A stretch of DNA of 64,000 bases. It comes from Collinsella aerofaciens ATCC 25986 (GTDB lineage Bacteria; Actinomycetota; Coriobacteriia; Coriobacteriales; Coriobacteriaceae). The notes beneath the pieces were generated by a model. That model had not been told where the DNA came from and did no database searches. It was given only the letters and a program-made list of their open reading frames with translations. The DNA lies in assembly GCF_010509075.1 (NCBI RefSeq), contig NZ_CP048433.1:1364001-1428000 (forward strand), given 5' to 3'. The position numbers and the translations under genes are program-made. Shown in pieces: positions 1-64,000 of this stretch. Within the stretch, counting starts at the first letter, position 1. Each line of letters opens with the position of its first letter.

Positions 1-1
1 C

Positions 2-421
2 ATCTTCCGCAACTGGGAGGTCGAGTGCGACGGCAATCCGCTCGCACACGCCGTTATGCGTGGCTACATCGGTCTCGATGGGCGCACCTACCCCAACTAC
101 CACTACGAACACCTGGAACGCTTGGCCGAACGCTATACCGAGCATGCCGGCTATGCCAATCCGGCAGCGGTCATCGACTGCAACCATGACAACTCGGGCA
201 AGCGTCCGCTGGAGCAGTATCGCATTTGCAAGGAGGTGCTCGACAGCTGCCGCCGCAACGAATCCATCTCCAAGCTGGTCAAGGGCTTTATGATCGAGTC
301 CTACCTGGAGGACGGCAACCAGCCGGTCGACGGCGGCGTCTTTGGCAAGTCGATCACCGACCCGTGCCTGGGCTGGGAAAAGACCGACTACCTCATCCAC
401 GAGATCGCGGAACGTATTTAG
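2..421 (+). CDS. 3-deoxy-7-phosphoheptulonate (DAHP) synthase, class I, 3' part only
   Basis: The reading frame runs in from the left edge of the window, so only the last 139 residues are seen. They carry hallmarks of the AroF/AroG/AroH class: NPLAHAVMRGYIG, the IDCNHDNSGK segment with metal and phosphate contacts, GFMIESYLEDGNQ and the C-terminal SITDPCLGW. The enzyme condenses phosphoenolpyruvate with erythrose-4-phosphate, the first step of aromatic amino acid synthesis, in the cytoplasm. The family is about 350 residues, so roughly 60 percent lies outside the window. Which feedback-inhibited isozyme it is cannot be judged from this part. A perfect hairpin at 423-446 follows the stop codon directly and may act as its terminator. 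Confidence 0.93.
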   Translation: MFRNWEVECDGNPLAHAVMRGYIGLDGRTYPNYHYEHLERLAERYTEHAGYANPAAVIDCNHDNSGKRPLEQYRICKEVLDSCRRNESISKLVKGFMIESYLEDGNQPVDGGVFGKSITDPCLGWEKTDYLIHEIAERI

Positions 422-422
422 C

Positions 423-557
423 TACGCGGTTTTACCAAACCGCGTAACGGCTCGACGCTGCAAACCCGCCAGAACGGCAATCTGCCTTTCAACTTCGGCG
501 GCATGATCAAAAGATCAATGCCGCCTCGTTTCAAGGCACCTTGCTCGCTCTGGCGGG
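423..557. repeat. Nested-palindrome intergenic repeat, copy A
   Basis: A perfect 10-bp hairpin (TACGCGGTTT, loop tacc, AAACCGCGTA) is followed by a spacer reading gctcgacgctgcaaa. Then comes a long palindrome with outer stem CCCGCCAGA (465-473) and TCTGGCGGG (549-557), inner stem TGCCTT/AAGGCA and an apical stem around GATCaaaaGATC. The same layout occurs at 3887-4023 and, inverted, at 18381-18516, with different bases that still pair. It starts one base after the DAHP synthase stop codon. Confidence 0.8.
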
Positions 558-629
558 TTTTCGCTGACGTTTTTTCGACCTGCATTGTTGCCAAGGTTGG
601 CACCAATGAGTAATGCGGTAACTAGCTAC

Positions 630-745
630 GTCGGTCCGCTTGACCGGCTGGGTTTCCGAGGTGCAGCAGATTGCCCTGAAAGAGGAGGGCATAGACCTTA
701 AGGGTCATGCCCGACGATTGAAGGGCAAGGTGCCGTGCCTCGGGA
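630..745. repeat. Nested-palindrome intergenic repeat, copy D (partial)
   Basis: The inner stem TTGCCCT (671-677) pairs with AGGGCAA (722-728). The apical part, gaaagaggagggcat...tcatgcccgacgattga, is nearly the same as in the copy at 18381-18516. An outer stem TTCCGAGG (654-661) pairs with CCTCGGGA (738-745) with one mismatch, and a small hairpin GTCGGTC/GACCGGC lies at 630-648. The TACGCGGTTT hairpin is missing. It ends ten bases from the agmatine deiminase stop codon, so together with copy A it fills the space between two convergent genes. Confidence 0.65.
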
Positions 746-755
746 AGACAGACAG

Positions 756-1961
756 TTACGCCGAGGGCTCCTGCTGCGTAATGCAGTGGATATTTCCGCC
801 GCCGAAAACGACCTGCTCGGACTGAACGCCGACGCACTTGTAGACGCCCTCGCCCCAGACCTCGTCGTAGATCTTCTGGAGCGTGTCAACGGCAAGCTGA
901 TCGTTCTCGTCGCCGTACTGCGGGACGATAACGCCGTGGTTGGTGACCAGGTAGTTCATGTAGGAGGCGATCAGCGGCTCGTTGACAACGCGCGGCTCGG
1001 CGTTCTCGTCGGCGTCGATGGTGTCGCAGGAAGCCTGGTCCATGAACAGCGGGTTCACAGGCATACAGAGCTTGTAGACCTTCATCTTGCGGCCCTTGGC
1101 GTCAACGGCGTTGGAGAGGGTCTCGTAGACAGCGTGGCACTGCTCGTAGAACGGATACTCGGGATCGTCGGTCCAGATGCAAGCCATGACGCCCGGAGCG
1201 ATGAACGTAGCGACGTCATCGATGTGGCCGTTGGTCTCCTCGGGGTCGATGCCCTCCTTGACCCAGATGACCTTCTCGACACCCAGGTAATCCTTGAGGT
1301 GCTCGTCCATATAGGCGCGAAGTTCCTCGCTCCAGGGCTCAAACTTCCTCTTAAACTTGGGCCAGATGGACTCGGGATCCTCTTCCTCCTCCAGAACCGC
1401 AGAGCAGGTGCGGCCTGGGGAAAGCAGGCACTGGTCGGTCACGACCACAGTGCCTTCGCCGTCGACGGTAATGGAACCGCCCTCGAGGATCATGTCATCG
1501 GGACGATAGCGACGGCAGCCGGAAAGCTCAGCCATCTTAAGGGCAATCTGTTCGTCCTTGTCCCACGGGAAATAGAGGCCGTCGACGAGGCCGCCGTAGG
1601 CGTTGAAGTGCCAGTGGTTGGCGCGCTTATCGCCCTTGCCGTTGATAACAAAAGTGGCAGCGGTGTCGCGGAACCAAGCGTCGTCGGTGGTCATCTCGAT
1701 AACGGTGACGTTCTCGTCTTCCTCAAAGACGGCCTTGCAGTTGGCGTAGTCGGCCTGGTTGGCGCACATGGTGACCGGGGTGAACTCGGCGATGGCGCGA
1801 GCGATGGCGGCATACTGCTTCTGAGCCGGCTTGGCACCATGGGCCCAGGTATCGGTGCGATGGGGCCAGCCCATCCACACGCGATCCTGTGGGGCGAACT
1901 CAGCAGGCATAAAGAAGCCATCGGCCTTAGGGGTGGACTCGGACTCGGTGATCGTACGCAT
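756..1961 (-). CDS. aguA: Agmatine deiminase
   Basis: This 401-residue protein matches agmatine deiminase over its full length. It hydrolyses agmatine to N-carbamoylputrescine and ammonia in the cytoplasm. Visible signatures are MPAEFAPQDRVWMGWPHRTDTW near the N-terminus, DDAWFRDTAATFV, LEGGSITVDGEG, NGHIDDVATF and the terminal GGGNIHCITQQEP holding the catalytic Cys (about residue 393). The ATG at 1961 was chosen because the family begins close to it and GGAGGAAA lies just upstream; the in-frame extension to 2195 has no family similarity. The upstream gene on the same strand is an amino-acid permease, which may bring in agmatine. The usual partners, putrescine carbamoyltransferase and carbamate kinase, are not in this window. 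Confidence 0.93.
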   Translation of the reverse strand: MRTITESESTPKADGFFMPAEFAPQDRVWMGWPHRTDTWAHGAKPAQKQYAAIARAIAEFTPVTMCANQADYANCKAVFEEDENVTVIEMTTDDAWFRDTAATFVINGKGDKRANHWHFNAYGGLVDGLYFPWDKDEQIALKMAELSGCRRYRPDDMILEGGSITVDGEGTVVVTDQCLLSPGRTCSAVLEEEEDPESIWPKFKRKFEPWSEELRAYMDEHLKDYLGVEKVIWVKEGIDPEETNGHIDDVATFIAPGVMACIWTDDPEYPFYEQCHAVYETLSNAVDAKGRKMKVYKLCMPVNPLFMDQASCDTIDADENAEPRVVNEPLIASYMNYLVTNHGVIVPQYGDENDQLAVDTLQKIYDEVWGEGVYKCVGVQSEQVVFGGGNIHCITQQEPSA

Positions 1962-1979
1962 AAGATTTCCTCCAAATCG

Positions 1980-2329
1980 AACGATCGCTTGCTGCGGGCG
2001 GGTTACCCGCAGCCTAAAACCAAGAGATGGTAGACGCCCGTTCCCCGGCAAAGGTCGGGGCGCCTGGCACCGGTTTTCACGGATGTCGCACCGGCAAGCG
2101 GCGACGTAACCCGGTGCGCGGAGACAAAACGCACGAAGGATACGGAAGAGAGATTGGGGCGGGCGGTGGTTACCGGAGCAATAGCTCACACCCACCTCAG
2201 AGAAAGGTTAGCAAACCTGTTGCTTGGGCACGCCTCCGAAGAGGCTAGAGTGTCCCGAGTCGGGAGCGACAAGCCCGACGAAGCGTACGTTGGTACGCGA
2301 GGAAGGTTGGAGCCCCGAATCCGGGTGCT
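1980..2329 (-). other. Hairpin-rich spacer between permease and agmatine deiminase
   Basis: Roughly 350 bases lie between the permease stop and the aguA start with no credible gene. Read on the minus strand they form a series of short stems: GCGTAC/GTACGC, GTCGGG/CCCGAC, GCCTCttcgGAGGC, AGGTTtgctAACCT, a CCCCG/CGGGG stem and GCTGCGGG/CCCGCAGC just before the aguA ribosome binding site. I do not recognise a known riboswitch class. It may be a terminator of the permease gene, a leader controlling aguA, or both. Confidence 0.4.
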
Positions 2330-3760
2330 CTAGTCCTCCTCGGACTCCTCAGCGAGGCGCTGAGCAGCCAGCTCGGGAGTGAGACCCTTGTACTCGGTCT
2401 CGCGGCCCTTAGCACTGACGACGCGGACAACCTCGCCAATAAGCAAGAGCACGATGAAGATGACGATCATCGGGACCTTATCGCCAATCTCATCGACAGA
2501 GAACGGAATCAGCGTTGCAACGATAGCCAGAATCAGCTCGATGCAGGGAATAGCCAGCATGACCTTCATCATGGCGCCCTTAAACGGGAACGTAAAGATA
2601 CGCTCACGGTTGGGGTCGTTCTTACGAAGGTTGAGGAATGCCGGGAACATCGGGATGTAGGTCAGCAGCAGGAAGACAACGGAGGTACCGAAGAGCATCC
2701 AGAAGACACCGTTGGAGATGGCGTCGATGGGAACCAGCTGCAGGCACAGCACCAGGGAGGCAACGATGGCGTTGACCAGGTTGGCGCCGTTGGGCATGTC
2801 GTCATCCGAGATCATCGAGGCGAAGACCTTGGGCATGTTGCCATGCTCGGCAGCATAGCGAGCAACGGAGTTGACGCCGAAGGACCAGGCAGCCATGTTG
2901 GCGAACAGCGTGATCAGGAAGGCGATGCAGATGACCTTAAAGATCATGGAATCGCCCACAATAGTCTGGACAGCGTAAATCATGCCGTAGTCAGGATCGA
3001 TGGAATCGGCCGACACAGCAGCGCCGATTCCAAAGCCAGCGAACAGATAGATCACGGCGATGGACAGGCCGCCGACGATGATAGCCTTGGGGATATCGCG
3101 AGCGGGATCGGCCATATCGTCGGTCATGGTGCAGATGACCTCGAAGCCCATGAAGTTAAAGATGATGATCGACAGGTAGCCGAGCGCGTTGGTGTTGGTG
3201 AGCTCGGGCAGGAAGGTGGCAGCGGACATATCGTTCGCAAAACCGTTCTCCATGGCGTACCAAATGCCCAAAGCGCCGACGATAACGGCAACGGCGACCT
3301 TGATGATGGCGCCGCCGTTCAGGACCCACTCGGAGTCGGCAGCCTTGGAGCGGCCCATAAGATAGACGATCCACACAAAGGCAAGGTCGATACCAATCTT
3401 GGCAATCAGATTGAACTCGACGCCAAAGACCATGCCCAAAATGTCCGGGAACATAGTGGCCAGCGAGGCAATCCACAGCGGGTAGTTAACCCAGTAGTAG
3501 TACGAAATGCGGGCGCCCCACTTGTCGCCCAGGCCATCGCGTACCCAGTCGTAAATGCCACCCTCGCCGTCATAGGTAGTGCCGAGCTCGGCAACGACCA
3601 TGCCATAAGGGAGCAGGAAGGTCAGAATCAGGAAGATCCACCAGAAGAACTGCTGGTTGCCAATGGCAGCAGCAGGTGCGGCGGCCTCGCAAACGAAGAC
3701 GACGCAGATGATGGTCGAGATGACCGTCAAGAAGGAAAGCTTTTTCTTTCCGTCGCTCAT
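2330..3760 (-). CDS. APC-superfamily amino-acid permease or antiporter
   Basis: A 476-residue integral membrane protein of the amino acid-polyamine-organocation superfamily with about 12 hydrophobic segments from residue 8 to 455. The first helix region (SFLTVISTIICVVFVCEAA) and the GFEVICTMTDDMADPARDIPKA stretch in the middle are typical of glutamate/GABA and arginine/agmatine type transporters of this superfamily. The acidic C-terminal tail is cytoplasmic by prediction. It lies upstream of agmatine deiminase on the same strand, which suggests an agmatine/putrescine exchanger or an importer of a related amine or amino acid. Substrate cannot be read from the sequence, so this is inference from position. 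The start is the first Met, followed by the lysine-rich SDGKKK. Confidence 0.85.
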   Translation of the reverse strand: MSDGKKKLSFLTVISTIICVVFVCEAAAPAAAIGNQQFFWWIFLILTFLLPYGMVVAELGTTYDGEGGIYDWVRDGLGDKWGARISYYYWVNYPLWIASLATMFPDILGMVFGVEFNLIAKIGIDLAFVWIVYLMGRSKAADSEWVLNGGAIIKVAVAVIVGALGIWYAMENGFANDMSAATFLPELTNTNALGYLSIIIFNFMGFEVICTMTDDMADPARDIPKAIIVGGLSIAVIYLFAGFGIGAAVSADSIDPDYGMIYAVQTIVGDSMIFKVICIAFLITLFANMAAWSFGVNSVARYAAEHGNMPKVFASMISDDDMPNGANLVNAIVASLVLCLQLVPIDAISNGVFWMLFGTSVVFLLLTYIPMFPAFLNLRKNDPNRERIFTFPFKGAMMKVMLAIPCIELILAIVATLIPFSVDEIGDKVPMIVIFIVLLLIGEVVRVVSAKGRETEYKGLTPELAAQRLAEESEED

Positions 3761-3886
3761 GATGAGCTCCTTCGCTCAGTCTTGGACAAATCGAGGTCCT
3801 TAAGATATTAAGGCAATTGCCGGGCCTCGGTGAGCGGGCGACAGGAGACGAGCATCCGCCGCCCGCAAGCGTGCTTCTACGATGAA

Positions 3887-4023
3887 GTTACGCGGTTTTA
3901 CCAAACCGCGTAACGGCTCGACGCTGCAAACGCCCCTAAGCGGCAATCTGACGTTCAATCGTCGGTCGCGTACCCAAAGTACGCTTCCCTCCTCTTTAAC
4001 GTCACCTTGCTCGCTTAGGGGCG
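3887..4023. repeat. Nested-palindrome intergenic repeat, copy B
   Basis: A perfect 12-bp hairpin (GTTACGCGGTTT, loop tacc, AAACCGCGTAAC) at 3887-3914 is followed by the same spacer as in copy A and a long palindrome. Its outer stem is CGCCCCTAAGCG (3931-3942) and CGCTTAGGGGCG (4012-4023), its inner stem ACGTT/AACGT and its apical stem GCGTAC/GTACGC. Compared with copy A the stems differ in sequence yet remain paired. It sits downstream of the BceB-type permease gene. Confidence 0.82.
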
Positions 4024-4070
4024 CTTTCGCTGACCTATGCTCAACCTACGATAATTCCAAGCTGAACGAG

Positions 4071-6290
4071 TTACTCGCTGTAACGGGTGGCTATGGCGGC
4101 TCGCACCATGCCGGTGCTCATGAGGTAGGTCACCAGGAAGTAGCCACTGTATGCTGCCAGGAAGATTACACAGGTGAGGCCCACGGTGCCGCCGATGCTC
4201 ATATTTCCGAAAATGCTCACCAGCTCGATGATCACCTTAAGTGCCACAAAGGAGTGCGCCAGGCCCACTGCCAGCGGGAACAGGAAGAATACCGCTTGCT
4301 GCGCCATCACCGAATGGCGAATCTGGCGGTCGTCGCAGCCGATCTGTGCCAGCACACGATAGCTGCGGCTGCCATCGGCCACGTTGGAGAGTTGCTGGAT
4401 CGACAGAATCGCCGCGCATGCAACGACCAATACAAAGCCGATGTAGATGGCTAGATAGCTAATAAGACCGTTCATTTGCGCTGCTTGCGTGTACATCTCG
4501 GAGCGTGTGATGAAGGTTCCCCACGACCCCGGCTCCTTGCCGTCAACGAGCAGATTGTCGAGCACAGTGTATTTAATGCTCTCGTCTGCCTCGGTCGTAT
4601 CCATCCCCTGTTTGTAGTTAACGAGCAGGCTACTGGAATACGGCTGCAGATTAAGTTGGGACAACAGCTCGTCGGAAACGACGACGGTACCCGGATTACT
4701 GCCCATCGCCGAGTTGGCGATGGCCGCCGTATCTTCGTCCGACTTATCGGTTGCGGGCTTGAGCGTATGCCCGCCCAAGGTAAGGGCATGGCCGCCAGCC
4801 ATATACTTGGTGTACAGGTCGACCAGCTCGCCGCCCATATCACACGTGAGCAAGTACTGGTCGCGGCCAATGCTCACCGGCTCCTCGCCCATCATCTGAC
4901 GCAATTTGTTGTACTGACTTGCCGGCGTCACATACAGACCCATCGCATCGGCATTGCTACCCCCGAACGCCTTGGGAAGCTTTTCGCCCATGGTCTTGCA
5001 CATCTCACTTGGAGTCACCGAAGGATTCGAGCCGCCAAGCGGGTAACTCAGATACGAATCGATCTGCACATGCTCGCCTGCAACATCGGCGATATTGACC
5101 TTCTTGCCGGTCTCATCGTTGTTGTCCGCCGACTTGCCCTTACGATCGCCGTGCCATGCGGAGTACAAATCGACCGTACTATCGGCCAGCACCATGCGAT
5201 CGGCCTCAGACGGATTGAAAGACTCTTTATAGAAGTCGAGCGTATCGGGCGTGTAATAGACATACGTCTGCGACATGTCGGCCGGATTATAGCGCTCCAG
5301 ATTCTCGTTCATCACATTGGCAATCGACATACCGCACGTCACCGAGGTGATGGCCAAAAACAGGAGCATCGCAATGACGCCCATCGAAAAGCACACCGTG
5401 TTGACCTTGGCCGCAAGCTGGCGCACGGTAAACATGTTGAGGCCGCGCCAATACACGCTGCGCAGGCTCTGCAGCAGCTTGATGAGCATGCCCGAGAGTC
5501 CCCAGAACAGGGCAAAGGTGCCCACGGTAACCATAGCGGTCGTAATACCAAACTGGGTCATGGCCTCTTGCAGCTTGCTGTCCGTCGCGGTTAGCGGGAA
5601 CCCATCACGTAGCAGACGGTAATAGGCCACGCCCACAAGCACCACGCCCACGGCAAAAATGGCAATCGCGATCCAGGGGTTGCGTGTCTTGATGCTCTCG
5701 TTGCGACGCTCGGCACCCATAAGCTCGATGAGTTTGGTACGACGCACGGCGCGAAGGTTCAGCAGTAGCGTGAGCACAAACATCACGAGCATGCAGGCAA
5801 GGGTCAGGCTGAACGCATGCACCGAGAAAAAGAAGTGGAAATTGGCGATCTGTGTCTTAAAGAGCGAGGCCGTAAAGAACGTCATGAGCTGGGAGAGTCC
5901 CACGCCCAGCACAATGCCGGCGACAAAGGCGCCGACCGAGACGATCACCGTCTCGAGCGCCATGATCGTGGCGACGCGCCCGCGCCCCATGCCGAGCACC
6001 TGGTACAGGCCAAACTCCTTCTTGCGGCGTTTCATGATGAAGTTATTGGCGTACACCATTAAAAAGGCCATGACACCGGCCAAAAAGTACGTCAGGTTGC
6101 CGAGCATGCTGCCCATAACCTGCGCCAAGCCCTTTTCATCGATGCCGGCGATGTCGACCTGCATCGAGATGGTATTAAAGGCATAGAAGACCGTGACGCC
6201 CAGGGTGAGCGTCAAAAGGTAGACGAGGTAGTCGCGGCCGGCGCGGCGGACGTTACCCCAAGCGAGTTTACAGAGCATCGGAGCCCTCAC
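4071..6290 (-). CDS. ABC transporter permease, FtsX/BceB type
   Basis: A 739-residue permease of the peptide-antibiotic transporter type (BceB/VraG/YtrF-like). The first helix (residues 20-40) follows CKLAWGNVRRAGRDYLVYLLTLTLGV. Helices 2-4 include the FMVYANNFIMKRRKKEFGLYQVLGMGRGRV coupling region typical of the FtsX domain, and a large extracytoplasmic domain (about residues 340-600) precedes the last three helices. It overlaps the upstream ATPase gene by 23 bases, or 11 if translation begins at the second Met, so the two are translationally coupled. Family members export or detach cell-wall-active peptides and often signal to a two-component system. No histidine kinase or response regulator lies in this window. 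Confidence 0.9.
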   Translation of the reverse strand: MRAPMLCKLAWGNVRRAGRDYLVYLLTLTLGVTVFYAFNTISMQVDIAGIDEKGLAQVMGSMLGNLTYFLAGVMAFLMVYANNFIMKRRKKEFGLYQVLGMGRGRVATIMALETVIVSVGAFVAGIVLGVGLSQLMTFFTASLFKTQIANFHFFFSVHAFSLTLACMLVMFVLTLLLNLRAVRRTKLIELMGAERRNESIKTRNPWIAIAIFAVGVVLVGVAYYRLLRDGFPLTATDSKLQEAMTQFGITTAMVTVGTFALFWGLSGMLIKLLQSLRSVYWRGLNMFTVRQLAAKVNTVCFSMGVIAMLLFLAITSVTCGMSIANVMNENLERYNPADMSQTYVYYTPDTLDFYKESFNPSEADRMVLADSTVDLYSAWHGDRKGKSADNNDETGKKVNIADVAGEHVQIDSYLSYPLGGSNPSVTPSEMCKTMGEKLPKAFGGSNADAMGLYVTPASQYNKLRQMMGEEPVSIGRDQYLLTCDMGGELVDLYTKYMAGGHALTLGGHTLKPATDKSDEDTAAIANSAMGSNPGTVVVSDELLSQLNLQPYSSSLLVNYKQGMDTTEADESIKYTVLDNLLVDGKEPGSWGTFITRSEMYTQAAQMNGLISYLAIYIGFVLVVACAAILSIQQLSNVADGSRSYRVLAQIGCDDRQIRHSVMAQQAVFFLFPLAVGLAHSFVALKVIIELVSIFGNMSIGGTVGLTCVIFLAAYSGYFLVTYLMSTGMVRAAIATRYSE

Positions 6291-7053
6291 CGCCCATCAT
6301 GGCAACGACCTCCATAATGCGGTCGAAGAACTCGCGGCGGTCGGTGTCGCCGCGGCGCAGCTCGGTGAAGATCTTGCCGTCGCGGATAAACAGCACACGG
6401 CTCGTGTAGCTGGCGGCAAAGCTGTCGTGCGTGACCATGAGTACGGTGGCACGTAGGCGGCGGTTAAGGGCCTCCAGGCTCTCGAGCAGCAGGCGAGCGC
6501 TCTTGGAATCGAGGGCGCCGGTGGGCTCGTCGGCCATGATCATGGTGGGGTCGGTGACGAGCGCGCGAGCCGCGGCAACGCGCTGCTGCTGACCGCCGGA
6601 CATCTGGTAGGGATACTTGTCGAGCACCTGACTAATGGACAGACGCGCGGCCACATCCTGCACTCGGGTCGAGATCTCCGCCGAGTTTGTGCGGGCGATG
6701 GTGAGCGGCAGGGCGATGTTCTCGCGTGCCGTGAGCGTATCGAGCAGGTTGGAGTCCTGGAAGATAAAGCCGAGCTCCTCGCGGCGGAACTGCGAAAGCT
6801 TAGCCTGCTTCATGCGCGTCACGTCCTGCCCGTTGATGCGGATCGTGCCACTTGTGGCGCTATCGATGGTCGACACGCAGTTGAGCAACGTCGACTTGCC
6901 CGAGCCCGAAGCGCCCATGATGCCGACGAATTCGCCGCGGTTGACGGTAAAGCTGACGTCGTTGAGCGCGCGGGTCACGTTGCCCAGCGCTCCATATACC
7001 TTTTCGAGATGCGCGACCTCCAGTACCGGGGTCGCCATGTGCGTGGTTTGCAT
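6268..7053 (-). CDS. ABC transporter ATP-binding protein, BceA/MacB type
   Basis: This 261-residue ATPase has Walker A GASGSGKST (about residues 48-56), Q-loop GFIFQDSNLL, the signature MSGGQQQRVAAARAL, Walker B MIMADEPTGALD and switch MVTHD. It energises the overlapping FtsX-type permease; such pairs confer self-protection against antimicrobial peptides or move cell-envelope substrates. A short serine/threonine-rich start (MQTTHMATPVLEV) leaves the exact initiation site open between Met1 and Met6. It is divergent from the Nudix-Vsr gene, sharing a 148-bp promoter region. Confidence 0.92.
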   Translation of the reverse strand: MQTTHMATPVLEVAHLEKVYGALGNVTRALNDVSFTVNRGEFVGIMGASGSGKSTLLNCVSTIDSATSGTIRINGQDVTRMKQAKLSQFRREELGFIFQDSNLLDTLTARENIALPLTIARTNSAEISTRVQDVAARLSISQVLDKYPYQMSGGQQQRVAAARALVTDPTMIMADEPTGALDSKSARLLLESLEALNRRLRATVLMVTHDSFAASYTSRVLFIRDGKIFTELRRGDTDRREFFDRIMEVVAMMGGEGSDAL

Positions 7054-7201
7054 ACCGAGTCCTTTCTTGCAATTAGTCTACGGCATCTATAGTCGCAAGA
7101 AGACGAGTCGGCTACCATCGATATGGCTTACGCTTGCCTTACCGTTGTGTAAGGTACGGGTAGCTACCCTGCCACGTGTTGATGTTGAGAGAGGACTCCT
7201 G

Positions 7202-8191
7202 TTGAAGACTGTTCATGTTGCCGCTGGGATCATTCGCAAGGAAGGATCCGATGAGCTGCTTGCCGTGCAGCGCGGCTATGGCGACATGCAGGGACTTTGG
7301 GAGTTCCCCGGTGGCAAGCTCATGCGCGGCGAAACGCCCGAGGACGCCGTACGCCGCGAGCTCATGGAAGAACTGCAGGTAAAAGTCACCAACCTGCGCG
7401 ATTTCTACACCGTTGAGTATGACTACCCCGATTTTCATCTCTCCATGGAGTGCTACTACTGCTCGATGGCCAAAGAGTCCGGCGAGCCCCAGAAGCACGA
7501 CCGCCAGCTCGATATCCGCTGGATTCCGCGCACCTCGCTTGCCACCGTTGAGTGGATGCCCGCCGACAAAGGGCTTATCGATGCGCTGATTGAGTTGAAG
7601 GAAGATCGGCTTGAGGCCAACAGCACTGCCAACGACGCCAAGGCCACCGCGACCGACGAGCGCGCTTCCAAGCCCAAGCGCGCACCTAAGCGCCGCAGCA
7701 AGAAGCGCCCCAAGCCCGGCCTGCTGGACGGCATCGACACCTCGGACCTTTCCGCCGACGAGCGTGAACTGGTGCGCCGTCGCGCCGCCATCAAAAAGTC
7801 CATGAAGGGCAACAAGCGCGCCAACACCAAGCCCGAGCTGCTCGTTCGCCAGCGCCTGCGGGCAGCGGGCCTTACGGGTTATCGCTTGGAATGGAAGGTT
7901 CCCGGCAAGCCCGACATCGCCTTTCCCGGGCGCAAGATCGCCATCTTCGTCAACGGCTGCTTTTGGCACCGCTGCCCCAAGTGCAACCCTAGCCAACCCA
8001 AGCGCAACGTTGAGTTTTGGGAGGCAAAGTTTCGCCGCAACGTCGAGCGCGACCGAGCAGCCATCAACGCACTTACCCAAATGGGCTGGACGCCCATCAC
8101 CGTCTGGGAATGTGAGCTCAAGAAAGACCGCATCGATGCCACCATGGAAAAGGTCATCGAGCGGGTGCGGGCCGCAGAGCCGCAGCGCTAA
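7202..8191 (+). CDS. Nudix (MutT-like) hydrolase fused to a Vsr-type DNA mismatch endonuclease
   Basis: A single 329-residue frame joins two repair domains. Residues 1-135 are a MutT-like Nudix domain whose box fits GX5EX7REUXEEXGU closely (GGKLMRGETPEDAVRRELMEEL, about 37-58), as in enzymes that remove oxidised nucleotides. A basic, Ala/Lys-rich linker (136-192) follows. Residues 193-306 match very-short-patch repair endonucleases: NTKPE (208-212), GKPDIAF with the catalytic Asp (238), FVNGCFWHRC (249-258) and VWECEL (301-306). TTG at 7202 is taken as start because the Nudix fold begins there and GAGAGGA precedes it. No cytosine methyltransferase gene, the usual Vsr neighbour, is present here. 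Joint action of both domains is inference. Confidence 0.88.
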   Translation: MKTVHVAAGIIRKEGSDELLAVQRGYGDMQGLWEFPGGKLMRGETPEDAVRRELMEELQVKVTNLRDFYTVEYDYPDFHLSMECYYCSMAKESGEPQKHDRQLDIRWIPRTSLATVEWMPADKGLIDALIELKEDRLEANSTANDAKATATDERASKPKRAPKRRSKKRPKPGLLDGIDTSDLSADERELVRRRAAIKKSMKGNKRANTKPELLVRQRLRAAGLTGYRLEWKVPGKPDIAFPGRKIAIFVNGCFWHRCPKCNPSQPKRNVEFWEAKFRRNVERDRAAINALTQMGWTPITVWECELKKDRIDATMEKVIERVRAAEPQR

Positions 8192-8445
8192 GAACGAGCC
8201 GTCCACACGCCCCACACAGGCGAGCCACATCCGCGCCACAAACCTTAGAAAGCCCTTAAGCTCAAAACCTTTCAAGAGTGTTACCCGACAGCTTTGACCT
8301 GCGGTTTCATTGTTACATCAAATCTGATTAAGCCTTTCTTTAGCGCTTCTTTGCAACAGCCGCGGCATAATACTGCCAACGCACGGGACCTAGCAGCACA
8401 CCCCGTGCGCAACCTTTTGGTGGACATCGAGGAGGCCGCATAAGC

Positions 8446-8655
8446 ATGCATTCTTCCAATGACGCAGCACAGCAGCCATCCCTAAATCATGCAAACCTTT
8501 TCTCCTTCCCCCCGACACAGAGAAACGGCCTCCTCGACTCCCCAACTCCCAAACCCAAACGCTCTGCAGACCAACACCTCAACCTGCAGACATCCTTCGA
8601 AAAGCTCCAAGCATCCCTAGACAAGGCGTTCCCCGAACAGGCAAGAGCAATCTAA
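8446..8655 (+). CDS. Small hypothetical protein, 69 residues
   Basis: A short, hydrophilic, proline-, serine- and glutamine-rich reading frame with no recognisable domain. The end (LNLQTSFEKLQASLDKAFPEQARAI) could form an amphipathic helix. Support comes from GAGGAGG about 10 bases before the ATG and its place just ahead of the AraC regulator, 25 bases downstream. The composition is unlike its neighbours, so it may be a translated leader or spurious. Confidence 0.4.
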   Translation: MHSSNDAAQQPSLNHANLFSFPPTQRNGLLDSPTPKPKRSADQHLNLQTSFEKLQASLDKAFPEQARAI

Positions 8656-8680
8656 GCCCATCGCGCTTTATACTGATGCC

Positions 8681-9619
8681 ATGCGAAACATGGATCACAT
8701 AGAATTGCACCGCGGAGGACGCGAGGAAGCGTTTCCCGAGACCGCCGAAGACTGGCCCTATATTGCCGAACGCGCAGAATTCGCTCGCTATCCGGGCAAT
8801 TCCGTCCCCTGGCACTGGCATTCCGAAGTTGAGCTTTTCTACATGGAGCAGGGAGCGATTGACTATCGAACGCGCGCGGCTCATGAGCACGTACGCTTTG
8901 AGGAAGGGTCAGCCGGCTTTATCAACGGCGGCGTTTTGCACAGCACGCTGCAATCAGCCAATTCGGCACCAGCCATTCAAATGTTGCATATCTTTCAGCC
9001 GTCGATGCTCGGCGATCCCGCGGGACGTCTCCAAAAGCGCTACATCAATCCATTACTTCAATGTCGAGGCGTCGATGTGCTCAAATGGTCGCCCACCAAC
9101 CCCGACGATATGCCCTTTATCGATTTGCTGAAGAGCTCCTTTAGCCACGACCTTCAACGGCCGCAGAACGAGATGGCGCTTCGAAATAACTTGTCAGAGC
9201 TCTGGATTCAGATTTACGCCAAGGCCGAACCGCTCTTTTCCTCCGACGGCGCCTCTTGGATGACCGGCCGCGACGTACAGTTCAAGGGAATCCTGGACTT
9301 TATCCGCGCAAACTATGCAGCCGCTATAGATGTGCCCCAGATGGCATCTGCAGCCGGCGTAAGCGAAAGAGAGTGTTACCGCATTATCGAAACTTGTGCA
9401 GGAACGACCCCGGCGGCATATCTACGCGCATACCGCATAAACCGTGCTTGCGAACTTTTGGCACACACCACGCGAACGGTACAGACAGTCGCGCGCCAAT
9501 GCGGATTTATAACAGCAAGCCATCTTGGCCAGGTATTTAAAGAACAAATGGGGTGCACTCCTTCGAGCTATCGAGCAGCGAGGCAGAATCTCGATAGCAC
9601 CAGGCAGAAATCCCGCTAG
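8681..9619 (+). CDS. AraC-family transcriptional regulator with cupin sensor domain
   Basis: A 312-residue regulator. The N-terminal cupin-like domain contains WHWHSEVELFYMEQG (about residues 44-58) and the FINGGVLHS strand typical of sugar-sensing AraC proteins. The C-terminal 100 residues form the paired helix-turn-helix: VPQMASAAGVSERECYRIIE, then VQTVARQCGFITASHLGQVFKEQMGCTPSSYR. No strong ribosome binding site precedes Met1 or Met4. The next gene, a HAD phosphatase, is 56 bases downstream on the same strand and could be co-transcribed. The ligand is unknown. Confidence 0.88.
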   Translation: MRNMDHIELHRGGREEAFPETAEDWPYIAERAEFARYPGNSVPWHWHSEVELFYMEQGAIDYRTRAAHEHVRFEEGSAGFINGGVLHSTLQSANSAPAIQMLHIFQPSMLGDPAGRLQKRYINPLLQCRGVDVLKWSPTNPDDMPFIDLLKSSFSHDLQRPQNEMALRNNLSELWIQIYAKAEPLFSSDGASWMTGRDVQFKGILDFIRANYAAAIDVPQMASAAGVSERECYRIIETCAGTTPAAYLRAYRINRACELLAHTTRTVQTVARQCGFITASHLGQVFKEQMGCTPSSYRAARQNLDSTRQKSR

Positions 9620-9675
9620 CCTTTCTTCTGTCACCGCATCAAACTTGCAGGCAAACAACAGAGAGGAGCAATCAT

Positions 9676-10299
9676 ATGAAGCACTTTGAACATATCGTAT
9701 TTGACGTTGATGGGACATTGGCAGATACAGAAGAAAGCGTTCTATCATCGCTTGTCCAGATTGTCCAAGAAGAGACCGGCAAAACGCTCCCCCGACACGA
9801 GCTTGAATTTGCCCTCGGCATACCCGGCAAGGATGCCCTTGAGAAACTTGGAATCTACTCGCAGGCAACGTTGGATCGCTGGTGCCAAGTTGCCGCCAGC
9901 TTTAAAAGCACCATCAGCGTGTTTCCAGGCTTGCTTGAAGTCATCGCAACACTCGCCGATAGCGGCTGCAAACTTGGCATCGTCTCCTCACGTGCGCGCG
10001 ACGAATACGCAAAAGAAATTGCACCCCTTGGTTTCGATAAGTATTTTGAGCACATCATCCTTGTCGAAGACACAACCGAACATAAACCCGCACCCGCACC
10101 CATGCTCGAATATCTCCGGCGTACGGGCGCGAATCCTGGCAACGTCGTCTACGTTGGCGACACCGTCTACGACGAACAATGCGCAACTTCGGCAGGGGTC
10201 AGTTTTGCCAGAGCGGCATGGGGATCACACCAAGACATCCCAAACGCCACCTACAACCTCAAAACCCCCAACGACCTGCTAACCCTAACAACCAAGTAA
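9676..10299 (+). CDS. HAD-family hydrolase, phosphoglycolate phosphatase-like
   Basis: A 207-residue haloacid dehalogenase phosphatase. Motif I is FDVDGTLADTEE near the N-terminus, motif II GIVSSRARDEY, the motif III lysine lies in EHKPAPAPM and motif IV is VGDTVYDEQCA. The alpha-helical cap (about residues 15-80) places it in subfamily I, with phosphoglycolate and beta-phosphoglucomutase-like enzymes. GAGAGGAG precedes the ATG. The physiological phosphoester is not apparent; position behind an AraC regulator hints at an inducible metabolic role. Confidence 0.85.
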   Translation: MKHFEHIVFDVDGTLADTEESVLSSLVQIVQEETGKTLPRHELEFALGIPGKDALEKLGIYSQATLDRWCQVAASFKSTISVFPGLLEVIATLADSGCKLGIVSSRARDEYAKEIAPLGFDKYFEHIILVEDTTEHKPAPAPMLEYLRRTGANPGNVVYVGDTVYDEQCATSAGVSFARAAWGSHQDIPNATYNLKTPNDLLTLTTK

Positions 10300-10329
10300 C
10301 CCCCGCGCCCCACCCTTTCAGCCCCAACG

Positions 10330-10440
10330 CCACAAGGCCGACGACCTCGAGTAGGTCAACCTGGGAGGGACGAGGGCTTAGTTCTCCAATCTTTCCGCAG
10401 GGGGCAAAAAGCAACGTCTTATTTTTCCGACACTAACGCC
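10330..10440. repeat. Diverged copy of the left arm of the 10458-10610 hairpin
   Basis: The text from cgccacaaggccga (about 10330) to cttagttctccaatctttccgcag (about 10400) resembles the text from cgccacaagggcga (about 10437) to cttagtttccaaaatcattccgcag (about 10505). The two are direct, partly degenerate copies. No gene is seen here. Confidence 0.5.
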
Positions 10441-10457
10441 ACAAGGGCGATCGAGCA

Positions 10458-10610
10458 GGACGGCTTGGGCAGGTCCCCGTACTTAGTTTCCAAAATCATT
10501 CCGCAGCGCGAAGGCCCCCGTTGCCAACGCTTCGTAGAAGCGAGGCAACGGGGGCCTTCATGCGCGAGGACGTTTTGGAAACTAAGTACGGGGACCTGCC
10601 CAAGCCGTCC
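10458..10610. repeat. Very long inverted repeat (153-nt hairpin)
   Basis: The left arm 10458-10495 begins GGACGGCTTGGGCAGGTCC and is mirrored exactly by the right arm 10573-10610, 38 bases each. Inside, GAAGGCCCCCGTTGCC (10510-10525) pairs with GGCAACGGGGGCCTTC (10544-10559), and the tip is GCTTC/GAAGC. It lies between the convergent HAD phosphatase and aldolase genes, 24 bases from the aldolase stop. It could act as a terminator, a mobile remnant or a structured RNA; no T-run follows either arm. Confidence 0.85.
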
Positions 10611-10634
10611 GGTGGGATCAGAGTACCCTTGCTG

Positions 10635-11492
10635 TTACTCTGCTTTGCCCACAGAGTTGAGGTTGGTCATGCGGATCTTAACCAGCTCGGTGATCTCACG
10701 CATACCCTCCTTGGCCGGCTTCTTGGGATCGAAGCAGGCAGGGTTCTCGGCCATGTAGGCCATGAAGCCCTTGGTGTAGGCCTGACGCAGCTCGGTGGCG
10801 TAGTTAACCTTGCAGATGCCGTTCTTCACAGCCTCGGCAACCTGCTCATCGGGCACACCGGAGGTGCCGTGCAGGACCAGCGGCACGTCGACAGCGTCGC
10901 GGATGGCCTTGACCACGGACTGCTCGATGTGCGGATCGCTCGTGTACACACCGTGGCTGGTGCCAACGCCAATAGCGAGGGAGGTGCAGCCAGTGCGCTC
11001 GACGAACTCCTTGGCCTCGGCCGGATCGGTGTAGGGGCTCTCGCCCTCAACCGCAGGACCGTCGTCCTCCTTGCCGCCAACCTTACCGAGCTCGGCCTCG
11101 ACGGGCACGCCCATGGCGCGGCCAGCGTCGGCGACGGACTTGGTCAGGGCAATGTTATCCTCGAAGGACTCGTGCGAGCCGTCGATCATGACGGAGGTGT
11201 AGCCGGTGCGGAAAGCCTGCATGCAGCGGTCATAGCCGTCGCCGTGATCGAGGTGCAGGGCAACGGGCACGGAAGCGCGCTCGGCGGCAGCCTTGACCAT
11301 GCCGTAGAAGTAGTCCAGGCCAGCGGTCTTGATGGTGCCCGGGGTGGTCTGCATGATGACGGGGGACTTGGTCTCCTCGGCAGCGGCCAGAACGGCCATA
11401 ACAAACTCGAGGTTCTCGACGTTGAACGCGCCAACGGCGTAATGACCGGCCTGAGCGTCCTTGAGCATCTTTTCGGTGGTAACAAGTGCCAT
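10635..11492 (-). CDS. Class II ketose-bisphosphate aldolase (fructose- or tagatose-1,6-bisphosphate)
   Basis: A 285-residue zinc-dependent aldolase. Metal and substrate segments are HLDHGDGYDRC (about 79-89), MIDGSHESFEDNI, ELGKVGGKEDD, IGVGTSHGVY and LVLHGTSGVPDEQV. It cleaves a ketohexose 1,6-bisphosphate to glyceraldehyde-3-phosphate and dihydroxyacetone phosphate. The ELGKVGG-EDD form is shared by Fba and by GatY/KbaY tagatose-bisphosphate aldolases, so the preferred substrate is open. This matters because lacA, lacB and lacC are in the window but no class I lacD is. ATG at 11492 is chosen because GAGAGGAGC precedes it and the family starts MALVTTEKML. A DeoR regulator is divergent. Confidence 0.92.
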   Translation of the reverse strand: MALVTTEKMLKDAQAGHYAVGAFNVENLEFVMAVLAAAEETKSPVIMQTTPGTIKTAGLDYFYGMVKAAAERASVPVALHLDHGDGYDRCMQAFRTGYTSVMIDGSHESFEDNIALTKSVADAGRAMGVPVEAELGKVGGKEDDGPAVEGESPYTDPAEAKEFVERTGCTSLAIGVGTSHGVYTSDPHIEQSVVKAIRDAVDVPLVLHGTSGVPDEQVAEAVKNGICKVNYATELRQAYTKGFMAYMAENPACFDPKKPAKEGMREITELVKIRMTNLNSVGKAE

Positions 11493-11826
11493 GAGCGTTT
11501 GCTCCTCTCCCTCGCCCGCATCTGGACATCGGGCGTAGTTGTTCACAAGGCGTTTTACCTTGCCTTTTTTCGCGCTCATTGTATGAAATTCAGCATCTTT
11601 GCATGTGCGAGATATTGAGCCCATGCAGGTCAATACAGTCGTTTTTGAAAAGTAAACGGAAGGAATTGGAGCCGAGTGGGCGTGTTCGATATTGAATTTT
11701 GTGCGTTCAGCGTCTTTCTTTTATAGAAAAGATAAGTAATCGAAAGGTATTTTCTTACTAAAAAAGAAAATGAACGAAAATAGAGTCAACACAATTCCTG
11801 CAAATTTAGCCGAGAATGGAGCAAAC
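11493..11826. promoter_or_regulatory. Divergent promoter region, aldolase and DeoR gene
   Basis: The 334-bp spacer between the divergent aldolase and DeoR starts is markedly AT-rich at 11640-11800. It includes CTTTTataGAAAAG-type symmetry near 11718 and several gaaaa/ttttc tracts that could hold DeoR operators. No boxes can be assigned with confidence. A second in-frame ATG at 11770 for the DeoR gene falls inside this region and lacks a ribosome binding site. Confidence 0.4.
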
Positions 11827-12630
11827 ATGGCCCAAGCTACCAACCGTGCCTTCGCCGATGAGCGTCGTGCCGCCATCATGGAGATGCTTGAGCATAACGC
11901 CTCGGTGCAGGTAGCAGAAATCGCCCAGACCTTTGGCGTGTCCTCCGTCACCGCCCGCGCCGACCTAGACGCGCTCGCCGAAGCAGGCAAGCTGCGCCGC
12001 ACACATGGCGGCGCTGTGTCGCTCCACAAACGCCTAACCGTCTCCACGCAGGATCGCCGCATCAATGTCAACGTCGCCGCCAAGCAGGCCATCGCGCAAA
12101 GCGCCATCGAGCTCGTCAGTGACGGCGACACGTTGCTCGTCGACTCGGGCACCACGGCGCTCGAGTTCGTCCGGCTCCTCGATCAGCACGACGGTATCAC
12201 CGTCATCACGGCCGACATTACCATTGCCGATTACATCGACGAGAGCATGCCCTCAGTCGATGTCGTCATGCCGGGCGGGGCGCTGCGCAAAGGCCATCGT
12301 TATCTGTACGGACCGCTCACTATGCAGGCGCTCCAAATGGTCCACGCCGATCTTGCCGTCATGTGCCCTGGAGCTTTTGTTCCCGGCTGCGGCTTTACGA
12401 CCGACTTTCCCCAGATGGCTGAGACCAAAACGGCTATGATCGCCGCAGCCCATCAAAGCGTCGCCCTCATGGACGCCAGCAAGGTTAACGGACGCGGTAT
12501 GTATCGTTTTGCCGAGCTTGCCGACGTCGACACCATCGTGATGGACTGTGATCCCGATGGCGCCGTCGCCACCTCAATCGCCGAGACCGCCGACGACGCC
12601 CGCCCGAATCTCGTCATCGCCGGCGCTTAA
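11827..12630 (+). CDS. DeoR-family transcriptional repressor
   Basis: 267 residues. The N-terminal DeoR winged helix reads FADERRAAIMEMLEHNASVQVAEIAQTFGVSSVTARADLDALAEAGKLRRTHGGAV, followed by a sugar-phosphate-sensing domain with DGDTLLVDSGTTALEFVRLL and MPGGALRKGHRYLYGP. ATG 11827 is preferred because GGAGC precedes it and the family starts shortly before the helix-turn-helix. It is divergent from the class II aldolase gene, which is its likely target together with itself. A strong bidirectional terminator follows. Confidence 0.88.
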   Translation: MAQATNRAFADERRAAIMEMLEHNASVQVAEIAQTFGVSSVTARADLDALAEAGKLRRTHGGAVSLHKRLTVSTQDRRINVNVAAKQAIAQSAIELVSDGDTLLVDSGTTALEFVRLLDQHDGITVITADITIADYIDESMPSVDVVMPGGALRKGHRYLYGPLTMQALQMVHADLAVMCPGAFVPGCGFTTDFPQMAETKTAMIAAAHQSVALMDASKVNGRGMYRFAELADVDTIVMDCDPDGAVATSIAETADDARPNLVIAGA

Positions 12631-12633
12631 ACA

Positions 12634-12667
12634 AAAACCACCATAAAGGTACCTTTGTGGTGGTTTT
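12634..12667. terminator. Bidirectional intrinsic terminator
   Basis: AAAACCACCATAAAGGT is followed immediately by ACCTTTGTGGTGGTTTT, a 17-bp stem with one G-U pair and T/A tracts at both ends. It lies between the convergent DeoR and flavoprotein genes. Confidence 0.85.
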
Positions 12668-12689
12668 GCTCGTTAAAAGCGAGATATCG

Positions 12690-13850
12690 CTACTTGGACA
12701 GCTCGTCAGCAAGGACCTCGATCTGAGCGCGCGAGGCGTCGTTGAGCGAACCCAGCACGGTCACCTTGTTCTGCGCCAGGGTGATGTCCTTCATGCCCTC
12801 GAGCTCCTTGGTCATAACCTTGGCAGCGGTGGGCGCCCAGGAGCCGGCCTCGACGAGTGCCACCGTACGGTTCTGATAGGCGTGCTCGGCAAGCGTATGG
12901 ATAAAGGTGCTCACGAACGGGAAGATCTCGCCCTGATAGGTAATGGAAGCGAGCACCAGACGGTCATAGCGGAACGCATCCTCAACCGCCTCGGCCATAT
13001 CGTCGCGAGCTAGGTCAAAGACGGAGACCTTCTGACCGCGGGCCTCGAGCGCAGAAGCGAGCTCCTCAACGGCAGCCTTCAGATGACCATACACACTCGC
13101 ATAGGCAATCGTGATGCCCTCGTCCTCGGGCTGATAGCTCGACCAGGTGTTGTAGGTGTCGAGGTAATAGCCCAGGTTCTCGCTAAGAACAGGACCGTGA
13201 AGCGGGCAAATAATCTGGATGTCCAGATTGGCGGCCTTCTTAAGCACGGCCTGCACAAACTTGCCGAACTTTCCCACGATGCCAAAGTAGTAACGGCGCG
13301 CTTCGCAAGCCCACCCTTCCGGATCCTCGATGTCGTTGGCACCGAACTTGCCAAAGCCGTCGGCACTAAAGAGCACCTTGTCGGTGGACTCGTAGGAGAA
13401 GAGCACCTCGGGCCAGTGCACGTTGGGGGCGCCGACAAACGTTAGGCTGTGACCGCCCAAATCGAGCACGTCGCCATCTTTGACGACCATCTTACGCTCG
13501 GGGAAGTCGGTGCCAAAGTAGTTGACCATCATGCGGAAAGCACCCATGCTGGCCACAATCTGCGCCTGGGGATAGCGCTCCATAAAGGCGGCGATACCGG
13601 CGGAGTGATCGGGCTCCATATGATGGACAACCAGGTAGTCGGGCGTGCGGCCATCGAGCACGGTCTCGAGGTTACCGAGCCACTCGTCGACAAAGCCAGC
13701 GTCGACCGAATCGGCGACAGCGATTTTATCGCCCAAGATAACGTAGCTGTTATATGCCATACCGTTCTCGGACACGTCGTACTGGCCCTCGAACAGGTCA
13801 ATGTCGTGATCGTTGACGCCAATGTAGCGGATATCCTTGGTGATCTCCAT
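12690..13850 (-). CDS. FprA-family A-type flavodiiron protein
   Basis: A 386-residue two-domain flavoprotein. Residues 1-245 form a metallo-beta-lactamase-like domain with the diiron ligand motif HHMEPDHSAG (about 76-85), GAPNVHWPEV and CPLHGPV. The C-terminal 140 residues form a flavodoxin domain (IAYASVYGHLKAAVEEL at its FMN loop). Family members reduce oxygen or nitric oxide and protect anaerobes. ATG 13850 is preferred because AGGAGG lies eight bases upstream. It stands alone between a terminator and the 3' end of the LacI gene, so it is probably expressed from its own promoter. Confidence 0.92.
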   Translation of the reverse strand: MEITKDIRYIGVNDHDIDLFEGQYDVSENGMAYNSYVILGDKIAVADSVDAGFVDEWLGNLETVLDGRTPDYLVVHHMEPDHSAGIAAFMERYPQAQIVASMGAFRMMVNYFGTDFPERKMVVKDGDVLDLGGHSLTFVGAPNVHWPEVLFSYESTDKVLFSADGFGKFGANDIEDPEGWACEARRYYFGIVGKFGKFVQAVLKKAANLDIQIICPLHGPVLSENLGYYLDTYNTWSSYQPEDEGITIAYASVYGHLKAAVEELASALEARGQKVSVFDLARDDMAEAVEDAFRYDRLVLASITYQGEIFPFVSTFIHTLAEHAYQNRTVALVEAGSWAPTAAKVMTKELEGMKDITLAQNKVTVLGSLNDASRAQIEVLADELSK

Positions 13851-13979
13851 CAGGCAAAGCCTCCTAGATAGACAAAAGAGCTCGTCTATCATAGCACTCG
13901 TCTTTAGAGCCACAGCTATCTGCCGGCAACCTTACCGATTGTTATTTAGGCGGAATATACCGCCGTTGACCTGCAAAAA

Positions 13980-15011
13980 CTATACGCGATGAGCTGCCGT
14001 GGTATGTCGAACGATGAGCTGGCCGGGAATACGAATAGCAACGGTTTTGCCCGCCGTACCTGCCTCGGGAACCGCATGCTCGAATACCTCGCGTCCGCGC
14101 TGATGCAGATCGAATCGCACGGTCGTGAGCTCGTTATGCGCGACAAAGTCGTCGAGCGAGTCATCGACGCCCACCACGCTCACGTCCTCGGGCACGCGCA
14201 GACCGCTATCGCGCAGCGCTGCAATCGCGCCATTTGCCATCTGGTCGTTTGCCGCATAGATCGCCGTCATGGTGCGGTCGTTCTCGGCCAGATATCTGCC
14301 GGCCTCGTAACCGCTGTTGGCAGACCAGTCGCCCTCGAGCGGCTCTGCCGGCTCGATGTGTTTACGCTCGAGTGCATCCTGCCAACCGGCGCGACGAAAT
14401 TGCTCGTCGACCGAGAACGACGGGCCGCCAATATAGCGAATTTGCTCGTGCCCCAGCTCAAACAGGTGGTCCATAAGCAATAGCGAGCAGCCGTAATGGT
14501 CGGAATCGACCGTGGTCACGCGCGGATGCGCGTACATGGTAACGATGACCGTGCCAATGCCCGGCAGTGGATCAAACGTCTCAAAATCGGGCGCCATGCG
14601 GCTCATGCCGATGATGATGCCGTCCACGGGCAATGCGGCCATACGACGTGTAGCCTCGGCAAGCGAAAACTCCTCGGTCTTGGACATCTCGACCAGCGTG
14701 ATGGCGCAATTATGCTCGCGAGCAGCGCTGGCGATGCCGTCGATCATTGAGAGGTTGCCGAACTTGGTGACATCGTTGACGCACAGGCCGACCGAATGAT
14801 AACGGCCGTCGCGCAGCGAGCGACCGGCATAACTCGGACGAAAGCCGAGCTTTTGCATAGCGGCCTGTACGCGCTGGCGCGTCTGCTCGTTAACGTTAGG
14901 CAAGCCGTTGGCGACGCGCGAAACCGTCTGCTGCGAAACGCCGGCAGCGCGGGCGACGTCGGCCATGGAGACCGGACGCGAACTGGTATCGTTGGACGGG
15001 CGCCTTGCCAC
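13980..15011 (-). CDS. LacI/GalR-family repressor, likely for galKT
   Basis: 343 residues starting with GTG at 15011. The N-terminal helix-turn-helix reads SMADVARAAGVSQQTVSRVANGLPNVNEQTRQRVQAAMQKLGF; the rest is a periplasmic-binding-protein-like sensor with VDSDHYGCSLLLMDHLFELGH and EDVSVVGVDDSLDDFVAHNELTTVRFD. It is divergent from galK, and three similar TGTTAACGTACT sites lie in the shared 338-bp region, so repression of galKT and itself is the natural inference. The protein closely resembles the LacI paralogs at 28669 and 23760, and less the one at 33681, suggesting recent family expansion. Confidence 0.92.
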   Translation of the reverse strand: MARRPSNDTSSRPVSMADVARAAGVSQQTVSRVANGLPNVNEQTRQRVQAAMQKLGFRPSYAGRSLRDGRYHSVGLCVNDVTKFGNLSMIDGIASAAREHNCAITLVEMSKTEEFSLAEATRRMAALPVDGIIIGMSRMAPDFETFDPLPGIGTVIVTMYAHPRVTTVDSDHYGCSLLLMDHLFELGHEQIRYIGGPSFSVDEQFRRAGWQDALERKHIEPAEPLEGDWSANSGYEAGRYLAENDRTMTAIYAANDQMANGAIAALRDSGLRVPEDVSVVGVDDSLDDFVAHNELTTVRFDLHQRGREVFEHAVPEAGTAGKTVAIRIPGQLIVRHTTAAHRV

Positions 15012-15103
15012 AGGATCACCTTCACCCTTGCGAGATCTGAATAGCGTGAATGCCGGCCCGGGCAGAAATACATCCCGCGCCGAGGCCCGCTATCGTCGGA
15101 CGC

Positions 15104-15120
15104 ATGTTAACGTACTCTAC
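15104..15120 (+). promoter_or_regulatory. Candidate LacI-type operator gal-O1
   Basis: ATGTTAACGTACTCTAC shares the core GTTAACGTACT with two other sites in the same divergent region. It lies 93 bases upstream of the LacI start codon, suited to autoregulation. Confidence 0.6.
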
Positions 15121-15165
15121 TTTTTCTATCTGCATCTCTTCTGCTTTATAAGTCCATACGGCAGT

Positions 15166-15176
15166 ACCGTTCACGG
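15166..15176 (+). promoter_or_regulatory. Shared ACCGTTCACGG motif, galK promoter region
   Basis: ACCGTTCACGG, one of ten or so copies of the ACCGTTCAC(C/G)G motif in this window, lies about 180 bases before the galK start and between LacI-type sites. Confidence 0.55.
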
Positions 15177-15226
15177 CTGAATTTCTACCGATTACCAGAT
15201 TCTCAAAAAGTGACAAGCGATGTGTT

Positions 15227-15242
15227 ATGAGTACGTTAACAT
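15227..15242 (-). promoter_or_regulatory. Candidate LacI-type operator gal-O2
   Basis: ATGAGTACGTTAACAT is the reverse-orientation copy of the gal operator core. Outer positions ATG and CAT are symmetric, as in LacI-family sites with a central CG. Confidence 0.65.
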
Positions 15243-15290
15243 AGCCCGTAACGTGCGGTATTGTGAACACTTGGTTCATGCCGCTTCAAG

Positions 15291-15304
15291 TTGTTAACGT
15301 ACTT
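15291..15304 (+). promoter_or_regulatory. Candidate LacI-type operator gal-O3
   Basis: TTGTTAACGTACTT repeats the core GTTAACGTACT 46 bases before the galK start, in a position to block galK transcription. Confidence 0.6.
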
Positions 15305-15349
15305 ATAACGACGCAAAACCCACCCGTGCGCGCCAAGGAAAGGACTCCC

Positions 15350-16555
15350 ATGACCACCCCCGACGAAAAGACATTCGCCACGCTCACCAAGCTGTTCGAG
15401 GAGGAGTTTGGCCCCATCGGCGACCGCCAGGTGCTCTACGTGCACGCGCCCGGCCGTTCCGAGATCAGCGGCAACCACACCGACCACGAGGGTGGCCACG
15501 TTATCGCCGGCTCGCTCGATGTCGCCGTCGACGGCATCGCCGTGGCAACCGATTCCAACAAGGTTCGCGTAGCCGACGAGGGCTATCCCACGTTTGAAAT
15601 CGCGCTCGACACGCTAGACGTTCAGGAGTCCGAGAAGGGCACGTCCGCAAGCCTCGTGCGCGGTATGGCCCACGAGGTCGCAGCCCTTGGCGTTGAGCCC
15701 AAAGGCTTCGACTTTGCCTTTACCTGCTCCGTCCCCTCGGGCGGCGGCCTTTCCAGCTCTGCCGCCGTCGAAGCCGCGTACGGTCGTGCCATGGAGACGC
15801 TCTGGGGCGCGCCCGCCATTGAGCCCGTCACGCTCGCCCAGATGAGCCAGCGCACCGAGAACAACTACTACGGCAAGCCCTGCGGTCTGATGGACCAGGC
15901 CGCCGTTTGCTTGGGCGGACTCGCCTACATGGACTTTGAGGATCAGGCCCAGCCCAAGACCCAGAAGCTCAAACTCAACTTTGAGGATCACGGCTATGCG
16001 CTCGTGCTCGTTAAGGTCGGTGCCGACCATGTGGCAGCTACCGACGACTACGCCGCCGTTCCGCGCGAGATGCAGGACGTCGCCGCCGAGTTTGGCAAGG
16101 CACGCCTGTGCGAGGTCGATGTTGCCGATTTTGACGCCAAGCTCCCCGAGCTGCGTGCCAAACTGGGCGACCGTGCCTGCCTGCGCGCCGTTCACTACTG
16201 GTACGAGAACGGCCTGGTCGATAAGCGCTGGGCGGCCCTGAACGCCGGCGACATCGATCAGTTCCTGGTCCTGACGCGCGAGTCCGGCGCCAGCTCTGCC
16301 ATGTACCTGCAGAATGTCGTTGCCAAGCTGGGCTCCGAGCAGCCTTCCATGTATGCCCTGGCGCTGGCCGAGCACGTGCTCGACGGCCGCGGCGCCGTCC
16401 GTATCCACGGTGGCGGCTTTGGTGGCACCATCCAGGCCTTCGTGCCGCTCGACCTGGTCGACACCTTCATCGCCAAGATGAACGGCTGGCTGGGCGAAGG
16501 CTCTGCCCGTCACTACGCCATCTCTGACAAGGGGGCTTACGCGGCATGGCTGTAA
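15350..16555 (+). CDS. galK: Galactokinase
   Basis: A 401-residue GHMP kinase that phosphorylates galactose to galactose-1-phosphate, the first Leloir step. Motif 1 is GRSEISGNHTDHEGGHV (about residues 34-50), motif 2 PSGGGLSSSAAVE (the ATP loop) and motif 3 RIHGGGFGGTIQAF near the C-terminus. ATG 15350 is preferred because AAGGAAAGGA precedes it, and the in-frame extension to 15263 crosses an operator-like site. The gene overlaps galT by 10 bases (or one base if the TAATG start is used), so the two are translationally coupled. Regulation by the divergent LacI protein is likely. Confidence 0.96.
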   Translation: MTTPDEKTFATLTKLFEEEFGPIGDRQVLYVHAPGRSEISGNHTDHEGGHVIAGSLDVAVDGIAVATDSNKVRVADEGYPTFEIALDTLDVQESEKGTSASLVRGMAHEVAALGVEPKGFDFAFTCSVPSGGGLSSSAAVEAAYGRAMETLWGAPAIEPVTLAQMSQRTENNYYGKPCGLMDQAAVCLGGLAYMDFEDQAQPKTQKLKLNFEDHGYALVLVKVGADHVAATDDYAAVPREMQDVAAEFGKARLCEVDVADFDAKLPELRAKLGDRACLRAVHYWYENGLVDKRWAALNAGDIDQFLVLTRESGASSAMYLQNVVAKLGSEQPSMYALALAEHVLDGRGAVRIHGGGFGGTIQAFVPLDLVDTFIAKMNGWLGEGSARHYAISDKGAYAAWL

Positions 16556-18174
16556 TGACTGACGTGCGCGAGGCCGCGCAGAACCTGATCGAGTACGCTA
16601 TCCACCGATCGATGATCGGCCAGGACGATCGCATCTGGGCATACAACACCATTTTGGAGTGCATCGGCGCCACGGGCCCGGCGCTCGACATGGCCTGGGC
16701 GCTCCAGGTCGAGAAACTCTCGCTCTTGCACCCCGATACCCCACCCGACTTTGACCTTGAAGGCACGCTTGCCGCGCTTTCCGAAGCTGCCGTTGCCAAC
16801 GGTGCTGCCGAGGACACGGCATCGGGCCGCGATCGCCTCGCCATGCGCATCATGGGCGCGCTCATGCCGAGGCCTTCGGTTGTAAACGAGGAGTTCAACG
16901 GCCGCATGGGCGTCAACGAGCCCCGCGCCGCGACCGACTGGTTCTACGGCCTGTGCTGCGACGCCGGCTACGTGCGCCGTGCCGCCATCGCGCGCAACAT
17001 CAAATGGAGCACCCCCACCAACTGGGGCGATCTTGAGATCACCATCAACCTGTCCAAGCCTGAGAAGGACCCGCGCGACATTGCCGCGGCCGGCGCCGCA
17101 AAGAACACGGGCGAGAAGTACCCCGCCTGTCAGCTCTGCATCGAAAACGAGGGCTATCCCGGACGCTCTGCCGCAGCCGACGGCGGCGCTCACCCCGCCC
17201 GCCAGAATCTGCGCGTTATCCCCATTCAGCTCAACGGCGAGCGCTGGGGCTTCCAGTACAGCCCGTATGCGTACTTTAACGAGCACTGCATTGCCATGAG
17301 CTCCGAGCATCGCCCGATGCACGTCGACCGTAAGGGACTGACCTGCCTGCTCGATTTTGTGGACCTGTTCCCGCACTACTTCATCGGTTCCAACGCCGAC
17401 CTGCCCATCGTGGGCGGCTCGATTCTGTCGCACGACCACTTCCAGGGTGGCGCGCACGAGTTCCCCATGATGCACGCCGCCGAGGTCTCGCAGTTTAGCG
17501 TGCCCGGCTTTGACCAGGTCAGCGGTACCGTGTTGCAGTGGCCGCTTTCGGTGCTGCGCCTGCGCTCGCATGACCGCGCTCAGCTGCTCGACGCTGCCGA
17601 GAAGATTATCCTCGCCTGGCGCGAGTGGACCGATGAGTCCGTGGGCGTTATCGCGCACACAGCCGATGGCGTGGCGCACAACACCGTGACGCCCGTCATC
17701 CGCCGCGTCGACTCTCGCGGCAACGCCGGCGGCGAGATCTACGAGGCCTACCTGGCGCTTCGCTGCAATATCACGACCGACAAGCATCCGCTGGGCGTAT
17801 TCCACCCGCATGCCGAGTATCACCATATTAAAAAGGAGAACATCGGCCTGATCGAGGTCATGGGCCTGGCCATTTTGCCGCCACGCTTGGTTCCCGAGCT
17901 CGGCGCTGTCCGCGAGCACTTGCTGGCAGCCAAGGCCGATGCCAGCTACGACCTTGCCGGTGCGCTCGAGGGCGATGATCTTTGCCGCAGCCATGCCGCG
18001 TGGGCCGAGGATGTCTATGCCCGCCGCGCCGATGAGCTTACGGCCGACAACGCCATCGATATCCTGCACGAGGAGGTCGGCGTGGTGTTTGGCCACGTGC
18101 TCGACAACGCCGGCGTCTTTAAGTGGGACGAAGCAGGACGCACCGCCCAACAGCGCTTTATCGACTCACTGTAA
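16546..18174 (+). CDS. galT: Galactose-1-phosphate uridylyltransferase, GalT2 type
   Basis: 542 residues, the length of the Firmicutes/Actinobacteria GalT2 family rather than the shorter Escherichia type. It exchanges UMP between UDP-glucose and galactose-1-phosphate. Active-site segments are LPIVGGSILSHDHFQGGAHEFP and FHPHAEYHHIKKENIGLIEVMGLAILPPRL. Two starts are possible: ATG 16546 inside galK, or the ATG at 16555 that shares an A with the galK stop (TAATG). A strong terminator follows at 18221. galE is not seen in the window. Confidence 0.95.
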   Translation: MAVMTDVREAAQNLIEYAIHRSMIGQDDRIWAYNTILECIGATGPALDMAWALQVEKLSLLHPDTPPDFDLEGTLAALSEAAVANGAAEDTASGRDRLAMRIMGALMPRPSVVNEEFNGRMGVNEPRAATDWFYGLCCDAGYVRRAAIARNIKWSTPTNWGDLEITINLSKPEKDPRDIAAAGAAKNTGEKYPACQLCIENEGYPGRSAAADGGAHPARQNLRVIPIQLNGERWGFQYSPYAYFNEHCIAMSSEHRPMHVDRKGLTCLLDFVDLFPHYFIGSNADLPIVGGSILSHDHFQGGAHEFPMMHAAEVSQFSVPGFDQVSGTVLQWPLSVLRLRSHDRAQLLDAAEKIILAWREWTDESVGVIAHTADGVAHNTVTPVIRRVDSRGNAGGEIYEAYLALRCNITTDKHPLGVFHPHAEYHHIKKENIGLIEVMGLAILPPRLVPELGAVREHLLAAKADASYDLAGALEGDDLCRSHAAWAEDVYARRADELTADNAIDILHEEVGVVFGHVLDNAGVFKWDEAGRTAQQRFIDSL

Positions 18175-18220
18175 TGGTCCCTTGGGGACGGAGGAAAACA
18201 GATCATTTCGTCTTCAAGAC

Positions 18221-18261
18221 AACGGCGCCCGCCGGCAACATCGCCGACGGGCGCCGTTTTT
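18221..18261 (+). terminator. galKT terminator
   Basis: AACGGCGCCCG pairs with CGGGCGCCGTT around a loop that itself contains a small GCCGGC/GCCGA pairing, followed by TTTTT. Confidence 0.85.
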
Positions 18262-18265
18262 GAGT

Positions 18266-18336
18266 GTAGTCATTGGGGTCATTCTTAAGGGGCGTTCTTA
18301 AACGACTAGTCATTAAAGAGCGTCCCCAATGACTAC
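18266..18336. repeat. Inverted repeat GTAGTCATTGGGG
   Basis: GTAGTCATTGGGG at 18266-18278 is mirrored by CCCCAATGACTAC at 18324-18336. A related GTCCCCAATGACTA stands at 23041. It lies between the galT terminator and the nested-palindrome repeat. Confidence 0.6.
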
Positions 18337-18380
18337 TTGCAACCAAGGCAACGCCGGTGTCTTGGCAACGACAGCGAAAA

Positions 18381-18516
18381 CGCCCCTAAGCGAGCAAGGT
18401 GACGTGAAAGAGGAGGGCATTGACCTTTTGGTCATGCCCGACGATTGAACGTCAGATTGCCGCTTAGGGGCGTTTGCAGCGTCGCGCCGTTACGCGGTTT
18501 GGTAAAACCGCGTAAC
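18381..18516. repeat. Nested-palindrome intergenic repeat, copy C (inverted)
   Basis: Outer stem CGCCCCTAAGCG (18381-18392) and CGCTTAGGGGCG (18461-18472), inner stem TGACGT/ACGTCA, apical stem TGACC/GGTCA, followed by the 12-bp hairpin GTTACGCGGTTT/AAACCGCGTAAC (18489-18516). This is copy B in the opposite orientation. The last hairpin ends one base before the lacC stop codon, so on the minus strand it may terminate lacC. Confidence 0.82.
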
Positions 18517-18517
18517 C

Positions 18518-19453
18518 CTACAGTTCAGTCACGACAACACTGTTGTAGACCTCGTCCCAGCGATCCATGACCAGGTGGCCGGTCTTGGGATCCATGGCGT
18601 TGAGCTTGCCGCAGGTATTGGCGGTCTTGAGCACCGTGACGTCGTCGGCACCGGCAGCGATGGCATGCGCAAAGCCGGCGATGGTCGAGTCACCGGAACC
18701 CGTCGCGTTCACAGCCGCAATCGCAGGCGTCTTGGCGCGGAACGCGCGACCCTCATGGAAGCCCACCGAACCGGCAGCGCCCATCGAAACGACAACCCAG
18801 GGGATACCGGCAAAGCGGTCATCGGCGGCAAGCGTCTCGTGCAGGGCATCGACATCATCGGTCGTAAAGGACGTACCCAGCAGGCCGTTAATCTCGGTCA
18901 GGTTGGGCTTTACGAGCTCAGGCTTAGCGTCGGACTCCAGCGCGGCCTCCAGTGATGCACCCGAGGTGTCGAGCAGCACCTTGGCGCCCGCCTCCTCGGC
19001 GATCTTGACGAGCTCGGCATAGTAGCCGGCATCGACGCCACGCGGCAGCGAGCCCGAAAGCGTCACAACGTCCGCCTTCGCTGCAAGCTCGGCGAACTTG
19101 GCCGTAAAGGCCTCGAGCTCGGCCGGGGCGATCTGCGGGCCGCTCTCCAAAAGCTCGGTCTGATTACCCTCGTGCAGAATATTCAGGCAAATGCGCGTCT
19201 CACCGGCGATGGGCACAAAGTCGTTCTTGACGCCGTCGGCATCCATAAGCTCAGCCATATAGGCACCCATGTGGCCGCCGAGCAGACCGGTCGCGAGCAC
19301 GTCATCTCCCAGCTGCAGCAACACGCGGCTCACGTTGAGGCCCTTGCCGCCAGCGGTCTTTTCGGGCGTCACACGGTTAACATCGTCGATGATCAGCTTG
19401 TCGAGCTGATAGCGCGTATCAATCGACGGGTTCATGGTAACGGTCAGAATCAT
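18518..19453 (-). CDS. lacC: PfkB-family kinase: tagatose-6-phosphate kinase / 1-phosphofructokinase
   Basis: 311 residues of the LacC/FruK branch of PfkB sugar kinases. The N-terminus ILTVTMNPSIDTRYQL and TPGGKGLN-like EKTAGGKGLNVSRVL bind substrate; LSGSLPRGV, KPNLTEI and VSMGAAGSVG follow; the catalytic NATGSGDSTIAGF motif carries the Asp base. It phosphorylates tagatose-6-phosphate (or fructose-1-phosphate) to the 1,6-bisphosphate. lacA, lacB and an aldose-1-epimerase gene upstream favour tagatose-6-phosphate. ATG 19453 has CAGGAG upstream. A same-length, highly similar paralog lies at 52172-53107. Confidence 0.9.
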   Translation of the reverse strand: MILTVTMNPSIDTRYQLDKLIIDDVNRVTPEKTAGGKGLNVSRVLLQLGDDVLATGLLGGHMGAYMAELMDADGVKNDFVPIAGETRICLNILHEGNQTELLESGPQIAPAELEAFTAKFAELAAKADVVTLSGSLPRGVDAGYYAELVKIAEEAGAKVLLDTSGASLEAALESDAKPELVKPNLTEINGLLGTSFTTDDVDALHETLAADDRFAGIPWVVVSMGAAGSVGFHEGRAFRAKTPAIAAVNATGSGDSTIAGFAHAIAAGADDVTVLKTANTCGKLNAMDPKTGHLVMDRWDEVYNSVVVTEL

Positions 19454-19506
19454 GTTGAACTCCTGTTCCGGGGCGGCATAACCCGCCCCAAACATACGAT
19501 AACTCG

Positions 19507-20388
19507 TTAAAGGATCTCGATCTCAAAGCCGCGGGTGACGGTCTCTCCCGGCTTGGCCACCAGGCAGCCACGCTTGTGCTCCAGAATATCGTCCTCGTCG
19601 GAGCAGGTGGACAGACCACCCCACGGTTCCACGGCCACAAAGTCACCCTCGGGCTTGCTCCACACAATCAGGTACGGCATATCGGGGAACGTCAGGCGCA
19701 CGCCCTTGTCCTCGGTTTTCTTGGTAAGCGTAACCACGCGGCTCTCGAGCACGTCAAAGATGGTCTCCGCGAAGTCAAAGAGTTCGTGGGTCAGCGGCAG
19801 GTCATGACCAACCATCGGGTTCTTGCTGCGATGCTCAACATCAATCAGGCCCGTCGAAGGAACGGCAGTACAGAGCTCGGCGGCCTCGCGCTGCTCAAAA
19901 CGGAGCTCGTAGTCGTCATAGGACTCGCCCTCGTCAAGCGGGCACTTAAAGCCAGGGTGACCGCCCACAAAGAACGGCATGTCCTCGGTGCCCTCATTGG
20001 TCACCTCGTACGACACGGCCACCTTTTCCGCATCGATCGTGTAACGAGCAACGATCTTAAACGGATACGGGTACTGCTCGAGCAACTCGGCATGGTCGGC
20101 AGAGCTTAGGCTCAGCGCGACCATGTTGTCGCCCTGCTCCTCGAGCTTCCACTCCTGTTTGCGAGCAAAGCCGTGACGGGCAAGCTTAACCTCGCGGCCG
20201 CCCATGGTCATTGCGCGACCGTCACGAAGGCCGCCGCAGATCGGGAAACAAATGGGTGCCTGGCCCGACCAGACCGCCGGGTCACCCTGCCACAGGTACT
20301 CACGGCCGTTGGCCGCAATAGAAGTGAACGATCCGCCAGCCGTGCTCAACGCAATGCGGACAGAGCCGTTATCAAGAACAAACTCCAT
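19507..20388 (-). CDS. Aldose 1-epimerase family protein
   Basis: A 293-residue GalM-superfamily protein of the short LacX-like type (EYLWQGDPAVWSGQAPICFPICGGLRDG, HGFARKQEW, FFVGGHPGFKCPLDEGE, EPWGGLSTCSDE). Members interconvert sugar anomers, and LacX proteins occur in lac/tagatose operons. ATG 20388 is preferred over an upstream GTG because GGAGAA precedes it. It is 53 bases upstream of lacC on the same strand. A paralog of equal length sits upstream of the second lacC at 53167-54048, in the same order and spacing. Confidence 0.88.
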   Translation of the reverse strand: MEFVLDNGSVRIALSTAGGSFTSIAANGREYLWQGDPAVWSGQAPICFPICGGLRDGRAMTMGGREVKLARHGFARKQEWKLEEQGDNMVALSLSSADHAELLEQYPYPFKIVARYTIDAEKVAVSYEVTNEGTEDMPFFVGGHPGFKCPLDEGESYDDYELRFEQREAAELCTAVPSTGLIDVEHRSKNPMVGHDLPLTHELFDFAETIFDVLESRVVTLTKKTEDKGVRLTFPDMPYLIVWSKPEGDFVAVEPWGGLSTCSDEDDILEHKRGCLVAKPGETVTRGFEIEIL

Positions 20389-20591
20389 GGGAATCTTCTC
20401 CTTCACATATCATCTCGCACGATCCATTGTGAACGTCGTGCCTTTAGCAGAAAGGTAATGAGGCAGCGCCGCAAACAAAAGAACAATGCACGTCCAGCCC
20501 GCTGGACCAATTGGGCTGATAGAAAACCGGCCCGCGCCCCCTCACAGAAACGCGAGCCGTCAACGGACTAGTTAATTACGCCGAATACCCA

Positions 20592-21116
20592 CTAATCATG
20601 GTACTCGCCGCGGTCCCACTTCTCGAGGAACTCGTCAAAGAAGTGCGGGTCAGCCTGAGCCTCGGCGTCGGCCTTATTGCAGGCATCGATCTTGGCGATC
20701 AGGGCATCGTGCTCGGGGGTCTTCTCGTAGGGCTCCTCCAGGAAGGCAAGCATGATATCGGCCATCAGGAACTCGCCGGTAATCTTGCCGCCAAAGCCCA
20801 CGATGTTGGCGTTGAGCTCGCGACGAGCATACAGGGCAGAGGTCATGTCGCGGACCAGGGCGCAGCGGGCGCCGGGAACCTTGTTGACGGCGTTGGTGAT
20901 GCCGATGCCGGTGCCGCACAGGGCCACGCCAAAGTCGGCCTTGCCGCTGGCAACAGCCTCGCCCACGGCCTTGCCGTAGATGGGATAGTGCGTACGGGTG
21001 TGGCTGTAGGTGCCGCAGTCGAGCACCTTGTAACCAGCCTGCTCCAGGCGGTCGGCCAGATAGATCTTCTCGTCCGTAACGATATGGTCGCAACCGATTG
21101 CGATGGTCTTCTTCAT
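20592..21116 (-). CDS. lacB: Galactose-6-phosphate isomerase subunit LacB
   Basis: 174 residues of the RpiB/LacAB fold: [68 protein letters not shown] and [13 protein letters not shown]. With LacA it converts galactose-6-phosphate to tagatose-6-phosphate. It follows lacA by 63 bases on the same strand; a 203-base gap separates it from the epimerase gene. Confidence 0.95.
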
Positions 21117-21179
21117 CAGAACGTCCTTTCGTCTGAATTCACAAGTTGAGGTAGAAGTTCGAGTTCTCGGTGGCTCTCG

Positions 21180-21608
21180 TTAGGCCATCTTGTTGAGCAT
21201 GTCGACACGGATCTGGTGACGGCCGCCGGCGTACTGGGCGCGCAGGAACTCGCGGGCGATCTTCTTGGCGACCTCGGTGCCCACAACGCCCGGGCCCATG
21301 GTGACCATGCGCGAGCCGTTGTGCTCGCGGGTCATGTAGGCGGAACGCTCGTCGGAAATGTTGGCGACGACCATACCCTTAATCTTGACGGCGGCCATAT
21401 AGGAGCCGACGCCGTACTTATCGAATGCGAAGCCCTGGGAATCCTTGTGCTCCAGCAGGTCCTTGGCAACGGCGGTCGCGGAATCGACAAAGTCCGCGGC
21501 AGGGGTCTCGGAATAGTCGACGACCTCGTGACCGTCGGCGATGAGCATCTCCTTGATGGACTCCTTCATCGACATACCGTCGGCATCGGAAGCGATTACA
21601 ACCCTCAT
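21180..21608 (-). CDS. lacA: Galactose-6-phosphate isomerase subunit LacA
   Basis: 142 residues, the usual LacA length, starting MRVVIASDADGMSMKESIKEML. YGVGSYMAAVKIKGMVVANISDERSAYMTREHNGSRMVTMGPGVVG matches the subunit with the variant active-site loop. First gene of lacA-lacB-epimerase-lacC. The promoter region carries two GAACA-type palindromes suited to a DeoR/LacR repressor and one ACCGTTCACGG motif. ATG is preceded by AAGGAGGATGTC, a strong ribosome binding site. Confidence 0.95.
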   Translation of the reverse strand: MRVVIASDADGMSMKESIKEMLIADGHEVVDYSETPAADFVDSATAVAKDLLEHKDSQGFAFDKYGVGSYMAAVKIKGMVVANISDERSAYMTREHNGSRMVTMGPGVVGTEVAKKIAREFLRAQYAGGRHQIRVDMLNKMA

Positions 21609-21702
21609 GACATCCTCCTTGAGAGATACGCAGGTGCGTAGTTTCTGTTTGGAAGTGTTGAATCGCGTTCAGGTCCGGGCATCTGAATGTGCGGTTCTTC
21701 AC

Positions 21703-21722
21703 TGTTCATGTTTATTTGAACA
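21703..21722. promoter_or_regulatory. Palindrome in lacA promoter region, candidate DeoR/LacR operator 1
   Basis: TGTTCA, eight bases, TGAACA. It lies about 95 bases upstream of lacA in an AT-rich stretch. LacR-type DeoR repressors bind such TGTTC-rich elements. Confidence 0.55.
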
Positions 21723-21760
21723 CATTCGAACAGTAACTGCAAGAATTATTTGTTTATCTT

Positions 21761-21776
21761 TGTTCTTTTTTGAACA
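21761..21776. promoter_or_regulatory. Palindrome in lacA promoter region, candidate DeoR/LacR operator 2
   Basis: TGTTCTTTTTTGAACA, a palindrome with half-site TGTTC, 58 bases from the first site. Direct neighbour of an ACCGTTCACGG motif at 21780-21790. Confidence 0.55.
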
Positions 21777-21779
21777 AAT

Positions 21780-21790
21780 ACCGTTCACGG
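21780..21790 (+). promoter_or_regulatory. Shared ACCGTTCACGG motif, lacA promoter region
   Basis: ACCGTTCACGG, same as the copy in the galK promoter region, about 170 bases upstream of lacA. Confidence 0.55.
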
Positions 21791-21848
21791 ATGATTGCCG
21801 ACCGTCTGGACCCGGCGCGGACGTAGCGACCGCGTATTCAACAAACAA

Positions 21849-21881
21849 AAGGGCGGCCGAGAACGTGTCTCGGCCGCCCTT
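21849..21881. terminator. Terminator after membrane protein gene
   Basis: AAGGGCGGCCGAGA pairs perfectly with TCTCGGCCGCCCTT around a 5-base loop. On the minus strand it is followed by a TTTTGTTTG tract. Confidence 0.85.
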
Positions 21882-21915
21882 CTTACAGTTGATCTTCCAA
21901 AGAACGCTTTGCCGC

Positions 21916-22947
21916 CTACTCAGACTGCCTGCCCTTCTTGGCGTGCTTGGACGGAGCACTCAGAAAGCGGCCCGTCAAATAGTTCGCCGGGCCGGAAATA
22001 TCAATCCCCAGCAGCACGTGTCCTAGCCATAGGAACGCCACGAGCACCAGCAGCGGGATAACGCACGAGGTCACGATCATCACGATGACGCCTTCGATGA
22101 GGTCGGTCACCTGCTGCACGATCTCATCGGTCATCTGCTTGGCGCCGCTGGTCACCGACGTGACCAGGTTCGAGGCCCCATCAGTCAACTGCTCAAGCAC
22201 GTTTTTGGACTCCGTGGCCTCGGATTTTTTCTTGTTCGATTTTGAGCTGGTCTCGGCTGACTTGTCCGTGGTGTCGGCCGCGTCCGCAGCGTCCGCAGCC
22301 TTTTGCTCAGCTTGCTCAATACTTACGCGATACGTTTCATCGACCTTTTGCGACACCCATACGCTCGCGGGCACGAGCGCCATGCCGATCACGGCAACCA
22401 CCAGTACGCGTGTCGCCACACGGCGCAGGACAGTGCTCGTGCTCCAGCGCCCGTGAATGCCGAGCGACACCGCAAAGAGCACCAACGCAAACGGAATTAG
22501 GATGCCCAGGCCAACCGACCACAAAATGGTCAGCAGATATTTCTCAAGATAGAGCACGGCAAGCACGATACCCAAGTTTCCCGAAAGCTGCGCGAGCTGC
22601 TCGGCAACCGGCGTTCCCGTATCGCCCGGCAGCGCGGTGATACCCGCAGATAGGGCGACGCACGAGGTCGTGAGCGCCAAAACATTGCCCTTCTTTTGAT
22701 CGATGACCTCGATGGTGGAGTCCCAGGTCTTGGTATCGGCAAAATGCGGACGAGCTACAAAGCCCGACAACAGCGCCAGTACCACGAGCGCAACGATAAA
22801 GCCAATCTGCAGCTTTTTGTTTGCGCACACGACATCGGACAGGCTGGGCTGCAGCTCGGTTACCGTCGTATGCTCGGTTATCTGGACAGGACGCCCATGA
22901 GTCATCTCGTGCGCGTCTTTCTTTTGAATCGATCCGTTGTCCGGCAT
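21916..22947 (-). CDS. Hypothetical membrane protein, 343 residues
   Basis: Not assigned to a family. A hydrophilic N-terminus (1-45) is followed by one membrane segment (about 48-65), three further hydrophobic stretches (about 128-200), a long charged Ala/Asp/Lys/Ser-rich region (205-255), and two C-terminal membrane segments around LIEGVIVMIVTSCVIPLLVLVAFLWLGHVLLGI. AGGAGG precedes the ATG at good spacing, and a clear terminator follows, so it is a stand-alone gene. The charged middle region with possible coiled coil and the basic tail (SKHAKKGRQSE) may face the cytoplasm. Function unknown. Confidence 0.75.
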   Translation of the reverse strand: MPDNGSIQKKDAHEMTHGRPVQITEHTTVTELQPSLSDVVCANKKLQIGFIVALVVLALLSGFVARPHFADTKTWDSTIEVIDQKKGNVLALTTSCVALSAGITALPGDTGTPVAEQLAQLSGNLGIVLAVLYLEKYLLTILWSVGLGILIPFALVLFAVSLGIHGRWSTSTVLRRVATRVLVVAVIGMALVPASVWVSQKVDETYRVSIEQAEQKAADAADAADTTDKSAETSSKSNKKKSEATESKNVLEQLTDGASNLVTSVTSGAKQMTDEIVQQVTDLIEGVIVMIVTSCVIPLLVLVAFLWLGHVLLGIDISGPANYLTGRFLSAPSKHAKKGRQSE

Positions 22948-23065
22948 TTGGATACCTCCTCAGTCCGGCGTTTAATGCGAAAGGAAGTATACCCACCGAG
23001 CAAAAAACGAACGGGAAGACGAACAGAGCGCACCAAGACTGTCCCCAATGACTATCTCCGGATGA

Positions 23066-23130
23066 GTTGCGGTGGAATAGGGATTGTTTTGCGCCCGTCG
23101 GCCCCTATTCAGTCCCTATTTCACCGCAAC
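23066..23130. repeat. Inverted repeat GTTGCGGTGGAATAGGGA
   Basis: GTTGCGGTGGAATAGGGATT from 23066 is mirrored at 23110-23130 with two mismatches. It lies between the membrane protein and EIIA genes and is distinct from the T-run-linked terminator at 23146-23178. Confidence 0.65.
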
Positions 23131-23145
23131 TTGAAGGAGAACAGA

Positions 23146-23178
23146 AAAAGCCCTGCCGCGGGTAACGGCAGGGCTTTT
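23146..23178. terminator. Terminator after EIIA gene
   Basis: AAAAGCCCTGCCG pairs perfectly with CGGCAGGGCTTTT. On the minus strand it follows the EIIA stop by about 30 bases. Confidence 0.85.
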
Positions 23179-23206
23179 GGAAGGGAACTGAGTTGCGCAA
23201 AAAGGG

Positions 23207-23545
23207 TTAGGCGAGCTTGGCCTCGAGCTCGGCAATGCGCTTGTAGGCGTCGATGGTAAAGCGGGTCTGCTTCTCCAGAATCATGGTAGTCATGAGGGTA
23301 TCCTGAGCGTGGGCCATGATGAAGGTCATCTCCATCTCGCCACCACCGGCCTCCTGCGAAAGCAGCTTGGTCTGCGTGTCGTGGGCGCCGATAAGTGCAT
23401 CGCTGGCATCCTTGTGCAGCTGTTCGGCCTTCTCAAAGTCACCCTCGCGAGCAGCATCGAGCGCTGCAAGCAGATCTGTCTGGGCGTCACCTGCGTATGC
23501 GACAATCTCGAATCCAACCATCGAGATTTCTTCTTTGGTTGCCAT
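23207..23545 (-). CDS. PTS lactose/cellobiose-family EIIA
   Basis: A 112-residue three-helix EIIA of the lactose/N,N-diacetylchitobiose family. It accepts phosphate from HPr on His79 in IMAHAQDTLM and passes it to the EIIB cysteine. It is the only EIIA of this family in the window, while four lactose-type EIICB proteins (25122, 31667, 34967, 41924) each need one, so it is probably shared. AAAGGAA precedes the ATG. Two ACCGTTCA-like motifs lie 125-155 bases upstream on the minus strand. It is downstream of a LacI gene but separated by 214 bases, so it probably has its own promoter. Confidence 0.93.
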   Translation of the reverse strand: MATKEEISMVGFEIVAYAGDAQTDLLAALDAAREGDFEKAEQLHKDASDALIGAHDTQTKLLSQEAGGGEMEMTFIMAHAQDTLMTTMILEKQTRFTIDAYKRIAELEAKLA

Positions 23546-23669
23546 ATTGCGTTCCTTTCACATATGAACCAATGGAGAGCATCGCGTCCGGGCATACGCG
23601 CTGCGTTGTGTATGACAGAAACAATAACATTCAAACAAAAAAGAACAGCGTAAAACGTAATTTCGAGCT

Positions 23670-23700
23670 ATGAACGGTCGCTTTTCGCCCGTGAACGGTT
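23670..23700 (-). promoter_or_regulatory. Two shared ACCGTTCA motifs upstream of EIIA
   Basis: On the minus strand AACCGTTCACGG (ending near 23690) and GACCGTTCATAG (near 23671) occur 20 bases apart, two helical turns, upstream of the EIIA start. Confidence 0.5.
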
Positions 23701-23759
23701 TTTAAACCAATCTGAACAATATCGAACACAATTAGCGGCAACCCAAACAGACCTGCGCC

Positions 23760-24764
23760 CTAGCGTACATCGCGCACCGTATCGCCCTCGACGAGCACGC
23801 CCGGAAACAGCATGTGCTCCACACCGGGCGCAACGCCCTCGGCGCCGGCAATCTTGTCGACCGCCCACATGCCGACGCGCTTGTTGTCAAAGCGCACCGT
23901 GGTCAGGCGACGGTCGGGCACGATATCGCCCAGGCTGTCATCAACACCCACCACACTCACGTCCTCGGGCACGCGCTTTCCGCGCGACTCGAGCCCGCGA
24001 ATGCAGCCGTAGGCCATGGCGTCGTTGGAAGCATAAATGGCCGTACAGGTCGGATCATCCGCCAGGGCCTGACCTGCGGCATATCCGCTCTGCGCCGTCC
24101 AATCGCCACGGATAAGTCGCGGTGGCTCAATGCCATGCGCGCGCAATGTCTCGCGCCAGCCTTCCTCGCGCCGCATGCCCGAAAGCGAGCGCTCGGGACA
24201 CGAGATAAAGTGCACGGTCTTGTGCCCCCGCTCCAGCAAGTACTCGACCACCTGGCGCGAGCAATCGAACTGGTCGTTATCGACCGTTGAACAGAGCGGG
24301 TGCTCCAACATCGTAACGAGCACCGTCTGCATGCCGGGCAGCGGCTCAAAAGTGCCAAAGTCTGCCGGCATGCGATTCATGATCACAACCATACCGTCCA
24401 CTGGCAGTGCGCTCATGCGCGACGATGCGCTCTCGAGGGTATACGGATGCCCGTCTACTTTAGTGAGGGTGATGGCATAGCCGTGCTTATCGGCCGCGGC
24501 GGCAAAGCCCTCCATACGGTCGAGATTGCCGGTGCCGGTAATGTTGAACATGGCGACGCCGACGGTCTTAAACTTACCGCGGCGCAGCGATCGACCGGCA
24601 AAATTGGGGCGATACCCCAGCTCGCGCATGGCGGCACGCACGCGTTCCTTGGTCTCGGGGCGCACGCTGGGCGAATCGTGCACGGTGCGCGAGACCGTCT
24701 GCTCCGAGACGCCCGCGAGGCGCGCTACGTCTTTGACGGATACCGATTTTTTAACAGCGGCCAT
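23760..24764 (-). CDS. LacI-family repressor of sugar cassette 1
   Basis: 334 residues. Helix-turn-helix VSVKDVARLAGVSEQTVSRTVHDSPSVRPETKERVRAAMRELGY, then hinge LRRGKFKTVGVAMFNITGTGNLDRMEGF and a sensor domain with STVDNDQFDCSRQVVEYLLERGH and EDVSVVGVDDSLGDIVPDRRLTTVRFDN. It is divergent from the EIICB and GH1 genes at 25122 and 26968. Two AATG-AACGT-CATT type operators occupy the shared 357-bp spacer, so it likely represses that operon and itself. The ligand is presumably a sugar or phospho-sugar from the EIICB substrate. Confidence 0.92.
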   Translation of the reverse strand: MAAVKKSVSVKDVARLAGVSEQTVSRTVHDSPSVRPETKERVRAAMRELGYRPNFAGRSLRRGKFKTVGVAMFNITGTGNLDRMEGFAAAADKHGYAITLTKVDGHPYTLESASSRMSALPVDGMVVIMNRMPADFGTFEPLPGMQTVLVTMLEHPLCSTVDNDQFDCSRQVVEYLLERGHKTVHFISCPERSLSGMRREEGWRETLRAHGIEPPRLIRGDWTAQSGYAAGQALADDPTCTAIYASNDAMAYGCIRGLESRGKRVPEDVSVVGVDDSLGDIVPDRRLTTVRFDNKRVGMWAVDKIAGAEGVAPGVEHMLFPGVLVEGDTVRDVR

Positions 24765-24876
24765 AGGTCGATCTTTCTATGTCAACGATGCCATTGGTGG
24801 CACCTTGCGCAGTCATTTTTAACGCCTTCAAGTATATCCAACGCCTCCCCCACCATACGCTCACCACCCAAAACCT

Positions 24877-24887
24877 ACCGTTCACCG
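24877..24887 (+). promoter_or_regulatory. Shared ACCGTTCACCG motif, cassette 1
   Basis: ACCGTTCACCG, 36 bases upstream of the first LacI-type operator of cassette 1. Confidence 0.55.
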
Positions 24888-24922
24888 ACATTTTTGCTTC
24901 CCCGAACGGCTTTTGTCGCCCA

Positions 24923-24940
24923 AATGTTAACGTTGCCATT
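24923..24940. promoter_or_regulatory. Candidate LacI-type operator, cassette 1, site 1
   Basis: AATGTTAACGTTGCCATT is symmetric around its central CG in seven of nine positions. It mirrors the site at 25043-25060, 120 bases away, a spacing that would allow looping. Confidence 0.7.
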
Positions 24941-25042
24941 GTGCAAACACAGAGCCACCGGGCGGCTCAAACGTTTACGCGCAAGGAATCGACGGTCCAC
25001 AGGCACAGGGGCCATCGGTTCGCGTCTTATTTTGTGTCGCAA

Positions 25043-25060
25043 AATGGCAACGTCAACATT
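25043..25060. promoter_or_regulatory. Candidate LacI-type operator, cassette 1, site 2
   Basis: AATGGCAACGTCAACATT, the near reverse complement of site 1, 62 bases before the EIICB start. Confidence 0.7.
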
Positions 25061-25121
25061 TTGGCAACCAAACGTCAAAAGCTACCATCGTTGCCAACCC
25101 ACCGACTCTTAGGAGCTTTGC

Positions 25122-26897
25122 ATGGAGCAACTCATCGCCATCATCGAAAAGGGGCAGCCCTTTTTCAACGCGATCGCCCGCAACAAGTACCTCAAGGCGA
25201 TCCGCGACGGTTTTATCTCCGTCATCCCCATCATCATCTTCTCGTCCATCTTCTGCCTGGTAGCCTCGGTTCCCAATATCTGGGGTTTCTACTGGCCCGA
25301 TGACATCAACAACGCCCTGTGGAAGTGCTACAACTACTCCATGGGCATCCTGGCCATCGCCTGTGCCGCCACCACGGCCAAGCACTTCGCCGACGCTCAG
25401 AACCGCGATCTGCCCAAGAACAACCAGATCAACTTCATCTCGTGCATGTGCGCGGCCATCATCGGCTTCTTGCTCCTTTCGAGCGACACGATCGCCACGG
25501 ACGCTGCCAGCGGCTTCAACACCACCTACTTTGGTTCCAAAGGCCTGCTGACCGCCTTTATCGCTGCGTTTGTGACCGGCATCATCTACAAGTTCTTCAT
25601 TAAGCGCAACATCACCGTCAAGATGCCCGAGCAGGTTCCGCCCAACATCTCGCAGACCTTTAAGGACATCATCCCCTTCTCCGTCTGCATCACCGTCTTT
25701 TGGGTCTTTGACATCGCCTTCCGCGCTGCTTTTGGCTTCTGCTTTGCCCAGGGCGTCATCCAGGTGTTCCAGCCCCTGTTCACCGCTGCCGACGGCTACA
25801 TCGGCCTCGCTGTGATCTACGGCGCTATGAGCCTGTTCTGGTTCGTCGGCGTCCACGGCCCCTCGATCGTCGAGCCCGCCATCGCCGCCGCCCTCGTTGC
25901 CAACATGACCGACAACCTGGCTGCGTTCCAGGCCGGCCAGCACGCTTCCGCTGTCCTGACCCAGGGTGCCCAGTACTTCGTCGTCTGCATGGGCGGCACC
26001 GGCGCCACGCTCGTCCTGGTCTTTATGTTCTGCTTCCTGGCCAAGTCTCAGGAGATGCGCGCCGTCGGTAAGGCCGCCATCGTCCCCGTCTGCTTTGCCG
26101 TCAACGAGCCGCTGCTGTTCGCCGCGCCCATCGTGCTCAACCCCGTCTTCTTTGTCCCGTTTGTCTTTGCCCCGATCGCCAACATCTGGATCCTCAAGAT
26201 CTTTATCGACTTCTTGGGCATGAACGGCTTTATGTACACCCTGCCTTGGACCGTCCCCGGCCCCATCGGCACCATCATGGGCCTGGGCTTCCAGCCGCTC
26301 GCCTTTGTGATGCTCGCCCTTATCCTGGTCGTCGACTTTGTTCTGTACTATCCGTTCTTCCGTGCCTACGACGCCCAGAAGTGCGCCGAGGAGGCCGAGA
26401 TCTCCCAGGAGGAGCTCGCCGCCAAGAACGCCGAGAAGGCCGCCAAGCTCAACGATGCCTTCCAGGGCAAGGCCGACGCCAAGAGCGTTGCCGCCGGCGC
26501 TGCTGCCGAGGCCGTGAAGGCCGACGCCCCCGCCGCTTCCGCAGCACCCGCCACCGAGGCTACGGCCACTAGCGACCTCAACGGCAAGCGCGTGCTCGTG
26601 CTCTGCCAGGGTGGCGGCACCTCGGGCCTGCTCGCCAACGCGCTGGCCAAGGCTGCCAAGGAGCGCGGCATTAACCTCGAGACCGCTGCCGAGGCCTATG
26701 GCAACCACGTGGACATGCTCCCCGACTTTGACCTGGTCGTCCTGGCCCCGCAGGCTGCCAGCTACCTGGCCGACCTGCAGAAGGACTGCGAGCGCGTGGG
26801 CAACAAGTGCGTCGCCTGCCGCGGCAAGCAGTACATCGAGCTCTCCCAGAACGGCGACAAATCTCTCGCCTTCGTCTCCGAGCAGCTTTCGAAGTAA
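25122..26897 (+). CDS. PTS lactose-family EIICB, cassette 1
   Basis: 591 residues. Residues 1-430 form the EIIC membrane transporter (starts MEQLIAIIEKGQPFFNAIARNKYLKAIRDGF; GVHGPSIVEPAI and VCFAVNEPLLFAAPIVLNP are the family substrate-site segments). An Ala/Lys-rich linker (about 435-485) follows, then an EIIB domain with phosphorylatable Cys495 in LCQGGGTSGLLANAL. It imports and 6-phosphorylates a beta-galactoside or beta-glucoside. AGGAG precedes the ATG. A GH1 phospho-glycosidase follows after an intercistronic hairpin. Compared with the other three EIICB copies the IIB domain is the most divergent (QGGG, AASYLADLQKDCE). Confidence 0.94.
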   Translation: MEQLIAIIEKGQPFFNAIARNKYLKAIRDGFISVIPIIIFSSIFCLVASVPNIWGFYWPDDINNALWKCYNYSMGILAIACAATTAKHFADAQNRDLPKNNQINFISCMCAAIIGFLLLSSDTIATDAASGFNTTYFGSKGLLTAFIAAFVTGIIYKFFIKRNITVKMPEQVPPNISQTFKDIIPFSVCITVFWVFDIAFRAAFGFCFAQGVIQVFQPLFTAADGYIGLAVIYGAMSLFWFVGVHGPSIVEPAIAAALVANMTDNLAAFQAGQHASAVLTQGAQYFVVCMGGTGATLVLVFMFCFLAKSQEMRAVGKAAIVPVCFAVNEPLLFAAPIVLNPVFFVPFVFAPIANIWILKIFIDFLGMNGFMYTLPWTVPGPIGTIMGLGFQPLAFVMLALILVVDFVLYYPFFRAYDAQKCAEEAEISQEELAAKNAEKAAKLNDAFQGKADAKSVAAGAAAEAVKADAPAASAAPATEATATSDLNGKRVLVLCQGGGTSGLLANALAKAAKERGINLETAAEAYGNHVDMLPDFDLVVLAPQAASYLADLQKDCERVGNKCVACRGKQYIELSQNGDKSLAFVSEQLSK

Positions 26898-26906
26898 GTA
26901 ACGCTC

Positions 26907-26940
26907 AGGGCCAGCCGACCATCAACAGCCGGCTGGCCCT
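26907..26940 (+). terminator. Intercistronic hairpin between EIICB and GH1, cassette 1
   Basis: AGGGCCAGCCG pairs with CGGCTGGCCCT. Only a short T-rich stretch follows and the GH1 gene starts 28 bases later, so it may be a partial terminator or a transcript stabiliser rather than the operon end. Confidence 0.6.
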
Positions 26941-26967
26941 TCGATTTAGACGATTGGATATTTCATC

Positions 26968-28407
26968 ATGTCCGTTAACCCTGCCAGCGTCACCAACCCG
27001 CCCGCGCAGTTTCCCGAGAACTTTGTCTTTGGCGGTGCCACTGCTGCCTACCAGGTGGAGGGCGAGACCCGCACCCACGGTAAGGGCAAGGTTGCCTGGG
27101 ACGACTTCTTGGAGGCCCAGGGGCGCTTTTCCCCCGATCCCGCTTCGGACTTCTACAACCAGTACCCCGTCGACTTGGAGCTGTGCGAGGAGTTTGGCAT
27201 CAACGGCATTCGCCTCTCCATCGCCTGGAGCCGCATCTTCCCCAACGGTATCGGTGAGATTAACCCCGAGGGTGTCCAGTTCTATCACGATCTCTTCGCC
27301 GAATGCCACAAGCACCACGTTGAGCCGTTTGTCACGCTGCATCACTTTGACACGCCGCTTCCCCTCTTTGAGAAGGGCGACTTCCTCAACCGCGAGACCA
27401 TCGACGCCTTTGTGGACTTTGCCACCTTCTGCTTTAAGGAGTACGCCGACCAGGTGACCTATTGGTTCACCTTTAACGAGATTTGGGCCGATGCCTCCAA
27501 CACCTACATCGAGGGCACCTTCCCCGGCGGCGTCAAGGCGCATCTGGCCGAGGCTTTCCAGTGCGAGCACAACATGATGCTCGCCCACGCCAAGGCCGTA
27601 CTGGCCTTCCACAACGGCGGTTTTAAGGGCAAGATCGGCGTCATTCAGTCGTTGGAGTTTAAGTATCCGCTCAACGAGAACGACCCCGCCGACATCAAAG
27701 CCGCCAACAACGAGCACGTGCTGCAGAACCAGTTCTTGCTCGACGCCACCTTCCGTGGCGACTACGCGCCCGACACCCTCGAGTGCGCCAACCGTCTGGC
27801 TGCCGTCTCGGGCGGCACCATCGAGATCCTGGACGAGGACCTCGAGATTATGCGCGAGGCCGCGCTCTACAACGACTACCTGGGCGTTAACAACTACCAG
27901 TGCCGCTTCTTGAAGGCCTACGATGGCGAGAACGACCTGCACCACAACGGTACGGGCGAGAAGGGCACTGGCCGCTGGCGCGTTAAGGGCATTGGCGAGC
28001 ATGTGAACAAGCCCGGCGTCCCCACCACCGACTGGGACTGGATCATCTATCCCGAGGGCCTGTTCGATCTGCTCGTCTACATTAAGCAGCGCTACCCCAA
28101 CTACAAGCAGATCTTCATCACCGAGAACGGCATGGGCTACAAGGACCCCTACAAGGACGGTTTTGTGGACGACCAGCCGCGCATCGACTACATCGAGCAG
28201 CACCTGCGCTGGTTGCTCAAGGCCATGGAGGTGGGCGTCAACGTGGGCGGCTACTTCCTGTGGAGCCTGCAGGATCAGTTTTCCTGGACCAATGGCTACA
28301 ACAAGCGCTATGGCTTCTTCTACGTTGACTTTGAAACCCAGAAGCGCACGCCCAAGGCAAGCGCCTACTGGTACAAGCACGTAGCGCAGACCCGTCGTCT
28401 GGACTAG
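26968..28407 (+). CDS. GH1 6-phospho-beta-galactosidase, cassette 1
   Basis: A 479-residue glycoside hydrolase family 1 enzyme. Acid/base Glu171 lies in WFTFNE and nucleophile Glu386 in FITENG. SWTNGYNKRY near the C-terminus places Ser, Lys and Tyr at the same spacing as the phosphate-binding Ser428, Lys435 and Tyr437 of Lactococcus LacG, so the substrate is a 6-phospho-glycoside. It cleaves the disaccharide phosphate delivered by the upstream EIICB in the cytoplasm. No signal peptide. It is very similar to the GH1 gene of cassette 3, and less to that of cassette 2. The ribosome binding site before ATG is weak. Confidence 0.93.
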   Translation: MSVNPASVTNPPAQFPENFVFGGATAAYQVEGETRTHGKGKVAWDDFLEAQGRFSPDPASDFYNQYPVDLELCEEFGINGIRLSIAWSRIFPNGIGEINPEGVQFYHDLFAECHKHHVEPFVTLHHFDTPLPLFEKGDFLNRETIDAFVDFATFCFKEYADQVTYWFTFNEIWADASNTYIEGTFPGGVKAHLAEAFQCEHNMMLAHAKAVLAFHNGGFKGKIGVIQSLEFKYPLNENDPADIKAANNEHVLQNQFLLDATFRGDYAPDTLECANRLAAVSGGTIEILDEDLEIMREAALYNDYLGVNNYQCRFLKAYDGENDLHHNGTGEKGTGRWRVKGIGEHVNKPGVPTTDWDWIIYPEGLFDLLVYIKQRYPNYKQIFITENGMGYKDPYKDGFVDDQPRIDYIEQHLRWLLKAMEVGVNVGGYFLWSLQDQFSWTNGYNKRYGFFYVDFETQKRTPKASAYWYKHVAQTRRLD

Positions 28408-28453
28408 CGGCTTGCGGGGTTACCCGCCCACATAACCTGTCCCCATTTCTCAA

Positions 28454-28496
28454 CCGGGGGCGGCACGTCACACGGCGCGCCGCCCCCGGCCTTTTT
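28454..28496 (+). terminator. Terminator of cassette 1
   Basis: CCGGGGGCGGC pairs perfectly with GCCGCCCCCGG and is followed by CCTTTTTG, 46 bases after the GH1 stop. Confidence 0.88.
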
Positions 28497-28516
28497 GGGC
28501 GGTTCGGGGTCCGTTT

Positions 28517-28573
28517 GTCTCAATCTGTAACATCTAGCCGAGTTTTTGGGTCCTAGCTGTTACAGATTGAGAC
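28517..28573. repeat. Paired 57-bp palindrome, locus 1 unit a
   Basis: Arms GTCTCAATCTGTAACA and TGTTACAGATTGAGAC flank a loop with inner CTAG/CTAG pairing and a TTTTT tract. The matching continues outward (CCGTTTG / CGAACAG). Confidence 0.88.
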
Positions 28574-28597
28574 GAACAGGATTGCTCTTTCCGAAGA

Positions 28598-28654
28598 ATC
28601 TAAATCTGTAACACGTAGCCCGCTTTTGACCGTCTACCTGTTACAAATCGAGAC
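28598..28654. repeat. Paired 57-bp palindrome, locus 1 unit b
   Basis: Second unit of the pair, starting 81 bases after unit a, with arms AATCTGTAACA and TGTTACAAAT and inner GTAG/CTAC pairing instead of CTAG/CTAG. Confidence 0.85.
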
Positions 28655-28668
28655 AAACGGAGTAGGAC

Positions 28669-29697
28669 CTAACCCCGTATGTCCCTAACAGTCGAGCGTT
28701 CGACCAGCGTGCTCGGCACATGAATCGCCTCGATAGACGAGCTCTCTCCAATCGCCGCCTCAAACGCAAGCTTACCGACACCGCGCAAATCAAATCGCAG
28801 CGTCGTCAGCCGATTGTGAGGAACAAGTCCCTCGAGTGCGTCGTCGATACCAACCACGCTCACGTCGTCGGGCACGGACAGGCCCGCGTTCTCGAGCGCG
28901 GCGATAACGCCCAGCGCCATCTGGTCATTTGCCGCAAGCACGGCAGTCGGCGCCTGCGACCCGCCGGCAAGCACCTCGGCCGCAATCCGCTCGCCCATGG
29001 CGTACCCACTGTCCGCACTCCAATCGCCACGCAGCATCGGAGCGGCATCGACATGAGCACGACCCAGCGTATCGCGCCAACCGGCCTCACGAAAACGCGA
29101 GGAAATCGAGTTTTCCGGACCCGCCACAAACCGCATATTCGAGTGACCATGTTCCAGCAGATAATTGGTCAACAGCTCGCACGAACCATACTGGTCGGAG
29201 TCGATCGTCGTGCAGCGCGGATGCGCATACATGGACAGGATGACCGTTCGCACTCCCGGCTGGGGAACAAACTCCTCAAAATCGGGAGCCATGCGGTTCA
29301 TGTTGAGAATCATGCCGTCGACGGGTCGCTCGACCATGCGGCGCGAGGCATCGGCAAGTGCATAGGGCTTGTCGCCGCCCATCTCGATCATAGTGACGGC
29401 AAAATCGTGCTCGCGCGCCGCTTGCATGATACCCTCGAGCGTCGCCAGGTTACCGACACGTGTGATGTTGTACATGCACAGGCCAATAGAACGATACGAC
29501 CCGCCGCGCAACGCCGCTCCAGCAAAATTGGGACGAAAGCCCAGCTCTTCCATGGCGGCCAGCACACGCTTGCGCGTCTTTTCCGTCACGTTGGGCATAC
29601 CGTTGACCACGCGAGACACAGTCTGGCGGCTCACGCCAGCGAGCGCCGCAACCTCTGCCGCGCTCGCCGAACGACCATTCCTTGTCTGCTGATCCAT
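28669..29697 (-). CDS. LacI-family repressor of sugar cassette 2
   Basis: 342 residues from ATG 29697. The helix-turn-helix reads SAAEVAALAGVSRQTVSRVVNGMPNVTEKTRKRVLAAMEELGF; sensor domain segments include STIDSDQYGSCELLTNYLLEHGH-like text and DDVSVVGIDDALEGLVPHNRLTTLRFD. The start is uncertain: a GTG nine bases further upstream has a better-placed GGAAGCAGG. It is divergent from the GH1-EIICB cassette at 30042-33427. Three operator-like sites lie in the shared region, one 61 bases upstream of its own start, so it probably represses the cassette and itself. Confidence 0.91.
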   Translation of the reverse strand: MDQQTRNGRSASAAEVAALAGVSRQTVSRVVNGMPNVTEKTRKRVLAAMEELGFRPNFAGAALRGGSYRSIGLCMYNITRVGNLATLEGIMQAAREHDFAVTMIEMGGDKPYALADASRRMVERPVDGMILNMNRMAPDFEEFVPQPGVRTVILSMYAHPRCTTIDSDQYGSCELLTNYLLEHGHSNMRFVAGPENSISSRFREAGWRDTLGRAHVDAAPMLRGDWSADSGYAMGERIAAEVLAGGSQAPTAVLAANDQMALGVIAALENAGLSVPDDVSVVGIDDALEGLVPHNRLTTLRFDLRGVGKLAFEAAIGESSSIEAIHVPSTLVERSTVRDIRG

Positions 29698-29757
29698 GCC
29701 TTCCACGCTAACCTGCTTCCCAACTATTCCCCGCGCCCATGGCGCATCGTACATACA

Positions 29758-29773
29758 TTGATAACGTGCTCAT
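29758..29773. promoter_or_regulatory. Candidate LacI-type operator, cassette 2, site 1
   Basis: TTGATAACGTGCTCAT shares the half GTGCTCAT with the two sites at 29890 and 29912 and lies just upstream of the LacI start. Confidence 0.62.
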
Positions 29774-29840
29774 GATACCCGAGCCATATACCACAACATG
29801 AAAACTTCTGTCAATCAAAACCGCTTACCGAACAAATACA

Positions 29841-29851
29841 ACCGTTCGCGG
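29841..29851 (+). promoter_or_regulatory. Shared ACCGTTCGCGG motif, cassette 2
   Basis: ACCGTTCGCGG, a one-base variant of the shared motif, 49 bases upstream of the cassette 2 operators. Confidence 0.5.
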
Positions 29852-29889
29852 CTGTTTGAAGTTGTTTTGTTTCTATACATCCCAGCCGG

Positions 29890-29905
29890 ATGTTAACGTG
29901 CTCAT
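29890..29905. promoter_or_regulatory. Candidate LacI-type operator, cassette 2, site 2
   Basis: ATGTTAACGTGCTCAT, half-sites ATGTTAAC and GTGCTCAT around a central CG. Confidence 0.7.
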
Positions 29906-29911
29906 TGTCAA

Positions 29912-29927
29912 ATGTTCACGTGCTCAT
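29912..29927. promoter_or_regulatory. Candidate LacI-type operator, cassette 2, site 3
   Basis: ATGTTCACGTGCTCAT, 22 bases (two helical turns) from site 2 and one base different from it. Confidence 0.7.
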
Positions 29928-30041
29928 TTTGGTTCTAATCATTTTAAGATAGTGTTTATCGGGCTTTTTCACCGCTGAACGCTAACCAGGGAGCCTCCTG
30001 AGCGCAAACGCACAATATCGAACAGCGAGACGAGAGGGTGT

Positions 30042-31490
30042 ATGCATATGTCTTTGCTAAACCGCGTACAGCAGCTGCCGAAGGGCTTTGTTTGGGGCGC
30101 CGCAACCGCCGCGTACCAAACGGAAGGTTCCACGAAGGTGGCAGGCAAGGGTAAGACCATGTGGGACGATTACCTTGTCGCCCAGGGTCGCTTTTTGCCC
30201 GACCCGGCCAGTGATTTCTACAACCGCTACGAGGAGGATATCCGCCTTTCTGCCGAGCATGGACTCAACGCCATTCGTGTGTCCATCGCCTGGACCCGCA
30301 TCTTCCCCAACGGCGACGATGCCGAACCCCTCGCCGAGGGCGTTAAGCACTACCACGAGCTGTTCGCCTGCTGCAAAAAGTATGGCGTCGAGCCCTATGT
30401 GTCCCTGCATCACTTTGACTCCCCCGCCGCCCTGTTCAACCAGGGCGACTGGCTCAACCGCAAGACCGTCGACGCCTATGTGCGCTATGCCGAGTTCTGC
30501 TTCCGCGAGTTCCGCGAGGTCAAGAATTGGTTCACCATCAACGAGCTCATCAGCCTCTCGCACTCCCAATACATCCAAGGCAACTTCCCGCCCAACCATC
30601 ACTTTGATGTGACGAGCGGCATCCAGAGCCAGCACAACGAGCTCGTTGCCCACGCCCGCGCCGTCAACCTGTATAAGGATCTTGACGAGACCGAGCACCT
30701 GGGCGGACGCATTGGCATGGTCAACGTCCTGACGCCGGCATATCCTGCCACCGACTCGCCCGCCGACCAGCACGCCGCCGACCTGTACAACGCCTTCTAC
30801 ACCGACTTCATCATGGACGGCGCCTTCCTGGGTCACTACTCCGCGCGCACCCTCTCACTCATCAACGAGATTCTGCGTGCCAACAACGCCACACTTACGG
30901 TTGAGGACAGCGACATGGAGGAGCTCGCCAAGGCGGCGCCCCGCAACGATATGTTCGGCCTCAACTACTATCAGTCGGCGTTTATCGCCGCCTACGATGG
31001 CGAGTCAACCAACAGCTTTAACGGCACCGGAGACAAGGGCACCTCGTGCTTTAAGTTTAAGGGCGTCGGGCAGCAGGTCGATATGCCGGGTATCCCCACC
31101 ACCGACTGGGATTGGCTCATCTACCCGCAAGGCCTCTACGACACGCTCAAGCACATCAGCGCCACCTATCCCAACCTCCCCGTCATCTATATCACCGAAA
31201 ACGGCCTGGGCCACAAGGACCCCGAGCCCGACGCAAACGGCATCGTCGCCGATCCCGAGCGCATCGACTTTGTCGACCAGCACATGGAGAAGGTGCTCCA
31301 GGCGCGCGCCGAGGGCGTCGACGTCCAGGGCTACTTTATCTGGAGCCTGCAGGACCAGTTCTCGTGGGCCAATGGCTATAACAAGCGCTACGGCCTGTTC
31401 TACATCGACTTCGACACGCAAAAACGCTACATCAAGCAGTCGGCACTCTGGTACAAGGAGCTCGCCGACACTATGGCGGACGCGCAGTAG
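30042..31490 (+). CDS. GH1 6-phospho-beta-galactosidase, cassette 2
   Basis: 482 residues of glycoside hydrolase family 1. Acid/base Glu168 is in WFTINE (Ile where the other two copies have Phe); the nucleophile is in YITENG; the phosphate-binding region SWANGYNKRYG is present. It is the most divergent of the three GH1 copies, with extra residues (DDAEPLAEG) near position 95. Gene order is reversed compared with cassettes 1 and 3: here GH1 precedes EIICB. Met1 or Met3 could start; GAGAGGG lies upstream. Confidence 0.93.
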   Translation: MHMSLLNRVQQLPKGFVWGAATAAYQTEGSTKVAGKGKTMWDDYLVAQGRFLPDPASDFYNRYEEDIRLSAEHGLNAIRVSIAWTRIFPNGDDAEPLAEGVKHYHELFACCKKYGVEPYVSLHHFDSPAALFNQGDWLNRKTVDAYVRYAEFCFREFREVKNWFTINELISLSHSQYIQGNFPPNHHFDVTSGIQSQHNELVAHARAVNLYKDLDETEHLGGRIGMVNVLTPAYPATDSPADQHAADLYNAFYTDFIMDGAFLGHYSARTLSLINEILRANNATLTVEDSDMEELAKAAPRNDMFGLNYYQSAFIAAYDGESTNSFNGTGDKGTSCFKFKGVGQQVDMPGIPTTDWDWLIYPQGLYDTLKHISATYPNLPVIYITENGLGHKDPEPDANGIVADPERIDFVDQHMEKVLQARAEGVDVQGYFIWSLQDQFSWANGYNKRYGLFYIDFDTQKRYIKQSALWYKELADTMADAQ

Positions 31491-31514
31491 CGCATCGCCT
31501 CGCTTTCCCCCGAG

Positions 31515-31556
31515 AAGGGAGCGGCCCTATGCGATACAAACCCAGCCGCTCCCCTC
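31515..31556 (+). terminator. Intercistronic hairpin between GH1 and EIICB, cassette 2
   Basis: GGGAGCGGC pairs with GCCGCTCCC around an 18-base loop, in the 176-base gap between the two genes. No T-run follows, so it is more likely a stabilising or processing structure. Confidence 0.5.
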
Positions 31557-31666
31557 TCTCCCCCTGGGACCGGCCCCGCCTGCACCCGGGCTTTTAGCAA
31601 GCGGGAGACCATATAGGTTTTCAACGTCCATGCCATTAAGATTTCATGCAAAGAGGAGCGTGAACT

Positions 31667-33427
31667 ATGGAATCGATCGTTAAGTTCTTGGAGAAAGGTC
31701 AGCCGTACTTCGACAAGGTCTCTAAGAACATCTACCTTCAGGCCATTAAAGACGGCTTTTTGGCAGCAATGCCCATTATCCTGTCTTCTTCTGTCTTCCT
31801 GCTCATTTCGACCCTGCCGGGCGTTGTCGCCACGGTCGGCGGCTTTACGCTGCCCGACTGGTGGAACGTCGACGTCGTGAACTTCTGCAACAAGGTTTAC
31901 AACTTCACGATGGGCGTCGTGGGCATCATGGTCGCCGGCACCACCGCAAGCGCGCTGACCGGCTCCAAGAACCGCCGCATGCCTGCCGGCAAGGCCATCA
32001 ACGCCACGAGCACCATGGTCGCCGCCATGTGCGCTATGCTCATCTTGGCCGTTACCCAGACGAGTGCCAAGATCGACGGCGCCGATGTCTCGGTGTTCTT
32101 TACCGACAACATGGGCACCAAAGGCCTGCTGAGCTCCTTTGTCGCCGCATTTGCCACGGTCAACATCTATGCCTTCTGCATTAAGCGAGACATCACCATC
32201 AAGCTGCCCAAAGAAGTCCCCGGCGCCATCGCCCAGAACTTCCGCGACATCTTCGCCTTCAGCTTCTCCATCCTGTTTGTCGCCGTCATCGACGTTATCT
32301 GCCGCACCTGCTTGGCCGTCCCGTTTGCCAACGTCATCTCCACGCTGGTGAGCCCGCTGTTCGCCGCTGCCGATTCCTACGCCGGCCTCGCCCTCATCTG
32401 GTTCATGATCCCGCTGTTCTGGTTCATGGGCATCCACGGCCCCTCGGTCGTTAAGCCTGCCCTCAACGCCGCGCTGTTTGGCAACATCACCACCAACCTC
32501 GCCACGCTGCAGGCCGGCGGTCACCCCGCCCTCGCCCTGACCGAGAACTTCGGTAACTACATCGGCGAACTCGGCGGCACCGGCGCCACGTTCATTGTCC
32601 CGATCATCTTCCTGCTCTTTATGCGCTCCAAGCAGCTCAAGGCCGTCGGCAAAGCCTCTGTCGTACCCGTGATGTTCGCCGTCAACGAGCCGCTGCTGTT
32701 CGCCGCGCCCATCATCCTCAACCCGTACTTCCTGATCCCGTTCCTGTTTGCCCCCGTGGCCAACGTCCTCATTGGTAAGTTCTTCATCGACTTTTTGGGC
32801 ATGAACGGCTTTATCTATGCCATGCCGTGGGCACTCCCCGGACCGATCGGCACCTTCATCGACACCAACTTCCAGCCGATCTCTCTGGTCCTGGTTGTCG
32901 TCCTGCTGGTCGTTGACTTCTTGATCTACTACCCGTTCTGCAAGGCCTACGACAACGTCCTGTGCAAGCAGGAGGCCGAGACCCTGGCCGAAGAAGAGGC
33001 CGAGGAGACCAAGGCCGTCAAGACCGCTGCCGCCCCCGCCGTTGAGGCTCCTGTTGTCGAGACCGCTTCTGCCACCGAGGCCTCCGCAGCTCCGTCCGCC
33101 CTTAAGGGCAAGGATCTGAGGGTTCTGGTTCTGTGCGCTGGCGCCGGCACCTCTGCACTGCTCGCCAACGCGCTTAAGGAAGGCGCCGACGAGCTGGGCA
33201 TCGACATTACCGCCAACGCCGGTGCCTACGGCAGCCACTACGCCATCATGGACCAGTACAACGTCATCGTCCTGGCTCCGCAGGTTCGCACCTATTACAA
33301 CGAGATGAAGGCCGACACCGACCGCCTGGGCATCACGCTGCTGTCGCCCAAGGGCAAACAGTACATCGACCTCACTAAGGATCCCAAGGGTGCCGTCGCC
33401 TGGATCGAGGAAAACCTCAAGGCATAA
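31667..33427 (+). CDS. PTS lactose-family EIICB, cassette 2
   Basis: 586 residues with the EIIC domain at about 1-430 (MESIVKFLEKGQPYFDKVSKNIYLQAIKDGF; GIHGPSVVKPAL; MFAVNEPLLFAAPIILNP), an acidic then alanine-rich linker, and an EIIB domain with Cys490 in LCAGAGTSALLANAL. It carries out transport with 6-phosphorylation of a galactoside or glucoside. AGAGGAG precedes the ATG. Very similar to cassette 3 EIICB in both domains (LAPQVRTYYNEMKADTDRLGI). A terminator and the second palindrome pair follow directly. Confidence 0.94.
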   Translation: MESIVKFLEKGQPYFDKVSKNIYLQAIKDGFLAAMPIILSSSVFLLISTLPGVVATVGGFTLPDWWNVDVVNFCNKVYNFTMGVVGIMVAGTTASALTGSKNRRMPAGKAINATSTMVAAMCAMLILAVTQTSAKIDGADVSVFFTDNMGTKGLLSSFVAAFATVNIYAFCIKRDITIKLPKEVPGAIAQNFRDIFAFSFSILFVAVIDVICRTCLAVPFANVISTLVSPLFAAADSYAGLALIWFMIPLFWFMGIHGPSVVKPALNAALFGNITTNLATLQAGGHPALALTENFGNYIGELGGTGATFIVPIIFLLFMRSKQLKAVGKASVVPVMFAVNEPLLFAAPIILNPYFLIPFLFAPVANVLIGKFFIDFLGMNGFIYAMPWALPGPIGTFIDTNFQPISLVLVVVLLVVDFLIYYPFCKAYDNVLCKQEAETLAEEEAEETKAVKTAAAPAVEAPVVETASATEASAAPSALKGKDLRVLVLCAGAGTSALLANALKEGADELGIDITANAGAYGSHYAIMDQYNVIVLAPQVRTYYNEMKADTDRLGITLLSPKGKQYIDLTKDPKGAVAWIEENLKA

Positions 33428-33458
33428 GACGCTGACGCCACCTGCCGCTCGCAGACAA

Positions 33459-33499
33459 AAAATGGCCCGTGCATCGATGCGTGATGCGCGGGCCATTTT
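33459..33499. terminator. Terminator of cassette 2
   Basis: AAAATGGCCCG...CGGGCCATTTT, a long stem with flanking A and T tracts, 32 bases after the EIICB stop. Confidence 0.85.
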
Positions 33500-33526
33500 G
33501 TTTAGACCGCACCCGTCCTCCTGTTC

Positions 33527-33583
33527 ATCTCAATCTGTAACAACTAGCTGAGTTTTTGGATCCTAGCTGTTACAGATCGAGAC
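33527..33583. repeat. Paired 57-bp palindrome, locus 2 unit a
   Basis: ATCTCAATCTGTAACA and TGTTACAGATCGAGAC arms, inner CTAG/CTAG, loop with TTTTT. Located 100 bases after the cassette 2 end. Confidence 0.88.
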
Positions 33584-33606
33584 AAACAGAACGCCCGAGC
33601 AGAAAT

Positions 33607-33663
33607 ATCTCAATCTGTAATATTTAGCTGAGTTTTTCGGTCCTAACTGTTACAGATTGAGAC
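33607..33663. repeat. Paired 57-bp palindrome, locus 2 unit b
   Basis: ATCTCAATCTGTAATA and TGTTACAGATTGAGAC arms, starting 80 bases after unit a; ends 18 bases from the LacI stop codon. Confidence 0.86.
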
Positions 33664-33680
33664 GAACGGGCCGAAAAACC

Positions 33681-34682
33681 CTACGCCCGCAAGTCCTTTA
33701 CGCTGGAACGCTCGACCAACACGCCCGACACAAGCGTGCGACTTCTGGAGCTCGGGGCTTCCAAACCCGCAACGACCTCGTTAAGCGCACGGATGCCCAG
33801 CTCGCGGTGGCGAAACTTCACCGACGTCAGAATCGAGTTGGGAATCGTCTTGTAGAGCTCATCGTCGAAGCCGATCACGGACACGTCGTCGGGCACACTG
33901 AGTCCTTTGTCATGTAGAGCCATCATCACACCATTTGCCATGCAGTCGTTAGCAGCGAGGATCGCCGTGCAATCGGGTTTATCGGCAAGCACAAGGCCCG
34001 CGGCATAGCCACTATCCGCATTCCAATCGCCTTGCAGAGGCTCGGACGGCTCAATGCCACGTGCCTCGAGCGCCGCACGCCAACCTTTCATACGGCACTG
34101 GCTCGACAGCGACTCTTTCTTACCAGAGACGAAATACACGTTCTTGTGCCCGCGATTTAAGAAGTGCTCGCACGCCATGCGCGCACCACCCTCTTGATCG
34201 TCACTAACGGTAGAGCAGGTAGGATGTTCCATCGGCGTGATAATCACCGTCTTGAGGTCTTTCGGTGCCTCAAACGTATCAAAGTCATCGACCATCTGAC
34301 GCAGGTTGAAGATCATGCCATCAACAGGCAGCTGCGACATCCTGCGCGCTGCGTCGGCAAGGGTCATCTTCTCCCCCGCGCACTTCTTAATCATCGTGAG
34401 CGCAAAGCCGCGTTCTTCGGCGGCATCGGCGATACCGTCAATCATGTCCACGGCGCCGCCCGACAAGTGGAACATCACCACGCCGATGCACCCGTAACGG
34501 CCCAACTTGAGTGAACGCGCGGCAAAGTTAGTTCGAAACCCGAGCGCCTCCATTGCGGAATGGACCTTATCGCGTGTCGACTCTCGCACGCTATCGGGCT
34601 CGTTGATCACGCGCGACACCGTCTTGAGAGAAACGCCCGCAGCAACTGCCACATCGTTCATTGAGACATTTTTCTTGTCCAT
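33681..34682 (-). CDS. LacI-family repressor of sugar cassette 3
   Basis: 333 residues from ATG 34682. The helix-turn-helix reads VSMNDVAVAAGVSLKTVSRVINEPDSVRESTRDKVHSAMEALGF; the sensor includes STVSDDQEGGARMACEHFLNRGH and DDVSVIGFDDELYKTIPNSILTSVKFR. It is the most divergent of the four LacI proteins, and its operators (AATGACAAC/GTTGTCATT) also differ most. It is divergent from the EIICB-GH1 cassette at 34967-38242 and likely represses it. The start may lie at a nearby GTG, since GGAGAAG is 12 bases from this ATG. Confidence 0.91.
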   Translation of the reverse strand: MDKKNVSMNDVAVAAGVSLKTVSRVINEPDSVRESTRDKVHSAMEALGFRTNFAARSLKLGRYGCIGVVMFHLSGGAVDMIDGIADAAEERGFALTMIKKCAGEKMTLADAARRMSQLPVDGMIFNLRQMVDDFDTFEAPKDLKTVIITPMEHPTCSTVSDDQEGGARMACEHFLNRGHKNVYFVSGKKESLSSQCRMKGWRAALEARGIEPSEPLQGDWNADSGYAAGLVLADKPDCTAILAANDCMANGVMMALHDKGLSVPDDVSVIGFDDELYKTIPNSILTSVKFRHRELGIRALNEVVAGLEAPSSRSRTLVSGVLVERSSVKDLRA

Positions 34683-34785
34683 CGTTGCCACTACTTCTCC
34701 AGTCGGTTTTGCATCGCTTGTTTTTTGCGTTCTAGCATACACTACCTGCCCGACTGACAAATCAGCCGTTTATCGGACAATATCG

Positions 34786-34796
34786 ACCGTTCACCC
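34786..34796 (+). promoter_or_regulatory. Shared ACCGTTCACCC motif, cassette 3
   Basis: ACCGTTCACCC, a one-base variant of the shared motif, 26 bases upstream of the cassette 3 operators. Confidence 0.5.
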
Positions 34797-34821
34797 GTAA
34801 ATCCTTGTTGCTCTTCCAAAA

Positions 34822-34839
34822 ATGTCTTACGTTGTCATT
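34822..34839. promoter_or_regulatory. Candidate LacI-type operator, cassette 3, site 1
   Basis: ATGTCTTACGTTGTCATT, right half identical to site 2, left half degenerate; 23 bases from site 2. Confidence 0.68.
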
Positions 34840-34844
34840 AACGA

Positions 34845-34862
34845 AATGACAACGTTGTCATT
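34845..34862. promoter_or_regulatory. Candidate LacI-type operator, cassette 3, site 2
   Basis: AATGACAACGTTGTCATT is a perfect 18-bp palindrome with a central CG, about 105 bases before the EIICB start. Confidence 0.8.
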
Positions 34863-34966
34863 TCGCAATGCCTTCCCTAAGCAGGAAGGTTTCCGGGCAG
34901 TCCTGACCATCCATCGACGACCAGTTCCATCCACATGCATCGCGCATCAAGTAGCAAAGGAGCTCT

Positions 34967-36745
34967 ATGGACGCCATCGTAAAGATGCTCGAAAAGCATC
35001 AGCCGTTCTTTGAGAAGATCTCGAGGAACATCTACCTCCAGGCTATTAAGGACGGATTCCTTGGGTGCATGCCCATCGTCCTCACCTCTTCGATTTTCCT
35101 GCTCATTGCCACCCTTCCCGGCGTAGTCGGCATCACGCTGCCCCAGCCGCTCACCGACTGGTGCAACAAGCTGTACAACTTCACCATGGGCGTCATGGGC
35201 ATCATGGTTGCCGGCACCACTGCCAAGAACTTTACGGCTTCCATGAACCGTCGCATGCCCGCCGGCAAAGTGCTCAACGACGGCTCCACCATGGTGGCCG
35301 CCCAGTGCAGTATGCTTTTGCTCGCCGTTACGCAGTTCACCACCAAGTTCAACGGCTCCGAGCTTTCGGTCTTCGACTGCACCAGCATGGGCACGCGCGG
35401 TCTGTTCTCGGCCTATATCGCCGCGTTCATCACCGTGTGGGTCTACAAATTCTGCGTCTCGCGCGATTTGACCATTAAGCTGCCCAAGGAGGTCCCGGGC
35501 GCCATCGCTCAGAACTTCCGCGACATCATCCCCTTTGGCGGCGCCGTCATTATCTGCGGCATCATCGATGTCGTCGTGCGCAACCTCATGGGCGTTCCGT
35601 TCTCCGAGCTGCTCATCAAACTGCTCTCCCCGCTCTTCACTGCAGCAGAGACCTACCCCGGACTCATCCTTATTCAGGCAGCCACCGCGTTCTTCTGGTT
35701 CATCGGCGTCCACGGCCCCTCGATCGTCCAGCCGGGCATCGACCCCATCCGTCTTGCCAACCAGGCCGAGAACCTGCAGGTTCTGCTGGCCGGTGGTCAC
35801 CCCGCCCACTCCCTCACCTTTAACATGTCGCTCGTGGGTGAGTTCGGCGGCACCGGCGCCACGTTCATCGTGCCGCTCCTGCTGATTCTCTTTATGAAGT
35901 CCAAGCAGCTCAAAGCCGTCGGTAAGGCCTCGATTGTTCCTGTTGCCTTTGCTGTCAACGAGCCGCTGCTCTTTGGCGCGCCGATGATCCTTAACCCCTA
36001 CATGCTCATCCCCTTTGTTGCCGCCGGCTGCGTCAACGTGAGTGTTGCCAAGTTCTTTATCGACAATGTGGGCATGAACGGCTTCTCCTTCGTGGTGCCT
36101 TGGGCTACCCCTGCCCCCATCGGCATCTTCATCACCACGAACTTCCAGCTTATCGCCCTGGTATTTGTCGCGATCATCATCTTGCTGGACGCCATCATCT
36201 ACCTGCCGTTCTTGAAGGCATACGATAAGCTGCTCTGCGACCAGGAGGCCGAGCGCGCCGCCGAGCTGGGTCTCGAGTCCGATGGTGCTGCCACCATCGC
36301 CGCCAGCACCTCTGCACCCGCCATCGAGCAGACCGCCGCTGCCGTCGAGCCGACCGCCGCTGCCGCCGACAGCAAGCCTGTCGCCGATCAGCCCGAGCCC
36401 GCCGCCGACGCATCCGCTAAGAAGGATGTCGACGGCCTGAAGGTCCTCGTCCTGTGCGCCGGCGCCGGCACCTCTGCCATGCTCGCCAACGCCATCAAGG
36501 AAGGTGCCGCACAGACCGGAGAGAACATCGCTTCCTCCGCAGGCGCCTATGGTCAGCACACTGCCATCATGGATCAGTACGACGTTATCGTGCTTGCCCC
36601 GCAGGTCCGTAGCTACTACAACGACATGAAGGCCGACACCGATCGTCTGGGCATTAAGCTGCTCGCCCCGCGCGGTAAGGAATATATCGACCTTACTCGT
36701 GACCCCGCTGGCGCCATCAAGTGGCTCCGCGAGAACCTCGACTAG
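34967..36745 (+). CDS. PTS lactose-family EIICB, cassette 3
   Basis: 592 residues. EIIC domain at about 1-430 (MDAIVKMLEKHQPFFEKISRNIYLQAIKDGF; GVHGPSIVQPGI; AFAVNEPLLFGAPMILNP), a long Ala/Pro/Glu linker (about 435-482), and an EIIB domain with Cys497 in LCAGAGTSAMLANAI. It imports and 6-phosphorylates a galactoside or glucoside; the GH1 enzyme downstream would hydrolyse the product. AAAGGAG precedes the ATG. The linker is the least conserved part among the four EIICB paralogs. Confidence 0.94.
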   Translation: MDAIVKMLEKHQPFFEKISRNIYLQAIKDGFLGCMPIVLTSSIFLLIATLPGVVGITLPQPLTDWCNKLYNFTMGVMGIMVAGTTAKNFTASMNRRMPAGKVLNDGSTMVAAQCSMLLLAVTQFTTKFNGSELSVFDCTSMGTRGLFSAYIAAFITVWVYKFCVSRDLTIKLPKEVPGAIAQNFRDIIPFGGAVIICGIIDVVVRNLMGVPFSELLIKLLSPLFTAAETYPGLILIQAATAFFWFIGVHGPSIVQPGIDPIRLANQAENLQVLLAGGHPAHSLTFNMSLVGEFGGTGATFIVPLLLILFMKSKQLKAVGKASIVPVAFAVNEPLLFGAPMILNPYMLIPFVAAGCVNVSVAKFFIDNVGMNGFSFVVPWATPAPIGIFITTNFQLIALVFVAIIILLDAIIYLPFLKAYDKLLCDQEAERAAELGLESDGAATIAASTSAPAIEQTAAAVEPTAAAADSKPVADQPEPAADASAKKDVDGLKVLVLCAGAGTSAMLANAIKEGAAQTGENIASSAGAYGQHTAIMDQYDVIVLAPQVRSYYNDMKADTDRLGIKLLAPRGKEYIDLTRDPAGAIKWLRENLD

Positions 36746-36760
36746 GTTCCTCCCTCTGTT

Positions 36761-36787
36761 GGTGCCCGGATCCCCAGTTCGGGCACC
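36761..36787 (+). terminator. Intercistronic hairpin between EIICB and GH1, cassette 3
   Basis: GGTGCCCG pairs with CGGGCACC 15 bases after the EIICB stop. It occupies the same position as the hairpin in cassette 1 but has a different sequence and no T-run. Confidence 0.6.
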
Positions 36788-36820
36788 CTCCCTATTCGTA
36801 TCCCACAGAAAGGATGACTC

Positions 36821-38242
36821 ATGACCAACCCCATGCAGTTCCCCGACGGCTTTGTGTTTGGCGGCGCCACCGCTGCTTACCAGGTTGAGGGCGAGACCCG
36901 TACGCACGGCAAGGGCAAAGTGCCCTGGGACGATTTCCTGGCAGCCCAGGGTCGCTTCTCCCCCGATCCCGCAAGCGATTTCTACAACAAGTACCCGGTC
37001 GATATCGACCTGTGCCAGCGCTTCGGCATCAACGGTATCCGCGTCTCCATCGCTTGGAGCCGCATCTTCCCCAACGGCACTGGCGAGATCAACCCCGAAG
37101 GTGTCGCCTTCTATCACGAGCTCTTTGCCACCTGCAACAATGCTGGCGTTATCCCCTATGTCACGCTCGATCACTTTGATACGCCCGAGGCCTTTTACCA
37201 GAACGGCGGCGAGGGCTTCCTGACGCGCACGACGATCGACGCCTTTGTCGAGTACGCCAAGTTCTGCTTTGCCGAGTTCACCGAGGTCAAGCACTGGTTC
37301 ACGTTTAACGAGATTCCCGCGACCGCCGAGGGCAGCTTTATCGTCGGCAACTGGCCGCACGGCGAGAAGTATCGCCTGGACAAGGCTTTCCAGCTCATGC
37401 ACAACATGATGGTGGCCCACGCCAAGGCTGTCGTCGCCTTCCATGAGGGCGGCTTTGAGGGCGAGATCGGCATTGTCCAGAACCTGGAGCCCAAGTATCC
37501 CCTCGATCCCAACAACGCCGCCGACTGCGAGGCAGCTCGCATGGCCGACGTCATCAACAACCGCTGGGTACTCGACGCCACTTTCCGCGGCCACTATGCA
37601 GCCGACACCATGGAGGCTGCGACCAAGCTGGCCCATATCGCCGGCGGCGAGCTCGACGTCCGCGACGAGGACATCGCCGCGCTGACCGCCGCGCTCCCCT
37701 ACAACGATTGCCTGGGCGTCAACACCTACAAGTGCCAGTTCCTGCGTGCCGCCGAGGGCGAAAACGACATCAACCACAATGGCACCGGCGACAAGGGCTC
37801 CTCGCGCTGGTTCCTCAAGGGCGTGGGCGAGGCATGCGTGCGTGAAGGCGTTCCCACCACCGATTGGGACTGGATTATCTATCCCGAGGGCCTGTACGAC
37901 CTGCTGCTGCGCATTAAGAACGATTACCCCAACTACAAGAAGATCTACATCACCGAGAACGGCATGGGCTATAAGGACGACTTCGAGGATGGCTTTATCG
38001 ACGACGCCCCTCGCATCGACTACATGCGTCAGCATCTCGCGTGGATCCTCAAGGCAATCGACGGCGGCGTGAACGTCGACGGTTACTTTGTGTGGTCGCT
38101 GCAGGACCAGTTCTCCTGGACCAACGGCTATAACAAGCGCTATGGCCTGTTCTACATCGACTTTGAGACCCAGGAGCGCTATCCCAAGGCGAGCGCGTAC
38201 TGGTACAAGAACGTCGCAGAGACCGGCCTGCTCATGGCCTAG
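36821..38242 (+). CDS. GH1 6-phospho-beta-galactosidase, cassette 3
   Basis: 473 residues of glycoside hydrolase family 1: FVFGGATAAYQVEGETRTHGKGKVPWDDF at the N-terminus, acid/base Glu in WFTFNEIPA, nucleophile in YITENGMGYKDD, and SWTNGYNKRYG at the phosphate site. Close paralog of the cassette 1 enzyme; a notable change is LDHFDTPEAFYQNGGEG, where the other two have LHHFD. That His-to-Asp change lies next to the conserved sugar-contact loop and may alter aglycone preference (inference). AAAGGATG precedes the ATG. A strong terminator follows. Confidence 0.93.
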   Translation: MTNPMQFPDGFVFGGATAAYQVEGETRTHGKGKVPWDDFLAAQGRFSPDPASDFYNKYPVDIDLCQRFGINGIRVSIAWSRIFPNGTGEINPEGVAFYHELFATCNNAGVIPYVTLDHFDTPEAFYQNGGEGFLTRTTIDAFVEYAKFCFAEFTEVKHWFTFNEIPATAEGSFIVGNWPHGEKYRLDKAFQLMHNMMVAHAKAVVAFHEGGFEGEIGIVQNLEPKYPLDPNNAADCEAARMADVINNRWVLDATFRGHYAADTMEAATKLAHIAGGELDVRDEDIAALTAALPYNDCLGVNTYKCQFLRAAEGENDINHNGTGDKGSSRWFLKGVGEACVREGVPTTDWDWIIYPEGLYDLLLRIKNDYPNYKKIYITENGMGYKDDFEDGFIDDAPRIDYMRQHLAWILKAIDGGVNVDGYFVWSLQDQFSWTNGYNKRYGLFYIDFETQERYPKASAYWYKNVAETGLLMA

Positions 38243-38264
38243 TTTAAGCCGCGTACCCCCTGCC

Positions 38265-38308
38265 GGCCGCATACGAATCCCTCCACGGGTTCGCATGCGG
38301 CCTTTTTT
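38265..38308 (+). terminator. Terminator of cassette 3
   Basis: GGCCGCATACGAATCC pairs with GGGTTCGCATGCGGCC and is followed by TTTTTTG. Confidence 0.9.
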
Positions 38309-38336
38309 GTTTTTGGTGAGCCCGTGCGGGCCGTTT

Positions 38337-38393
38337 ATCTCGATCTGTAACATCTAGCAGGGATTTTCAATCCTAACTGTTATAGATTTAGAC
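38337..38393. repeat. Paired 57-bp palindrome, locus 3 unit a
   Basis: ATCTCGATCTGTAACA and TGTTATAGATTTAGAC arms, slightly degenerate, 95 bases after the cassette 3 GH1 stop. Confidence 0.85.
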
Positions 38394-38416
38394 GAACGGG
38401 CGACCAGGGCTGAAAG

Positions 38417-38473
38417 ATCTCAATCTGTAACACGTAGCCCACTTTTAACCGTCTAACTGTTACAGATCGAGAC
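38417..38473. repeat. Paired 57-bp palindrome, locus 3 unit b
   Basis: ATCTCAATCTGTAACA and TGTTACAGATCGAGAC arms, starting 80 bases after unit a; loop like that of locus 1 unit b (cgtagcccacttttaaccgtcta). Confidence 0.86.
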
Positions 38474-38527
38474 AATAAGATAGTCAAATCCGAACTTTCC
38501 AAGCAGTTATAAAGCATGGTTTCTAGT

Positions 38528-38602
38528 TTTCGGTATCACGAACATACTTTCGGTATCATTTAATGATATTATGATATCGAAAATATGTTCGTGATACCGA
38601 AA
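38528..38602. promoter_or_regulatory. Four-half-site palindromic operator of the fic gene
   Basis: A perfect 19-bp inverted repeat TTTCGGTATCACGAACATA (38528-38546 and 38584-38602) encloses a second one, TTTCGGTATCAT (38548-38559) with ATGATATCGAAA (38571-38582). The element TTTCGGTATCA therefore occurs four times, two per strand. The right end merges with the fic ribosome binding site AAAGGAG, so a bound protein would block expression. Confidence 0.82.
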
Positions 38603-38610
38603 GGAGCCGC

Positions 38611-39843
38611 ATGCGCCAGTTCGATTACACCACAGTCCCAGCGGAACTCGAAGCAACTCCAATCACCAACCTCCTCCTCTCGATACGCGAGCATAAAGGC
38701 CGTCAGCTTGCTCTGAGTCAAGTCAAACCCGAGCTTCTATCGTCCCTAATGGAGGAGGCTAAGATCCAAAGCACCCGGTCCTCCAACGGACTTGAAGGAA
38801 TTGTTACCACCCAAAAAAGACTCAAAGCGATCATGGCGTATTCCGCCAAGCCAAGCTCCCGCGCAGAGGAAGAAATTGCTGGATACCGAGATGTGCTGTC
38901 GCTTATTCACGAGCAACACGATTCCATTCCCGTAACGCCATCGGTCATTCTGCAGTTGCATCGTGACCTCATGGCGCACACGGCAATCTCGTATGGAGGC
39001 CATTGGAAAGATAGCGATAACGAAATCGTCTCCATTGACGATCAAGGAAATCGATTTGTGCGCTTTAGGCCCCCTTCGGCCCTAGCAACCCCGGGACTTA
39101 TTAAAGAAGCCTGCCAGTCCCTCAACGATGCTTTATCTCGCCAAGTTTGCGATCCCCTCCTTATATCGCTCCGCTTTATCTTCGATTTTGTTAGCATTCA
39201 TCCCTTCAACGATGGCAATGGCAGGATGAGCCGGCTCCTTACAACGCTGCTGCTCGAAAAGACTGGATACGACGTTGCGCGTTACATCAGCATCGAACGA
39301 CTTATTGAAGACAACAAAGCGCTTTACTACAACGCTCTCGCTGCAAGCTCCACTGGATGGAATGAAAATCAAAACACCGAAGTACCCTTTATCCGTTTCA
39401 TGCTCGGAACAACCCTGGCCGCCTACCGACAGCTCGAGCAGCGTACCTTAATTGAATCAAGCACTCGTCCCATGTCGAAGCAAGCGCGCATCGCCGTTCT
39501 ATTTCAACAGAGACCCGGCGTCATTAAGAAATCCGACATCCGATCCAACTGCCCCGATATCAGCGAGGTCACCGTTAAACGAACCCTCGGTCAGCTTGTT
39601 AGTTGCAGCGCAATCGAAAAAACAGGAGCGGGTCGTTCGACAGGCTACATACTCAAAGACGTCCATGCTCTAGAACTATTCTTGCAATCCACAATACCCG
39701 ATAGCGAGGCCGCAATAACAAAAGAGGCTCCAAAGGATAAGCTCCTTGAACGTATAAACCACGCCGAGGATGAAAGCAAAGAGGGGCTCTATGAAGACTA
39801 TGATTCATTCTCAAGGGACATAAAGACGAAATACGGAGTCTAG
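38611..39843 (+). CDS. Fic-domain protein with C-terminal winged helix
   Basis: 410 residues. The Fic core motif HPFNDGNGRMSR is at 197-208, matching HxFx(D/E)GNGRxxR with the catalytic His197. An N-terminal inhibitory motif of the (S/T)xxxE(G/N) type, SNGLEG, is at 58-63, so activity may be self-restrained (class II). Residues 285-355 (RIAVLFQQRPGVIKKSDIRSNCPDISEVTVKRTLGQLVSCSAIEKTGAGRSTGYIL) look like a winged helix. Such proteins transfer AMP to target proteins, and some bind DNA. The palindrome overlapping its ribosome binding site suggests autoregulation. Codon use is less GC-biased than the neighbours, consistent with acquisition. No separate antitoxin gene is evident. Confidence 0.9.
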   Translation: MRQFDYTTVPAELEATPITNLLLSIREHKGRQLALSQVKPELLSSLMEEAKIQSTRSSNGLEGIVTTQKRLKAIMAYSAKPSSRAEEEIAGYRDVLSLIHEQHDSIPVTPSVILQLHRDLMAHTAISYGGHWKDSDNEIVSIDDQGNRFVRFRPPSALATPGLIKEACQSLNDALSRQVCDPLLISLRFIFDFVSIHPFNDGNGRMSRLLTTLLLEKTGYDVARYISIERLIEDNKALYYNALAASSTGWNENQNTEVPFIRFMLGTTLAAYRQLEQRTLIESSTRPMSKQARIAVLFQQRPGVIKKSDIRSNCPDISEVTVKRTLGQLVSCSAIEKTGAGRSTGYILKDVHALELFLQSTIPDSEAAITKEAPKDKLLERINHAEDESKEGLYEDYDSFSRDIKTKYGV

Positions 39844-40036
39844 TCATATCTCAGAATAGCCTCATCCTTGTTGCTCAAAGTTATTTGCGCGTCATTGTAA
39901 AGCGGTACCCCCGCGCCGGCAGGGGGGTGTTCCTATAGTTTTGTCAACTGGGCAATGCTGTTTTCGAGATTGAATCGCGACATGCTAACGCCAGGCCTTT
40001 CGGCCGATGGGCTCCAATCTGTTCGGAGCGCTTCGA

Positions 40037-41194
40037 CTAGGCGGCGTAGGGCACCCTGTCCCGCATGATCGCGTAGATGACCTTCAGCCTCTTTCGTGCC
40101 AGCGCCTTGAGCGCCTTGCCGTGCGGCATGCCCCGCTCTCGGCACCTAGCGTAGTAATCGCCCCATCTTCCCTCTGTCCGGGTAAGGCAGTTGCACGAGA
40201 ATATGAGCAGGTTCTTCAGCCTCTTGTTGCCTTGGCGCGATGCCGTCACCGAGGAGATCGAGGTCCCCGACTGGCGGTTGCGCGGCGCCAGGCCGCAGTA
40301 CGACGCGAGCCTGTCGTGGCTTGGGAAGTCTTCGATATCTATGGAGATCGCGAGCTCGGAAGCGGTTTTGGGGCCGATCCCCGGCACCGTCAGGAGGCAT
40401 CGGTAGGTATCGTCGCCCTCGAGGAGGGCGGATATCTCCGCCGTGATCACATCGATCTCCGCCGAGTTCTCGGAGATCCTGCGCGCGAGCAGCCTCACCG
40501 CCCGGTCCTCGGCGGCGATGGCCGCCGCGTCCGGCCTTGTCGAGGAGGCCGTCGAGCGGACGAGGGCCTCGATCTTGCCGCGCGCCGCCCCGCGCGTGAG
40601 CGCCGCCGCCCTGCGGGGCCCGGCGTCGGCCACCGACCAGGCCCCGCCGAGGGATGCCATGAGCCTCAGCTGGGGACCGTCGGACAGGTCGACCAACGCC
40701 TCGAAGGCGGGGCACGATTCCAGCAGGATGCTGCGCAGCCGGTTCTTGCTCCTGGTGTTTTCGCAGGTCAGGAAGTTTCTCTGGGCGGCCAGCGCCCTCG
40801 CCGCCGCGACCGTCGGGCCCGGATCCCCGACCGGCAGGAGTGCGTCGGGGATGCCCAGCGCCGTCTTCGCGATGACCATTGCGTCCCGCTCGTCGGTCTT
40901 GGCGTCGCCGGCGAAGAGCCTGGCGGCCCCGTGTGCCGCGAGTCCCGGCAGGTACGCCGCCGACATCCCGGCCGCCTTGGCGCGGGCGAGCGCGAGGGCG
41001 CCTATGTTGCGCGACTGGTCGACGACCACGAGCGCGTCGGGGAAGCGGCCGAACAGCGAGTCCAGATCGCCCTCCCTGTTCGCGACGGGGGCGCTCAGCA
41101 GTATCTCGCCGTCCCGGGTCGCGACGCATGCCCAATGGGACAATTTCCCGACATCGAGCCCGATGACGGCTTCCGGCATTCTAGGTGGTGCCAC
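40037..41194 (-). CDS. IS110-family transposase
   Basis: 385 residues from GTG 41194, which has GGAGG seven bases upstream. The N-terminal RuvC-like DEDD domain begins VIGLDVGKLSHWACVA and includes KTDERDAMVIAKTAL; the C-terminal transposase_20 domain has LLTVPGIGPKTASELAISI, SYCGLAPRNRQSG and the serine-containing NKRLKNLLIFSCNCL. Full length for the family, with no frameshift seen, so it may be active. Codon use is very GC-rich compared with the fic gene beside it. Family members recombine DNA under guidance of an element-encoded bridge RNA. Confidence 0.93.
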   Translation of the reverse strand: MAPPRMPEAVIGLDVGKLSHWACVATRDGEILLSAPVANREGDLDSLFGRFPDALVVVDQSRNIGALALARAKAAGMSAAYLPGLAAHGAARLFAGDAKTDERDAMVIAKTALGIPDALLPVGDPGPTVAAARALAAQRNFLTCENTRSKNRLRSILLESCPAFEALVDLSDGPQLRLMASLGGAWSVADAGPRRAAALTRGAARGKIEALVRSTASSTRPDAAAIAAEDRAVRLLARRISENSAEIDVITAEISALLEGDDTYRCLLTVPGIGPKTASELAISIDIEDFPSHDRLASYCGLAPRNRQSGTSISSVTASRQGNKRLKNLLIFSCNCLTRTEGRWGDYYARCRERGMPHGKALKALARKRLKVIYAIMRDRVPYAA

Positions 41195-41466
41195 GGTGTT
41201 ATCCTCCAATCGGTAGGCCGATCGGAACCCCTCCCTGCGACACCCACATTACCTGGCCGTGGCGCTTGCGCCCGGCAGTTTCCTATCAGTCGTCCGGAGC
41301 GGCGAGCGCCCCCGGTGGCAACACCCCCCGGGCCCTCTACGGGGCAGGGGCAGACGGCCATCCGGAGGCGCCCGATCGGCGGCCCCTCGGGGCTTGCCCG
41401 TATCGTAGGCAATGCGCCGAATGCTCGCCATCGAAATTTATCGGTGGCCCACTTCAGACTGTAATG
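41195..41466 (-). ncRNA. Candidate bridge-RNA region of the IS110 element
   Basis: About 270 bases between the transposase start and the right end hold no gene and are rich in paired GC tracts (for example ggtaggccgatcgg, gccccgtagagggcccgggg read on the minus strand, and CCGATCGGCGGCCCC). In IS110 elements of the type with a long upstream non-coding end, the bridge RNA that pairs with target and donor DNA is encoded here. The assignment rests on position and structure potential only; the guide loops were not resolved. Confidence 0.4.
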
Positions 41467-41469
41467 GGC

Positions 41470-41815
41470 AGATGTATCGCCTGCCGATCCTGCTGGAGTC
41501 GGCAATCAGATAGCGCGTATCGGCCTTGCTAAAGGCGAGCTGCTGGATGCGGCCCTCGTCCATGTTGGACGTGGACACGTCGCCGTCCAGAATGCCGTTG
41601 GCACCGATAAACGCCGTGTCAATCCCTAGTGCGCGCAGGGCATCCTCGGCCATGGGGCCCACAAAGGCGGCGGTGCGGCGGCGGTACATGCCGCCCACCA
41701 GGCACAGCTCGCAATCCTCGCGCGCCTCGAGCAGGCTAAAGGCCGAAAGCGAATTGGTCACATAGATGAAAGGCAGCTTGTCGGTGACTCGGAGAGCGCC
41801 AATGCGACCTCACGA
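41470..41815 (-). pseudogene. Remnant of a DeoR-family repressor gene
   Basis: The translated text VTNSLSAFSLLEAREDCELCLVGGMYRRRTAAFVGPMAEDALRALGIDTAFIGANGILDGDVSTSNMDEG...LIADSSRIG matches the central and C-terminal sensor part of the intact DeoR at 45960-46724 almost residue for residue. The N-terminal helix-turn-helix is missing upstream (a stop codon is soon met), and the C-terminal 35 or so residues are replaced by IS110 sequence. It cannot make a working repressor. Confidence 0.88.
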
Positions 41816-41853
41816 CGGTTGCGCTCATTGTCTCAATTAGATACTCAACGAAA

Positions 41854-41888
41854 TACGGCCCCGCAGCTCAATAAGCTGCAGGGCCGTA
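41854..41888. terminator. Terminator of the fourth EIICB gene
   Basis: TACGGCCCCGCAGCT pairs with AGCTGCAGGGCCGTA with one mismatch, 36 bases beyond the EIICB stop on the minus strand. Confidence 0.7.
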
Positions 41889-41923
41889 CTATACACCGAC
41901 GAATCAACGACGGAGTGCATCCA

Positions 41924-43618
41924 CTATTTGGCCAGCTCCTGAACGATCCAGTCAATTGCACCTTCGGGATCGTTGGTAAGGTCGATATACTCCTTGCCCC
42001 TTGTGGTGAGCAGTTTAATTCCAAGGCGATCGGTATCGGCCTTCATAGCGTCATAGTACATGCGTGCCTGGGGTGCCAGAACAATCACGTTGTACTGATC
42101 CATCGTCTCATAGTGGCTTCCGTACGCACCGGACTGAGAAACCAGATCGATACCCTTAGCAGCGGCACCTTCGCGAAGAGCATTTGCCAAGAGAGTCGAA
42201 GTGCCGGCACCCTGGCAAAGCACAAGCACGCGGATCTGCTCCGCCTTGTCCTTTACCGCCTCGAGAGCTTTTGCGACATTTTCCTGTGCGGCAATAGCAT
42301 CTGCATCCGAGGTTCCTGCAGTCTCCTTTGCAGACTCTTCCAAACAAAGCTGATGGTCATACGCCTTGCAGAACGGATAGTAAATCACAAAGTCAACGAC
42401 CAACAGCACTGCCATCAATACGAGAGAACGCAGATCGAGACCCGTGGTGAGGAATGCACCGATTGGGCCGGGAAGCGCCCACGGCATGGTATACATGGGG
42501 GCGTTCATTCCAATGACGTCAATGAAAAATTTACCGATAATGGCGTTGACCATAGGAGCCACTAGGAAGGGCACGAACATATAGGGATTGAGAACAATCG
42601 GCATACCGAAGATAACGGGCTCGTTAACTCCAAAAATCACCGGGATAATCGATGCCTTGCCCATGGCTTTAAGCTGCTTGGAGCGCATAAACATGATCAG
42701 GATAATAGGAACGATGAACGTGCAGCCAGAACCGCCCAGACCGCCGATGAAGCTTGTAAAGTCCTGCGTGAGAGCAATTGACGGGCGTCCACCTGCTTGG
42801 AAAACCTCAAGATTGGTAACGGTATTGCCGTAGAGCGCAGCATTGATCGGACTCATGACAACCGAAGCACCGTGGATACCCATAAATTGGAAAAGTGCGA
42901 CCGCGCCTTCGATAAGCGCCATGCCAGGATAGGTGTCAACCGCGGAGAACAGCGGCGAGATGAGAGCGGATACCAAATTGGCGAACGGCACAGCAAGCAG
43001 CTTGCGGCTCGCAAGATCGATAAAAGCGCACGCAAGGATCGAAAACCCAAATGCAAAGATATCGCGAAAACTCTGCGCAATAGAGCCAGGGACCTCTTTG
43101 GGGAGCTTGATCGTCACATTATGGCTAATGCACACCTTATAGATATTAACGGTCAAGAATGCGGCTACGAACGCAGCGAGAAAACCCTTAGTTCCCATAT
43201 AGCCGGTTTCAAAAACAGATGTATCTGCTCCGCCAATCGAGACAACATCGTTCGTCACCGATAGCAAGAGCATGCCGCACATGGCACAAACCATGCACGA
43301 GGTGGGGTTGAGAGATTTACCCGAAGGCATGCGACGGTTCATCGACATGGCAAGTGAGCTCGCCGTGGTGCCGGCCACCATAATGCCAAGAAGTCCCATG
43401 GTATATGCATAGATTTTATTGAAGAAATCCAGCACCTCAGACGGAAGCGTGATGCCTACATAGGCAGGGAGCGTCGAAAGAAGAAGGAACAGGCTCGAGA
43501 ACAGCACAATTGGCATATTCGAGAGAAAGCCATCCTTAATCGCCACCAGATAAATGTTCCTCGAGATTTTGTCGAAGAGAGGCTGGTGTTTTTCAAGGAA
43601 TTTGACGATAGCGTCCAT
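41924..43618 (-). CDS. PTS lactose-family EIICB, GntR-linked cassette
   Basis: 564 residues from ATG 43618 (AAAGGATG upstream). EIIC domain at about 1-420 (MDAIVKFLEKHQPLFDKISRNIYLVAIKDGF; GIHGASVVMSPINAALYGN in place of GPSIVEP; IFGVNEPVIFGMPIVLNP), a short linker, and an EIIB domain with Cys468 in LCQGAGTSTLLANAL. The changes in both substrate-site segments set it apart from the three cassette EIICB proteins and suggest a different disaccharide. No GH1 gene accompanies it. It is divergent from an unrecognised protein and a GntR regulator. It presumably depends on the EIIA at 23207. Confidence 0.93.
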   Translation of the reverse strand: MDAIVKFLEKHQPLFDKISRNIYLVAIKDGFLSNMPIVLFSSLFLLLSTLPAYVGITLPSEVLDFFNKIYAYTMGLLGIMVAGTTASSLAMSMNRRMPSGKSLNPTSCMVCAMCGMLLLSVTNDVVSIGGADTSVFETGYMGTKGFLAAFVAAFLTVNIYKVCISHNVTIKLPKEVPGSIAQSFRDIFAFGFSILACAFIDLASRKLLAVPFANLVSALISPLFSAVDTYPGMALIEGAVALFQFMGIHGASVVMSPINAALYGNTVTNLEVFQAGGRPSIALTQDFTSFIGGLGGSGCTFIVPIILIMFMRSKQLKAMGKASIIPVIFGVNEPVIFGMPIVLNPYMFVPFLVAPMVNAIIGKFFIDVIGMNAPMYTMPWALPGPIGAFLTTGLDLRSLVLMAVLLVVDFVIYYPFCKAYDHQLCLEESAKETAGTSDADAIAAQENVAKALEAVKDKAEQIRVLVLCQGAGTSTLLANALREGAAAKGIDLVSQSGAYGSHYETMDQYNVIVLAPQARMYYDAMKADTDRLGIKLLTTRGKEYIDLTNDPEGAIDWIVQELAK

Positions 43619-43686
43619 AACACATCCTTTCATGATTCCCGGGCACACAACGATTTATCCGGACTCAACCGTCGTCGTCCCCGTTT

Positions 43687-43710
43687 GTATCCACTTATGT
43701 AAGTGAATAC
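43687..43710. promoter_or_regulatory. Palindrome, candidate GntR operator 1
   Basis: GTATCCACTTA, two bases, TAAGTGAATAC: 10 of 11 positions symmetric, 69 bases upstream of EIICB. Confidence 0.6.
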
Positions 43711-43910
43711 GTTCTTGTGCGAAATGTAATATCATTTGCGCGATTTGTCATAACCAATTCTTTTTCCGCTTTGTCGATATGTCAAGAATTCAAATACTTA
43801 TTCGGTGAACGGTAGTTGATTAATATAAGGTTTTCCCAGCTAAAGGCTATTTTTTCCGAGCAGTACAATAAGCTTGCAACCGTTCACCGATTGGATATAA
43901 CATATTGAAT

Positions 43911-43928
43911 ATATTGTTGTAACAATAT
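43911..43928. promoter_or_regulatory. Palindrome, candidate GntR operator 2
   Basis: ATATTGTTGTAACAATAT, perfect 8-bp arms around GT, 46 bases before the gene at 43975. Confidence 0.6.
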
Positions 43929-43974
43929 TAGAGACAATGTCACAAGCCTGTCGTTCTAGTCAAAGGAAGTAACA

Positions 43975-44895
43975 ATGCCCAAACGATTACTGAACATGTC
44001 CGCATCCGATTTTGCCGCCACGTCACCCATGGATCTAAAGCAGGCAATTCTGGCTTCCGAGGGACGTACCATCATGGCGGAAAACGTACCCTCTTCCCAA
44101 TTTCTCGGCGGCGTTACTAATGCAGAAATCGAACGTGCCGCAGGTGCCGACCTGCTTCTGTTTAACGCGCTCGATGTGTTCGATCCAGTTATTGCCGGTA
44201 TTCCAGATGATCTCAATGAAAACCCGGTCACTTGGGTGAAGCGAGCATGCGGAAGGCCCATTGGCGTCAATCTGGAGCCAGTTGATAACGAGGCAGAGAT
44301 GTCTGAATCCCGTACGGAAATCCCCATGGGTCGTCGCGTCTCTCCCAAAACCTTAGAAAAGGCTAACGAACTCGGATTTGATTTTATCTGCCTGACGGGC
44401 AACCCTGGAACCGGCGTCTCCAACGATGCAATCGCCCATTCGATTAAACTCTCCAAAGAGCATTTCAATGGCCTGGTCATAGCCGGAAAAATGCATGGAG
44501 CGGGCGTTGCGGAACCTGTCATGACGCTCGAAATTGCGCGCAAGTTTGTTGACCTCGGCGTCGATATCCTTCTCGTGCCAGCCCCCTACACCGTCCCTTG
44601 CTTCCAAGAAGCAGACCTGCGCGCCATCGTAGACTTTGTACGATCCCACAACGTAGGCAAGTCAATTGAAGAGAAGGTTCTCGTCATGGCGGCGAACGGG
44701 ACGAGTCAAGACTCCTGCGACAGCGAGACCATTAAGAAAATAGGCCTTGCAGCAAAAGCAGCCGGCGCTGACCTCCAACATATCGGGGACTCCATGAACG
44801 GTATTTGCCTGCCCCAGAATATCTTCACGCTCGGACAAGCCCTTCGTGGATACAGGCATCAGATCGTCATGCTGAGCCGCTCTGTGATACGTTAA
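43975..44895 (+). CDS. Conserved protein of unknown function, possible TIM barrel
   Basis: 306 residues; I do not recognise an assigned function. Alternating strands and helices (RTIMAENVPSSQFL, GADLLLFNALDV, PIGVNLEP, GFDFICLTGNPGTG, GLVIAGKMHGAG, GVDILLVPAPYTVPCF, VLVMAANGTSQD, GADLQHIGDSM) fit a beta/alpha barrel, with glycine-rich loops that could hold a phosphate. AAGGAAG precedes the ATG. It is first in an apparent two-gene unit with the GntR regulator and divergent from EIICB, so a role in handling the imported phospho-sugar is inferred. A lyase, isomerase or epimerase is possible. Confidence 0.85.
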   Translation: MPKRLLNMSASDFAATSPMDLKQAILASEGRTIMAENVPSSQFLGGVTNAEIERAAGADLLLFNALDVFDPVIAGIPDDLNENPVTWVKRACGRPIGVNLEPVDNEAEMSESRTEIPMGRRVSPKTLEKANELGFDFICLTGNPGTGVSNDAIAHSIKLSKEHFNGLVIAGKMHGAGVAEPVMTLEIARKFVDLGVDILLVPAPYTVPCFQEADLRAIVDFVRSHNVGKSIEEKVLVMAANGTSQDSCDSETIKKIGLAAKAAGADLQHIGDSMNGICLPQNIFTLGQALRGYRHQIVMLSRSVIR

Positions 44896-44949
44896 GGTTA
44901 CCTTGCCCACGTTACATCCCGACTGAGGCAACCATCAGGTATAACCAAC

Positions 44950-45687
44950 ATGCAAACTGAGGCTCTAATGCTCGATACACACGAAAAACGGCCACTCTAT
45001 TTACAGCTCACCGACGCGCTGCTCAAGCAGATCGTCGATGAATATCAAGCAGACGATAAACTTCCAACAGAAATGGAACTCTGCGACGAATACGCCGTAA
45101 GCAGAACAACCGTCCGACTTGCCATGAGTGAGCTGGAGCGTCGTGGAAGTATCTATCGAATCCAAGGTAAGGGGTCGTTTGTTGCACCGAAACGCGTTAG
45201 CGAGCTCAATTCACTTTTAGACTTTGACTTTGCAAGCCATTGCGATGGCGTTGATCCAGATGCCATTACCAAACATTTCGGCGGCCTCACATCAGGTCGT
45301 CCAATTTCCGTAATGATGCTCCAGCAATTTGGATGTCAAAGTCGCGATGAAATTCAGCGTCTTGAATTGACCTACGAACTTGAAGGTAGCTTCATAGGCG
45401 CTGATACGTTCTTCATTTCAAAGTCGCGCGTTCCGAATAACCAGTTAGATTTTCAGGCATTTAGCAGAATCATGGACGACTTGTCCAAGTCTATCCAATC
45501 TGTTAGGGAAAGCTATAGAGCACGTCAGCTTAGCGATTCCGAAGCCAGAAATTATGGTGTTGCAAAACTTCCGGTCATCGAACTGACTCATTATGCTTAC
45601 GACTCCGGAGGCAAACTAATCTCAATTGTCTGCCGCACCGTCTTAACTGGGCGAATCCCTTATCAAAACTTTATTTTCAAGTCCTAA
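44950..45687 (+). CDS. GntR-family regulator with UTRA domain
   Basis: 245 residues. The N-terminal winged helix reads [68 protein letters not shown]. The C-terminal part has the UTRA fold that binds phospho-sugars ([69 protein letters not shown]). It is 54 bases behind the unknown protein and likely controls that gene and the divergent EIICB. Codon use is more AT-rich than in the lac cassettes, as for its neighbour. Confidence 0.9.
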
Positions 45688-45702
45688 TGTTCTTTTTCTT
45701 TT

Positions 45703-45759
45703 GTCTCGATCTGTAACACGTAGCCGAGTTTTTAAGTCCTAACCGTTACAGATCGAGAC
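45703..45759. repeat. Paired 57-bp palindrome, locus 4 unit a
   Basis: GTCTCGATCTGTAACA and CGTTACAGATCGAGAC arms, starting 16 bases after the GntR stop codon. Confidence 0.87.
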
Positions 45760-45783
45760 AAACAAGGTAGACCCCGCCGAATT

Positions 45784-45840
45784 GTCTCAATCTGTAACAC
45801 TAAGACCGGTTTTGGACGTCTAGATGTTACAGATTGAGGC
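45784..45840. repeat. Paired 57-bp palindrome, locus 4 unit b
   Basis: GTCTCAATCTGTAACA and TGTTACAGATTGAGGC arms, starting 81 bases after unit a. Confidence 0.86.
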
Positions 45841-45959
45841 GATTTGATAGTGGAGTCCTCATTTGCGCGTCATATCGCGTAGCGCTGACGCGCTGGTTTC
45901 CACAATGACAGGAGGTAAAAGTCCTCCCGCATCGCCCGTTGGCAATCCCGTAGCGCTAG

Positions 45960-46724
45960 CTAGCAAATGACCTGCGTATGCTCCTCGATGGCGGCACGAT
46001 CTTCGGCGGCGATGCCCGGCTCGCACACCACGGCGTCCAGGCTGTCCAGACGGCAGAAGGTGTAGAAGTCGCGCTTGCCAATCTTGCTGGAGTCGGCGAT
46101 GAGGTAGCGCGAGTCGGCCTTGCTAAAGGCGAGCTGCTGGATGCGGCCCTCTTCCATGTTAGACGTAGACACGTCGCCGTCCAAAATGCCGTTTGCGCCG
46201 ATAAAGGCTGCGTCGATCCCCAGTGCGCGCAAGGTGTCCTCGGCCGTGGGGCCCACAAAAGCGGCAGTGCGGCGGCGGTACACGCCGCCCACCAGGCACA
46301 GTTCGCAGTATTCGCGCGCCTCGAGCAGGTTAAACACCGAAAGCGAATTGGTCACAATGCGCAGGCGAAACGCCGGCAGCATCGAGGCCATCTGCTCAAC
46401 CGTGGTGCCCGTGCCCAAAAAGATGGTCGAGCCTTCCTCGATAAGCTCCACAGAACGGCGCGCAATCTGCAACTTTTCCTCGGCATGCTTTGTGCGCTTT
46501 TCGCTGTGCGAATACTCATGGCGCAGCATAGCGTGTGGACGGCTCTGCGCACTGCGGGCTCCGCCGTGCACGCGCTCGATCTCGCCCAGGCTCGCAAGTT
46601 CCTCAAGGTCACGGCGGATCGTCATATCCGAGACACCTAACGCATCCGAAATCTCCTTGACCGAGACCGTTCCCTGTTCCTCGAGCAGCTGCCGGACCTT
46701 ATCCTGTCGCTCCGCTTTAATCAC
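45960..46724 (-). CDS. DeoR-family repressor, LacR-like
   Basis: 254 residues from GTG 46724, chosen because GAGGA lies seven bases upstream and the fold begins IKAERQDKVRQLL. The N-terminal helix-turn-helix reads VSVKEISDALGVSDMTIRRDLEELASLGEIERVHGGA; the sensor includes GSTIFLGTGTTVEQMASML, VTNSLSVFNLLEA and ADSSKIGKRDFYTFC. The family senses phospho-sugars such as tagatose-6-phosphate. It is the best candidate in the window for the GAACA palindromes at lacA, though this is inference. It is divergent from galM. A broken copy lies at 41470-41815. Confidence 0.9.
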   Translation of the reverse strand: MIKAERQDKVRQLLEEQGTVSVKEISDALGVSDMTIRRDLEELASLGEIERVHGGARSAQSRPHAMLRHEYSHSEKRTKHAEEKLQIARRSVELIEEGSTIFLGTGTTVEQMASMLPAFRLRIVTNSLSVFNLLEAREYCELCLVGGVYRRRTAAFVGPTAEDTLRALGIDAAFIGANGILDGDVSTSNMEEGRIQQLAFSKADSRYLIADSSKIGKRDFYTFCRLDSLDAVVCEPGIAAEDRAAIEEHTQVIC

Positions 46725-46928
46725 GATGAGTCCTCGCTGTTCCACGCTCACGTCATTTAAACAATAACGAACAAATTGTATCAGACTCGCGCGCGTCAGA
46801 AATGAACGCCCGCACAGCTCCAATCATCACTTTTTTGAGAAAAATATCCCCTGCTTTAGTGGGGTGTAGTGATAATCTCGCCTGTTCGCGCTACAGTTTG
46901 TCGGAAATACCTCGATGTTAGGAACCAA

Positions 46929-47981
46929 ATGATCACTTCCGAGCTTTTCGGCACCGCGCCGTGCGGTACCCCCGTTCATCGTTACACCCTCAACGGGCCC
47001 GAGATCTGCGTTCGCATTATGGACTATGGTGCCACCGTGTTGGGCATCGACGTGCCCGACATTCCCGGCAACGTGCGCGATGTGGTGCTGGGCTTCGATA
47101 AGCTCGAGGATTACTTTGACAACCCCGCCTGCTTTGGCGCGACCATCGGCCCCGTGGCAAACCGCACCGCGGGCGCCACGATCACCATCGACGGTACGGA
47201 CTGGCATATGCCGGCCAACGAGGGCACCAACAACCTGCACAGCGATCTTGAGCACGGTCTGCATAAACGCGTGTGGGATGTTGAGCTCGACGAAGTCCAC
47301 AATGCCGCGCGCATGACCACCTCGCTTGAGGATGGCGAACTGGGCCTGCCCGGCAACCGCACCTTTACGGCCGTGTTTACCGTTACACGCACCGGCGTCT
47401 TTCGCATCGAGTATGGCTGCGAGAGCGACCGCGCCACCTACGTGTCCATGACCAACCACACGTACTTTAACCTTGCTGGCCATAACGCCGGCATGGACTG
47501 CGAACATTTCTTTGTCGCCAACGCCGCCCACTACCTGCCCATCAACGAGCAGAACATTCCCACCGGCGAAATTGCTCCGGTCGAGGGCACGCCGTTTGAC
47601 TTCCGCGAGCTGCGCCCCGTCGCTCCTGGCATGGAAGCCGACGACCCGCAGATTAAGCAGGCCCGTGGCTACGATCACTGCCTGTGCATCGATGGCTATC
47701 AGTACGGTCGCAACCTGCGCCGCGCCCTGCATGTCGAGGAGATGTGGACCGGTCGCGAGCTGGACTACTACACCACCGCACCGGGCGTGCAGCTCTACAC
47801 CGGCAACTGGCTGGGCGACGAGCACGCCAAGGACGATGCTAACTATGGCTGGGGCGCCGGCTTTGCCCTCGAGGCAGAGATGTACCCCGACACGCCGCAC
47901 CAGCCGCTGTTCCCGCAGGGCATTGTGGGCCCGGGTCACCCCTACAGCAATGTGATCGAGTACCACTTTATGAGGCACTAG
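46929..47981 (+). CDS. galM: Galactose mutarotase (aldose 1-epimerase)
   Basis: 350 residues, the classical GalM length. Landmarks are GATVLGIDVPD, GATIGPVANRTAGA, NEGTNNLHS (substrate His), NHTYFNLAGHN with the acid His, GYDHCLCID and the base Glu region in the C-terminal PQGIVGPGHPYSNVIEYHF. It interconverts alpha and beta galactose before galactokinase. Distinct from the two shorter LacX-like epimerases at 19507 and 53167. ATG 46929 is the start matching the family. It is divergent from the DeoR regulator with a 204-bp spacer, and a terminator follows. Confidence 0.93.
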   Translation: MITSELFGTAPCGTPVHRYTLNGPEICVRIMDYGATVLGIDVPDIPGNVRDVVLGFDKLEDYFDNPACFGATIGPVANRTAGATITIDGTDWHMPANEGTNNLHSDLEHGLHKRVWDVELDEVHNAARMTTSLEDGELGLPGNRTFTAVFTVTRTGVFRIEYGCESDRATYVSMTNHTYFNLAGHNAGMDCEHFFVANAAHYLPINEQNIPTGEIAPVEGTPFDFRELRPVAPGMEADDPQIKQARGYDHCLCIDGYQYGRNLRRALHVEEMWTGRELDYYTTAPGVQLYTGNWLGDEHAKDDANYGWGAGFALEAEMYPDTPHQPLFPQGIVGPGHPYSNVIEYHFMRH

Positions 47982-48007
47982 GCCCACAACGCGACATATT
48001 GCACAGC

Positions 48008-48043
48008 AACGCCCGCCGGCACCACCGCCGACGGGCGTTTTTT
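48008..48043 (+). terminator. Terminator of galM
   Basis: AACGCCCGCCGG pairs with CCGACGGGCGTT and is followed by TTTTTTC. Confidence 0.88.
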
Positions 48044-48093
48044 CATCTTTTGGGCTCAATTTCGCTGTGACTGTATGAGTGACATATCAAAAC

Positions 48094-48113
48094 TATGCCC
48101 ATTTACTACGTTT
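48094..48113. repeat. Left arm of an intergenic palindrome split by IS256
   Basis: ATGCCCATTTACTACGTTT is the exact reverse complement of 49730-49748 on the other side of the insertion. Without the element the two arms would be about 140 bp apart end to end. Confidence 0.75.
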
Positions 48114-48190
48114 AGCCCGGGATGCTCGACCATGCACCGGTTTTTGCTAAATTCGCGAGCCGCCTACCTGCGGTTTTGTTTTTCTCAAAT

Positions 48191-48198
48191 TCGACATG
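48191..48198. repeat. Target-site duplication of IS256, left copy
   Basis: TCGACATG directly before the left inverted repeat, identical to 49705-49712. Eight bases is the usual size for this family. Confidence 0.9.
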
Positions 48199-49704
48199 GG
48201 TGGCGCGCGCAGACGTGGTGTAAGAGCGTCCTGAGGTCCGTCGCTGCAAGTCCCGATATTACTCCTTCTTGAGACCGCGCCTCTCGACTATCTCGTCCAC
48301 TATCTCCCTGGCGCGCCGCCCGAGCGCGCGGCGCCTCCCCTCCGTCGGGGCCGGCCTGTCCGCGGGCTCGGCGAAGCCCTCGGCGGCCGAGGCCTCGGAG
48401 AACACGCGCTGCTGGGACCACTGTCCCTCGGTCTCCATGAGGCTCGCGCACGTCAGGCGCAGCATCGACTCCCTCGAGGGGAAGGACTGCACGACCCTGT
48501 AGCGGCGCTTGATCTCGCGGTTGGCGCGCTCCTGGACGTTGTTGGTGCGGAGCTTGGCCCAGTGCGCCCTGGGGAAGGCCGTGAACGCCAGCGCGGAGTC
48601 CTCGGCCTGCTCGAAGACCTCGCCGGCCCTGGCGGACACCGACGCCACCCAGGGCGCCGCCTCGGCCCACACGCAGCGCGCGAGGTCGGGGTCGTCCTGG
48701 TAGACCGCGGCGTGCACGAGGTCCCTGACGGCCGCCTTGGAGTCCTCGGGCCTGCCCGAGCAGGCGCTCTGGAGGTTGCGCTGCAGGTGCGTCACGCAGC
48801 GCTGCCAGGCGCAGCCCTGGAACAGGCGCGAGACGGCGGCCACGAGCCCGGCGTGGCTGTCGGAGACCACGAGGCGAACGCCGGCCAGCCCGCGCTCGCG
48901 CAGCCCGCCGAGGAATGCCGCCCAGGAGTCCTCGCTCTCGGTGTCGACCACGTCGCAGCCCAGGAAGTGCTTGCGCCCGTCGGCGCCCAGCCCGATCGCG
49001 GTCACGACGCCCTGCGAGACGACCGACGAGCCGACCCTGCAGCTCATGTAGGTGGCGTCGAGCCACAGGTAGCAGCACGGCGTGCCCGACAGGTCGCGGC
49101 GGCGGAACTCCGCCACCTCGGCGTCGAGGTCGGAGCAGAGGCTCGAGACCTCCGAGCTCGACAGCGAGGATATGCCCAGCCTGGACGCCACGCGCTCGAC
49201 CTTGCGGGTGGATACGCCGCACACGTACATCTCCTGCACGATGGCGGCCACCGAGGTGTCGACGCGCGACCATCGCGCGAGCATGCCCTCGGGGTAGTAG
49301 GTGCCGTGCCTGAGCTTGGGTATCTCGAGCTCCACGTCGCCCACGGCGGTCTTGAGCGACCTGGGGCGGTAGCCGTTGCGGCTGTTCTCCCTGCCGTCGC
49401 TGCGCTCGTTGCGGCTCGCGCCGCACATCTGCTGGGCCTCGGAGTCCATCAGCGCGTTCATCACGCCGCCCAGCACCCTGCACGCGAACTCGCGCGCGTC
49501 GCCGCACTCCTGCCAAAGCCTCGCCGCCTCGAGGGCCTCGTCGCGGCCGAGGCGCAGTACACTCTCTTCTTGGGGCATCGCCTTTCCTTCCATTCGTCAC
49601 CTTCATTACTCCAACGACGAATTCTAGGCGGTGTCCCCTCCCTTTCAAGAAAGGGCGGAGGCGGGGCATGCCCCGCCTCTTACACCACATCTCTGTGCGC
49701 TACC
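48199..49704 (-). mobile_element. IS256-family insertion sequence, complete
   Basis: 1506 bp. The left end GGTGGCGCGCGCAGACGTGG and the right end (minus strand) GGTAGCGCACAGAGATGTGG are imperfect inverted repeats that continue identically through TGTAAGAG, 28 bases in all. Identical 8-bp target duplications TCGACATG flank it. One intact transposase gene fills the centre. The matching duplications point to a recent insertion. Confidence 0.93.
48259..49593 (-). CDS. IS256-family transposase
   Basis: 444 residues of the mutator-like DDE family. The first Asp is in YLWLDATYMSCR, the second in LVVSDSHAGLVAA, and the Glu in NNVQERANREIKRRYRVVQSFPS; CAWQRCVTHLQRNL precedes the last as usual. Full length without frameshift, so possibly active. 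Starts at ATG 49593 (AAGG upstream) or the ATG 15 bases later. Codon use is extremely GC-rich compared with the flanking genes, consistent with a foreign element. Confidence 0.95.
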   Translation of the reverse strand: MEGKAMPQEESVLRLGRDEALEAARLWQECGDAREFACRVLGGVMNALMDSEAQQMCGASRNERSDGRENSRNGYRPRSLKTAVGDVELEIPKLRHGTYYPEGMLARWSRVDTSVAAIVQEMYVCGVSTRKVERVASRLGISSLSSSEVSSLCSDLDAEVAEFRRRDLSGTPCCYLWLDATYMSCRVGSSVVSQGVVTAIGLGADGRKHFLGCDVVDTESEDSWAAFLGGLRERGLAGVRLVVSDSHAGLVAAVSRLFQGCAWQRCVTHLQRNLQSACSGRPEDSKAAVRDLVHAAVYQDDPDLARCVWAEAAPWVASVSARAGEVFEQAEDSALAFTAFPRAHWAKLRTNNVQERANREIKRRYRVVQSFPSRESMLRLTCASLMETEGQWSQQRVFSEASAAEGFAEPADRPAPTEGRRRALGRRAREIVDEIVERRGLKKE

Positions 49705-49712
49705 TCGACATG
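49705..49712. repeat. Target-site duplication of IS256, right copy
   Basis: TCGACATG directly after the right inverted repeat, matching 48191-48198. Confidence 0.9.
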
Positions 49713-49729
49713 CTCGGCGATAGCCGATC

Positions 49730-49749
49730 AAACGTAGTAAATGGGCATT
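49730..49749. repeat. Right arm of the intergenic palindrome split by IS256
   Basis: AAACGTAGTAAATGGGCAT, reverse complement of the left arm at 48094-48113. Confidence 0.75.
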
Positions 49750-49821
49750 GTTTTTGACAGGCAGCATCGCACGCGTCCCTCGCAAGGGCAAAATGATTCG
49801 TTTTTCTCCGTCCCCAAGGGA

Positions 49822-50307
49822 TCAGTTGAACAGATTGCCGATGGGGTCGGGATTGGAGCTGGGGAGATAGCGGATTTCTAGTTCTATGCCGAGCTTTTGC
49901 AGCTCTTTGAAGGCGGCGACATCTTCGCCGTCTACGGCGACTGCGGGCGTTATGGGGTGCTTGCCCTCCCCTGCCTGCATATGGCCAATGCTGATCTTGG
50001 TGATCGGCACGCCACCCTTAACCAGCGCGAGTGCATCGGCGGGTGAGGCCACCATGATCAGAATCAATTGGCGCGGCGTTGCGGTATGAATGATGTCGAT
50101 GGCCCTTTGCACCGAGAAAAACCGTGTCCACACGCCCTCGGGCACCGCGACCCTCATAGGCGCCCACTTGCGCGAATCCGCCGCAATCTCGTCGTTAACG
50201 ATCAGGACGAGGTTGGAACCAACCGCCTCATTCCACAGCTCAACGTCTTGCCCGTAAATAAACCGATCATCGATGCGCGTGAGAAGAATCTTGGGTTGAA
50301 TCATCAC
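49822..50307 (-). CDS. Orphan mannose-family PTS EIIB-like protein lacking the active His
   Basis: 161 residues with the EIIB fold of the mannose/fructose/sorbose family: KILLTRIDDRFIYGQDVELWNEAVGSN at the N-terminus, IVNDEIAADSRKWAPMRVAVPEGV, and ISIGHMQAGEGKHPITPAVAVDGEDVAAFKEL. The family motif is RxDxRLIHGQV, where His takes the phosphate. Here Tyr18 replaces it and Asp follows GQ; the functional EIIB at 61386 has the intact motif. No EIIC or EIID lies beside it. It may be a regulatory or decaying paralog. It has its own start region and reads as an intact frame. Confidence 0.85.
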   Translation of the reverse strand: MMIQPKILLTRIDDRFIYGQDVELWNEAVGSNLVLIVNDEIAADSRKWAPMRVAVPEGVWTRFFSVQRAIDIIHTATPRQLILIMVASPADALALVKGGVPITKISIGHMQAGEGKHPITPAVAVDGEDVAAFKELQKLGIELEIRYLPSSNPDPIGNLFN

Positions 50308-50461
50308 TGCCCCATTCTGCTTGAGACCCGTAAGAGCAAGACATCACGTCTCCAATATTAGTGCATTTAAAGTGAGAAAAGCCGTCAGAACACTTGCGCG
50401 GATGTGCGATGTCCCGTATCATAGACAGCCGTTGACGCCTCAGTTGCGTCACCACATGGCC

Positions 50462-50537
50462 GCCAGCGTAGCTCAGTTGGTAGAGCACCGCTCTCGTAAA
50501 GCGGGGGTCACCGGTTCGAGCCCGGTCGCTGGCTCCA
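50462..50537 (+). tRNA. tRNA-Thr (anticodon CGT)
   Basis: A full cloverleaf: acceptor GCCAGCG/CGCTGGC, D arm GCTC/GAGC, anticodon stem CCGCT/AGCGG with loop CTCGTAA giving anticodon CGT for codon ACG, T arm ACCGG TTCGAGC CCGGT. The 3' CCA is encoded. An intrinsic terminator begins 12 bases later. Confidence 0.97.
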
Positions 50538-50549
50538 TTGCACAAGATA

Positions 50550-50571
50550 GCCGCCTTCGGGCGGCTTTTTT
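50550..50571 (+). terminator. tRNA-Thr terminator
   Basis: GCCGCC, loop ttcg, GGCGGC, followed by TTTTTT. Confidence 0.93.
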
Positions 50572-50782
50572 GTTACCGATTTCAGGCGCACATCCGCCGG
50601 AATTCGCCCACTCGGTGGACTTCGGGTTTAATGCTTAGGGGCGGGGATCTACCAAAGTGAAATTTTAATGAAAAGAAACCCAGCTGCAACAATTGCCATG
50701 GCGATGGCTCGAATTGGCCATATAGATCTAAAATAGTCATGATACCTTCTCTTTTGCTGGAACGATATATCTATACAAGGTT

Positions 50783-50974
50783 GTGAGCGGAAAACAAAAA
50801 TACGTCGATTGCTATCCGACAAACGGGTCTGGAATTGCATTCACCGGCATTTCGGGGCAGATTGATACACATGTACGAAAGGGAACCTATGTGGTGCGTT
50901 GGGTTGGAGCTGCTGCAGGCCCGATATGGATTGCGGTCTTGCGCCCCGATGTCCAAATAGGTTTCTCTCTCTAG
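50783..50974 (+). CDS. Small hypothetical protein (possible)
   Basis: 63 residues from GTG; text includes KYVDCYPTNGSGIAFTGISGQIDTHVRKGTYVVRWVGAAAGPIWIAVL. No domain recognised and no clear ribosome binding site. It ends 14 bases before the next frame, with which it might form a pair. The low codon bias compared with surrounding genes lowers confidence. Confidence 0.3.
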   Translation: MSGKQKYVDCYPTNGSGIAFTGISGQIDTHVRKGTYVVRWVGAAAGPIWIAVLRPDVQIGFSL

Positions 50975-50988
50975 ACGGGAAGTTGCTC

Positions 50989-51354
50989 ATGGACGCCATA
51001 TATGACGGAGACGACTGGGTCGATCATTATACTTGGCGCCTGGTCGGCTCGGATGACAATGGGGATGTGGTGTTTGATGGGCTATGTCCAAAGCATCTCC
51101 ATCCTTTTGTCTCGTCGTTAATTGAGAGTTCCGCTCGTGTTGCCCCCTACAGCTCGGCATCGCTTCATGATACGGACGTTTTGAAGACCATAAGGGAGTC
51201 AATTGACGATGGCACGATGAGCGGCCCGCTGTTTTCTCGGCTTGTGGGGCTAGATGAGATTGGCTCGAAACGACTGCTTGCGGGCGAAAAGGTGGAACTC
51301 ACTTATCGGTCGATGATTTCAATCCTGCGGCTAGCCGATGTTCTTCGCAAATAA
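50989..51354 (+). CDS. Hypothetical protein, 121 residues
   Basis: No family recognised. Acidic, with text MDAIYDGDDWVDHYTWRLVGSDDNGDVVFDGLCPKHLHPFVSSLIESS, then SIDDGTMSGPLFSRLVGLDEIGSKRLLAGEKVELTYRSMISILRLADVLRK, whose last part could be a helix-turn-helix-like helical bundle. GGGAAG precedes the ATG. It sits in a lower-GC patch between the tRNA-Thr gene and yhcH, a place where acquired genes often lodge, but no integrase or attachment repeats were found. Confidence 0.5.
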   Translation: MDAIYDGDDWVDHYTWRLVGSDDNGDVVFDGLCPKHLHPFVSSLIESSARVAPYSSASLHDTDVLKTIRESIDDGTMSGPLFSRLVGLDEIGSKRLLAGEKVELTYRSMISILRLADVLRK

Positions 51355-51392
51355 ATCCAAGCACAACGCCGCCGGCATCTCCCCTACTCAAC

Positions 51393-51442
51393 AAAAAGCC
51401 CCGCCAACCGCAATCCCCAAGGGAACCGCGATTAACGGGGCT
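51393..51442 (-). terminator. Terminator of yhcH
   Basis: AGCCCCGttaatCGCGGTTCCC pairs with GGGATTGCGGttggCGGGGCT (read on the minus strand), followed by TTTTTG. Confidence 0.82.
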
Positions 51443-51500
51443 CAAGCGCGCTCCCCAATGGAATCACGTCATCAGACGAGCAGCTCAGCCGAGCAGTGCG

Positions 51501-51974
51501 TTACCCCTCCCAGTAAGCATCTGCAAGCAGCTTAAAGCAAATCTTCTTGACCGGCTGCGCGCCATCGCCCTGGAACTCGAGCGTGGGCATGTGAGGCTCG
51601 CCGGCAACAAACAGCGCAAACTTGTCGTCAGCAAGATCGCCGGCGATCGAGGCGTCGGAATCGACCAGATCGTAGTCGTCCTTCTCGTCAAACTCCTGAA
51701 CCAGCGTCAGGCTGCCCGTGGCAACCTTAAAGGCCTCGCGACCCTCGACGTCGATCTGCAGGTCGTGATAGCGCTGATGCGTCTCATAGTGAGCCTCGGC
51801 TTCGGGACGCGTCGTGGGAGCCATGACGTTCGCAAAGACCTTGTCGCCCAGAATCGGATGGCTGCCGACCTCGAGCTTCGCCGGATCGTTCTCCTCGAGC
51901 CAGTCGATCAGCACGTCGAGGCCCTTGAGCATTCCACGGTACTCCTCGATATCGCCCAATGCACCGTAAATCAT
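51501..51974 (-). CDS. YhcH/YjgK/YiaL-family sugar enzyme
   Basis: 157 residues of the DUF386 cupin family. ETHQRYHDLQIDVEG carries the His/Glu/His metal-ligand pattern, and ALFVAGEPHMPTLEFQGDGAQPVKKICFKL closes the barrel. Family members act on sialic-acid-related or other amino sugars, for instance as anomerases, usually beside PTS or aldolase genes. It is last on the minus-strand run after the second epimerase, lacC and a nagA remnant, so its substrate may be a GalNAc/GlcNAc-derived sugar (inference). GAGAGGGG precedes the ATG. Confidence 0.88.
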   Translation of the reverse strand: MIYGALGDIEEYRGMLKGLDVLIDWLEENDPAKLEVGSHPILGDKVFANVMAPTTRPEAEAHYETHQRYHDLQIDVEGREAFKVATGSLTLVQEFDEKDDYDLVDSDASIAGDLADDKFALFVAGEPHMPTLEFQGDGAQPVKKICFKLLADAYWEG

Positions 51975-52006
51975 CTAAATCCCCTCTCGGATCGTTTCTT
52001 TGGCGG

Positions 52007-52150
52007 CTACTCGGCAAACGCATTACCGACGCTGTTGCCACCCACATGCGTCTCGACCAGGGTAAGGTCGGGATTGAACACGACAGTGTCGGCGTCGCGC
52101 CCCGGCATAATGCTACTGCACTTGTCGTCGACATGAGCTGGCAACCGATG
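52007..52150 (-). pseudogene. C-terminal remnant of a nagA gene
   Basis: Translating the minus strand gives AHVDDKCSSIMPGRDADTVVFNPDLTLVETHVGGNSVGNAFAE and a stop. This aligns without gaps to the last 43 residues of the intact NagA at 54866 (AHIEDKCGSIMPGRDADFVVFDHELTLVETYVGGQSVGNAFTE). No start codon or the other 340 residues are present; the remnant begins right behind the lacC stop. Confidence 0.9.
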
Positions 52151-52171
52151 CCGGGGCCGCAGCACAAGCTC

Positions 52172-53107
52172 CTACAGCTCGGTCACGACAACGCCGTTGT
52201 AAACCTCGTCCCAACGATCCATAACCAAGTGGCCAGTCATGGGATCCATGGCATTGAGTTTGCCGCAGGTGTTGGCGGTACGCAGCACCGTCTCGTCGTC
52301 GGCTCCGGCAGCAATCGCATGTGCGAAGCCGGCAATGGTCGAATCGCCAGAGCCCGTAGCGTTAACGGCGGGGATATCGGGGGTCTTGGCGCGGAACGCA
52401 CGGCCGTTATGGAAACCAACGGAGCCGGCAGCGCCCATAGATACGATGACCCAGGGGATATCGGAGAAGCGGGCGTCAGAGGCGAGCGCGGAACGGAGCT
52501 CGTCCACATCGTCGGTGGTAAAGCTCGTGCCCAGAAGGCCGTTAATTTCGGTCAGGTTAGGCTTAACCAGCTCAGGCTTGACCTCGGACTTGAGCGCAGC
52601 CTCGAGCGAGGCGCCCGAGGTATCGAGCAGCACCTTGGCGCCGGCGTTCTCTGCAATGCCCGTGATCTTAGCGTAGTAGTCCGCCTCGACGCCGCGGGGC
52701 AGCGAACCCGAGATGGTAACGACATCGGCCTTGCTCGCAAGCTCGGCGAACTTGGCGGTAAAGGCATCGAGCTCCTCGGGGGCAATCGTCGGGCCGCTCT
52801 CGAGCAGCTCGGTCTGGTTGCCGGCGTGGAGGATGTTGAGACAAATGCGAGTCTCGCCCTTGATGGGCACAAAATCATTCTTAATGCCGTTAGCATCCAT
52901 GAGCTCGGCCATATAGGCGCCCATATGACCACCAAGCAAGCCGGTTGCCACGACATCGTCGCCCAGCTGGCCCAGGACGCGGGCCACGTTGAGGCCCTTA
53001 CCGCCGGCGGTCTTTTCGGGCGTCACACGGTTAACGTCGTCGATAATGAGCTCATCGAGCTGATAGCGCGTATCGACAGACGGGTTCATCGTAACGGTGA
53101 GGATCAT
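52172..53107 (-). CDS. lacC: PfkB-family kinase: tagatose-6-phosphate kinase / 1-phosphofructokinase, second copy
   Basis: 311 residues, the same length as the copy at 18518 and alike along its whole length (ILTVTMNPSVDTRYQLDEL, EKTAGGKGLNVARVL, ISGSLPRGV, KPNLTEINGLLGTSFTTDDVDEL, NATGSGDSTIAGF). It phosphorylates tagatose-6-phosphate or a similar ketose phosphate. Its neighbours are the paralogous epimerase upstream and, further on, nagA and agaS, so this copy probably serves GalNAc/galactosamine breakdown, in which AgaS gives tagatose-6-phosphate (inference). Confidence 0.9.
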   Translation of the reverse strand: MILTVTMNPSVDTRYQLDELIIDDVNRVTPEKTAGGKGLNVARVLGQLGDDVVATGLLGGHMGAYMAELMDANGIKNDFVPIKGETRICLNILHAGNQTELLESGPTIAPEELDAFTAKFAELASKADVVTISGSLPRGVEADYYAKITGIAENAGAKVLLDTSGASLEAALKSEVKPELVKPNLTEINGLLGTSFTTDDVDELRSALASDARFSDIPWVIVSMGAAGSVGFHNGRAFRAKTPDIPAVNATGSGDSTIAGFAHAIAAGADDETVLRTANTCGKLNAMDPMTGHLVMDRWDEVYNGVVVTEL

Positions 53108-53166
53108 TTTTAGCTCCTTATCTCGCAGGCTCCTTGTGCCTCGCGATACGAGTCGACAAAACGGAA

Positions 53167-54048
53167 TTACAGAATCTCAATCGTGAACGAGCGAACGACG
53201 GTCTCCTTGGGCTTAGCGACAAGGCAGCCGCGCTTATGCTCAAGTACGTCGTCCTCATCGGAACAGGTCGAAAGGCCGCCCCAGGGCTCAACCGCCACAA
53301 AATCGCCCTCGGGCTTACTCCACACAATGAGATACGGGAAGCCCTCAAAGCTCAGGCGGACGCCCTTGTCCTCGCCCTTCTTGGAAAGCGTGACCTGACG
53401 GCTCTCGAGCACGTCAAAGATGGTCTCCGCGAAATCGAAGAGCTCGTGCGATAGGGGCAGCGTCTTTCCCACCATGGGGTTCTTGGAGCGGTTAGCTACA
53501 TCAATCAATCCGGTCGAGGGTACGGCGGTGCAAAGCTCCGCTGCCTCGTCTTTCTCGAAGCGCAACTCGTAGTCCGTATAGGCCTCGCCCTCGTCGAGCG
53601 GGCACCTAAAGCCGGGGTGTCCACCGATAAAGAACGGCATGTCCTCGGCGCCCTCGTTGGTCACTTCATAGGAGACACGCACGGCAGCGTCCTCGAGCGT
53701 ATAGCGGGCGACGAGCTTAAACGGATATGGATAAGCGCTCAGCAATGCAGCGTTATCCTCAGATGCCAGGCACATCGCCAGCTCGTTTGCGTTTTGGCTC
53801 AACAGCTTCCACTCCTGCTTGCGCGCAAAGCCGTGGCGGGCGAGCTTCACATGATGCCCGGCAAACGTCATGGCGCTACCATCGCGCAGGCCTCCGCAAA
53901 TCGGAAAGCAGACCGGCGCCTGGCCGGACCACACCGCGGGATCACCCTGCCACAAATACTCGCGTCCGTCAGCCTCAATCGAGGTAAACGAACCACCAGC
54001 TGTGGACACCTTAATAGAAATTGAATCGTTGGAGAGAGCGTATTCCAT
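53167..54048 (-). CDS. Aldose 1-epimerase family protein, second copy
   Basis: 293 residues, equal in length to the copy at 19507. Shared stretches include GREYLWQGDPAVWSGQAP, CFPICGGLRDG, HGFARKQEWKL and EPWGGLSTCSDEDD. LacX-like epimerases act on the anomeric centre of sugars or sugar phosphates. ATG 54048 follows AAAGGATG. It is 59 bases before the second lacC, the same order as in the first pair. It is divergent from the flavodoxin gene. Confidence 0.88.
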   Translation of the reverse strand: MEYALSNDSISIKVSTAGGSFTSIEADGREYLWQGDPAVWSGQAPVCFPICGGLRDGSAMTFAGHHVKLARHGFARKQEWKLLSQNANELAMCLASEDNAALLSAYPYPFKLVARYTLEDAAVRVSYEVTNEGAEDMPFFIGGHPGFRCPLDEGEAYTDYELRFEKDEAAELCTAVPSTGLIDVANRSKNPMVGKTLPLSHELFDFAETIFDVLESRQVTLSKKGEDKGVRLSFEGFPYLIVWSKPEGDFVAVEPWGGLSTCSDEDDVLEHKRGCLVAKPKETVVRSFTIEIL

Positions 54049-54205
54049 TGCCCATCCTTTCGAACAACTGCTTTTTGCTCGCAAGTACCCGTCTCGGCCC
54101 TGACCAAGGGACAAAACCCGCACGCTCATCGATGTGCCCGGTATCCCAGCCATGCAACGGGGCACCATACAGACATTGATGCAATTACAGCTGAAAGGCC
54201 TTCTT

Positions 54206-54790
54206 ATGCGAACCATCATCCTCTACGCCTCGCGCCATCACGGCAATACGAAAAAGCTCGTGGACGCCATCGTTGAGGCGCACCCCGAGATCGATACCCT
54301 CGACGTCAAGACGCTCGGCAAAAACGAGTATCCCGACCTGCACGAATATCATCTAATCGGTGTTGCCACGGGCATCTATTACTCCGAGATCGACAAGGAC
54401 ATGGCGCATGTGCTCACTAACGTGCTGCAGCCGCAGGACAAGGTGTTTGGCCTTATGACCTGCGGTGGCAAAAACAAGTGGTACGGCAAGGATATCGATG
54501 ATATCTGCCGCATGAGGCGGGCCATCTTTATGGGTGCCTACGGCTGCCCCGGCTTTGATACGTGGGGGCCGTTCAAACTCACCGGCGGTGTCCAAAAGGG
54601 ACACCCGACCGCTGAGGAAATTAAGGGCGCCGTCGACTTCTTCGACAAGATCGAAGACGAGTATGGCGACATCATCGTCGAAGAGTACGCCAAGCGCGAG
54701 AAGCGCCTAGCATACGAGAAGGAGCATCCTGCAGGAGGCCTGGTGGCCGGCGTTAAGCGCACGGCAAAGAAGATCGCTAACAAGCTGTAA
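54206..54790 (+). CDS. Flavodoxin-family protein
   Basis: 194 residues. The FMN phosphate loop ILYASRHHGNTKKLVDAI is at the N-terminus; LIGVATGIYYSEIDKDM and VFGLMTCGGKN match the two other isoalloxazine-contact loops; GGVQKGHPTAEEIKGAVDFFDKIEDEYGD lies near the C-terminal helix. The tail (GGLVAGVKRTAKKIANKL) is basic and amphipathic. A cytoplasmic electron carrier or reductase partner is likely. ATG 54206 was chosen because GAAAGG precedes it. It stands alone, with a terminator shared with nagA. Confidence 0.87.
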   Translation: MRTIILYASRHHGNTKKLVDAIVEAHPEIDTLDVKTLGKNEYPDLHEYHLIGVATGIYYSEIDKDMAHVLTNVLQPQDKVFGLMTCGGKNKWYGKDIDDICRMRRAIFMGAYGCPGFDTWGPFKLTGGVQKGHPTAEEIKGAVDFFDKIEDEYGDIIVEEYAKREKRLAYEKEHPAGGLVAGVKRTAKKIANKL

Positions 54791-54821
54791 CTGTGAAGGT
54801 ACTTTTGAGCGTTTAACCCAT

Positions 54822-54859
54822 ACGGCGGGTCCGAGCAGATTCGGGCCCGCCGTCTTTTT
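54822..54859. terminator. Bidirectional terminator between flavodoxin and nagA
   Basis: ACGGCGGGTCCGA pairs with TTCGGGCCCGCCGT, with TTTTT on the plus side. Confidence 0.85.
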
Positions 54860-54865
54860 CTATCG

Positions 54866-56035
54866 TTACTCGGTAAAGGCGTTGCCGACGCTCTGGCCGC
54901 CAACGTACGTCTCGACGAGGGTGAGCTCATGGTCGAACACGACAAAGTCGGCGTCGCGACCCGGCATGATGCTGCCGCACTTATCCTCGATGTGCGCAGA
55001 GCGAGCCGGCACCTCAGTTGCCATGCGAATGGCGATATCGGCGCTGGCAATGCCCCAGTCAACGATGTTCTTGACGCCCTGGGCAAGCGTGAGCACCGAG
55101 CCGGCAATGCTCTTGCCGTCGGCGAGCCAGCACAGGTTGTCCTTCATGATGACGTCCATGCCGCCGCTGGTGTAGCTGCCCTCGGGCATGCCGCCGCAGC
55201 CAAGGCAGTCGGTGATGAGCACCGTGTGCTGCCAGCCCTTGGCCTGCAGCAGCGCCTTGATGGCGGCAGGGTTTACGTGCTTGCCGTCGCAGATGATCTC
55301 GGCGTAGGTCTCGGGCGTGGACATGGCGGCGCCCACGACACCGGGCTCACGGTGATGCAGGCCGCGCTGGCCGTTATAGGTATGCGTAAAGCAGCTGGCG
55401 CCGGCGTTGATGGCGGCGATGCACTCATCGTAGGTGGCGTCGGAGTGGCCGATGCTGGTCACCACGCCCTTGGCGTTCAGAGCAGCCGCATAAGCAGCGG
55501 CTCCGTCGCGCTCGGCCGCCATGGCGCTCTTGACGATGCGACCGCCCGCGGCCTCCTGCCACCGGTCGAAGACCTCCTCGGAGGGATCGATAAGATAAGC
55601 GGGGTTCTGCGCGCCCACGTGCTTCATGGTAAAGAAGGGGCCCTCCAGGTAGATGCCCTGAATGCGAGCACCGCAGAAGTCGGGGCCGCGGCCCTCGTCG
55701 GCCTGGGCGATGGCGGCGCAGGCGTCCTTGATCTGCTCGACGCCATCGGTAAACGTCGTGGGCAGCCAGCTGGTGGTGCCGCGACGGGCGAGCTCGGTCG
55801 AGCTGATATCGATGCCCTCGGGATCGTTATCGGTAGTCGAGTGGTTGTAGAAGCCGTGGATGTGGGTGTCGACCATGCCCGGTGCGATCCACGACCCCGT
55901 GTAGTCCCTGATCTCGCAGGAGGGCTCGTCGGCCTGCCAGGCGCCAAAGACGCCGTCCTCGACCATGAGATAGCCGCCCAGCTGCGGGCCCGCCGGCAAG
56001 AAGAACTTGTCAGCCTTAATTGCGTACGTGCTCAT
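54866..56035 (-). CDS. nagA: N-acetylglucosamine-6-phosphate deacetylase
   Basis: 389 residues from ATG 56035 (AAGGAG upstream). An amidohydrolase: metal site DTHIHGFYNHST, YLEGPFF, GHSDATYDECIAAINAGASCFTHTYNG, ICDGKHVNP, ITDCLGCGGMPEGSY with the catalytic Asp, and a C-terminal ending SIMPGRDADFVVFD. It removes acetate from GlcNAc-6-phosphate; next to agaS it may act on GalNAc-6-phosphate as well (inference). It lies downstream of agaS, separated by a terminator, so it likely has its own promoter or receives read-through. Confidence 0.94.
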   Translation of the reverse strand: MSTYAIKADKFFLPAGPQLGGYLMVEDGVFGAWQADEPSCEIRDYTGSWIAPGMVDTHIHGFYNHSTTDNDPEGIDISSTELARRGTTSWLPTTFTDGVEQIKDACAAIAQADEGRGPDFCGARIQGIYLEGPFFTMKHVGAQNPAYLIDPSEEVFDRWQEAAGGRIVKSAMAAERDGAAAYAAALNAKGVVTSIGHSDATYDECIAAINAGASCFTHTYNGQRGLHHREPGVVGAAMSTPETYAEIICDGKHVNPAAIKALLQAKGWQHTVLITDCLGCGGMPEGSYTSGGMDVIMKDNLCWLADGKSIAGSVLTLAQGVKNIVDWGIASADIAIRMATEVPARSAHIEDKCGSIMPGRDADFVVFDHELTLVETYVGGQSVGNAFTE

Positions 56036-56102
56036 ATGCACTCCTTGCTTCTAAAGCAGTTGACTGTGGTGATGCTTATACACAGCTCACGTAAAACAAA
56101 AA

Positions 56103-56134
56103 GCGCCCGCCCGCCGTTATGAGCGGACGGGCGC
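56103..56134 (-). terminator. Terminator of agaS
   Basis: GCGCCCGTCCGC pairs with GGCGGGCGGGCGC with one mismatch on the minus strand, followed by TTTTTG. Confidence 0.82.
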
Positions 56135-56153
56135 CCTTACAGGGGGGACGCGA

Positions 56154-57320
56154 TTAAGCGGTGAAGGGGTGAATCGTCACGCCCTTAACCACGCGGTTGA
56201 CCGTGCCGGTGGGGCTCGGCGTATCGGGCGTGTTGCCCACGCGCACGGAGTTGAGCAGGCTGATAGCCTGGGCAAACATTACGAACGGCAGAGCAAGGTA
56301 GCCCTCGGGAAGCGCCTCGTAGCCCTTAAAGGTGAAGGACTCACCCTCATAGACGGTGGCACCTTCCTGCTGAACGGCGATGGTGTGCTGAGCGATCTCG
56401 TCGCCACCAATCTCGTTGAGAATGTCGATGTCATACTGACGGGTGTAAGCGTCATTGTTGACGAACACGAAGACGAGCGTCTTATCGTCGACGAAGGACT
56501 TAGGTCCGTGACGATAGCCCATGGAAGTGTCGTAAGAAGTGGCAACCAGGCCGTGAGCGAGCTCGAGGATCTTGAGCTGGCTCTCCTGGGCAAGGCCACC
56601 GAAGGAGCCAGAACCCAAGTAGGTCACGCGGTTGAAGTCGCCAGCCAGGTAATCGGCGACCTCGGACTCGCGAGCGATAACCTCCTCGCCCATCTTGGCG
56701 ATGGTCTCGACCCATTCAGCCTTCTGCTCGTCAGAGGCCGTATCGAAAATAAGGGTAGAGAGCAGGGTCATGCAGGAATAAGAACCGGTCATGGCGAAGC
56801 CCTTGTCGTTGGCGCGCGGAATGAGCAGCGTCAGCGCGTTGGGATCATCGGCAGACTCAACGGCGAGCTTGCCCTCGGGAGCGCAGGTGATGTTGAGGAA
56901 CTTGACGTTGTGGACGAGCTCCTTGGCAACGGCAACGGCGGCAAGGCTCTCGGGGCTATTGCCAGAGCGGGCAAAGGAAACCACGAGCGTGGGATCCTCG
57001 GCGCGCAGGAAGTCGCGCGGGGCGCTCACGATGTCGGTCGTGGCGATGGGCTTAAAGTCGTAGAGATCAGTGTTGCCAGCGTGACGCAGGTACGGGGCGC
57101 AGGTATCGCCAACGTAGTCGGACGTACCGGCACCGGTGAAGACAACGGACAGACGGCCCTCGCCCATAGCGCGAGCCTCAGCCAGAAAGGCCTCGATGGC
57201 CTCCTTGTTCTCGCGATAGATGTTGAGCGTATCACGCCAAAGCTCGGGCTGCTGAGCAATCTCGGCCGTGGTGATCTGGGCGCCGAGCTCGGTAAGCTCC
57301 TCGACACTCTTCTCGAACAT
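56154..57320 (-). CDS. agaS: SIS-domain sugar isomerase/deaminase AgaS
   Basis: 388 residues with two SIS domains. GAGTSDYVGDTCAPYL and SFARSGNSPESLAAV mark the first; LGSGSFGGLAQESQLKILELAHGLVATSYDTSMGYRHGPKSFVD the second, with the GlmS-like catalytic region. AgaS converts galactosamine-6-phosphate to tagatose-6-phosphate and ammonia. It is downstream of the GntR gene and the mannose-family PTS on the same strand. Two paths to its substrate are encoded nearby: NagA deacetylation of GalNAc-6-phosphate and direct uptake of galactosamine. Confidence 0.93.
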   Translation of the reverse strand: MFEKSVEELTELGAQITTAEIAQQPELWRDTLNIYRENKEAIEAFLAEARAMGEGRLSVVFTGAGTSDYVGDTCAPYLRHAGNTDLYDFKPIATTDIVSAPRDFLRAEDPTLVVSFARSGNSPESLAAVAVAKELVHNVKFLNITCAPEGKLAVESADDPNALTLLIPRANDKGFAMTGSYSCMTLLSTLIFDTASDEQKAEWVETIAKMGEEVIARESEVADYLAGDFNRVTYLGSGSFGGLAQESQLKILELAHGLVATSYDTSMGYRHGPKSFVDDKTLVFVFVNNDAYTRQYDIDILNEIGGDEIAQHTIAVQQEGATVYEGESFTFKGYEALPEGYLALPFVMFAQAISLLNSVRVGNTPDTPSPTGTVNRVVKGVTIHPFTA

Positions 57321-57431
57321 TTCTAATACCTCTTTCTTTACTAAATTGTCTGATATACAAAGACTTAATCTGAAAAGTTAAATCGGGTAGTAGTCATAGG
57401 CTGTTTTTCTTTCGTTGGCACTCGTATCCGA

Positions 57432-58166
57432 TCACAAAGTATCTCGATAGTGAGAGATTCTGTACTTGAACTTGTCCGCACGAGCCACCGAAAGCGTGAA
57501 CTCGACAACATCATTTTGGGTGTTGTGAGTAGTTCGGACTATGTCCAGAACTGGCGCACCCTCACCAATACCTAGAAGCCGAGCGTCACATGGACGTGCT
57601 ATACCCGCAGAGAACTCCTCATCCGCTACTCGAATTTTCTGCTGATAATCCTGCTCAATAACATCGTAAAGGGGCTTTTGTTCGAGTAGAGGACGCTTGA
57701 GTGAAATAAAGAGCCTTGCTGGAAGATAGCTACGCTCAACCATCATAGGTATACCATCTGCCATTCGTAAACGTTTGAGTTTTAATACCTTTTCACCCAA
57801 ATGAATCCCCATTTGCATCGAGAGCGTTTTATCTGCTTCCATTTCACAGAACTCTAAGATGGTTGTTTCTGGCAGCCGGCCCATCGCTTTCATCTGTTCA
57901 GTAAAACTGTACGATTGGGTAAGATTTGTTGCTTGAGCTAGTCGATCGGCAACAAACGTACCGCGACCTTGTTTTCGCACAATCCGACCAAGATACTCAA
58001 GTTCCTGAATTGCAAGCCGGACAGTCGACCGCGAAAGCCCGAAACGTTCGGCAAGCTCACGTTCGGACGGAATCAAATCACCTGGCTGATATTCATGATC
58101 AATTTTTTCGATCAGAATATCTACGAGCTGGTCATATAGCGGTTGTCTGTGCCTCGTGCACGTCAT
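57432..58166 (-). CDS. GntR-family regulator with UTRA domain
   Basis: 244 residues from ATG 58166 (GTGGAG upstream). Winged helix: QPLYDQLVDILIEKIDHEYQPGDLIPSERELAERFGLSRSTVRLAIQELEYLGRIVRKQGRGTFVADRL. The UTRA sensor (VLKLKRLRMADGIPMMVERSYLPARLF, ARLLGIGEGAPVLDIVRTTHNTQNDVVEFTLSVARADKFKYRISH) resembles regulators that bind GlcNAc-6-phosphate or galactosamine-6-phosphate. It lies between the EIIA and agaS genes and most likely controls this locus. Confidence 0.92.
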   Translation of the reverse strand: MTCTRHRQPLYDQLVDILIEKIDHEYQPGDLIPSERELAERFGLSRSTVRLAIQELEYLGRIVRKQGRGTFVADRLAQATNLTQSYSFTEQMKAMGRLPETTILEFCEMEADKTLSMQMGIHLGEKVLKLKRLRMADGIPMMVERSYLPARLFISLKRPLLEQKPLYDVIEQDYQQKIRVADEEFSAGIARPCDARLLGIGEGAPVLDIVRTTHNTQNDVVEFTLSVARADKFKYRISHYRDTL

Positions 58167-58253
58167 GATATTCTCCACGTAATGAGCAATTGACCAATAC
58201 TTCAGCCTTCAGGTAACGCACCAACATGTCCAATAAATGGGCTAATAGCGACG

Positions 58254-58682
58254 CTACATCTCATCGTCTTCATCAATGTCAGCACTCTCGAGTTTCTTGA
58301 GATCGACTCCCTCACGACCAACGACCCGCGCGCGTTCGGCAAGTTCATCAAGCGTTGGGTCTCCAAACGCACGCGTCATAACGAGCTCCACCAACATAGG
58401 TAGATTTGTTCCGGTGACAACGGTCACGTTATCGAGCTCAGTCGTCATTGGGATAGCTTGATTGAACGGAGTACCGCCAAGCAAATCAACAAACACCAAT
58501 ACGCCATCACAAGCTTGACGCATCTTGGCAATGCAGGTTCGCAAATCATCACCAAAAGTAACCGCCTCCGAGCCCGCAAAAGGAACTACCTCAAAATTAG
58601 GCTGTTCGCCGGCGACCATATCCACAGCGCTTTTCAAACCAGGTGCAAACTGACCGTGACCAGTTAGTACAAATCCAATCAT
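58254..58682 (-). CDS. PTS mannose-family EIIA
   Basis: 142 residues. The phosphorylatable His9 lies in FVLTGHGQFAPGL; DGVLVFVDLLGGTPFNQA and MLVELVMTRAF complete the family pattern. It takes phosphate from HPr and hands it to the EIIB at 61386. An acidic C-terminal tail (ESADIDEDDEM) is unusual but harmless. It is separated from EIIB, EIIC and EIID by an unrecognised gene and a terminator-like hairpin. Confidence 0.93.
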   Translation of the reverse strand: MIGFVLTGHGQFAPGLKSAVDMVAGEQPNFEVVPFAGSEAVTFGDDLRTCIAKMRQACDGVLVFVDLLGGTPFNQAIPMTTELDNVTVVTGTNLPMLVELVMTRAFGDPTLDELAERARVVGREGVDLKKLESADIDEDDEM

Positions 58683-58763
58683 TCTATCTACCTTTCTACC
58701 GTTCGCTTTCTCTAGCCATAGAACCCCTCAAAAGGGCTCTTACGACCACTGCATCATTAAAGT

Positions 58764-59387
58764 TTAGTGAGTATTTTGTTTTATCGTGGGAGGTCTGTGA
58801 GCGTCTCTAAGCTGCTTTTCAAGGTTGCGATATCTACGTGCTTCGCTCTTGTTCCCGCTACTCTCATATTGATATGAGAGCAGCAGATAGAGCTTTCCGC
58901 GTAACCCAAGGTCGTTCGTATCTAGCATGGCTTCCATCTCATCGATCTTATCATGCCGACGGCGAAAGACTATGTCGTAGGTCAATTGACTGTCCGCCAA
59001 AATACCCTTCGACACGACGGGGCGCATCTCTTCCAACATGGACGCCGCCCGCTTGCGGTCACCCGTCTTGATATAGAAATTAAATGCGCGAACCGCAAGC
59101 TGTCGACGTTGCTTATCGCTGCACGACATCTCCAGCAAGTGGTCAAGCATTCGATCTGCATATGCGTCCATATCAGCAGCTTCGTAGATAGTGAAACGAA
59201 GGTAATACTGCTTATACGTAGACATTACTATACGCGCTAGTTTGCGATCGAGCAGGTCTATGCAATCTTGGTATAAGCCCAAGTTAAACAATACCTGCAA
59301 TTTCATATCGAAGTATTTTTTCGCTCCTTCGGTCACAGCGAAATAAGCCACGACAACACAAATGAACAGGACAATCCAAAATGGCAT
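58764..59387 (-). CDS. Membrane-anchored TPR-like protein of unknown function
   Basis: 207 residues. One N-terminal hydrophobic helix (PFWIVLFICVVVAYFAVTEGA) anchors it; the remainder is all-helical with repeated 30-40-residue units (DMKLQVLFNLGLYQDCIDLLDRKLARIV, LAVRAFNFYIKTGDRKRAASMLEEMRP, GKLYLLLSYQYESSGNKSEARRYRNLEKQL) like tetratricopeptide repeats, predicted to face the cytoplasm. I do not recognise it. It sits between EIID and EIIA of the mannose-type PTS; a role as scaffold or regulator of that permease is a guess. Confidence 0.7.
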   Translation of the reverse strand: MPFWIVLFICVVVAYFAVTEGAKKYFDMKLQVLFNLGLYQDCIDLLDRKLARIVMSTYKQYYLRFTIYEAADMDAYADRMLDHLLEMSCSDKQRRQLAVRAFNFYIKTGDRKRAASMLEEMRPVVSKGILADSQLTYDIVFRRRHDKIDEMEAMLDTNDLGLRGKLYLLLSYQYESSGNKSEARRYRNLEKQLRDAHRPPTIKQNTH

Positions 59388-59482
59388 TGCACTATATTCC
59401 CTTCAAGGCAGCCTTAATGAATTAATCGAACACGATGACTGCATAACCGCCTATGAAAAGCGGTGTCCGACAAAACAAAAGA

Positions 59483-59533
59483 GGCGCACACTCCAGGGGA
59501 TATGGCGATAAAGTCGCCTTGGAGGTGTGCGCC
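59483..59533 (-). terminator. Terminator-like hairpin after EIID
   Basis: GGCGCACACCTCCA pairs with TGGAGTGTGCGCC (minus strand) and contains a smaller GGCGAC/GTCGCC stem; TCTTTTGTTTTG follows. Confidence 0.82.
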
Positions 59534-59575
59534 ACATCTTAATTGAGGATCAAATGTCGCGACAATATGGGGTAC

Positions 59576-60415
59576 TTAGCCCTTGCAAATGATACCGAAT
59601 GCACCCAAGGCAATGGACAGAACCAAGACGATAAAGATAGCCTTCGTCGAGGTCATGCCCTTCTTACCAAGGAGCCAGTATACGAAGCCGACGAGCGCGG
59701 CAGGAACCAGCTTGGGGCAAATCATATTGCAGATATTCTGCAAGTCAACGGTAACGCCACCGATAACAGGCTTCGCTGCAATGACGATACCGACATTGGT
59801 TGCGACCAGGGCACCGACCATAAAGACACCCATTACGGAGGCCGCGTCGGTCAACGCGTTCAGGCGGTCGCTCATGGTGGTGACGAGCTTCATACCCTGC
59901 TCATAGGCCATGTGGGTCTGCTTGCAGCGGAACCAGTCAACAAGGATGTTAACGGCGACCCAGATGAAGATACCCAAGGGGTTGCCGTTCATGGCCATAT
60001 TGGCAGCCAGGGCGCCAAAAATGGTCGGGAGCAGCGAACCGAAGATGGAATCGCCGATGGAAGCCAGCGGTCCCATGAGACCAGTCTTGAGACCGGCAAC
60101 AGCCTCGAGGCCCTCAATGCCCTCCTCTTCCTCGATCGCCAAATCGATACCGGTGATGATCGTGTTGAGGAAGTTTGAGGTGTTGAAGAACGGTGCGCAC
60201 TGGGCGCGGCAGGCTTCCTTTAGCTCCGGCGTGCCGTCACCGTACAGCTTGCGCAGCGTGGGCAGGATAATCCAGAGATAACCAGAGTGTTGCATGCGCT
60301 CGTAGTTCCAACCATCCTGGAAACCAAGCAGGTTACGACGGTTGATCTGCGCAAGGTCGTCCTTGGTAATCTTGTAGCCAGTGGTGCCATTGGCGAGTTT
60401 CTCATTAGAGCTCAT
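59576..60415 (-). CDS. PTS mannose-family EIID
   Basis: 279 residues from ATG 60415. KITKDDLAQINRRNLLGFQDGWNYERMQHSGYLWIILPTLRKLYGD at the N-terminus and NTIITGIDLAIEEEEG, GLKTGLMGPLASIGDSIFGSLLPTIFGALAANMAMNGNPLG are typical, with C-terminal membrane segments. With EIIC it forms the transmembrane channel. It overlaps the EIIC gene by 11 bases, so translation is coupled. Substrate in such GH35-linked systems is galacto-N-biose or a related Gal-beta-1,3 disaccharide (inference from context). Confidence 0.93.
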   Translation of the reverse strand: MSSNEKLANGTTGYKITKDDLAQINRRNLLGFQDGWNYERMQHSGYLWIILPTLRKLYGDGTPELKEACRAQCAPFFNTSNFLNTIITGIDLAIEEEEGIEGLEAVAGLKTGLMGPLASIGDSIFGSLLPTIFGALAANMAMNGNPLGIFIWVAVNILVDWFRCKQTHMAYEQGMKLVTTMSDRLNALTDAASVMGVFMVGALVATNVGIVIAAKPVIGGVTVDLQNICNMICPKLVPAALVGFVYWLLGKKGMTSTKAIFIVLVLSIALGAFGIICKG

Positions 60416-61292
60416 CGTCGTCGTCTCCCTCCGCAGCGCCAGCAGCAGCGACGGGACGCTGGTTGTTCTTGTAGTACAGCAAAGACAGAGCAAAGCCAAT
60501 AATAGCGATCGCCAGCATCGACATGTTATTGAACATACCGACCATATCCACGGCACCCTTACCAAGCGCACCGTTCACAGCGACGATGTTGGCGTTGAGG
60601 TTCATGATGCTCGTGAAGGCCGTACCAAACAGGGCGGCGACTACAAAGCCGAGCAGCAGGTAGGCGACGTGCTTTTTGACCGGCAGGTAACGGAGCAGGA
60701 TGGCGAAGCCAACGGCGGGCAAGGCACCGCCAGCAACAGACAGACCGTCACCCAGCCACTTCAAGTCGCCGTTAAGGGCGGTGGTGATGCCCTCGACCAA
60801 GCCCTGGCCAAATGCGAGAGCCAGGAAGACCGGAATCATGCGGGACAACATCCAGGAAACGGCACCGAACAAGTAGTGTACGTTGTAGGCGCCCCAGTTC
60901 ATCTTCTCGATATCGGCATCGCACATGTGACCGAAGAACGTGTTGGCGAAACGGCCGGCGATATCGGTGTAAACGAGAATGGCAGCGACAGGTACGCCGA
61001 TGGCGGCAAGAGCCGTCTCGGGATTCATGCCCGCACCCACGGCAAAGGCAGTGGCGACCAGAGTGCCGGAGTTGGCATCGATACGAGAGGCGCCGCCAAA
61101 GGTACCAACGCCCAGGACGGTAAGCTGCATGCTGCCGCCGATAAACAGGCCAGTCTGCAGGTCACCCATAATCAAACCGGTAATCATACCGGAGAAGACG
61201 GCTGAGCCGGCACAGGTGTACCAGTTCAGCTCATCCATAATCTGATAACCCGCATACAGGGTTAACAGAAGAATCTGCCACCAAGCAATCAT
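60405..61292 (-). CDS. PTS mannose-family EIIC
   Basis: 295 residues with about nine membrane segments. ELNWYTCAGSAVFSGMITGLIMGDLQTGLFIGGSMQLTVLGVGTFGGASRIDANSGTLVATAF carries the family signature. The C-terminal tail is acidic (GDDDDEL). It forms the transport channel with EIID and follows EIIB by 93 bases. Confidence 0.93.
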   Translation of the reverse strand: MIAWWQILLLTLYAGYQIMDELNWYTCAGSAVFSGMITGLIMGDLQTGLFIGGSMQLTVLGVGTFGGASRIDANSGTLVATAFAVGAGMNPETALAAIGVPVAAILVYTDIAGRFANTFFGHMCDADIEKMNWGAYNVHYLFGAVSWMLSRMIPVFLALAFGQGLVEGITTALNGDLKWLGDGLSVAGGALPAVGFAILLRYLPVKKHVAYLLLGFVVAALFGTAFTSIMNLNANIVAVNGALGKGAVDMVGMFNNMSMLAIAIIGFALSLLYYKNNQRPVAAAGAAEGDDDDEL

Positions 61293-61385
61293 GGTAAACT
61301 CCTTATTTAAGGTGTAACAGTTTCTACAATACCAATACGCTTATATAAACCGTGCATCCCCCTTCACGGCCTAGCGTTAATTCGA

Positions 61386-61850
61386 CTAGAGCGTGAGAGC
61401 CTCTGGGTTATCCTGCGGCGTCAGCTGAATGACAATAGGAAGATTATCGGCCTTGAGTTTGGCAAATGCGTCAAGGTCCCCCTGGTCGCAACTAATGTTG
61501 CGATTCAGCTTCTTGACCGGCTCCATTGTCGTCATATTACCGACGATGAGCTGCTCAAGCTTAACACCTTGTTCCAAAAGTCGAACGTAGACCTCAGGCT
61601 TTTTCGCAACAATGAAGAGACGTTGCGCATCATATTTGCCAGCAGTGATGTTGGCAGCGGCCTTGTCGACAGGAAGCACGGACAACTTCACAGTTGCCGG
61701 GCAAGCCATGCGAAGAACCTGCTTTTGGGTAGCATCTTGCGATACCTCGTCGTCAACTACCATGAAGCGGCTTACCTGACGGGCGTTAGACCAGAGGTTT
61801 GCCACCTGTCCGTGAATCAAGCGAAAGTCGATTCGTGCGCCTACAATCAT
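61386..61850 (-). CDS. PTS mannose-family EIIB
   Basis: 154 residues. His13 in GARIDFRLIHGQVANLW is the phosphorylation site. MVVDDEVSQDATQKQVLRMACP and LIVGNMTTMEPVKKLNRNISCDQGDLDAFAKL complete the fold. It passes phosphate to the sugar in the EIIC/EIID channel. Just two bases separate it from the upstream GH35 gene, so both are in one operon. Compare the orphan EIIB at 49822, which has Tyr at the same site. Confidence 0.93.
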   Translation of the reverse strand: MIVGARIDFRLIHGQVANLWSNARQVSRFMVVDDEVSQDATQKQVLRMACPATVKLSVLPVDKAAANITAGKYDAQRLFIVAKKPEVYVRLLEQGVKLEQLIVGNMTTMEPVKKLNRNISCDQGDLDAFAKLKADNLPIVIQLTPQDNPEALTL

Positions 61851-61852
61851 TT

Positions 61853-63649
61853 CTACTCAACTCCTTCTTGTTCAAGTGTACGGATAACGGGCTCAGAGCG
61901 AAGGGAGATTTTCGCATCATACACGCCCTCTGTTTCGAACATAACGAGTTCATTGGTACCAGGGTGCAATAAACCGTGCGGAACATAGAGCGTCATGATG
62001 GGACCCTTATCCCAAAAACGTCCGACATTCGTTCCGTTTACGAATGCCACACCCTTTCCAAAACCCGTAGTGTCGATAAAGGTATCAGCCGGCTCAGATA
62101 TATCAAACTTTGCGCGATAAAAGGAAGGTTGCCCCTCTACCCAGCCGGCGGAATAATCAAGATTATCGATGTTATCGAGTGGCAGACAACGCATCTCCCA
62201 ACCGGTAACAAAGTGAAGATCAACGCAAACTCCTGTCCTAATGCCCTTATGTTGCGTATCAGCGAGCAATTTGTGACCATAATTGACGCGACCCATATCC
62301 TCGGTCAGAACATCCAGGCGGTTGTGTTCACAGGGAAGAACGCAGTGAATATCTTCCCCGATGTGCTCCTGATACTGCGTCGCCACTTTGTCACCGTTCA
62401 CAAACATCTGAGCGCGGTCGCGGGCGTCAATAACCCGAATACGCTCTTCATCTGCACGGTCACGCTCGACAGTCGTGGTATATAACGTATATCCATACGA
62501 CTGACCCATCTCTTCCATGGGCATAGGATATTGGGCTTCAATCGGCTCCGAAAGAATATCGAGCACATTAAAGAGACTTACGCGCTCACTCACCGAAATA
62601 TCGGGCATGGAAAACGCCTTTTTTGTTAACGGCTTGCTTTGCGCGATATCGGGATACAGCTCGTGAACTGTCCTTTGAATTGCGAAGTATTTCTCGGTCG
62701 GGTTGCCCTGTTCGTCCAATGGAGCATCGTAGTCATATGATGTCACCTGGTGCAGGTCATGCGTATGGCGTGCAGAACATCCGTTCATAAATCCAAAGTT
62801 GGTGCCTCCATGAAACATGTAGAGGTTTAAAGATCCTCCAAGCTCGAGCACCTCGCGAACGCAAGAGGCAAGATCTTCGGGATCGCGTCTGATGACGTTC
62901 TCCCCATAGCGATTGAACCAGCCGTCCCACAACTCCATGCACATAAGAGGCCATTGTTTTCCATGCTCCTTGTGAAAAGCAGAAAGAGCCTCAAAGTTCT
63001 CCTTTGCATGAGAACCAAAGTTGCCGGTGCACAACACATCATCGTCAATGAGCGTACCGGCACGAAGGCACCCACGCCACGGGCCATCGGAAGTACAAAG
63101 GGGCACGGAAACCCCACGCTCGACCATAAGGCGACGAATCGCGCGAAGATAGTCCTTATCCTCGCAATATGATCCATACTCGTTTTCAACCTGCATCATG
63201 ATGATGTTTCCGCCCTTGTCAATCTGACGCGAGACGAGTATCGGCATGAGATGGTCGTAGTACTGCGCAACGTGAGCAAGAAATTTGGGGTCGCTGCTAC
63301 GCGGCCTCATATCATGTTCGCGCAGCAGCCATGCTGGCATGCCGCCAAATTCCCATTCTGCACAAATAAACGGAGAGGGCCGAACAATTGCATACAGACC
63401 GAGCGATGCTGCCTCATCAAGAAATGCCGCCAAATCGATTGAGCCAGAAAAATCGAAGACGCCAGGCTTTGGCTCATGAAGATTCCACGGTACATACGTT
63501 TCGACCGTATTAAACCCAAGAGCCTTAAGGTTATAGAGCGAGTGGTGCCAGTCGCTCGGATGAACACGCATATAGTGAATCGCCCCCGACAAGATGGTGA
63601 ACGGCTCATCATCAAGTAGGAATTGATTGGTGATCTTAAACGAATGCAT
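61853..63649 (-). CDS. GH35 beta-galactosidase, cytoplasmic
   Basis: 598 residues without a signal peptide. Residues 1-330 are the catalytic TIM barrel: LSGAIHYMRVHPSDWHHSLYNLKALGFNTVETYVPWNLHEP, acid/base Glu157 in QVENEYG, nucleophile Glu239 in MCMELWDGWF, and FHGGTNFGFMNG. Two jelly-roll domains follow. Such intracellular GH35 enzymes (BgaC type) release galactose from Gal-beta-1,3-HexNAc sugars brought in by a mannose-family PTS. It is the first gene of the operon GH35-IIB-IIC-IID. The ATG lies 116 bases from an ACCGTTTACGG motif. Confidence 0.94.
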   Translation of the reverse strand: MHSFKITNQFLLDDEPFTILSGAIHYMRVHPSDWHHSLYNLKALGFNTVETYVPWNLHEPKPGVFDFSGSIDLAAFLDEAASLGLYAIVRPSPFICAEWEFGGMPAWLLREHDMRPRSSDPKFLAHVAQYYDHLMPILVSRQIDKGGNIIMMQVENEYGSYCEDKDYLRAIRRLMVERGVSVPLCTSDGPWRGCLRAGTLIDDDVLCTGNFGSHAKENFEALSAFHKEHGKQWPLMCMELWDGWFNRYGENVIRRDPEDLASCVREVLELGGSLNLYMFHGGTNFGFMNGCSARHTHDLHQVTSYDYDAPLDEQGNPTEKYFAIQRTVHELYPDIAQSKPLTKKAFSMPDISVSERVSLFNVLDILSEPIEAQYPMPMEEMGQSYGYTLYTTTVERDRADEERIRVIDARDRAQMFVNGDKVATQYQEHIGEDIHCVLPCEHNRLDVLTEDMGRVNYGHKLLADTQHKGIRTGVCVDLHFVTGWEMRCLPLDNIDNLDYSAGWVEGQPSFYRAKFDISEPADTFIDTTGFGKGVAFVNGTNVGRFWDKGPIMTLYVPHGLLHPGTNELVMFETEGVYDAKISLRSEPVIRTLEQEGVE

Positions 63650-64000
63650 GCTACTCCCGATCTTCGTGCTCTACGACGCCGATGCCGGTTCCTCGGCCCT
63701 CGGCTAAACGCCTTGCCTATTATGGACGCATTAACGCAATTATGTAGACAGAATCTGAAGTGGTCCGTAAACGGTAGCGAAATGACGATGAACGGCTTTA
63801 ATAAAGAAAATTAAACTACCTGTTAGACCACTGTTTAATTATAGATTCCTAACGATTCTATATTTGAAAGGTGGTATGTACCATCTATCCACTATTTCCT
63901 ACTAGTTACGTTATGTTTAATCGCATTTCTTCAAATGCTTATCTACTTTGGATTCACCTACATGAGCATAAGAGATCTGTTGCCTTCCTATTTCCAAGCC
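63650..64000. promoter_or_regulatory. Promoter region of the GH35-PTS operon, window end
   Basis: No gene is seen in these 350 bases. On the minus strand an ACCGTTTACGG variant of the shared motif lies at 63765-63775, and a small palindrome TGGTATGTACCA at 63872-63883 could be a regulator site. The region past 63800 is AT-rich. Confidence 0.45.

Follow-up and report, generated by a model that had tools for sequence, protein, structure and literature searches.

Organization of the locus

The window is a 64,000-nucleotide stretch of the chromosome of Collinsella aerofaciens ATCC 25986, a strain of a genus common in the human gut. It carries four repeat arrays, which stand beside resident genes and two gene cassettes as follows (window coordinates).

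26968..28407, + strand: GH1a, resident gene left of array 1
28518..28653: array 1, units 28518-28572 and 28599-28653, period 81
28654..33527, + strand: cassette I (LacI-GH1-PTS), between arrays 1 and 2
28669-29754, - strand: LacI repressor, cassette I
30042-31490, + strand: GH1, cassette I
31667-33427, + strand: PTS EIIBC, cassette I
33528..33662: array 2, units 33528-33582 and 33608-33662, period 80
33681..38242, + strand: resident block separating cassettes I and II
33681-34760, - strand: LacI2, resident block
34967-36745, + strand: PTS, resident block
36821-38242, + strand: GH1, resident block
38338..38472: array 3, units 38338-38392 and 38418-38472, period 80
38433..45957, + strand: cassette II (Fic-PTS-GntR), including array 4 and about 120 bp
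38611-39843, + strand: Fic, cassette II
40037-41209, - strand: IS110, cassette II (missing from L043, L096 and L103)
about 41438-41761, - strand: DeoR-like fragment, cassette II
41924-43618, - strand: PTS EIIBC, cassette II
43975-44895, + strand: DUF7916, cassette II
44950-45687, + strand: GntR, cassette II
45704..45839: array 4, units 45704-45758 and 45785-45839, period 81
45960..46823, - strand: DeoR regulator, resident gene right of cassette II

The first-pass annotation had recorded two units at each of the four loci, with starts 81, 80, 80 and 81 bases apart; this was confirmed, except that its start positions were one base early, the arms beginning at 28518/28599, 33528/33608, 38338/38418 and 45704/45785. 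The arrays also lie 16-110 bases past a forward-strand gene end, as it had stated (stops at 28407, 33427, 38242 and 45687, hence 110, 100, 95 and 16 bases).

Geometry and distribution of the repeat unit

Each unit consists of a 15-bp arm, TCTCRATCTGTAACA, and its inverse, separated by exactly 25 bp, and units recur every 80-81 bp along the arrays. When overlapping and repeated loci were kept in the count, the loop measured 25 bp in 482 of 490 unit matches, and the period was 80 or 81 in 292 of 301 adjacent unit pairs. A search of the ATCC 25986 genome with the arm, allowing up to two mismatches, gave 86 matches (43 on each strand), a few of the two-mismatch ones looking like chance, against 0 for the reversed control, and the unit core with up to three mismatches occurred 42 times against 0 in the control. 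The 42 units of this genome are grouped in 17 arrays of one unit (1 array), two (9), three (5) or four (2), and therefore the strict pairing described at first is true of this window only.

Among 43 genomes of the genus, 22 carried 26-68 units, three carried one and 18 carried none. The 186 arrays retrieved, in which the same place is counted repeatedly, fell into 22 flank clusters, and the intergenic loci that the arrays occupy are conserved and adjoin genes of many kinds. In the orthologous gaps of array-free genomes upstream of RF3 and downstream of DXS, no such array was found, and some other repeats were present. The association with sugar-gene ends proved mainly local. At the 13 arrays of this genome outside the window, one array separates glycogen phosphorylase from a MalK-like ABC gene and another adjoins a DeoR-type regulator, but the others stand by genes such as gltB/Nramp, DEAD helicase/P-type ATPase, aconitase, ClpB, RF3, DXS and DJ-1/EamA, which disfavours a sugar-specific element. 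A crude gene caller, which overlooked at least the window genes Fic and GntR, placed 65 of 163 arrays in convergent gaps, 44 in divergent and 54 in tandem ones; the convergent share disfavours an operator of one regulon. Five arrays of this genome lie in divergent gaps whose neighbours were identified by Pfam. The best DnaA match is at 1,734,018, and the arrays lean, weakly as it looked, toward that half of the chromosome. One viral contig, L159, also carries the repeat. A phage element was rejected: this is the only such contig, its left kilobase matches bacterial loci, and no phage record was found.

Constraint on the arms

Substitutions were counted in 338 presumed orthologous unit pairs, pooled over all orthologous groups, and amounted to 364/10140 (3.6%) in the arms, 843/8450 (10.0%) in the loop and 623/4784 (13.0%) in the outer spacer, the arms thus evolving at roughly a third of the loop rate. 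The pairing of opposed columns was then compared with expectation in 406/405 distinct units. Arm columns 5/51 paired at 0.76-0.77 against 0.75-0.76 expected, and 4/52 at 0.75 against 0.75. Further in, columns 16/40 (0.24 against 0.39-0.40) and 23/33 (0.19-0.22 against 0.35-0.44) fell below expectation, 18/38, 19/37 and 20/36 were near it, and 26/30 stood slightly above it (0.46-0.49 against 0.42-0.43). Compensatory changes preserving a hairpin were not found across these 405-406 units. The earlier claim that the inner stems change together and maintain pairing is thus contradicted: variation in one arm is independent of that in the other, and most inner columns pair below expectation. Constraint on the arms without pairing suggests that the unit is a double-stranded site bound by a putative protein. 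Recombination by itself gives no obvious reason for the arms to be constrained in all arrays, so that their main function may be a different one.

Gene blocks present or absent at the arrays

Comparison with relatives revealed that both window cassettes are missing whole in some of them: cassette I in L204 (genome G039), L205 (genome G023) and L039, and cassette II in L204, L205, L087, L092, L095 and L149. This agrees with the suggestion of the first-pass annotation that the repeats border exchangeable cassettes gained or lost as blocks, which was supported for both window cassettes open to testing and at further loci. The loops of array 2 resemble those of the sole array in L039 and L205, where cassette I is absent, and less clearly that of L204. 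Where present, cassette I is 99.0-99.8% identical between species (ten loci, eight genomes) against 92.5-97.0% in its resident flanks, and cassette II 97.7-99.0% (four genomes) against 93.1-95.8% on the GH1b side. At array 1, mean identity in six other genomes climbs from 95.6% at unit 1 to 99.6% at unit 2; at array 2 it drops in seven genomes; array 4 in L103 is 97-100% identical, as is cassette II.

Array 3 is followed by at least three different contents among the compared genomes, the third, in strain TSDC17.2-1.1, comprising restriction-modification, ABC-3C and toxin-antitoxin genes. Homology with this strain stops at 38432, where the left arm of unit 2 ends, and that with G039 and G023 stops likewise at this arm (38433). 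The point at which homology ceases to be detectable does not map a crossover, and alignments can be lengthened by the conserved arms. On the right, homology with all three restarts at 45946-45958, by the DeoR stop codon; the right joint of TSDC17.2-1.1 adjoins that stop, with only a lone arm about 670 bp before the joint. The second joint often lies beyond the array, 50-120 bp past that of one partner (cases II, IV, VI and VII). The filled locus equals the empty locus plus genes plus one array in cases I and III and almost does so in case II. The cargo includes defence-type genes (GmrSD and a restriction-modification island). Taken together, the comparisons of sequence support the view that the repeats mark places where blocks of genes, for instance those of sugar use or defence, would have come and gone and moved from one species to another.

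Synteny breaks were enriched at array gaps, with 8/10 against 30/178 other gaps for G039 (p=5e-5) and 8/10 against 43/178 for G023 (p=5e-4); two of the array breaks are IS insertions, and among gaps of at least 250 bp the enrichment was weaker (p=0.0076 and 0.055). Identity jumps at arrays with both flanks alignable showed no significant excess (p=0.38 for 3 arrays, 0.18 for 4). Of 76 flank clusters, 28 had more than one partner; apart from an IS21-type element (cluster 55, G023), no cassette turned up at a second array locus. As cassettes stay at their own locus, homologous exchange fits better than promiscuous site-specific insertion.

Proposed explanation and alternatives

We favour, with modest confidence, the following proposal as a whole. 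Each unit would present a pair of inverted 15-bp half-sites, separated by 25 bp, to a protein that binds them as double-stranded DNA. Stacks of units at 80-81 bp would form the arrays, which one Collinsella clade would have inherited at some 20 places between genes. These arrays would serve as recombination joints, at which a gene block together with one array is gained, lost or swapped between species, at least one joint per event falling within an array. Because the block would move with one array, an empty locus would retain one array and a filled locus usually two. Binding of the arms, the identity of the binder, and whether the protein provokes or guides exchange or the arrays merely supply short homology are the inferred parts of this proposal.

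It is possible, though in our view less than probable, that the arrays are passive, being sites of a chromosome-organising or insulating DNA-binding protein; cassettes would then collect at the arrays because these gaps tolerate insertions and the repeats offer short homology to RecA-type recombination. The pooled arm constraint, the use of all three gap orientations and the fidelity of cassettes to their own locus fit this reading, as does the empty unit of case III, which resembles a simple crossover inside the right arm. Against it, identity switches at or in array 2, which is 82-84% identical, rather than in the kilobases of 92-97% identical flanking genes, and synteny breaks are enriched over other gaps. 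The same position of the switches bears on the Neisserial minimal mobile elements, in which the same pair of conserved genes encloses different whole-gene cassettes from strain to strain (PMC3082526). Collinsella array loci likewise hold different cassettes between the same conserved genes, but their joints lie in or near the repeat array and not within the conserved flanking genes, where homologous recombination would act by that route.

More doubtful is the idea of a scattered, integron-like cassette-exchange system with the arrays as its dedicated sites, in which a recombinase encoded on the chromosome in the C. aerofaciens clade would insert, remove or swap gene blocks at some 20 reserved places. 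The candidate is a conserved small serine recombinase (G000:C1:1061813-1062412), found at 86-100% identity in 21/22 array-bearing and 0/21 other genomes; full-length homologues of 58-69% identity occur in 6/21 array-free genomes. The array trait follows one clade, and the co-occurrence is therefore confounded by descent. A different palindrome, AAACCTGTCCC(T)TTTTGGCAGGTTT, lies upstream of the recombinase gene and is probably its own site, rather than the array arms. The analysis turned up no recombinase linked to the arrays and, in the ATCC 25986 genome, no REP transposase beside them.

A dispersed integron proper, with the arrays as attC-like sites of a site-specific recombinase, appears improbable. 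As in integrons with their attC/VCR sites, a cassette is gene(s) plus one inverted-repeat site and one site is left in the empty locus, a relation seen in the cases above, and the defence-type cargo would suit it. However, attC sites depend on folded hairpins, whereas the Collinsella arms are conserved as sequence and no selection on pairing was detected; the sites are spread over about 20 loci with locus-bound cassettes, and no single cassette was seen at two loci. PF00589 matches occurred in 43/43 genomes, and no integron integrase was recognised among the matches listed; of these, only two look universal in array-bearing genomes and, under this general model, are taken for XerC/XerD by size and score.

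The first-pass annotation had likened the repeats to BIMEs. The look agrees, the repeats being inverted and regularly spaced, but the tests of family membership do not, and it is distinctly improbable that these are REP/REPIN-like mobile palindromes that owe their spread to a REP-associated Y1 transposase (RAYT, TnpA-REP). By comparison with PMC3116915, REPINs and BIMEs share with our units two short, inverted, nearly invariant ends, a variable spacer, an intergenic position and regular clusters, and differ from the Collinsella arrays in the exact 25-bp loop, the diverged units within arrays and the conserved loci of the latter. Y1_Tnp is present in 37/43 genomes of the genus, but the four genes of ATCC 25986 (at 96, 674, 707 and 810 kb, with nearest arrays at 211, 398 and 1036 kb) all lie more than 100 kb from any array, contrary to the expectation of a nearby REP-associated transposase, and other inverted repeats flank two of them. 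Units of one array in this genome are as unlike as units of different arrays (11.9 against 12.4 differences of 25), and compensatory changes are lacking. The Neisserial dRS3/NIME repeats are also short and inverted, form arrays between genes and are said to promote recombination; their sequence is unrelated to the Collinsella repeat, whose arrays have a fixed 25/25-26 spacing and form cassette borders. A MITE is disfavoured: no parent with the same terminal repeats was recognised among the fetched loci, in 2.68 Mb of which, overlaps being counted twice, 30/1083 arms were unpaired and by inspection were half units, ended at N or locus ends, or represented inverse reads of paired arms, chance matches or IS21-type-split units.

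RNA-level elements (terminators, mRNA 3' protectors or small RNAs) are very improbable: when folded as single-stranded DNA, six tested units outdo most of their shuffled versions (z -1.8 to -7.6), but the hairpin reading is rejected because covariation is absent, inner pairing is slight, arrays also lie in divergent gaps, no T-run follows the arms, and Rfam gave no match at the gathering score in 28000-46500 and one weak hit over an array (33519-33591, E 0.57) at chance level. Terminator-like sites numbered 10 in 28300-46000 against 16.4 in shuffles. One (28496-28513) precedes array 1 with its tail extending into the first arm, and none spans a unit, so that intrinsic terminators were discarded, in agreement with the earlier remark that these are not ordinary terminators and with the presence of arrays in all three kinds of gap.

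Implications

No paper on this repeat was found by searches of open-licence PMC full text, judging by the titles and abstract openings of the papers listed, and the excerpt of PMC3733652 contains no mention of Collinsella or its relatives. Under our proposal of protein-bound arrays acting as recombination joints, the rigid half-site geometry makes the putative binding protein directly searchable by pull-down. If the arrays form a fixed set of joints reserved for cassettes of sugar uptake, defence and other functions, they would explain where part of the gene-content variation of Collinsella enters the genome; cassette borders would then be predictable from sequence, and the arrays would offer natural landing sites for genetics.

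Structure and distribution of the repeat arrays

The repeat unit consists of two inverted 15-bp arms, TCTCRATCTGTAACA - 25 bp - TGTTACAGATYGAGA, and eight such units form the four arrays of the window:

28518-28653, array 1
33528-33662, array 2
38338-38472, array 3
45704-45839, array 4

The 2.46-Mb genome of ATCC 25986 contains 42 units in 17 arrays of one (1 array), two (9), three (5) or four units (2), together with one extra half unit near 1052559. Loop length was 25 bp for 482 of the 490 matches among the fetched loci, with overlaps kept; neighbouring units followed each other at a period of 80 (170 cases), 81 (122), 79 (8) or 78 bp (1).

Across 43 genomes of the genus, 26-68 units were found in 22, one in 3 and none in 18, while a reversed control pattern gave 0 matches. 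More than one arm match occurred only in genomes of this genus (39 genomes, 15 from other genera of the order), and 119 of the 120 loci listed by a pattern scan were titled Collinsella, the other being 'uncultured Coriobacteriaceae'. The repeat had no match in phage records and one, a Collinsella record, in plasmid records. Topoisomerase I, tmk, hypAB and tatC are encoded on a 900-kb record named 'plasmid 6' (NZ_OY725717.1), which looks like part of a chromosome.

According to a home-made gene caller, which in the window failed to call at least Fic and GntR, the 163 arrays having both neighbours called lie in convergent (65), divergent (44) or tandem (54) gaps, and none overlaps a called gene. 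Several core genes are among the Pfam-named neighbours in the ATCC 25986 genome, where the divergent gaps include gltB/Nramp, DEAD helicase/P-type ATPase, DAO oxidase/zinc ribbon, DJ-1/EamA and GntR/RF3. Since 186 arrays, some being the same place repeated, fall into 22 flank clusters, the arrays are inherited at fixed loci. They are not recent tandem duplications, because loops in this genome differ about as much within an array (mean 11.9 of 25) as between arrays (12.4; shuffled, 17.6). Upstream of RF3, loci L162, L165, L167 and L171, all from genomes of the genus that lack the array, hold other palindromic repeats instead; in L171, for example, a GTTGCTAAGCA-type repeat occurs eight times, in either orientation.

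Gene cassettes with probable joints at the arrays

The first-pass annotation had likened the palindromes to borders of exchangeable cassettes, and comparison with relatives agreed with this. Cassette I, the LacI-GH1-PTS block at 28654-33527, is wholly absent from genomes G039 (locus L204) and G023 (L205) and from L039, where GH1a, one array and LacI2 follow each other. Cassette II, the Fic-PTS-GntR block after GH1b (38433-45957, with array 4), is absent from L204, L205, L087, L092, L095 and L149; the GH1b-to-DeoR gap then holds one array, which in L204 and L205 is one unit plus a half unit. The ~290-bp cassette II matches (86-88%) in genomes without it correspond to the DeoR gene, of which the cassette carries a relative. 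C. aerofaciens TSDC17.2-1.1, 96.6% identical over 20593-38432, has restriction-modification, ABC-three-component and toxin-antitoxin genes at this place. Its homology stops at 38432, where the left arm of array 3 unit 2 ends, and restarts at 45946 beside the DeoR stop, with a lone arm ~670 bp before the right joint. Between array 3 and Fic, 38514-38614 is a probable long inverted repeat (sub-threshold microRNA-family matches on both strands).

Cassette I is 99.0-99.8% identical to the window in ten loci of eight genomes, against 95.4-97.0% on the GH1a side (six) and 92.5-95.8% on the LacI2 side (seven); four genomes carry cassette II at 97.7-99.0%, with Fic missing in L103. At ~100-bp resolution, identity on the left switches within array 1, from a mean of 95.6% in unit 1 to 99.6% in unit 2 and 99.3-100% beyond (six genomes; L054 gave 99 and 97). 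The right switch falls at array 2, identity dropping from 96.1% over the last 100 bp to 84.2/82.8% within the array (seven genomes). Because each species is represented in the collection by a single genome, we conclude from these alignments that the blocks passed between species after their divergence, with joints at the arrays.

Synteny breaks (gaps of at least 400 bp) were scored over 400 kb of the ATCC 25986 genome against two relatives. They affected 8/10 array gaps and 30/178 other gaps against G039 (Fisher p=5e-5), and 8/10 and 43/178 against G023 (p=5e-4). For gaps of at least 250 bp only, the counts were 7/9 versus 23/77 (p=0.0076) and 7/9 versus 34/78 (p=0.055). These tests are not independent, since two of the gaps are touched by a single cassette and G039 and G023 are themselves related. 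Besides cassettes I and II, the arrays of this stretch adjoin other gene cassettes, and two more array breaks are IS insertions:

case III, cassette, 378-aa protein without Pfam match
case IV, cassette, FHA/kinase/DUF6273
case VI, cassette, GmrSD restriction
case VII, cassette, iron alcohol dehydrogenase
IS insertion, array at 1155764, with a transposase-type HTH gene on its left
case V, IS insertion of IS21 type (element ends and DnaA-model match)

The empty unit of case III looks like a plain crossover within the right arm, and in cases II, IV, VI and VII the second joint falls 50-120 bp past the array of one partner. An IS21-type element of G023, with ends TGTTAGCGCC/GGCGCTAACA, sits inside array units (L250 about 10760-13150; L209:10004 and 14694).

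Sequence constraint on the units

The earlier claim that inner stems change together rested on few copies and failed over 405-406 distinct units, which are not independent since their source genomes are related. Columns in one arm vary independently of those in the other (406 units; 5/51 paired 0.76, expected 0.75; 4/52 0.75, expected 0.75). With 405 units oriented by their asymmetric TTT-centred loop, most inner columns pair below expectation (16/40, 0.24 versus 0.39; 21/35, 0.25 versus 0.35; 23/33, 0.19 versus 0.35), 18/38, 19/37 and 20/36 pair about as expected, and 26/30 slightly above (0.49 versus 0.43). Single units are able to fold (z -1.8 to -7.6, six tested). In 338 putatively orthologous unit pairs, accepted only if non-identical and with loops differing at no more than 8 sites, substitutions affected 3.6% of arm sites, mostly columns 4, 5, 51 and 52, 10.0% of loop sites and 13.0% of outer spacer sites. 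What selection preserves in the units is their sequence, not their pairing, and the unit is read as a predicted protein site on double-stranded DNA.

Candidate recombinases and comparison with known systems

Among the PF00589 matches listed, only Xer-like ones look universal in array-bearing genomes. A 328-aa tyrosine recombinase frame with one in-frame TAG occurs at G000:C1:1081812-1082339 (ATCC 25986) and in at least 8 other genomes, and at least two similar matches carry a TAG within frames whose length differs. Y1 transposases are present in 37/43 genomes of the genus; a REP-associated transposase had been suggested as something to look for, but the Y1 genes of the ATCC 25986 genome do not adjoin arrays. 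Two of them (282-aa frames) each lie between inverted repeats of their own, in one case of GGGGACAGAC type:

L200:1433-1483 and 2420-2470, inverted repeats
L201:1425-1459 and 2311-2345, inverted repeats

The distribution of one further gene follows that of the arrays:

G000:C1:1061813-1062412 (L211), minus strand, small serine recombinase, about 200-222 aa

Its neighbour was taken, by eye, for RNase R. The recombinase was found at 86-100% identity in 21/22 array-bearing genomes (split across two contigs in G043; not found in G052, 72% complete) and 0/21 others, 6 of which have full-length homologues at 58-69%; this co-occurrence is confounded by descent. The palindrome immediately upstream of the gene differs from the array arms. 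It is one copy of another family, AAACCTGTCCC(T)TTTTGGCAGGTTT, unrelated to the array repeat, which occurs at 1062435, 1211546 and 1282376 of G000:C1 and in weaker copies.

The arrays resemble REPINs in appearance, but the RAYT link (in the ATCC 25986 genome) and the compensatory changes, two defining features of REPINs in PMC3116915, are absent here. They resemble integron cassettes in logic and, by the definition in PMC3082526, minimal mobile elements in outcome. Since the recombinase match is confounded by descent and its palindrome is unlike the arms, we commit ourselves only to the proposal that the arrays, bound by protein, would act as recombination joints.
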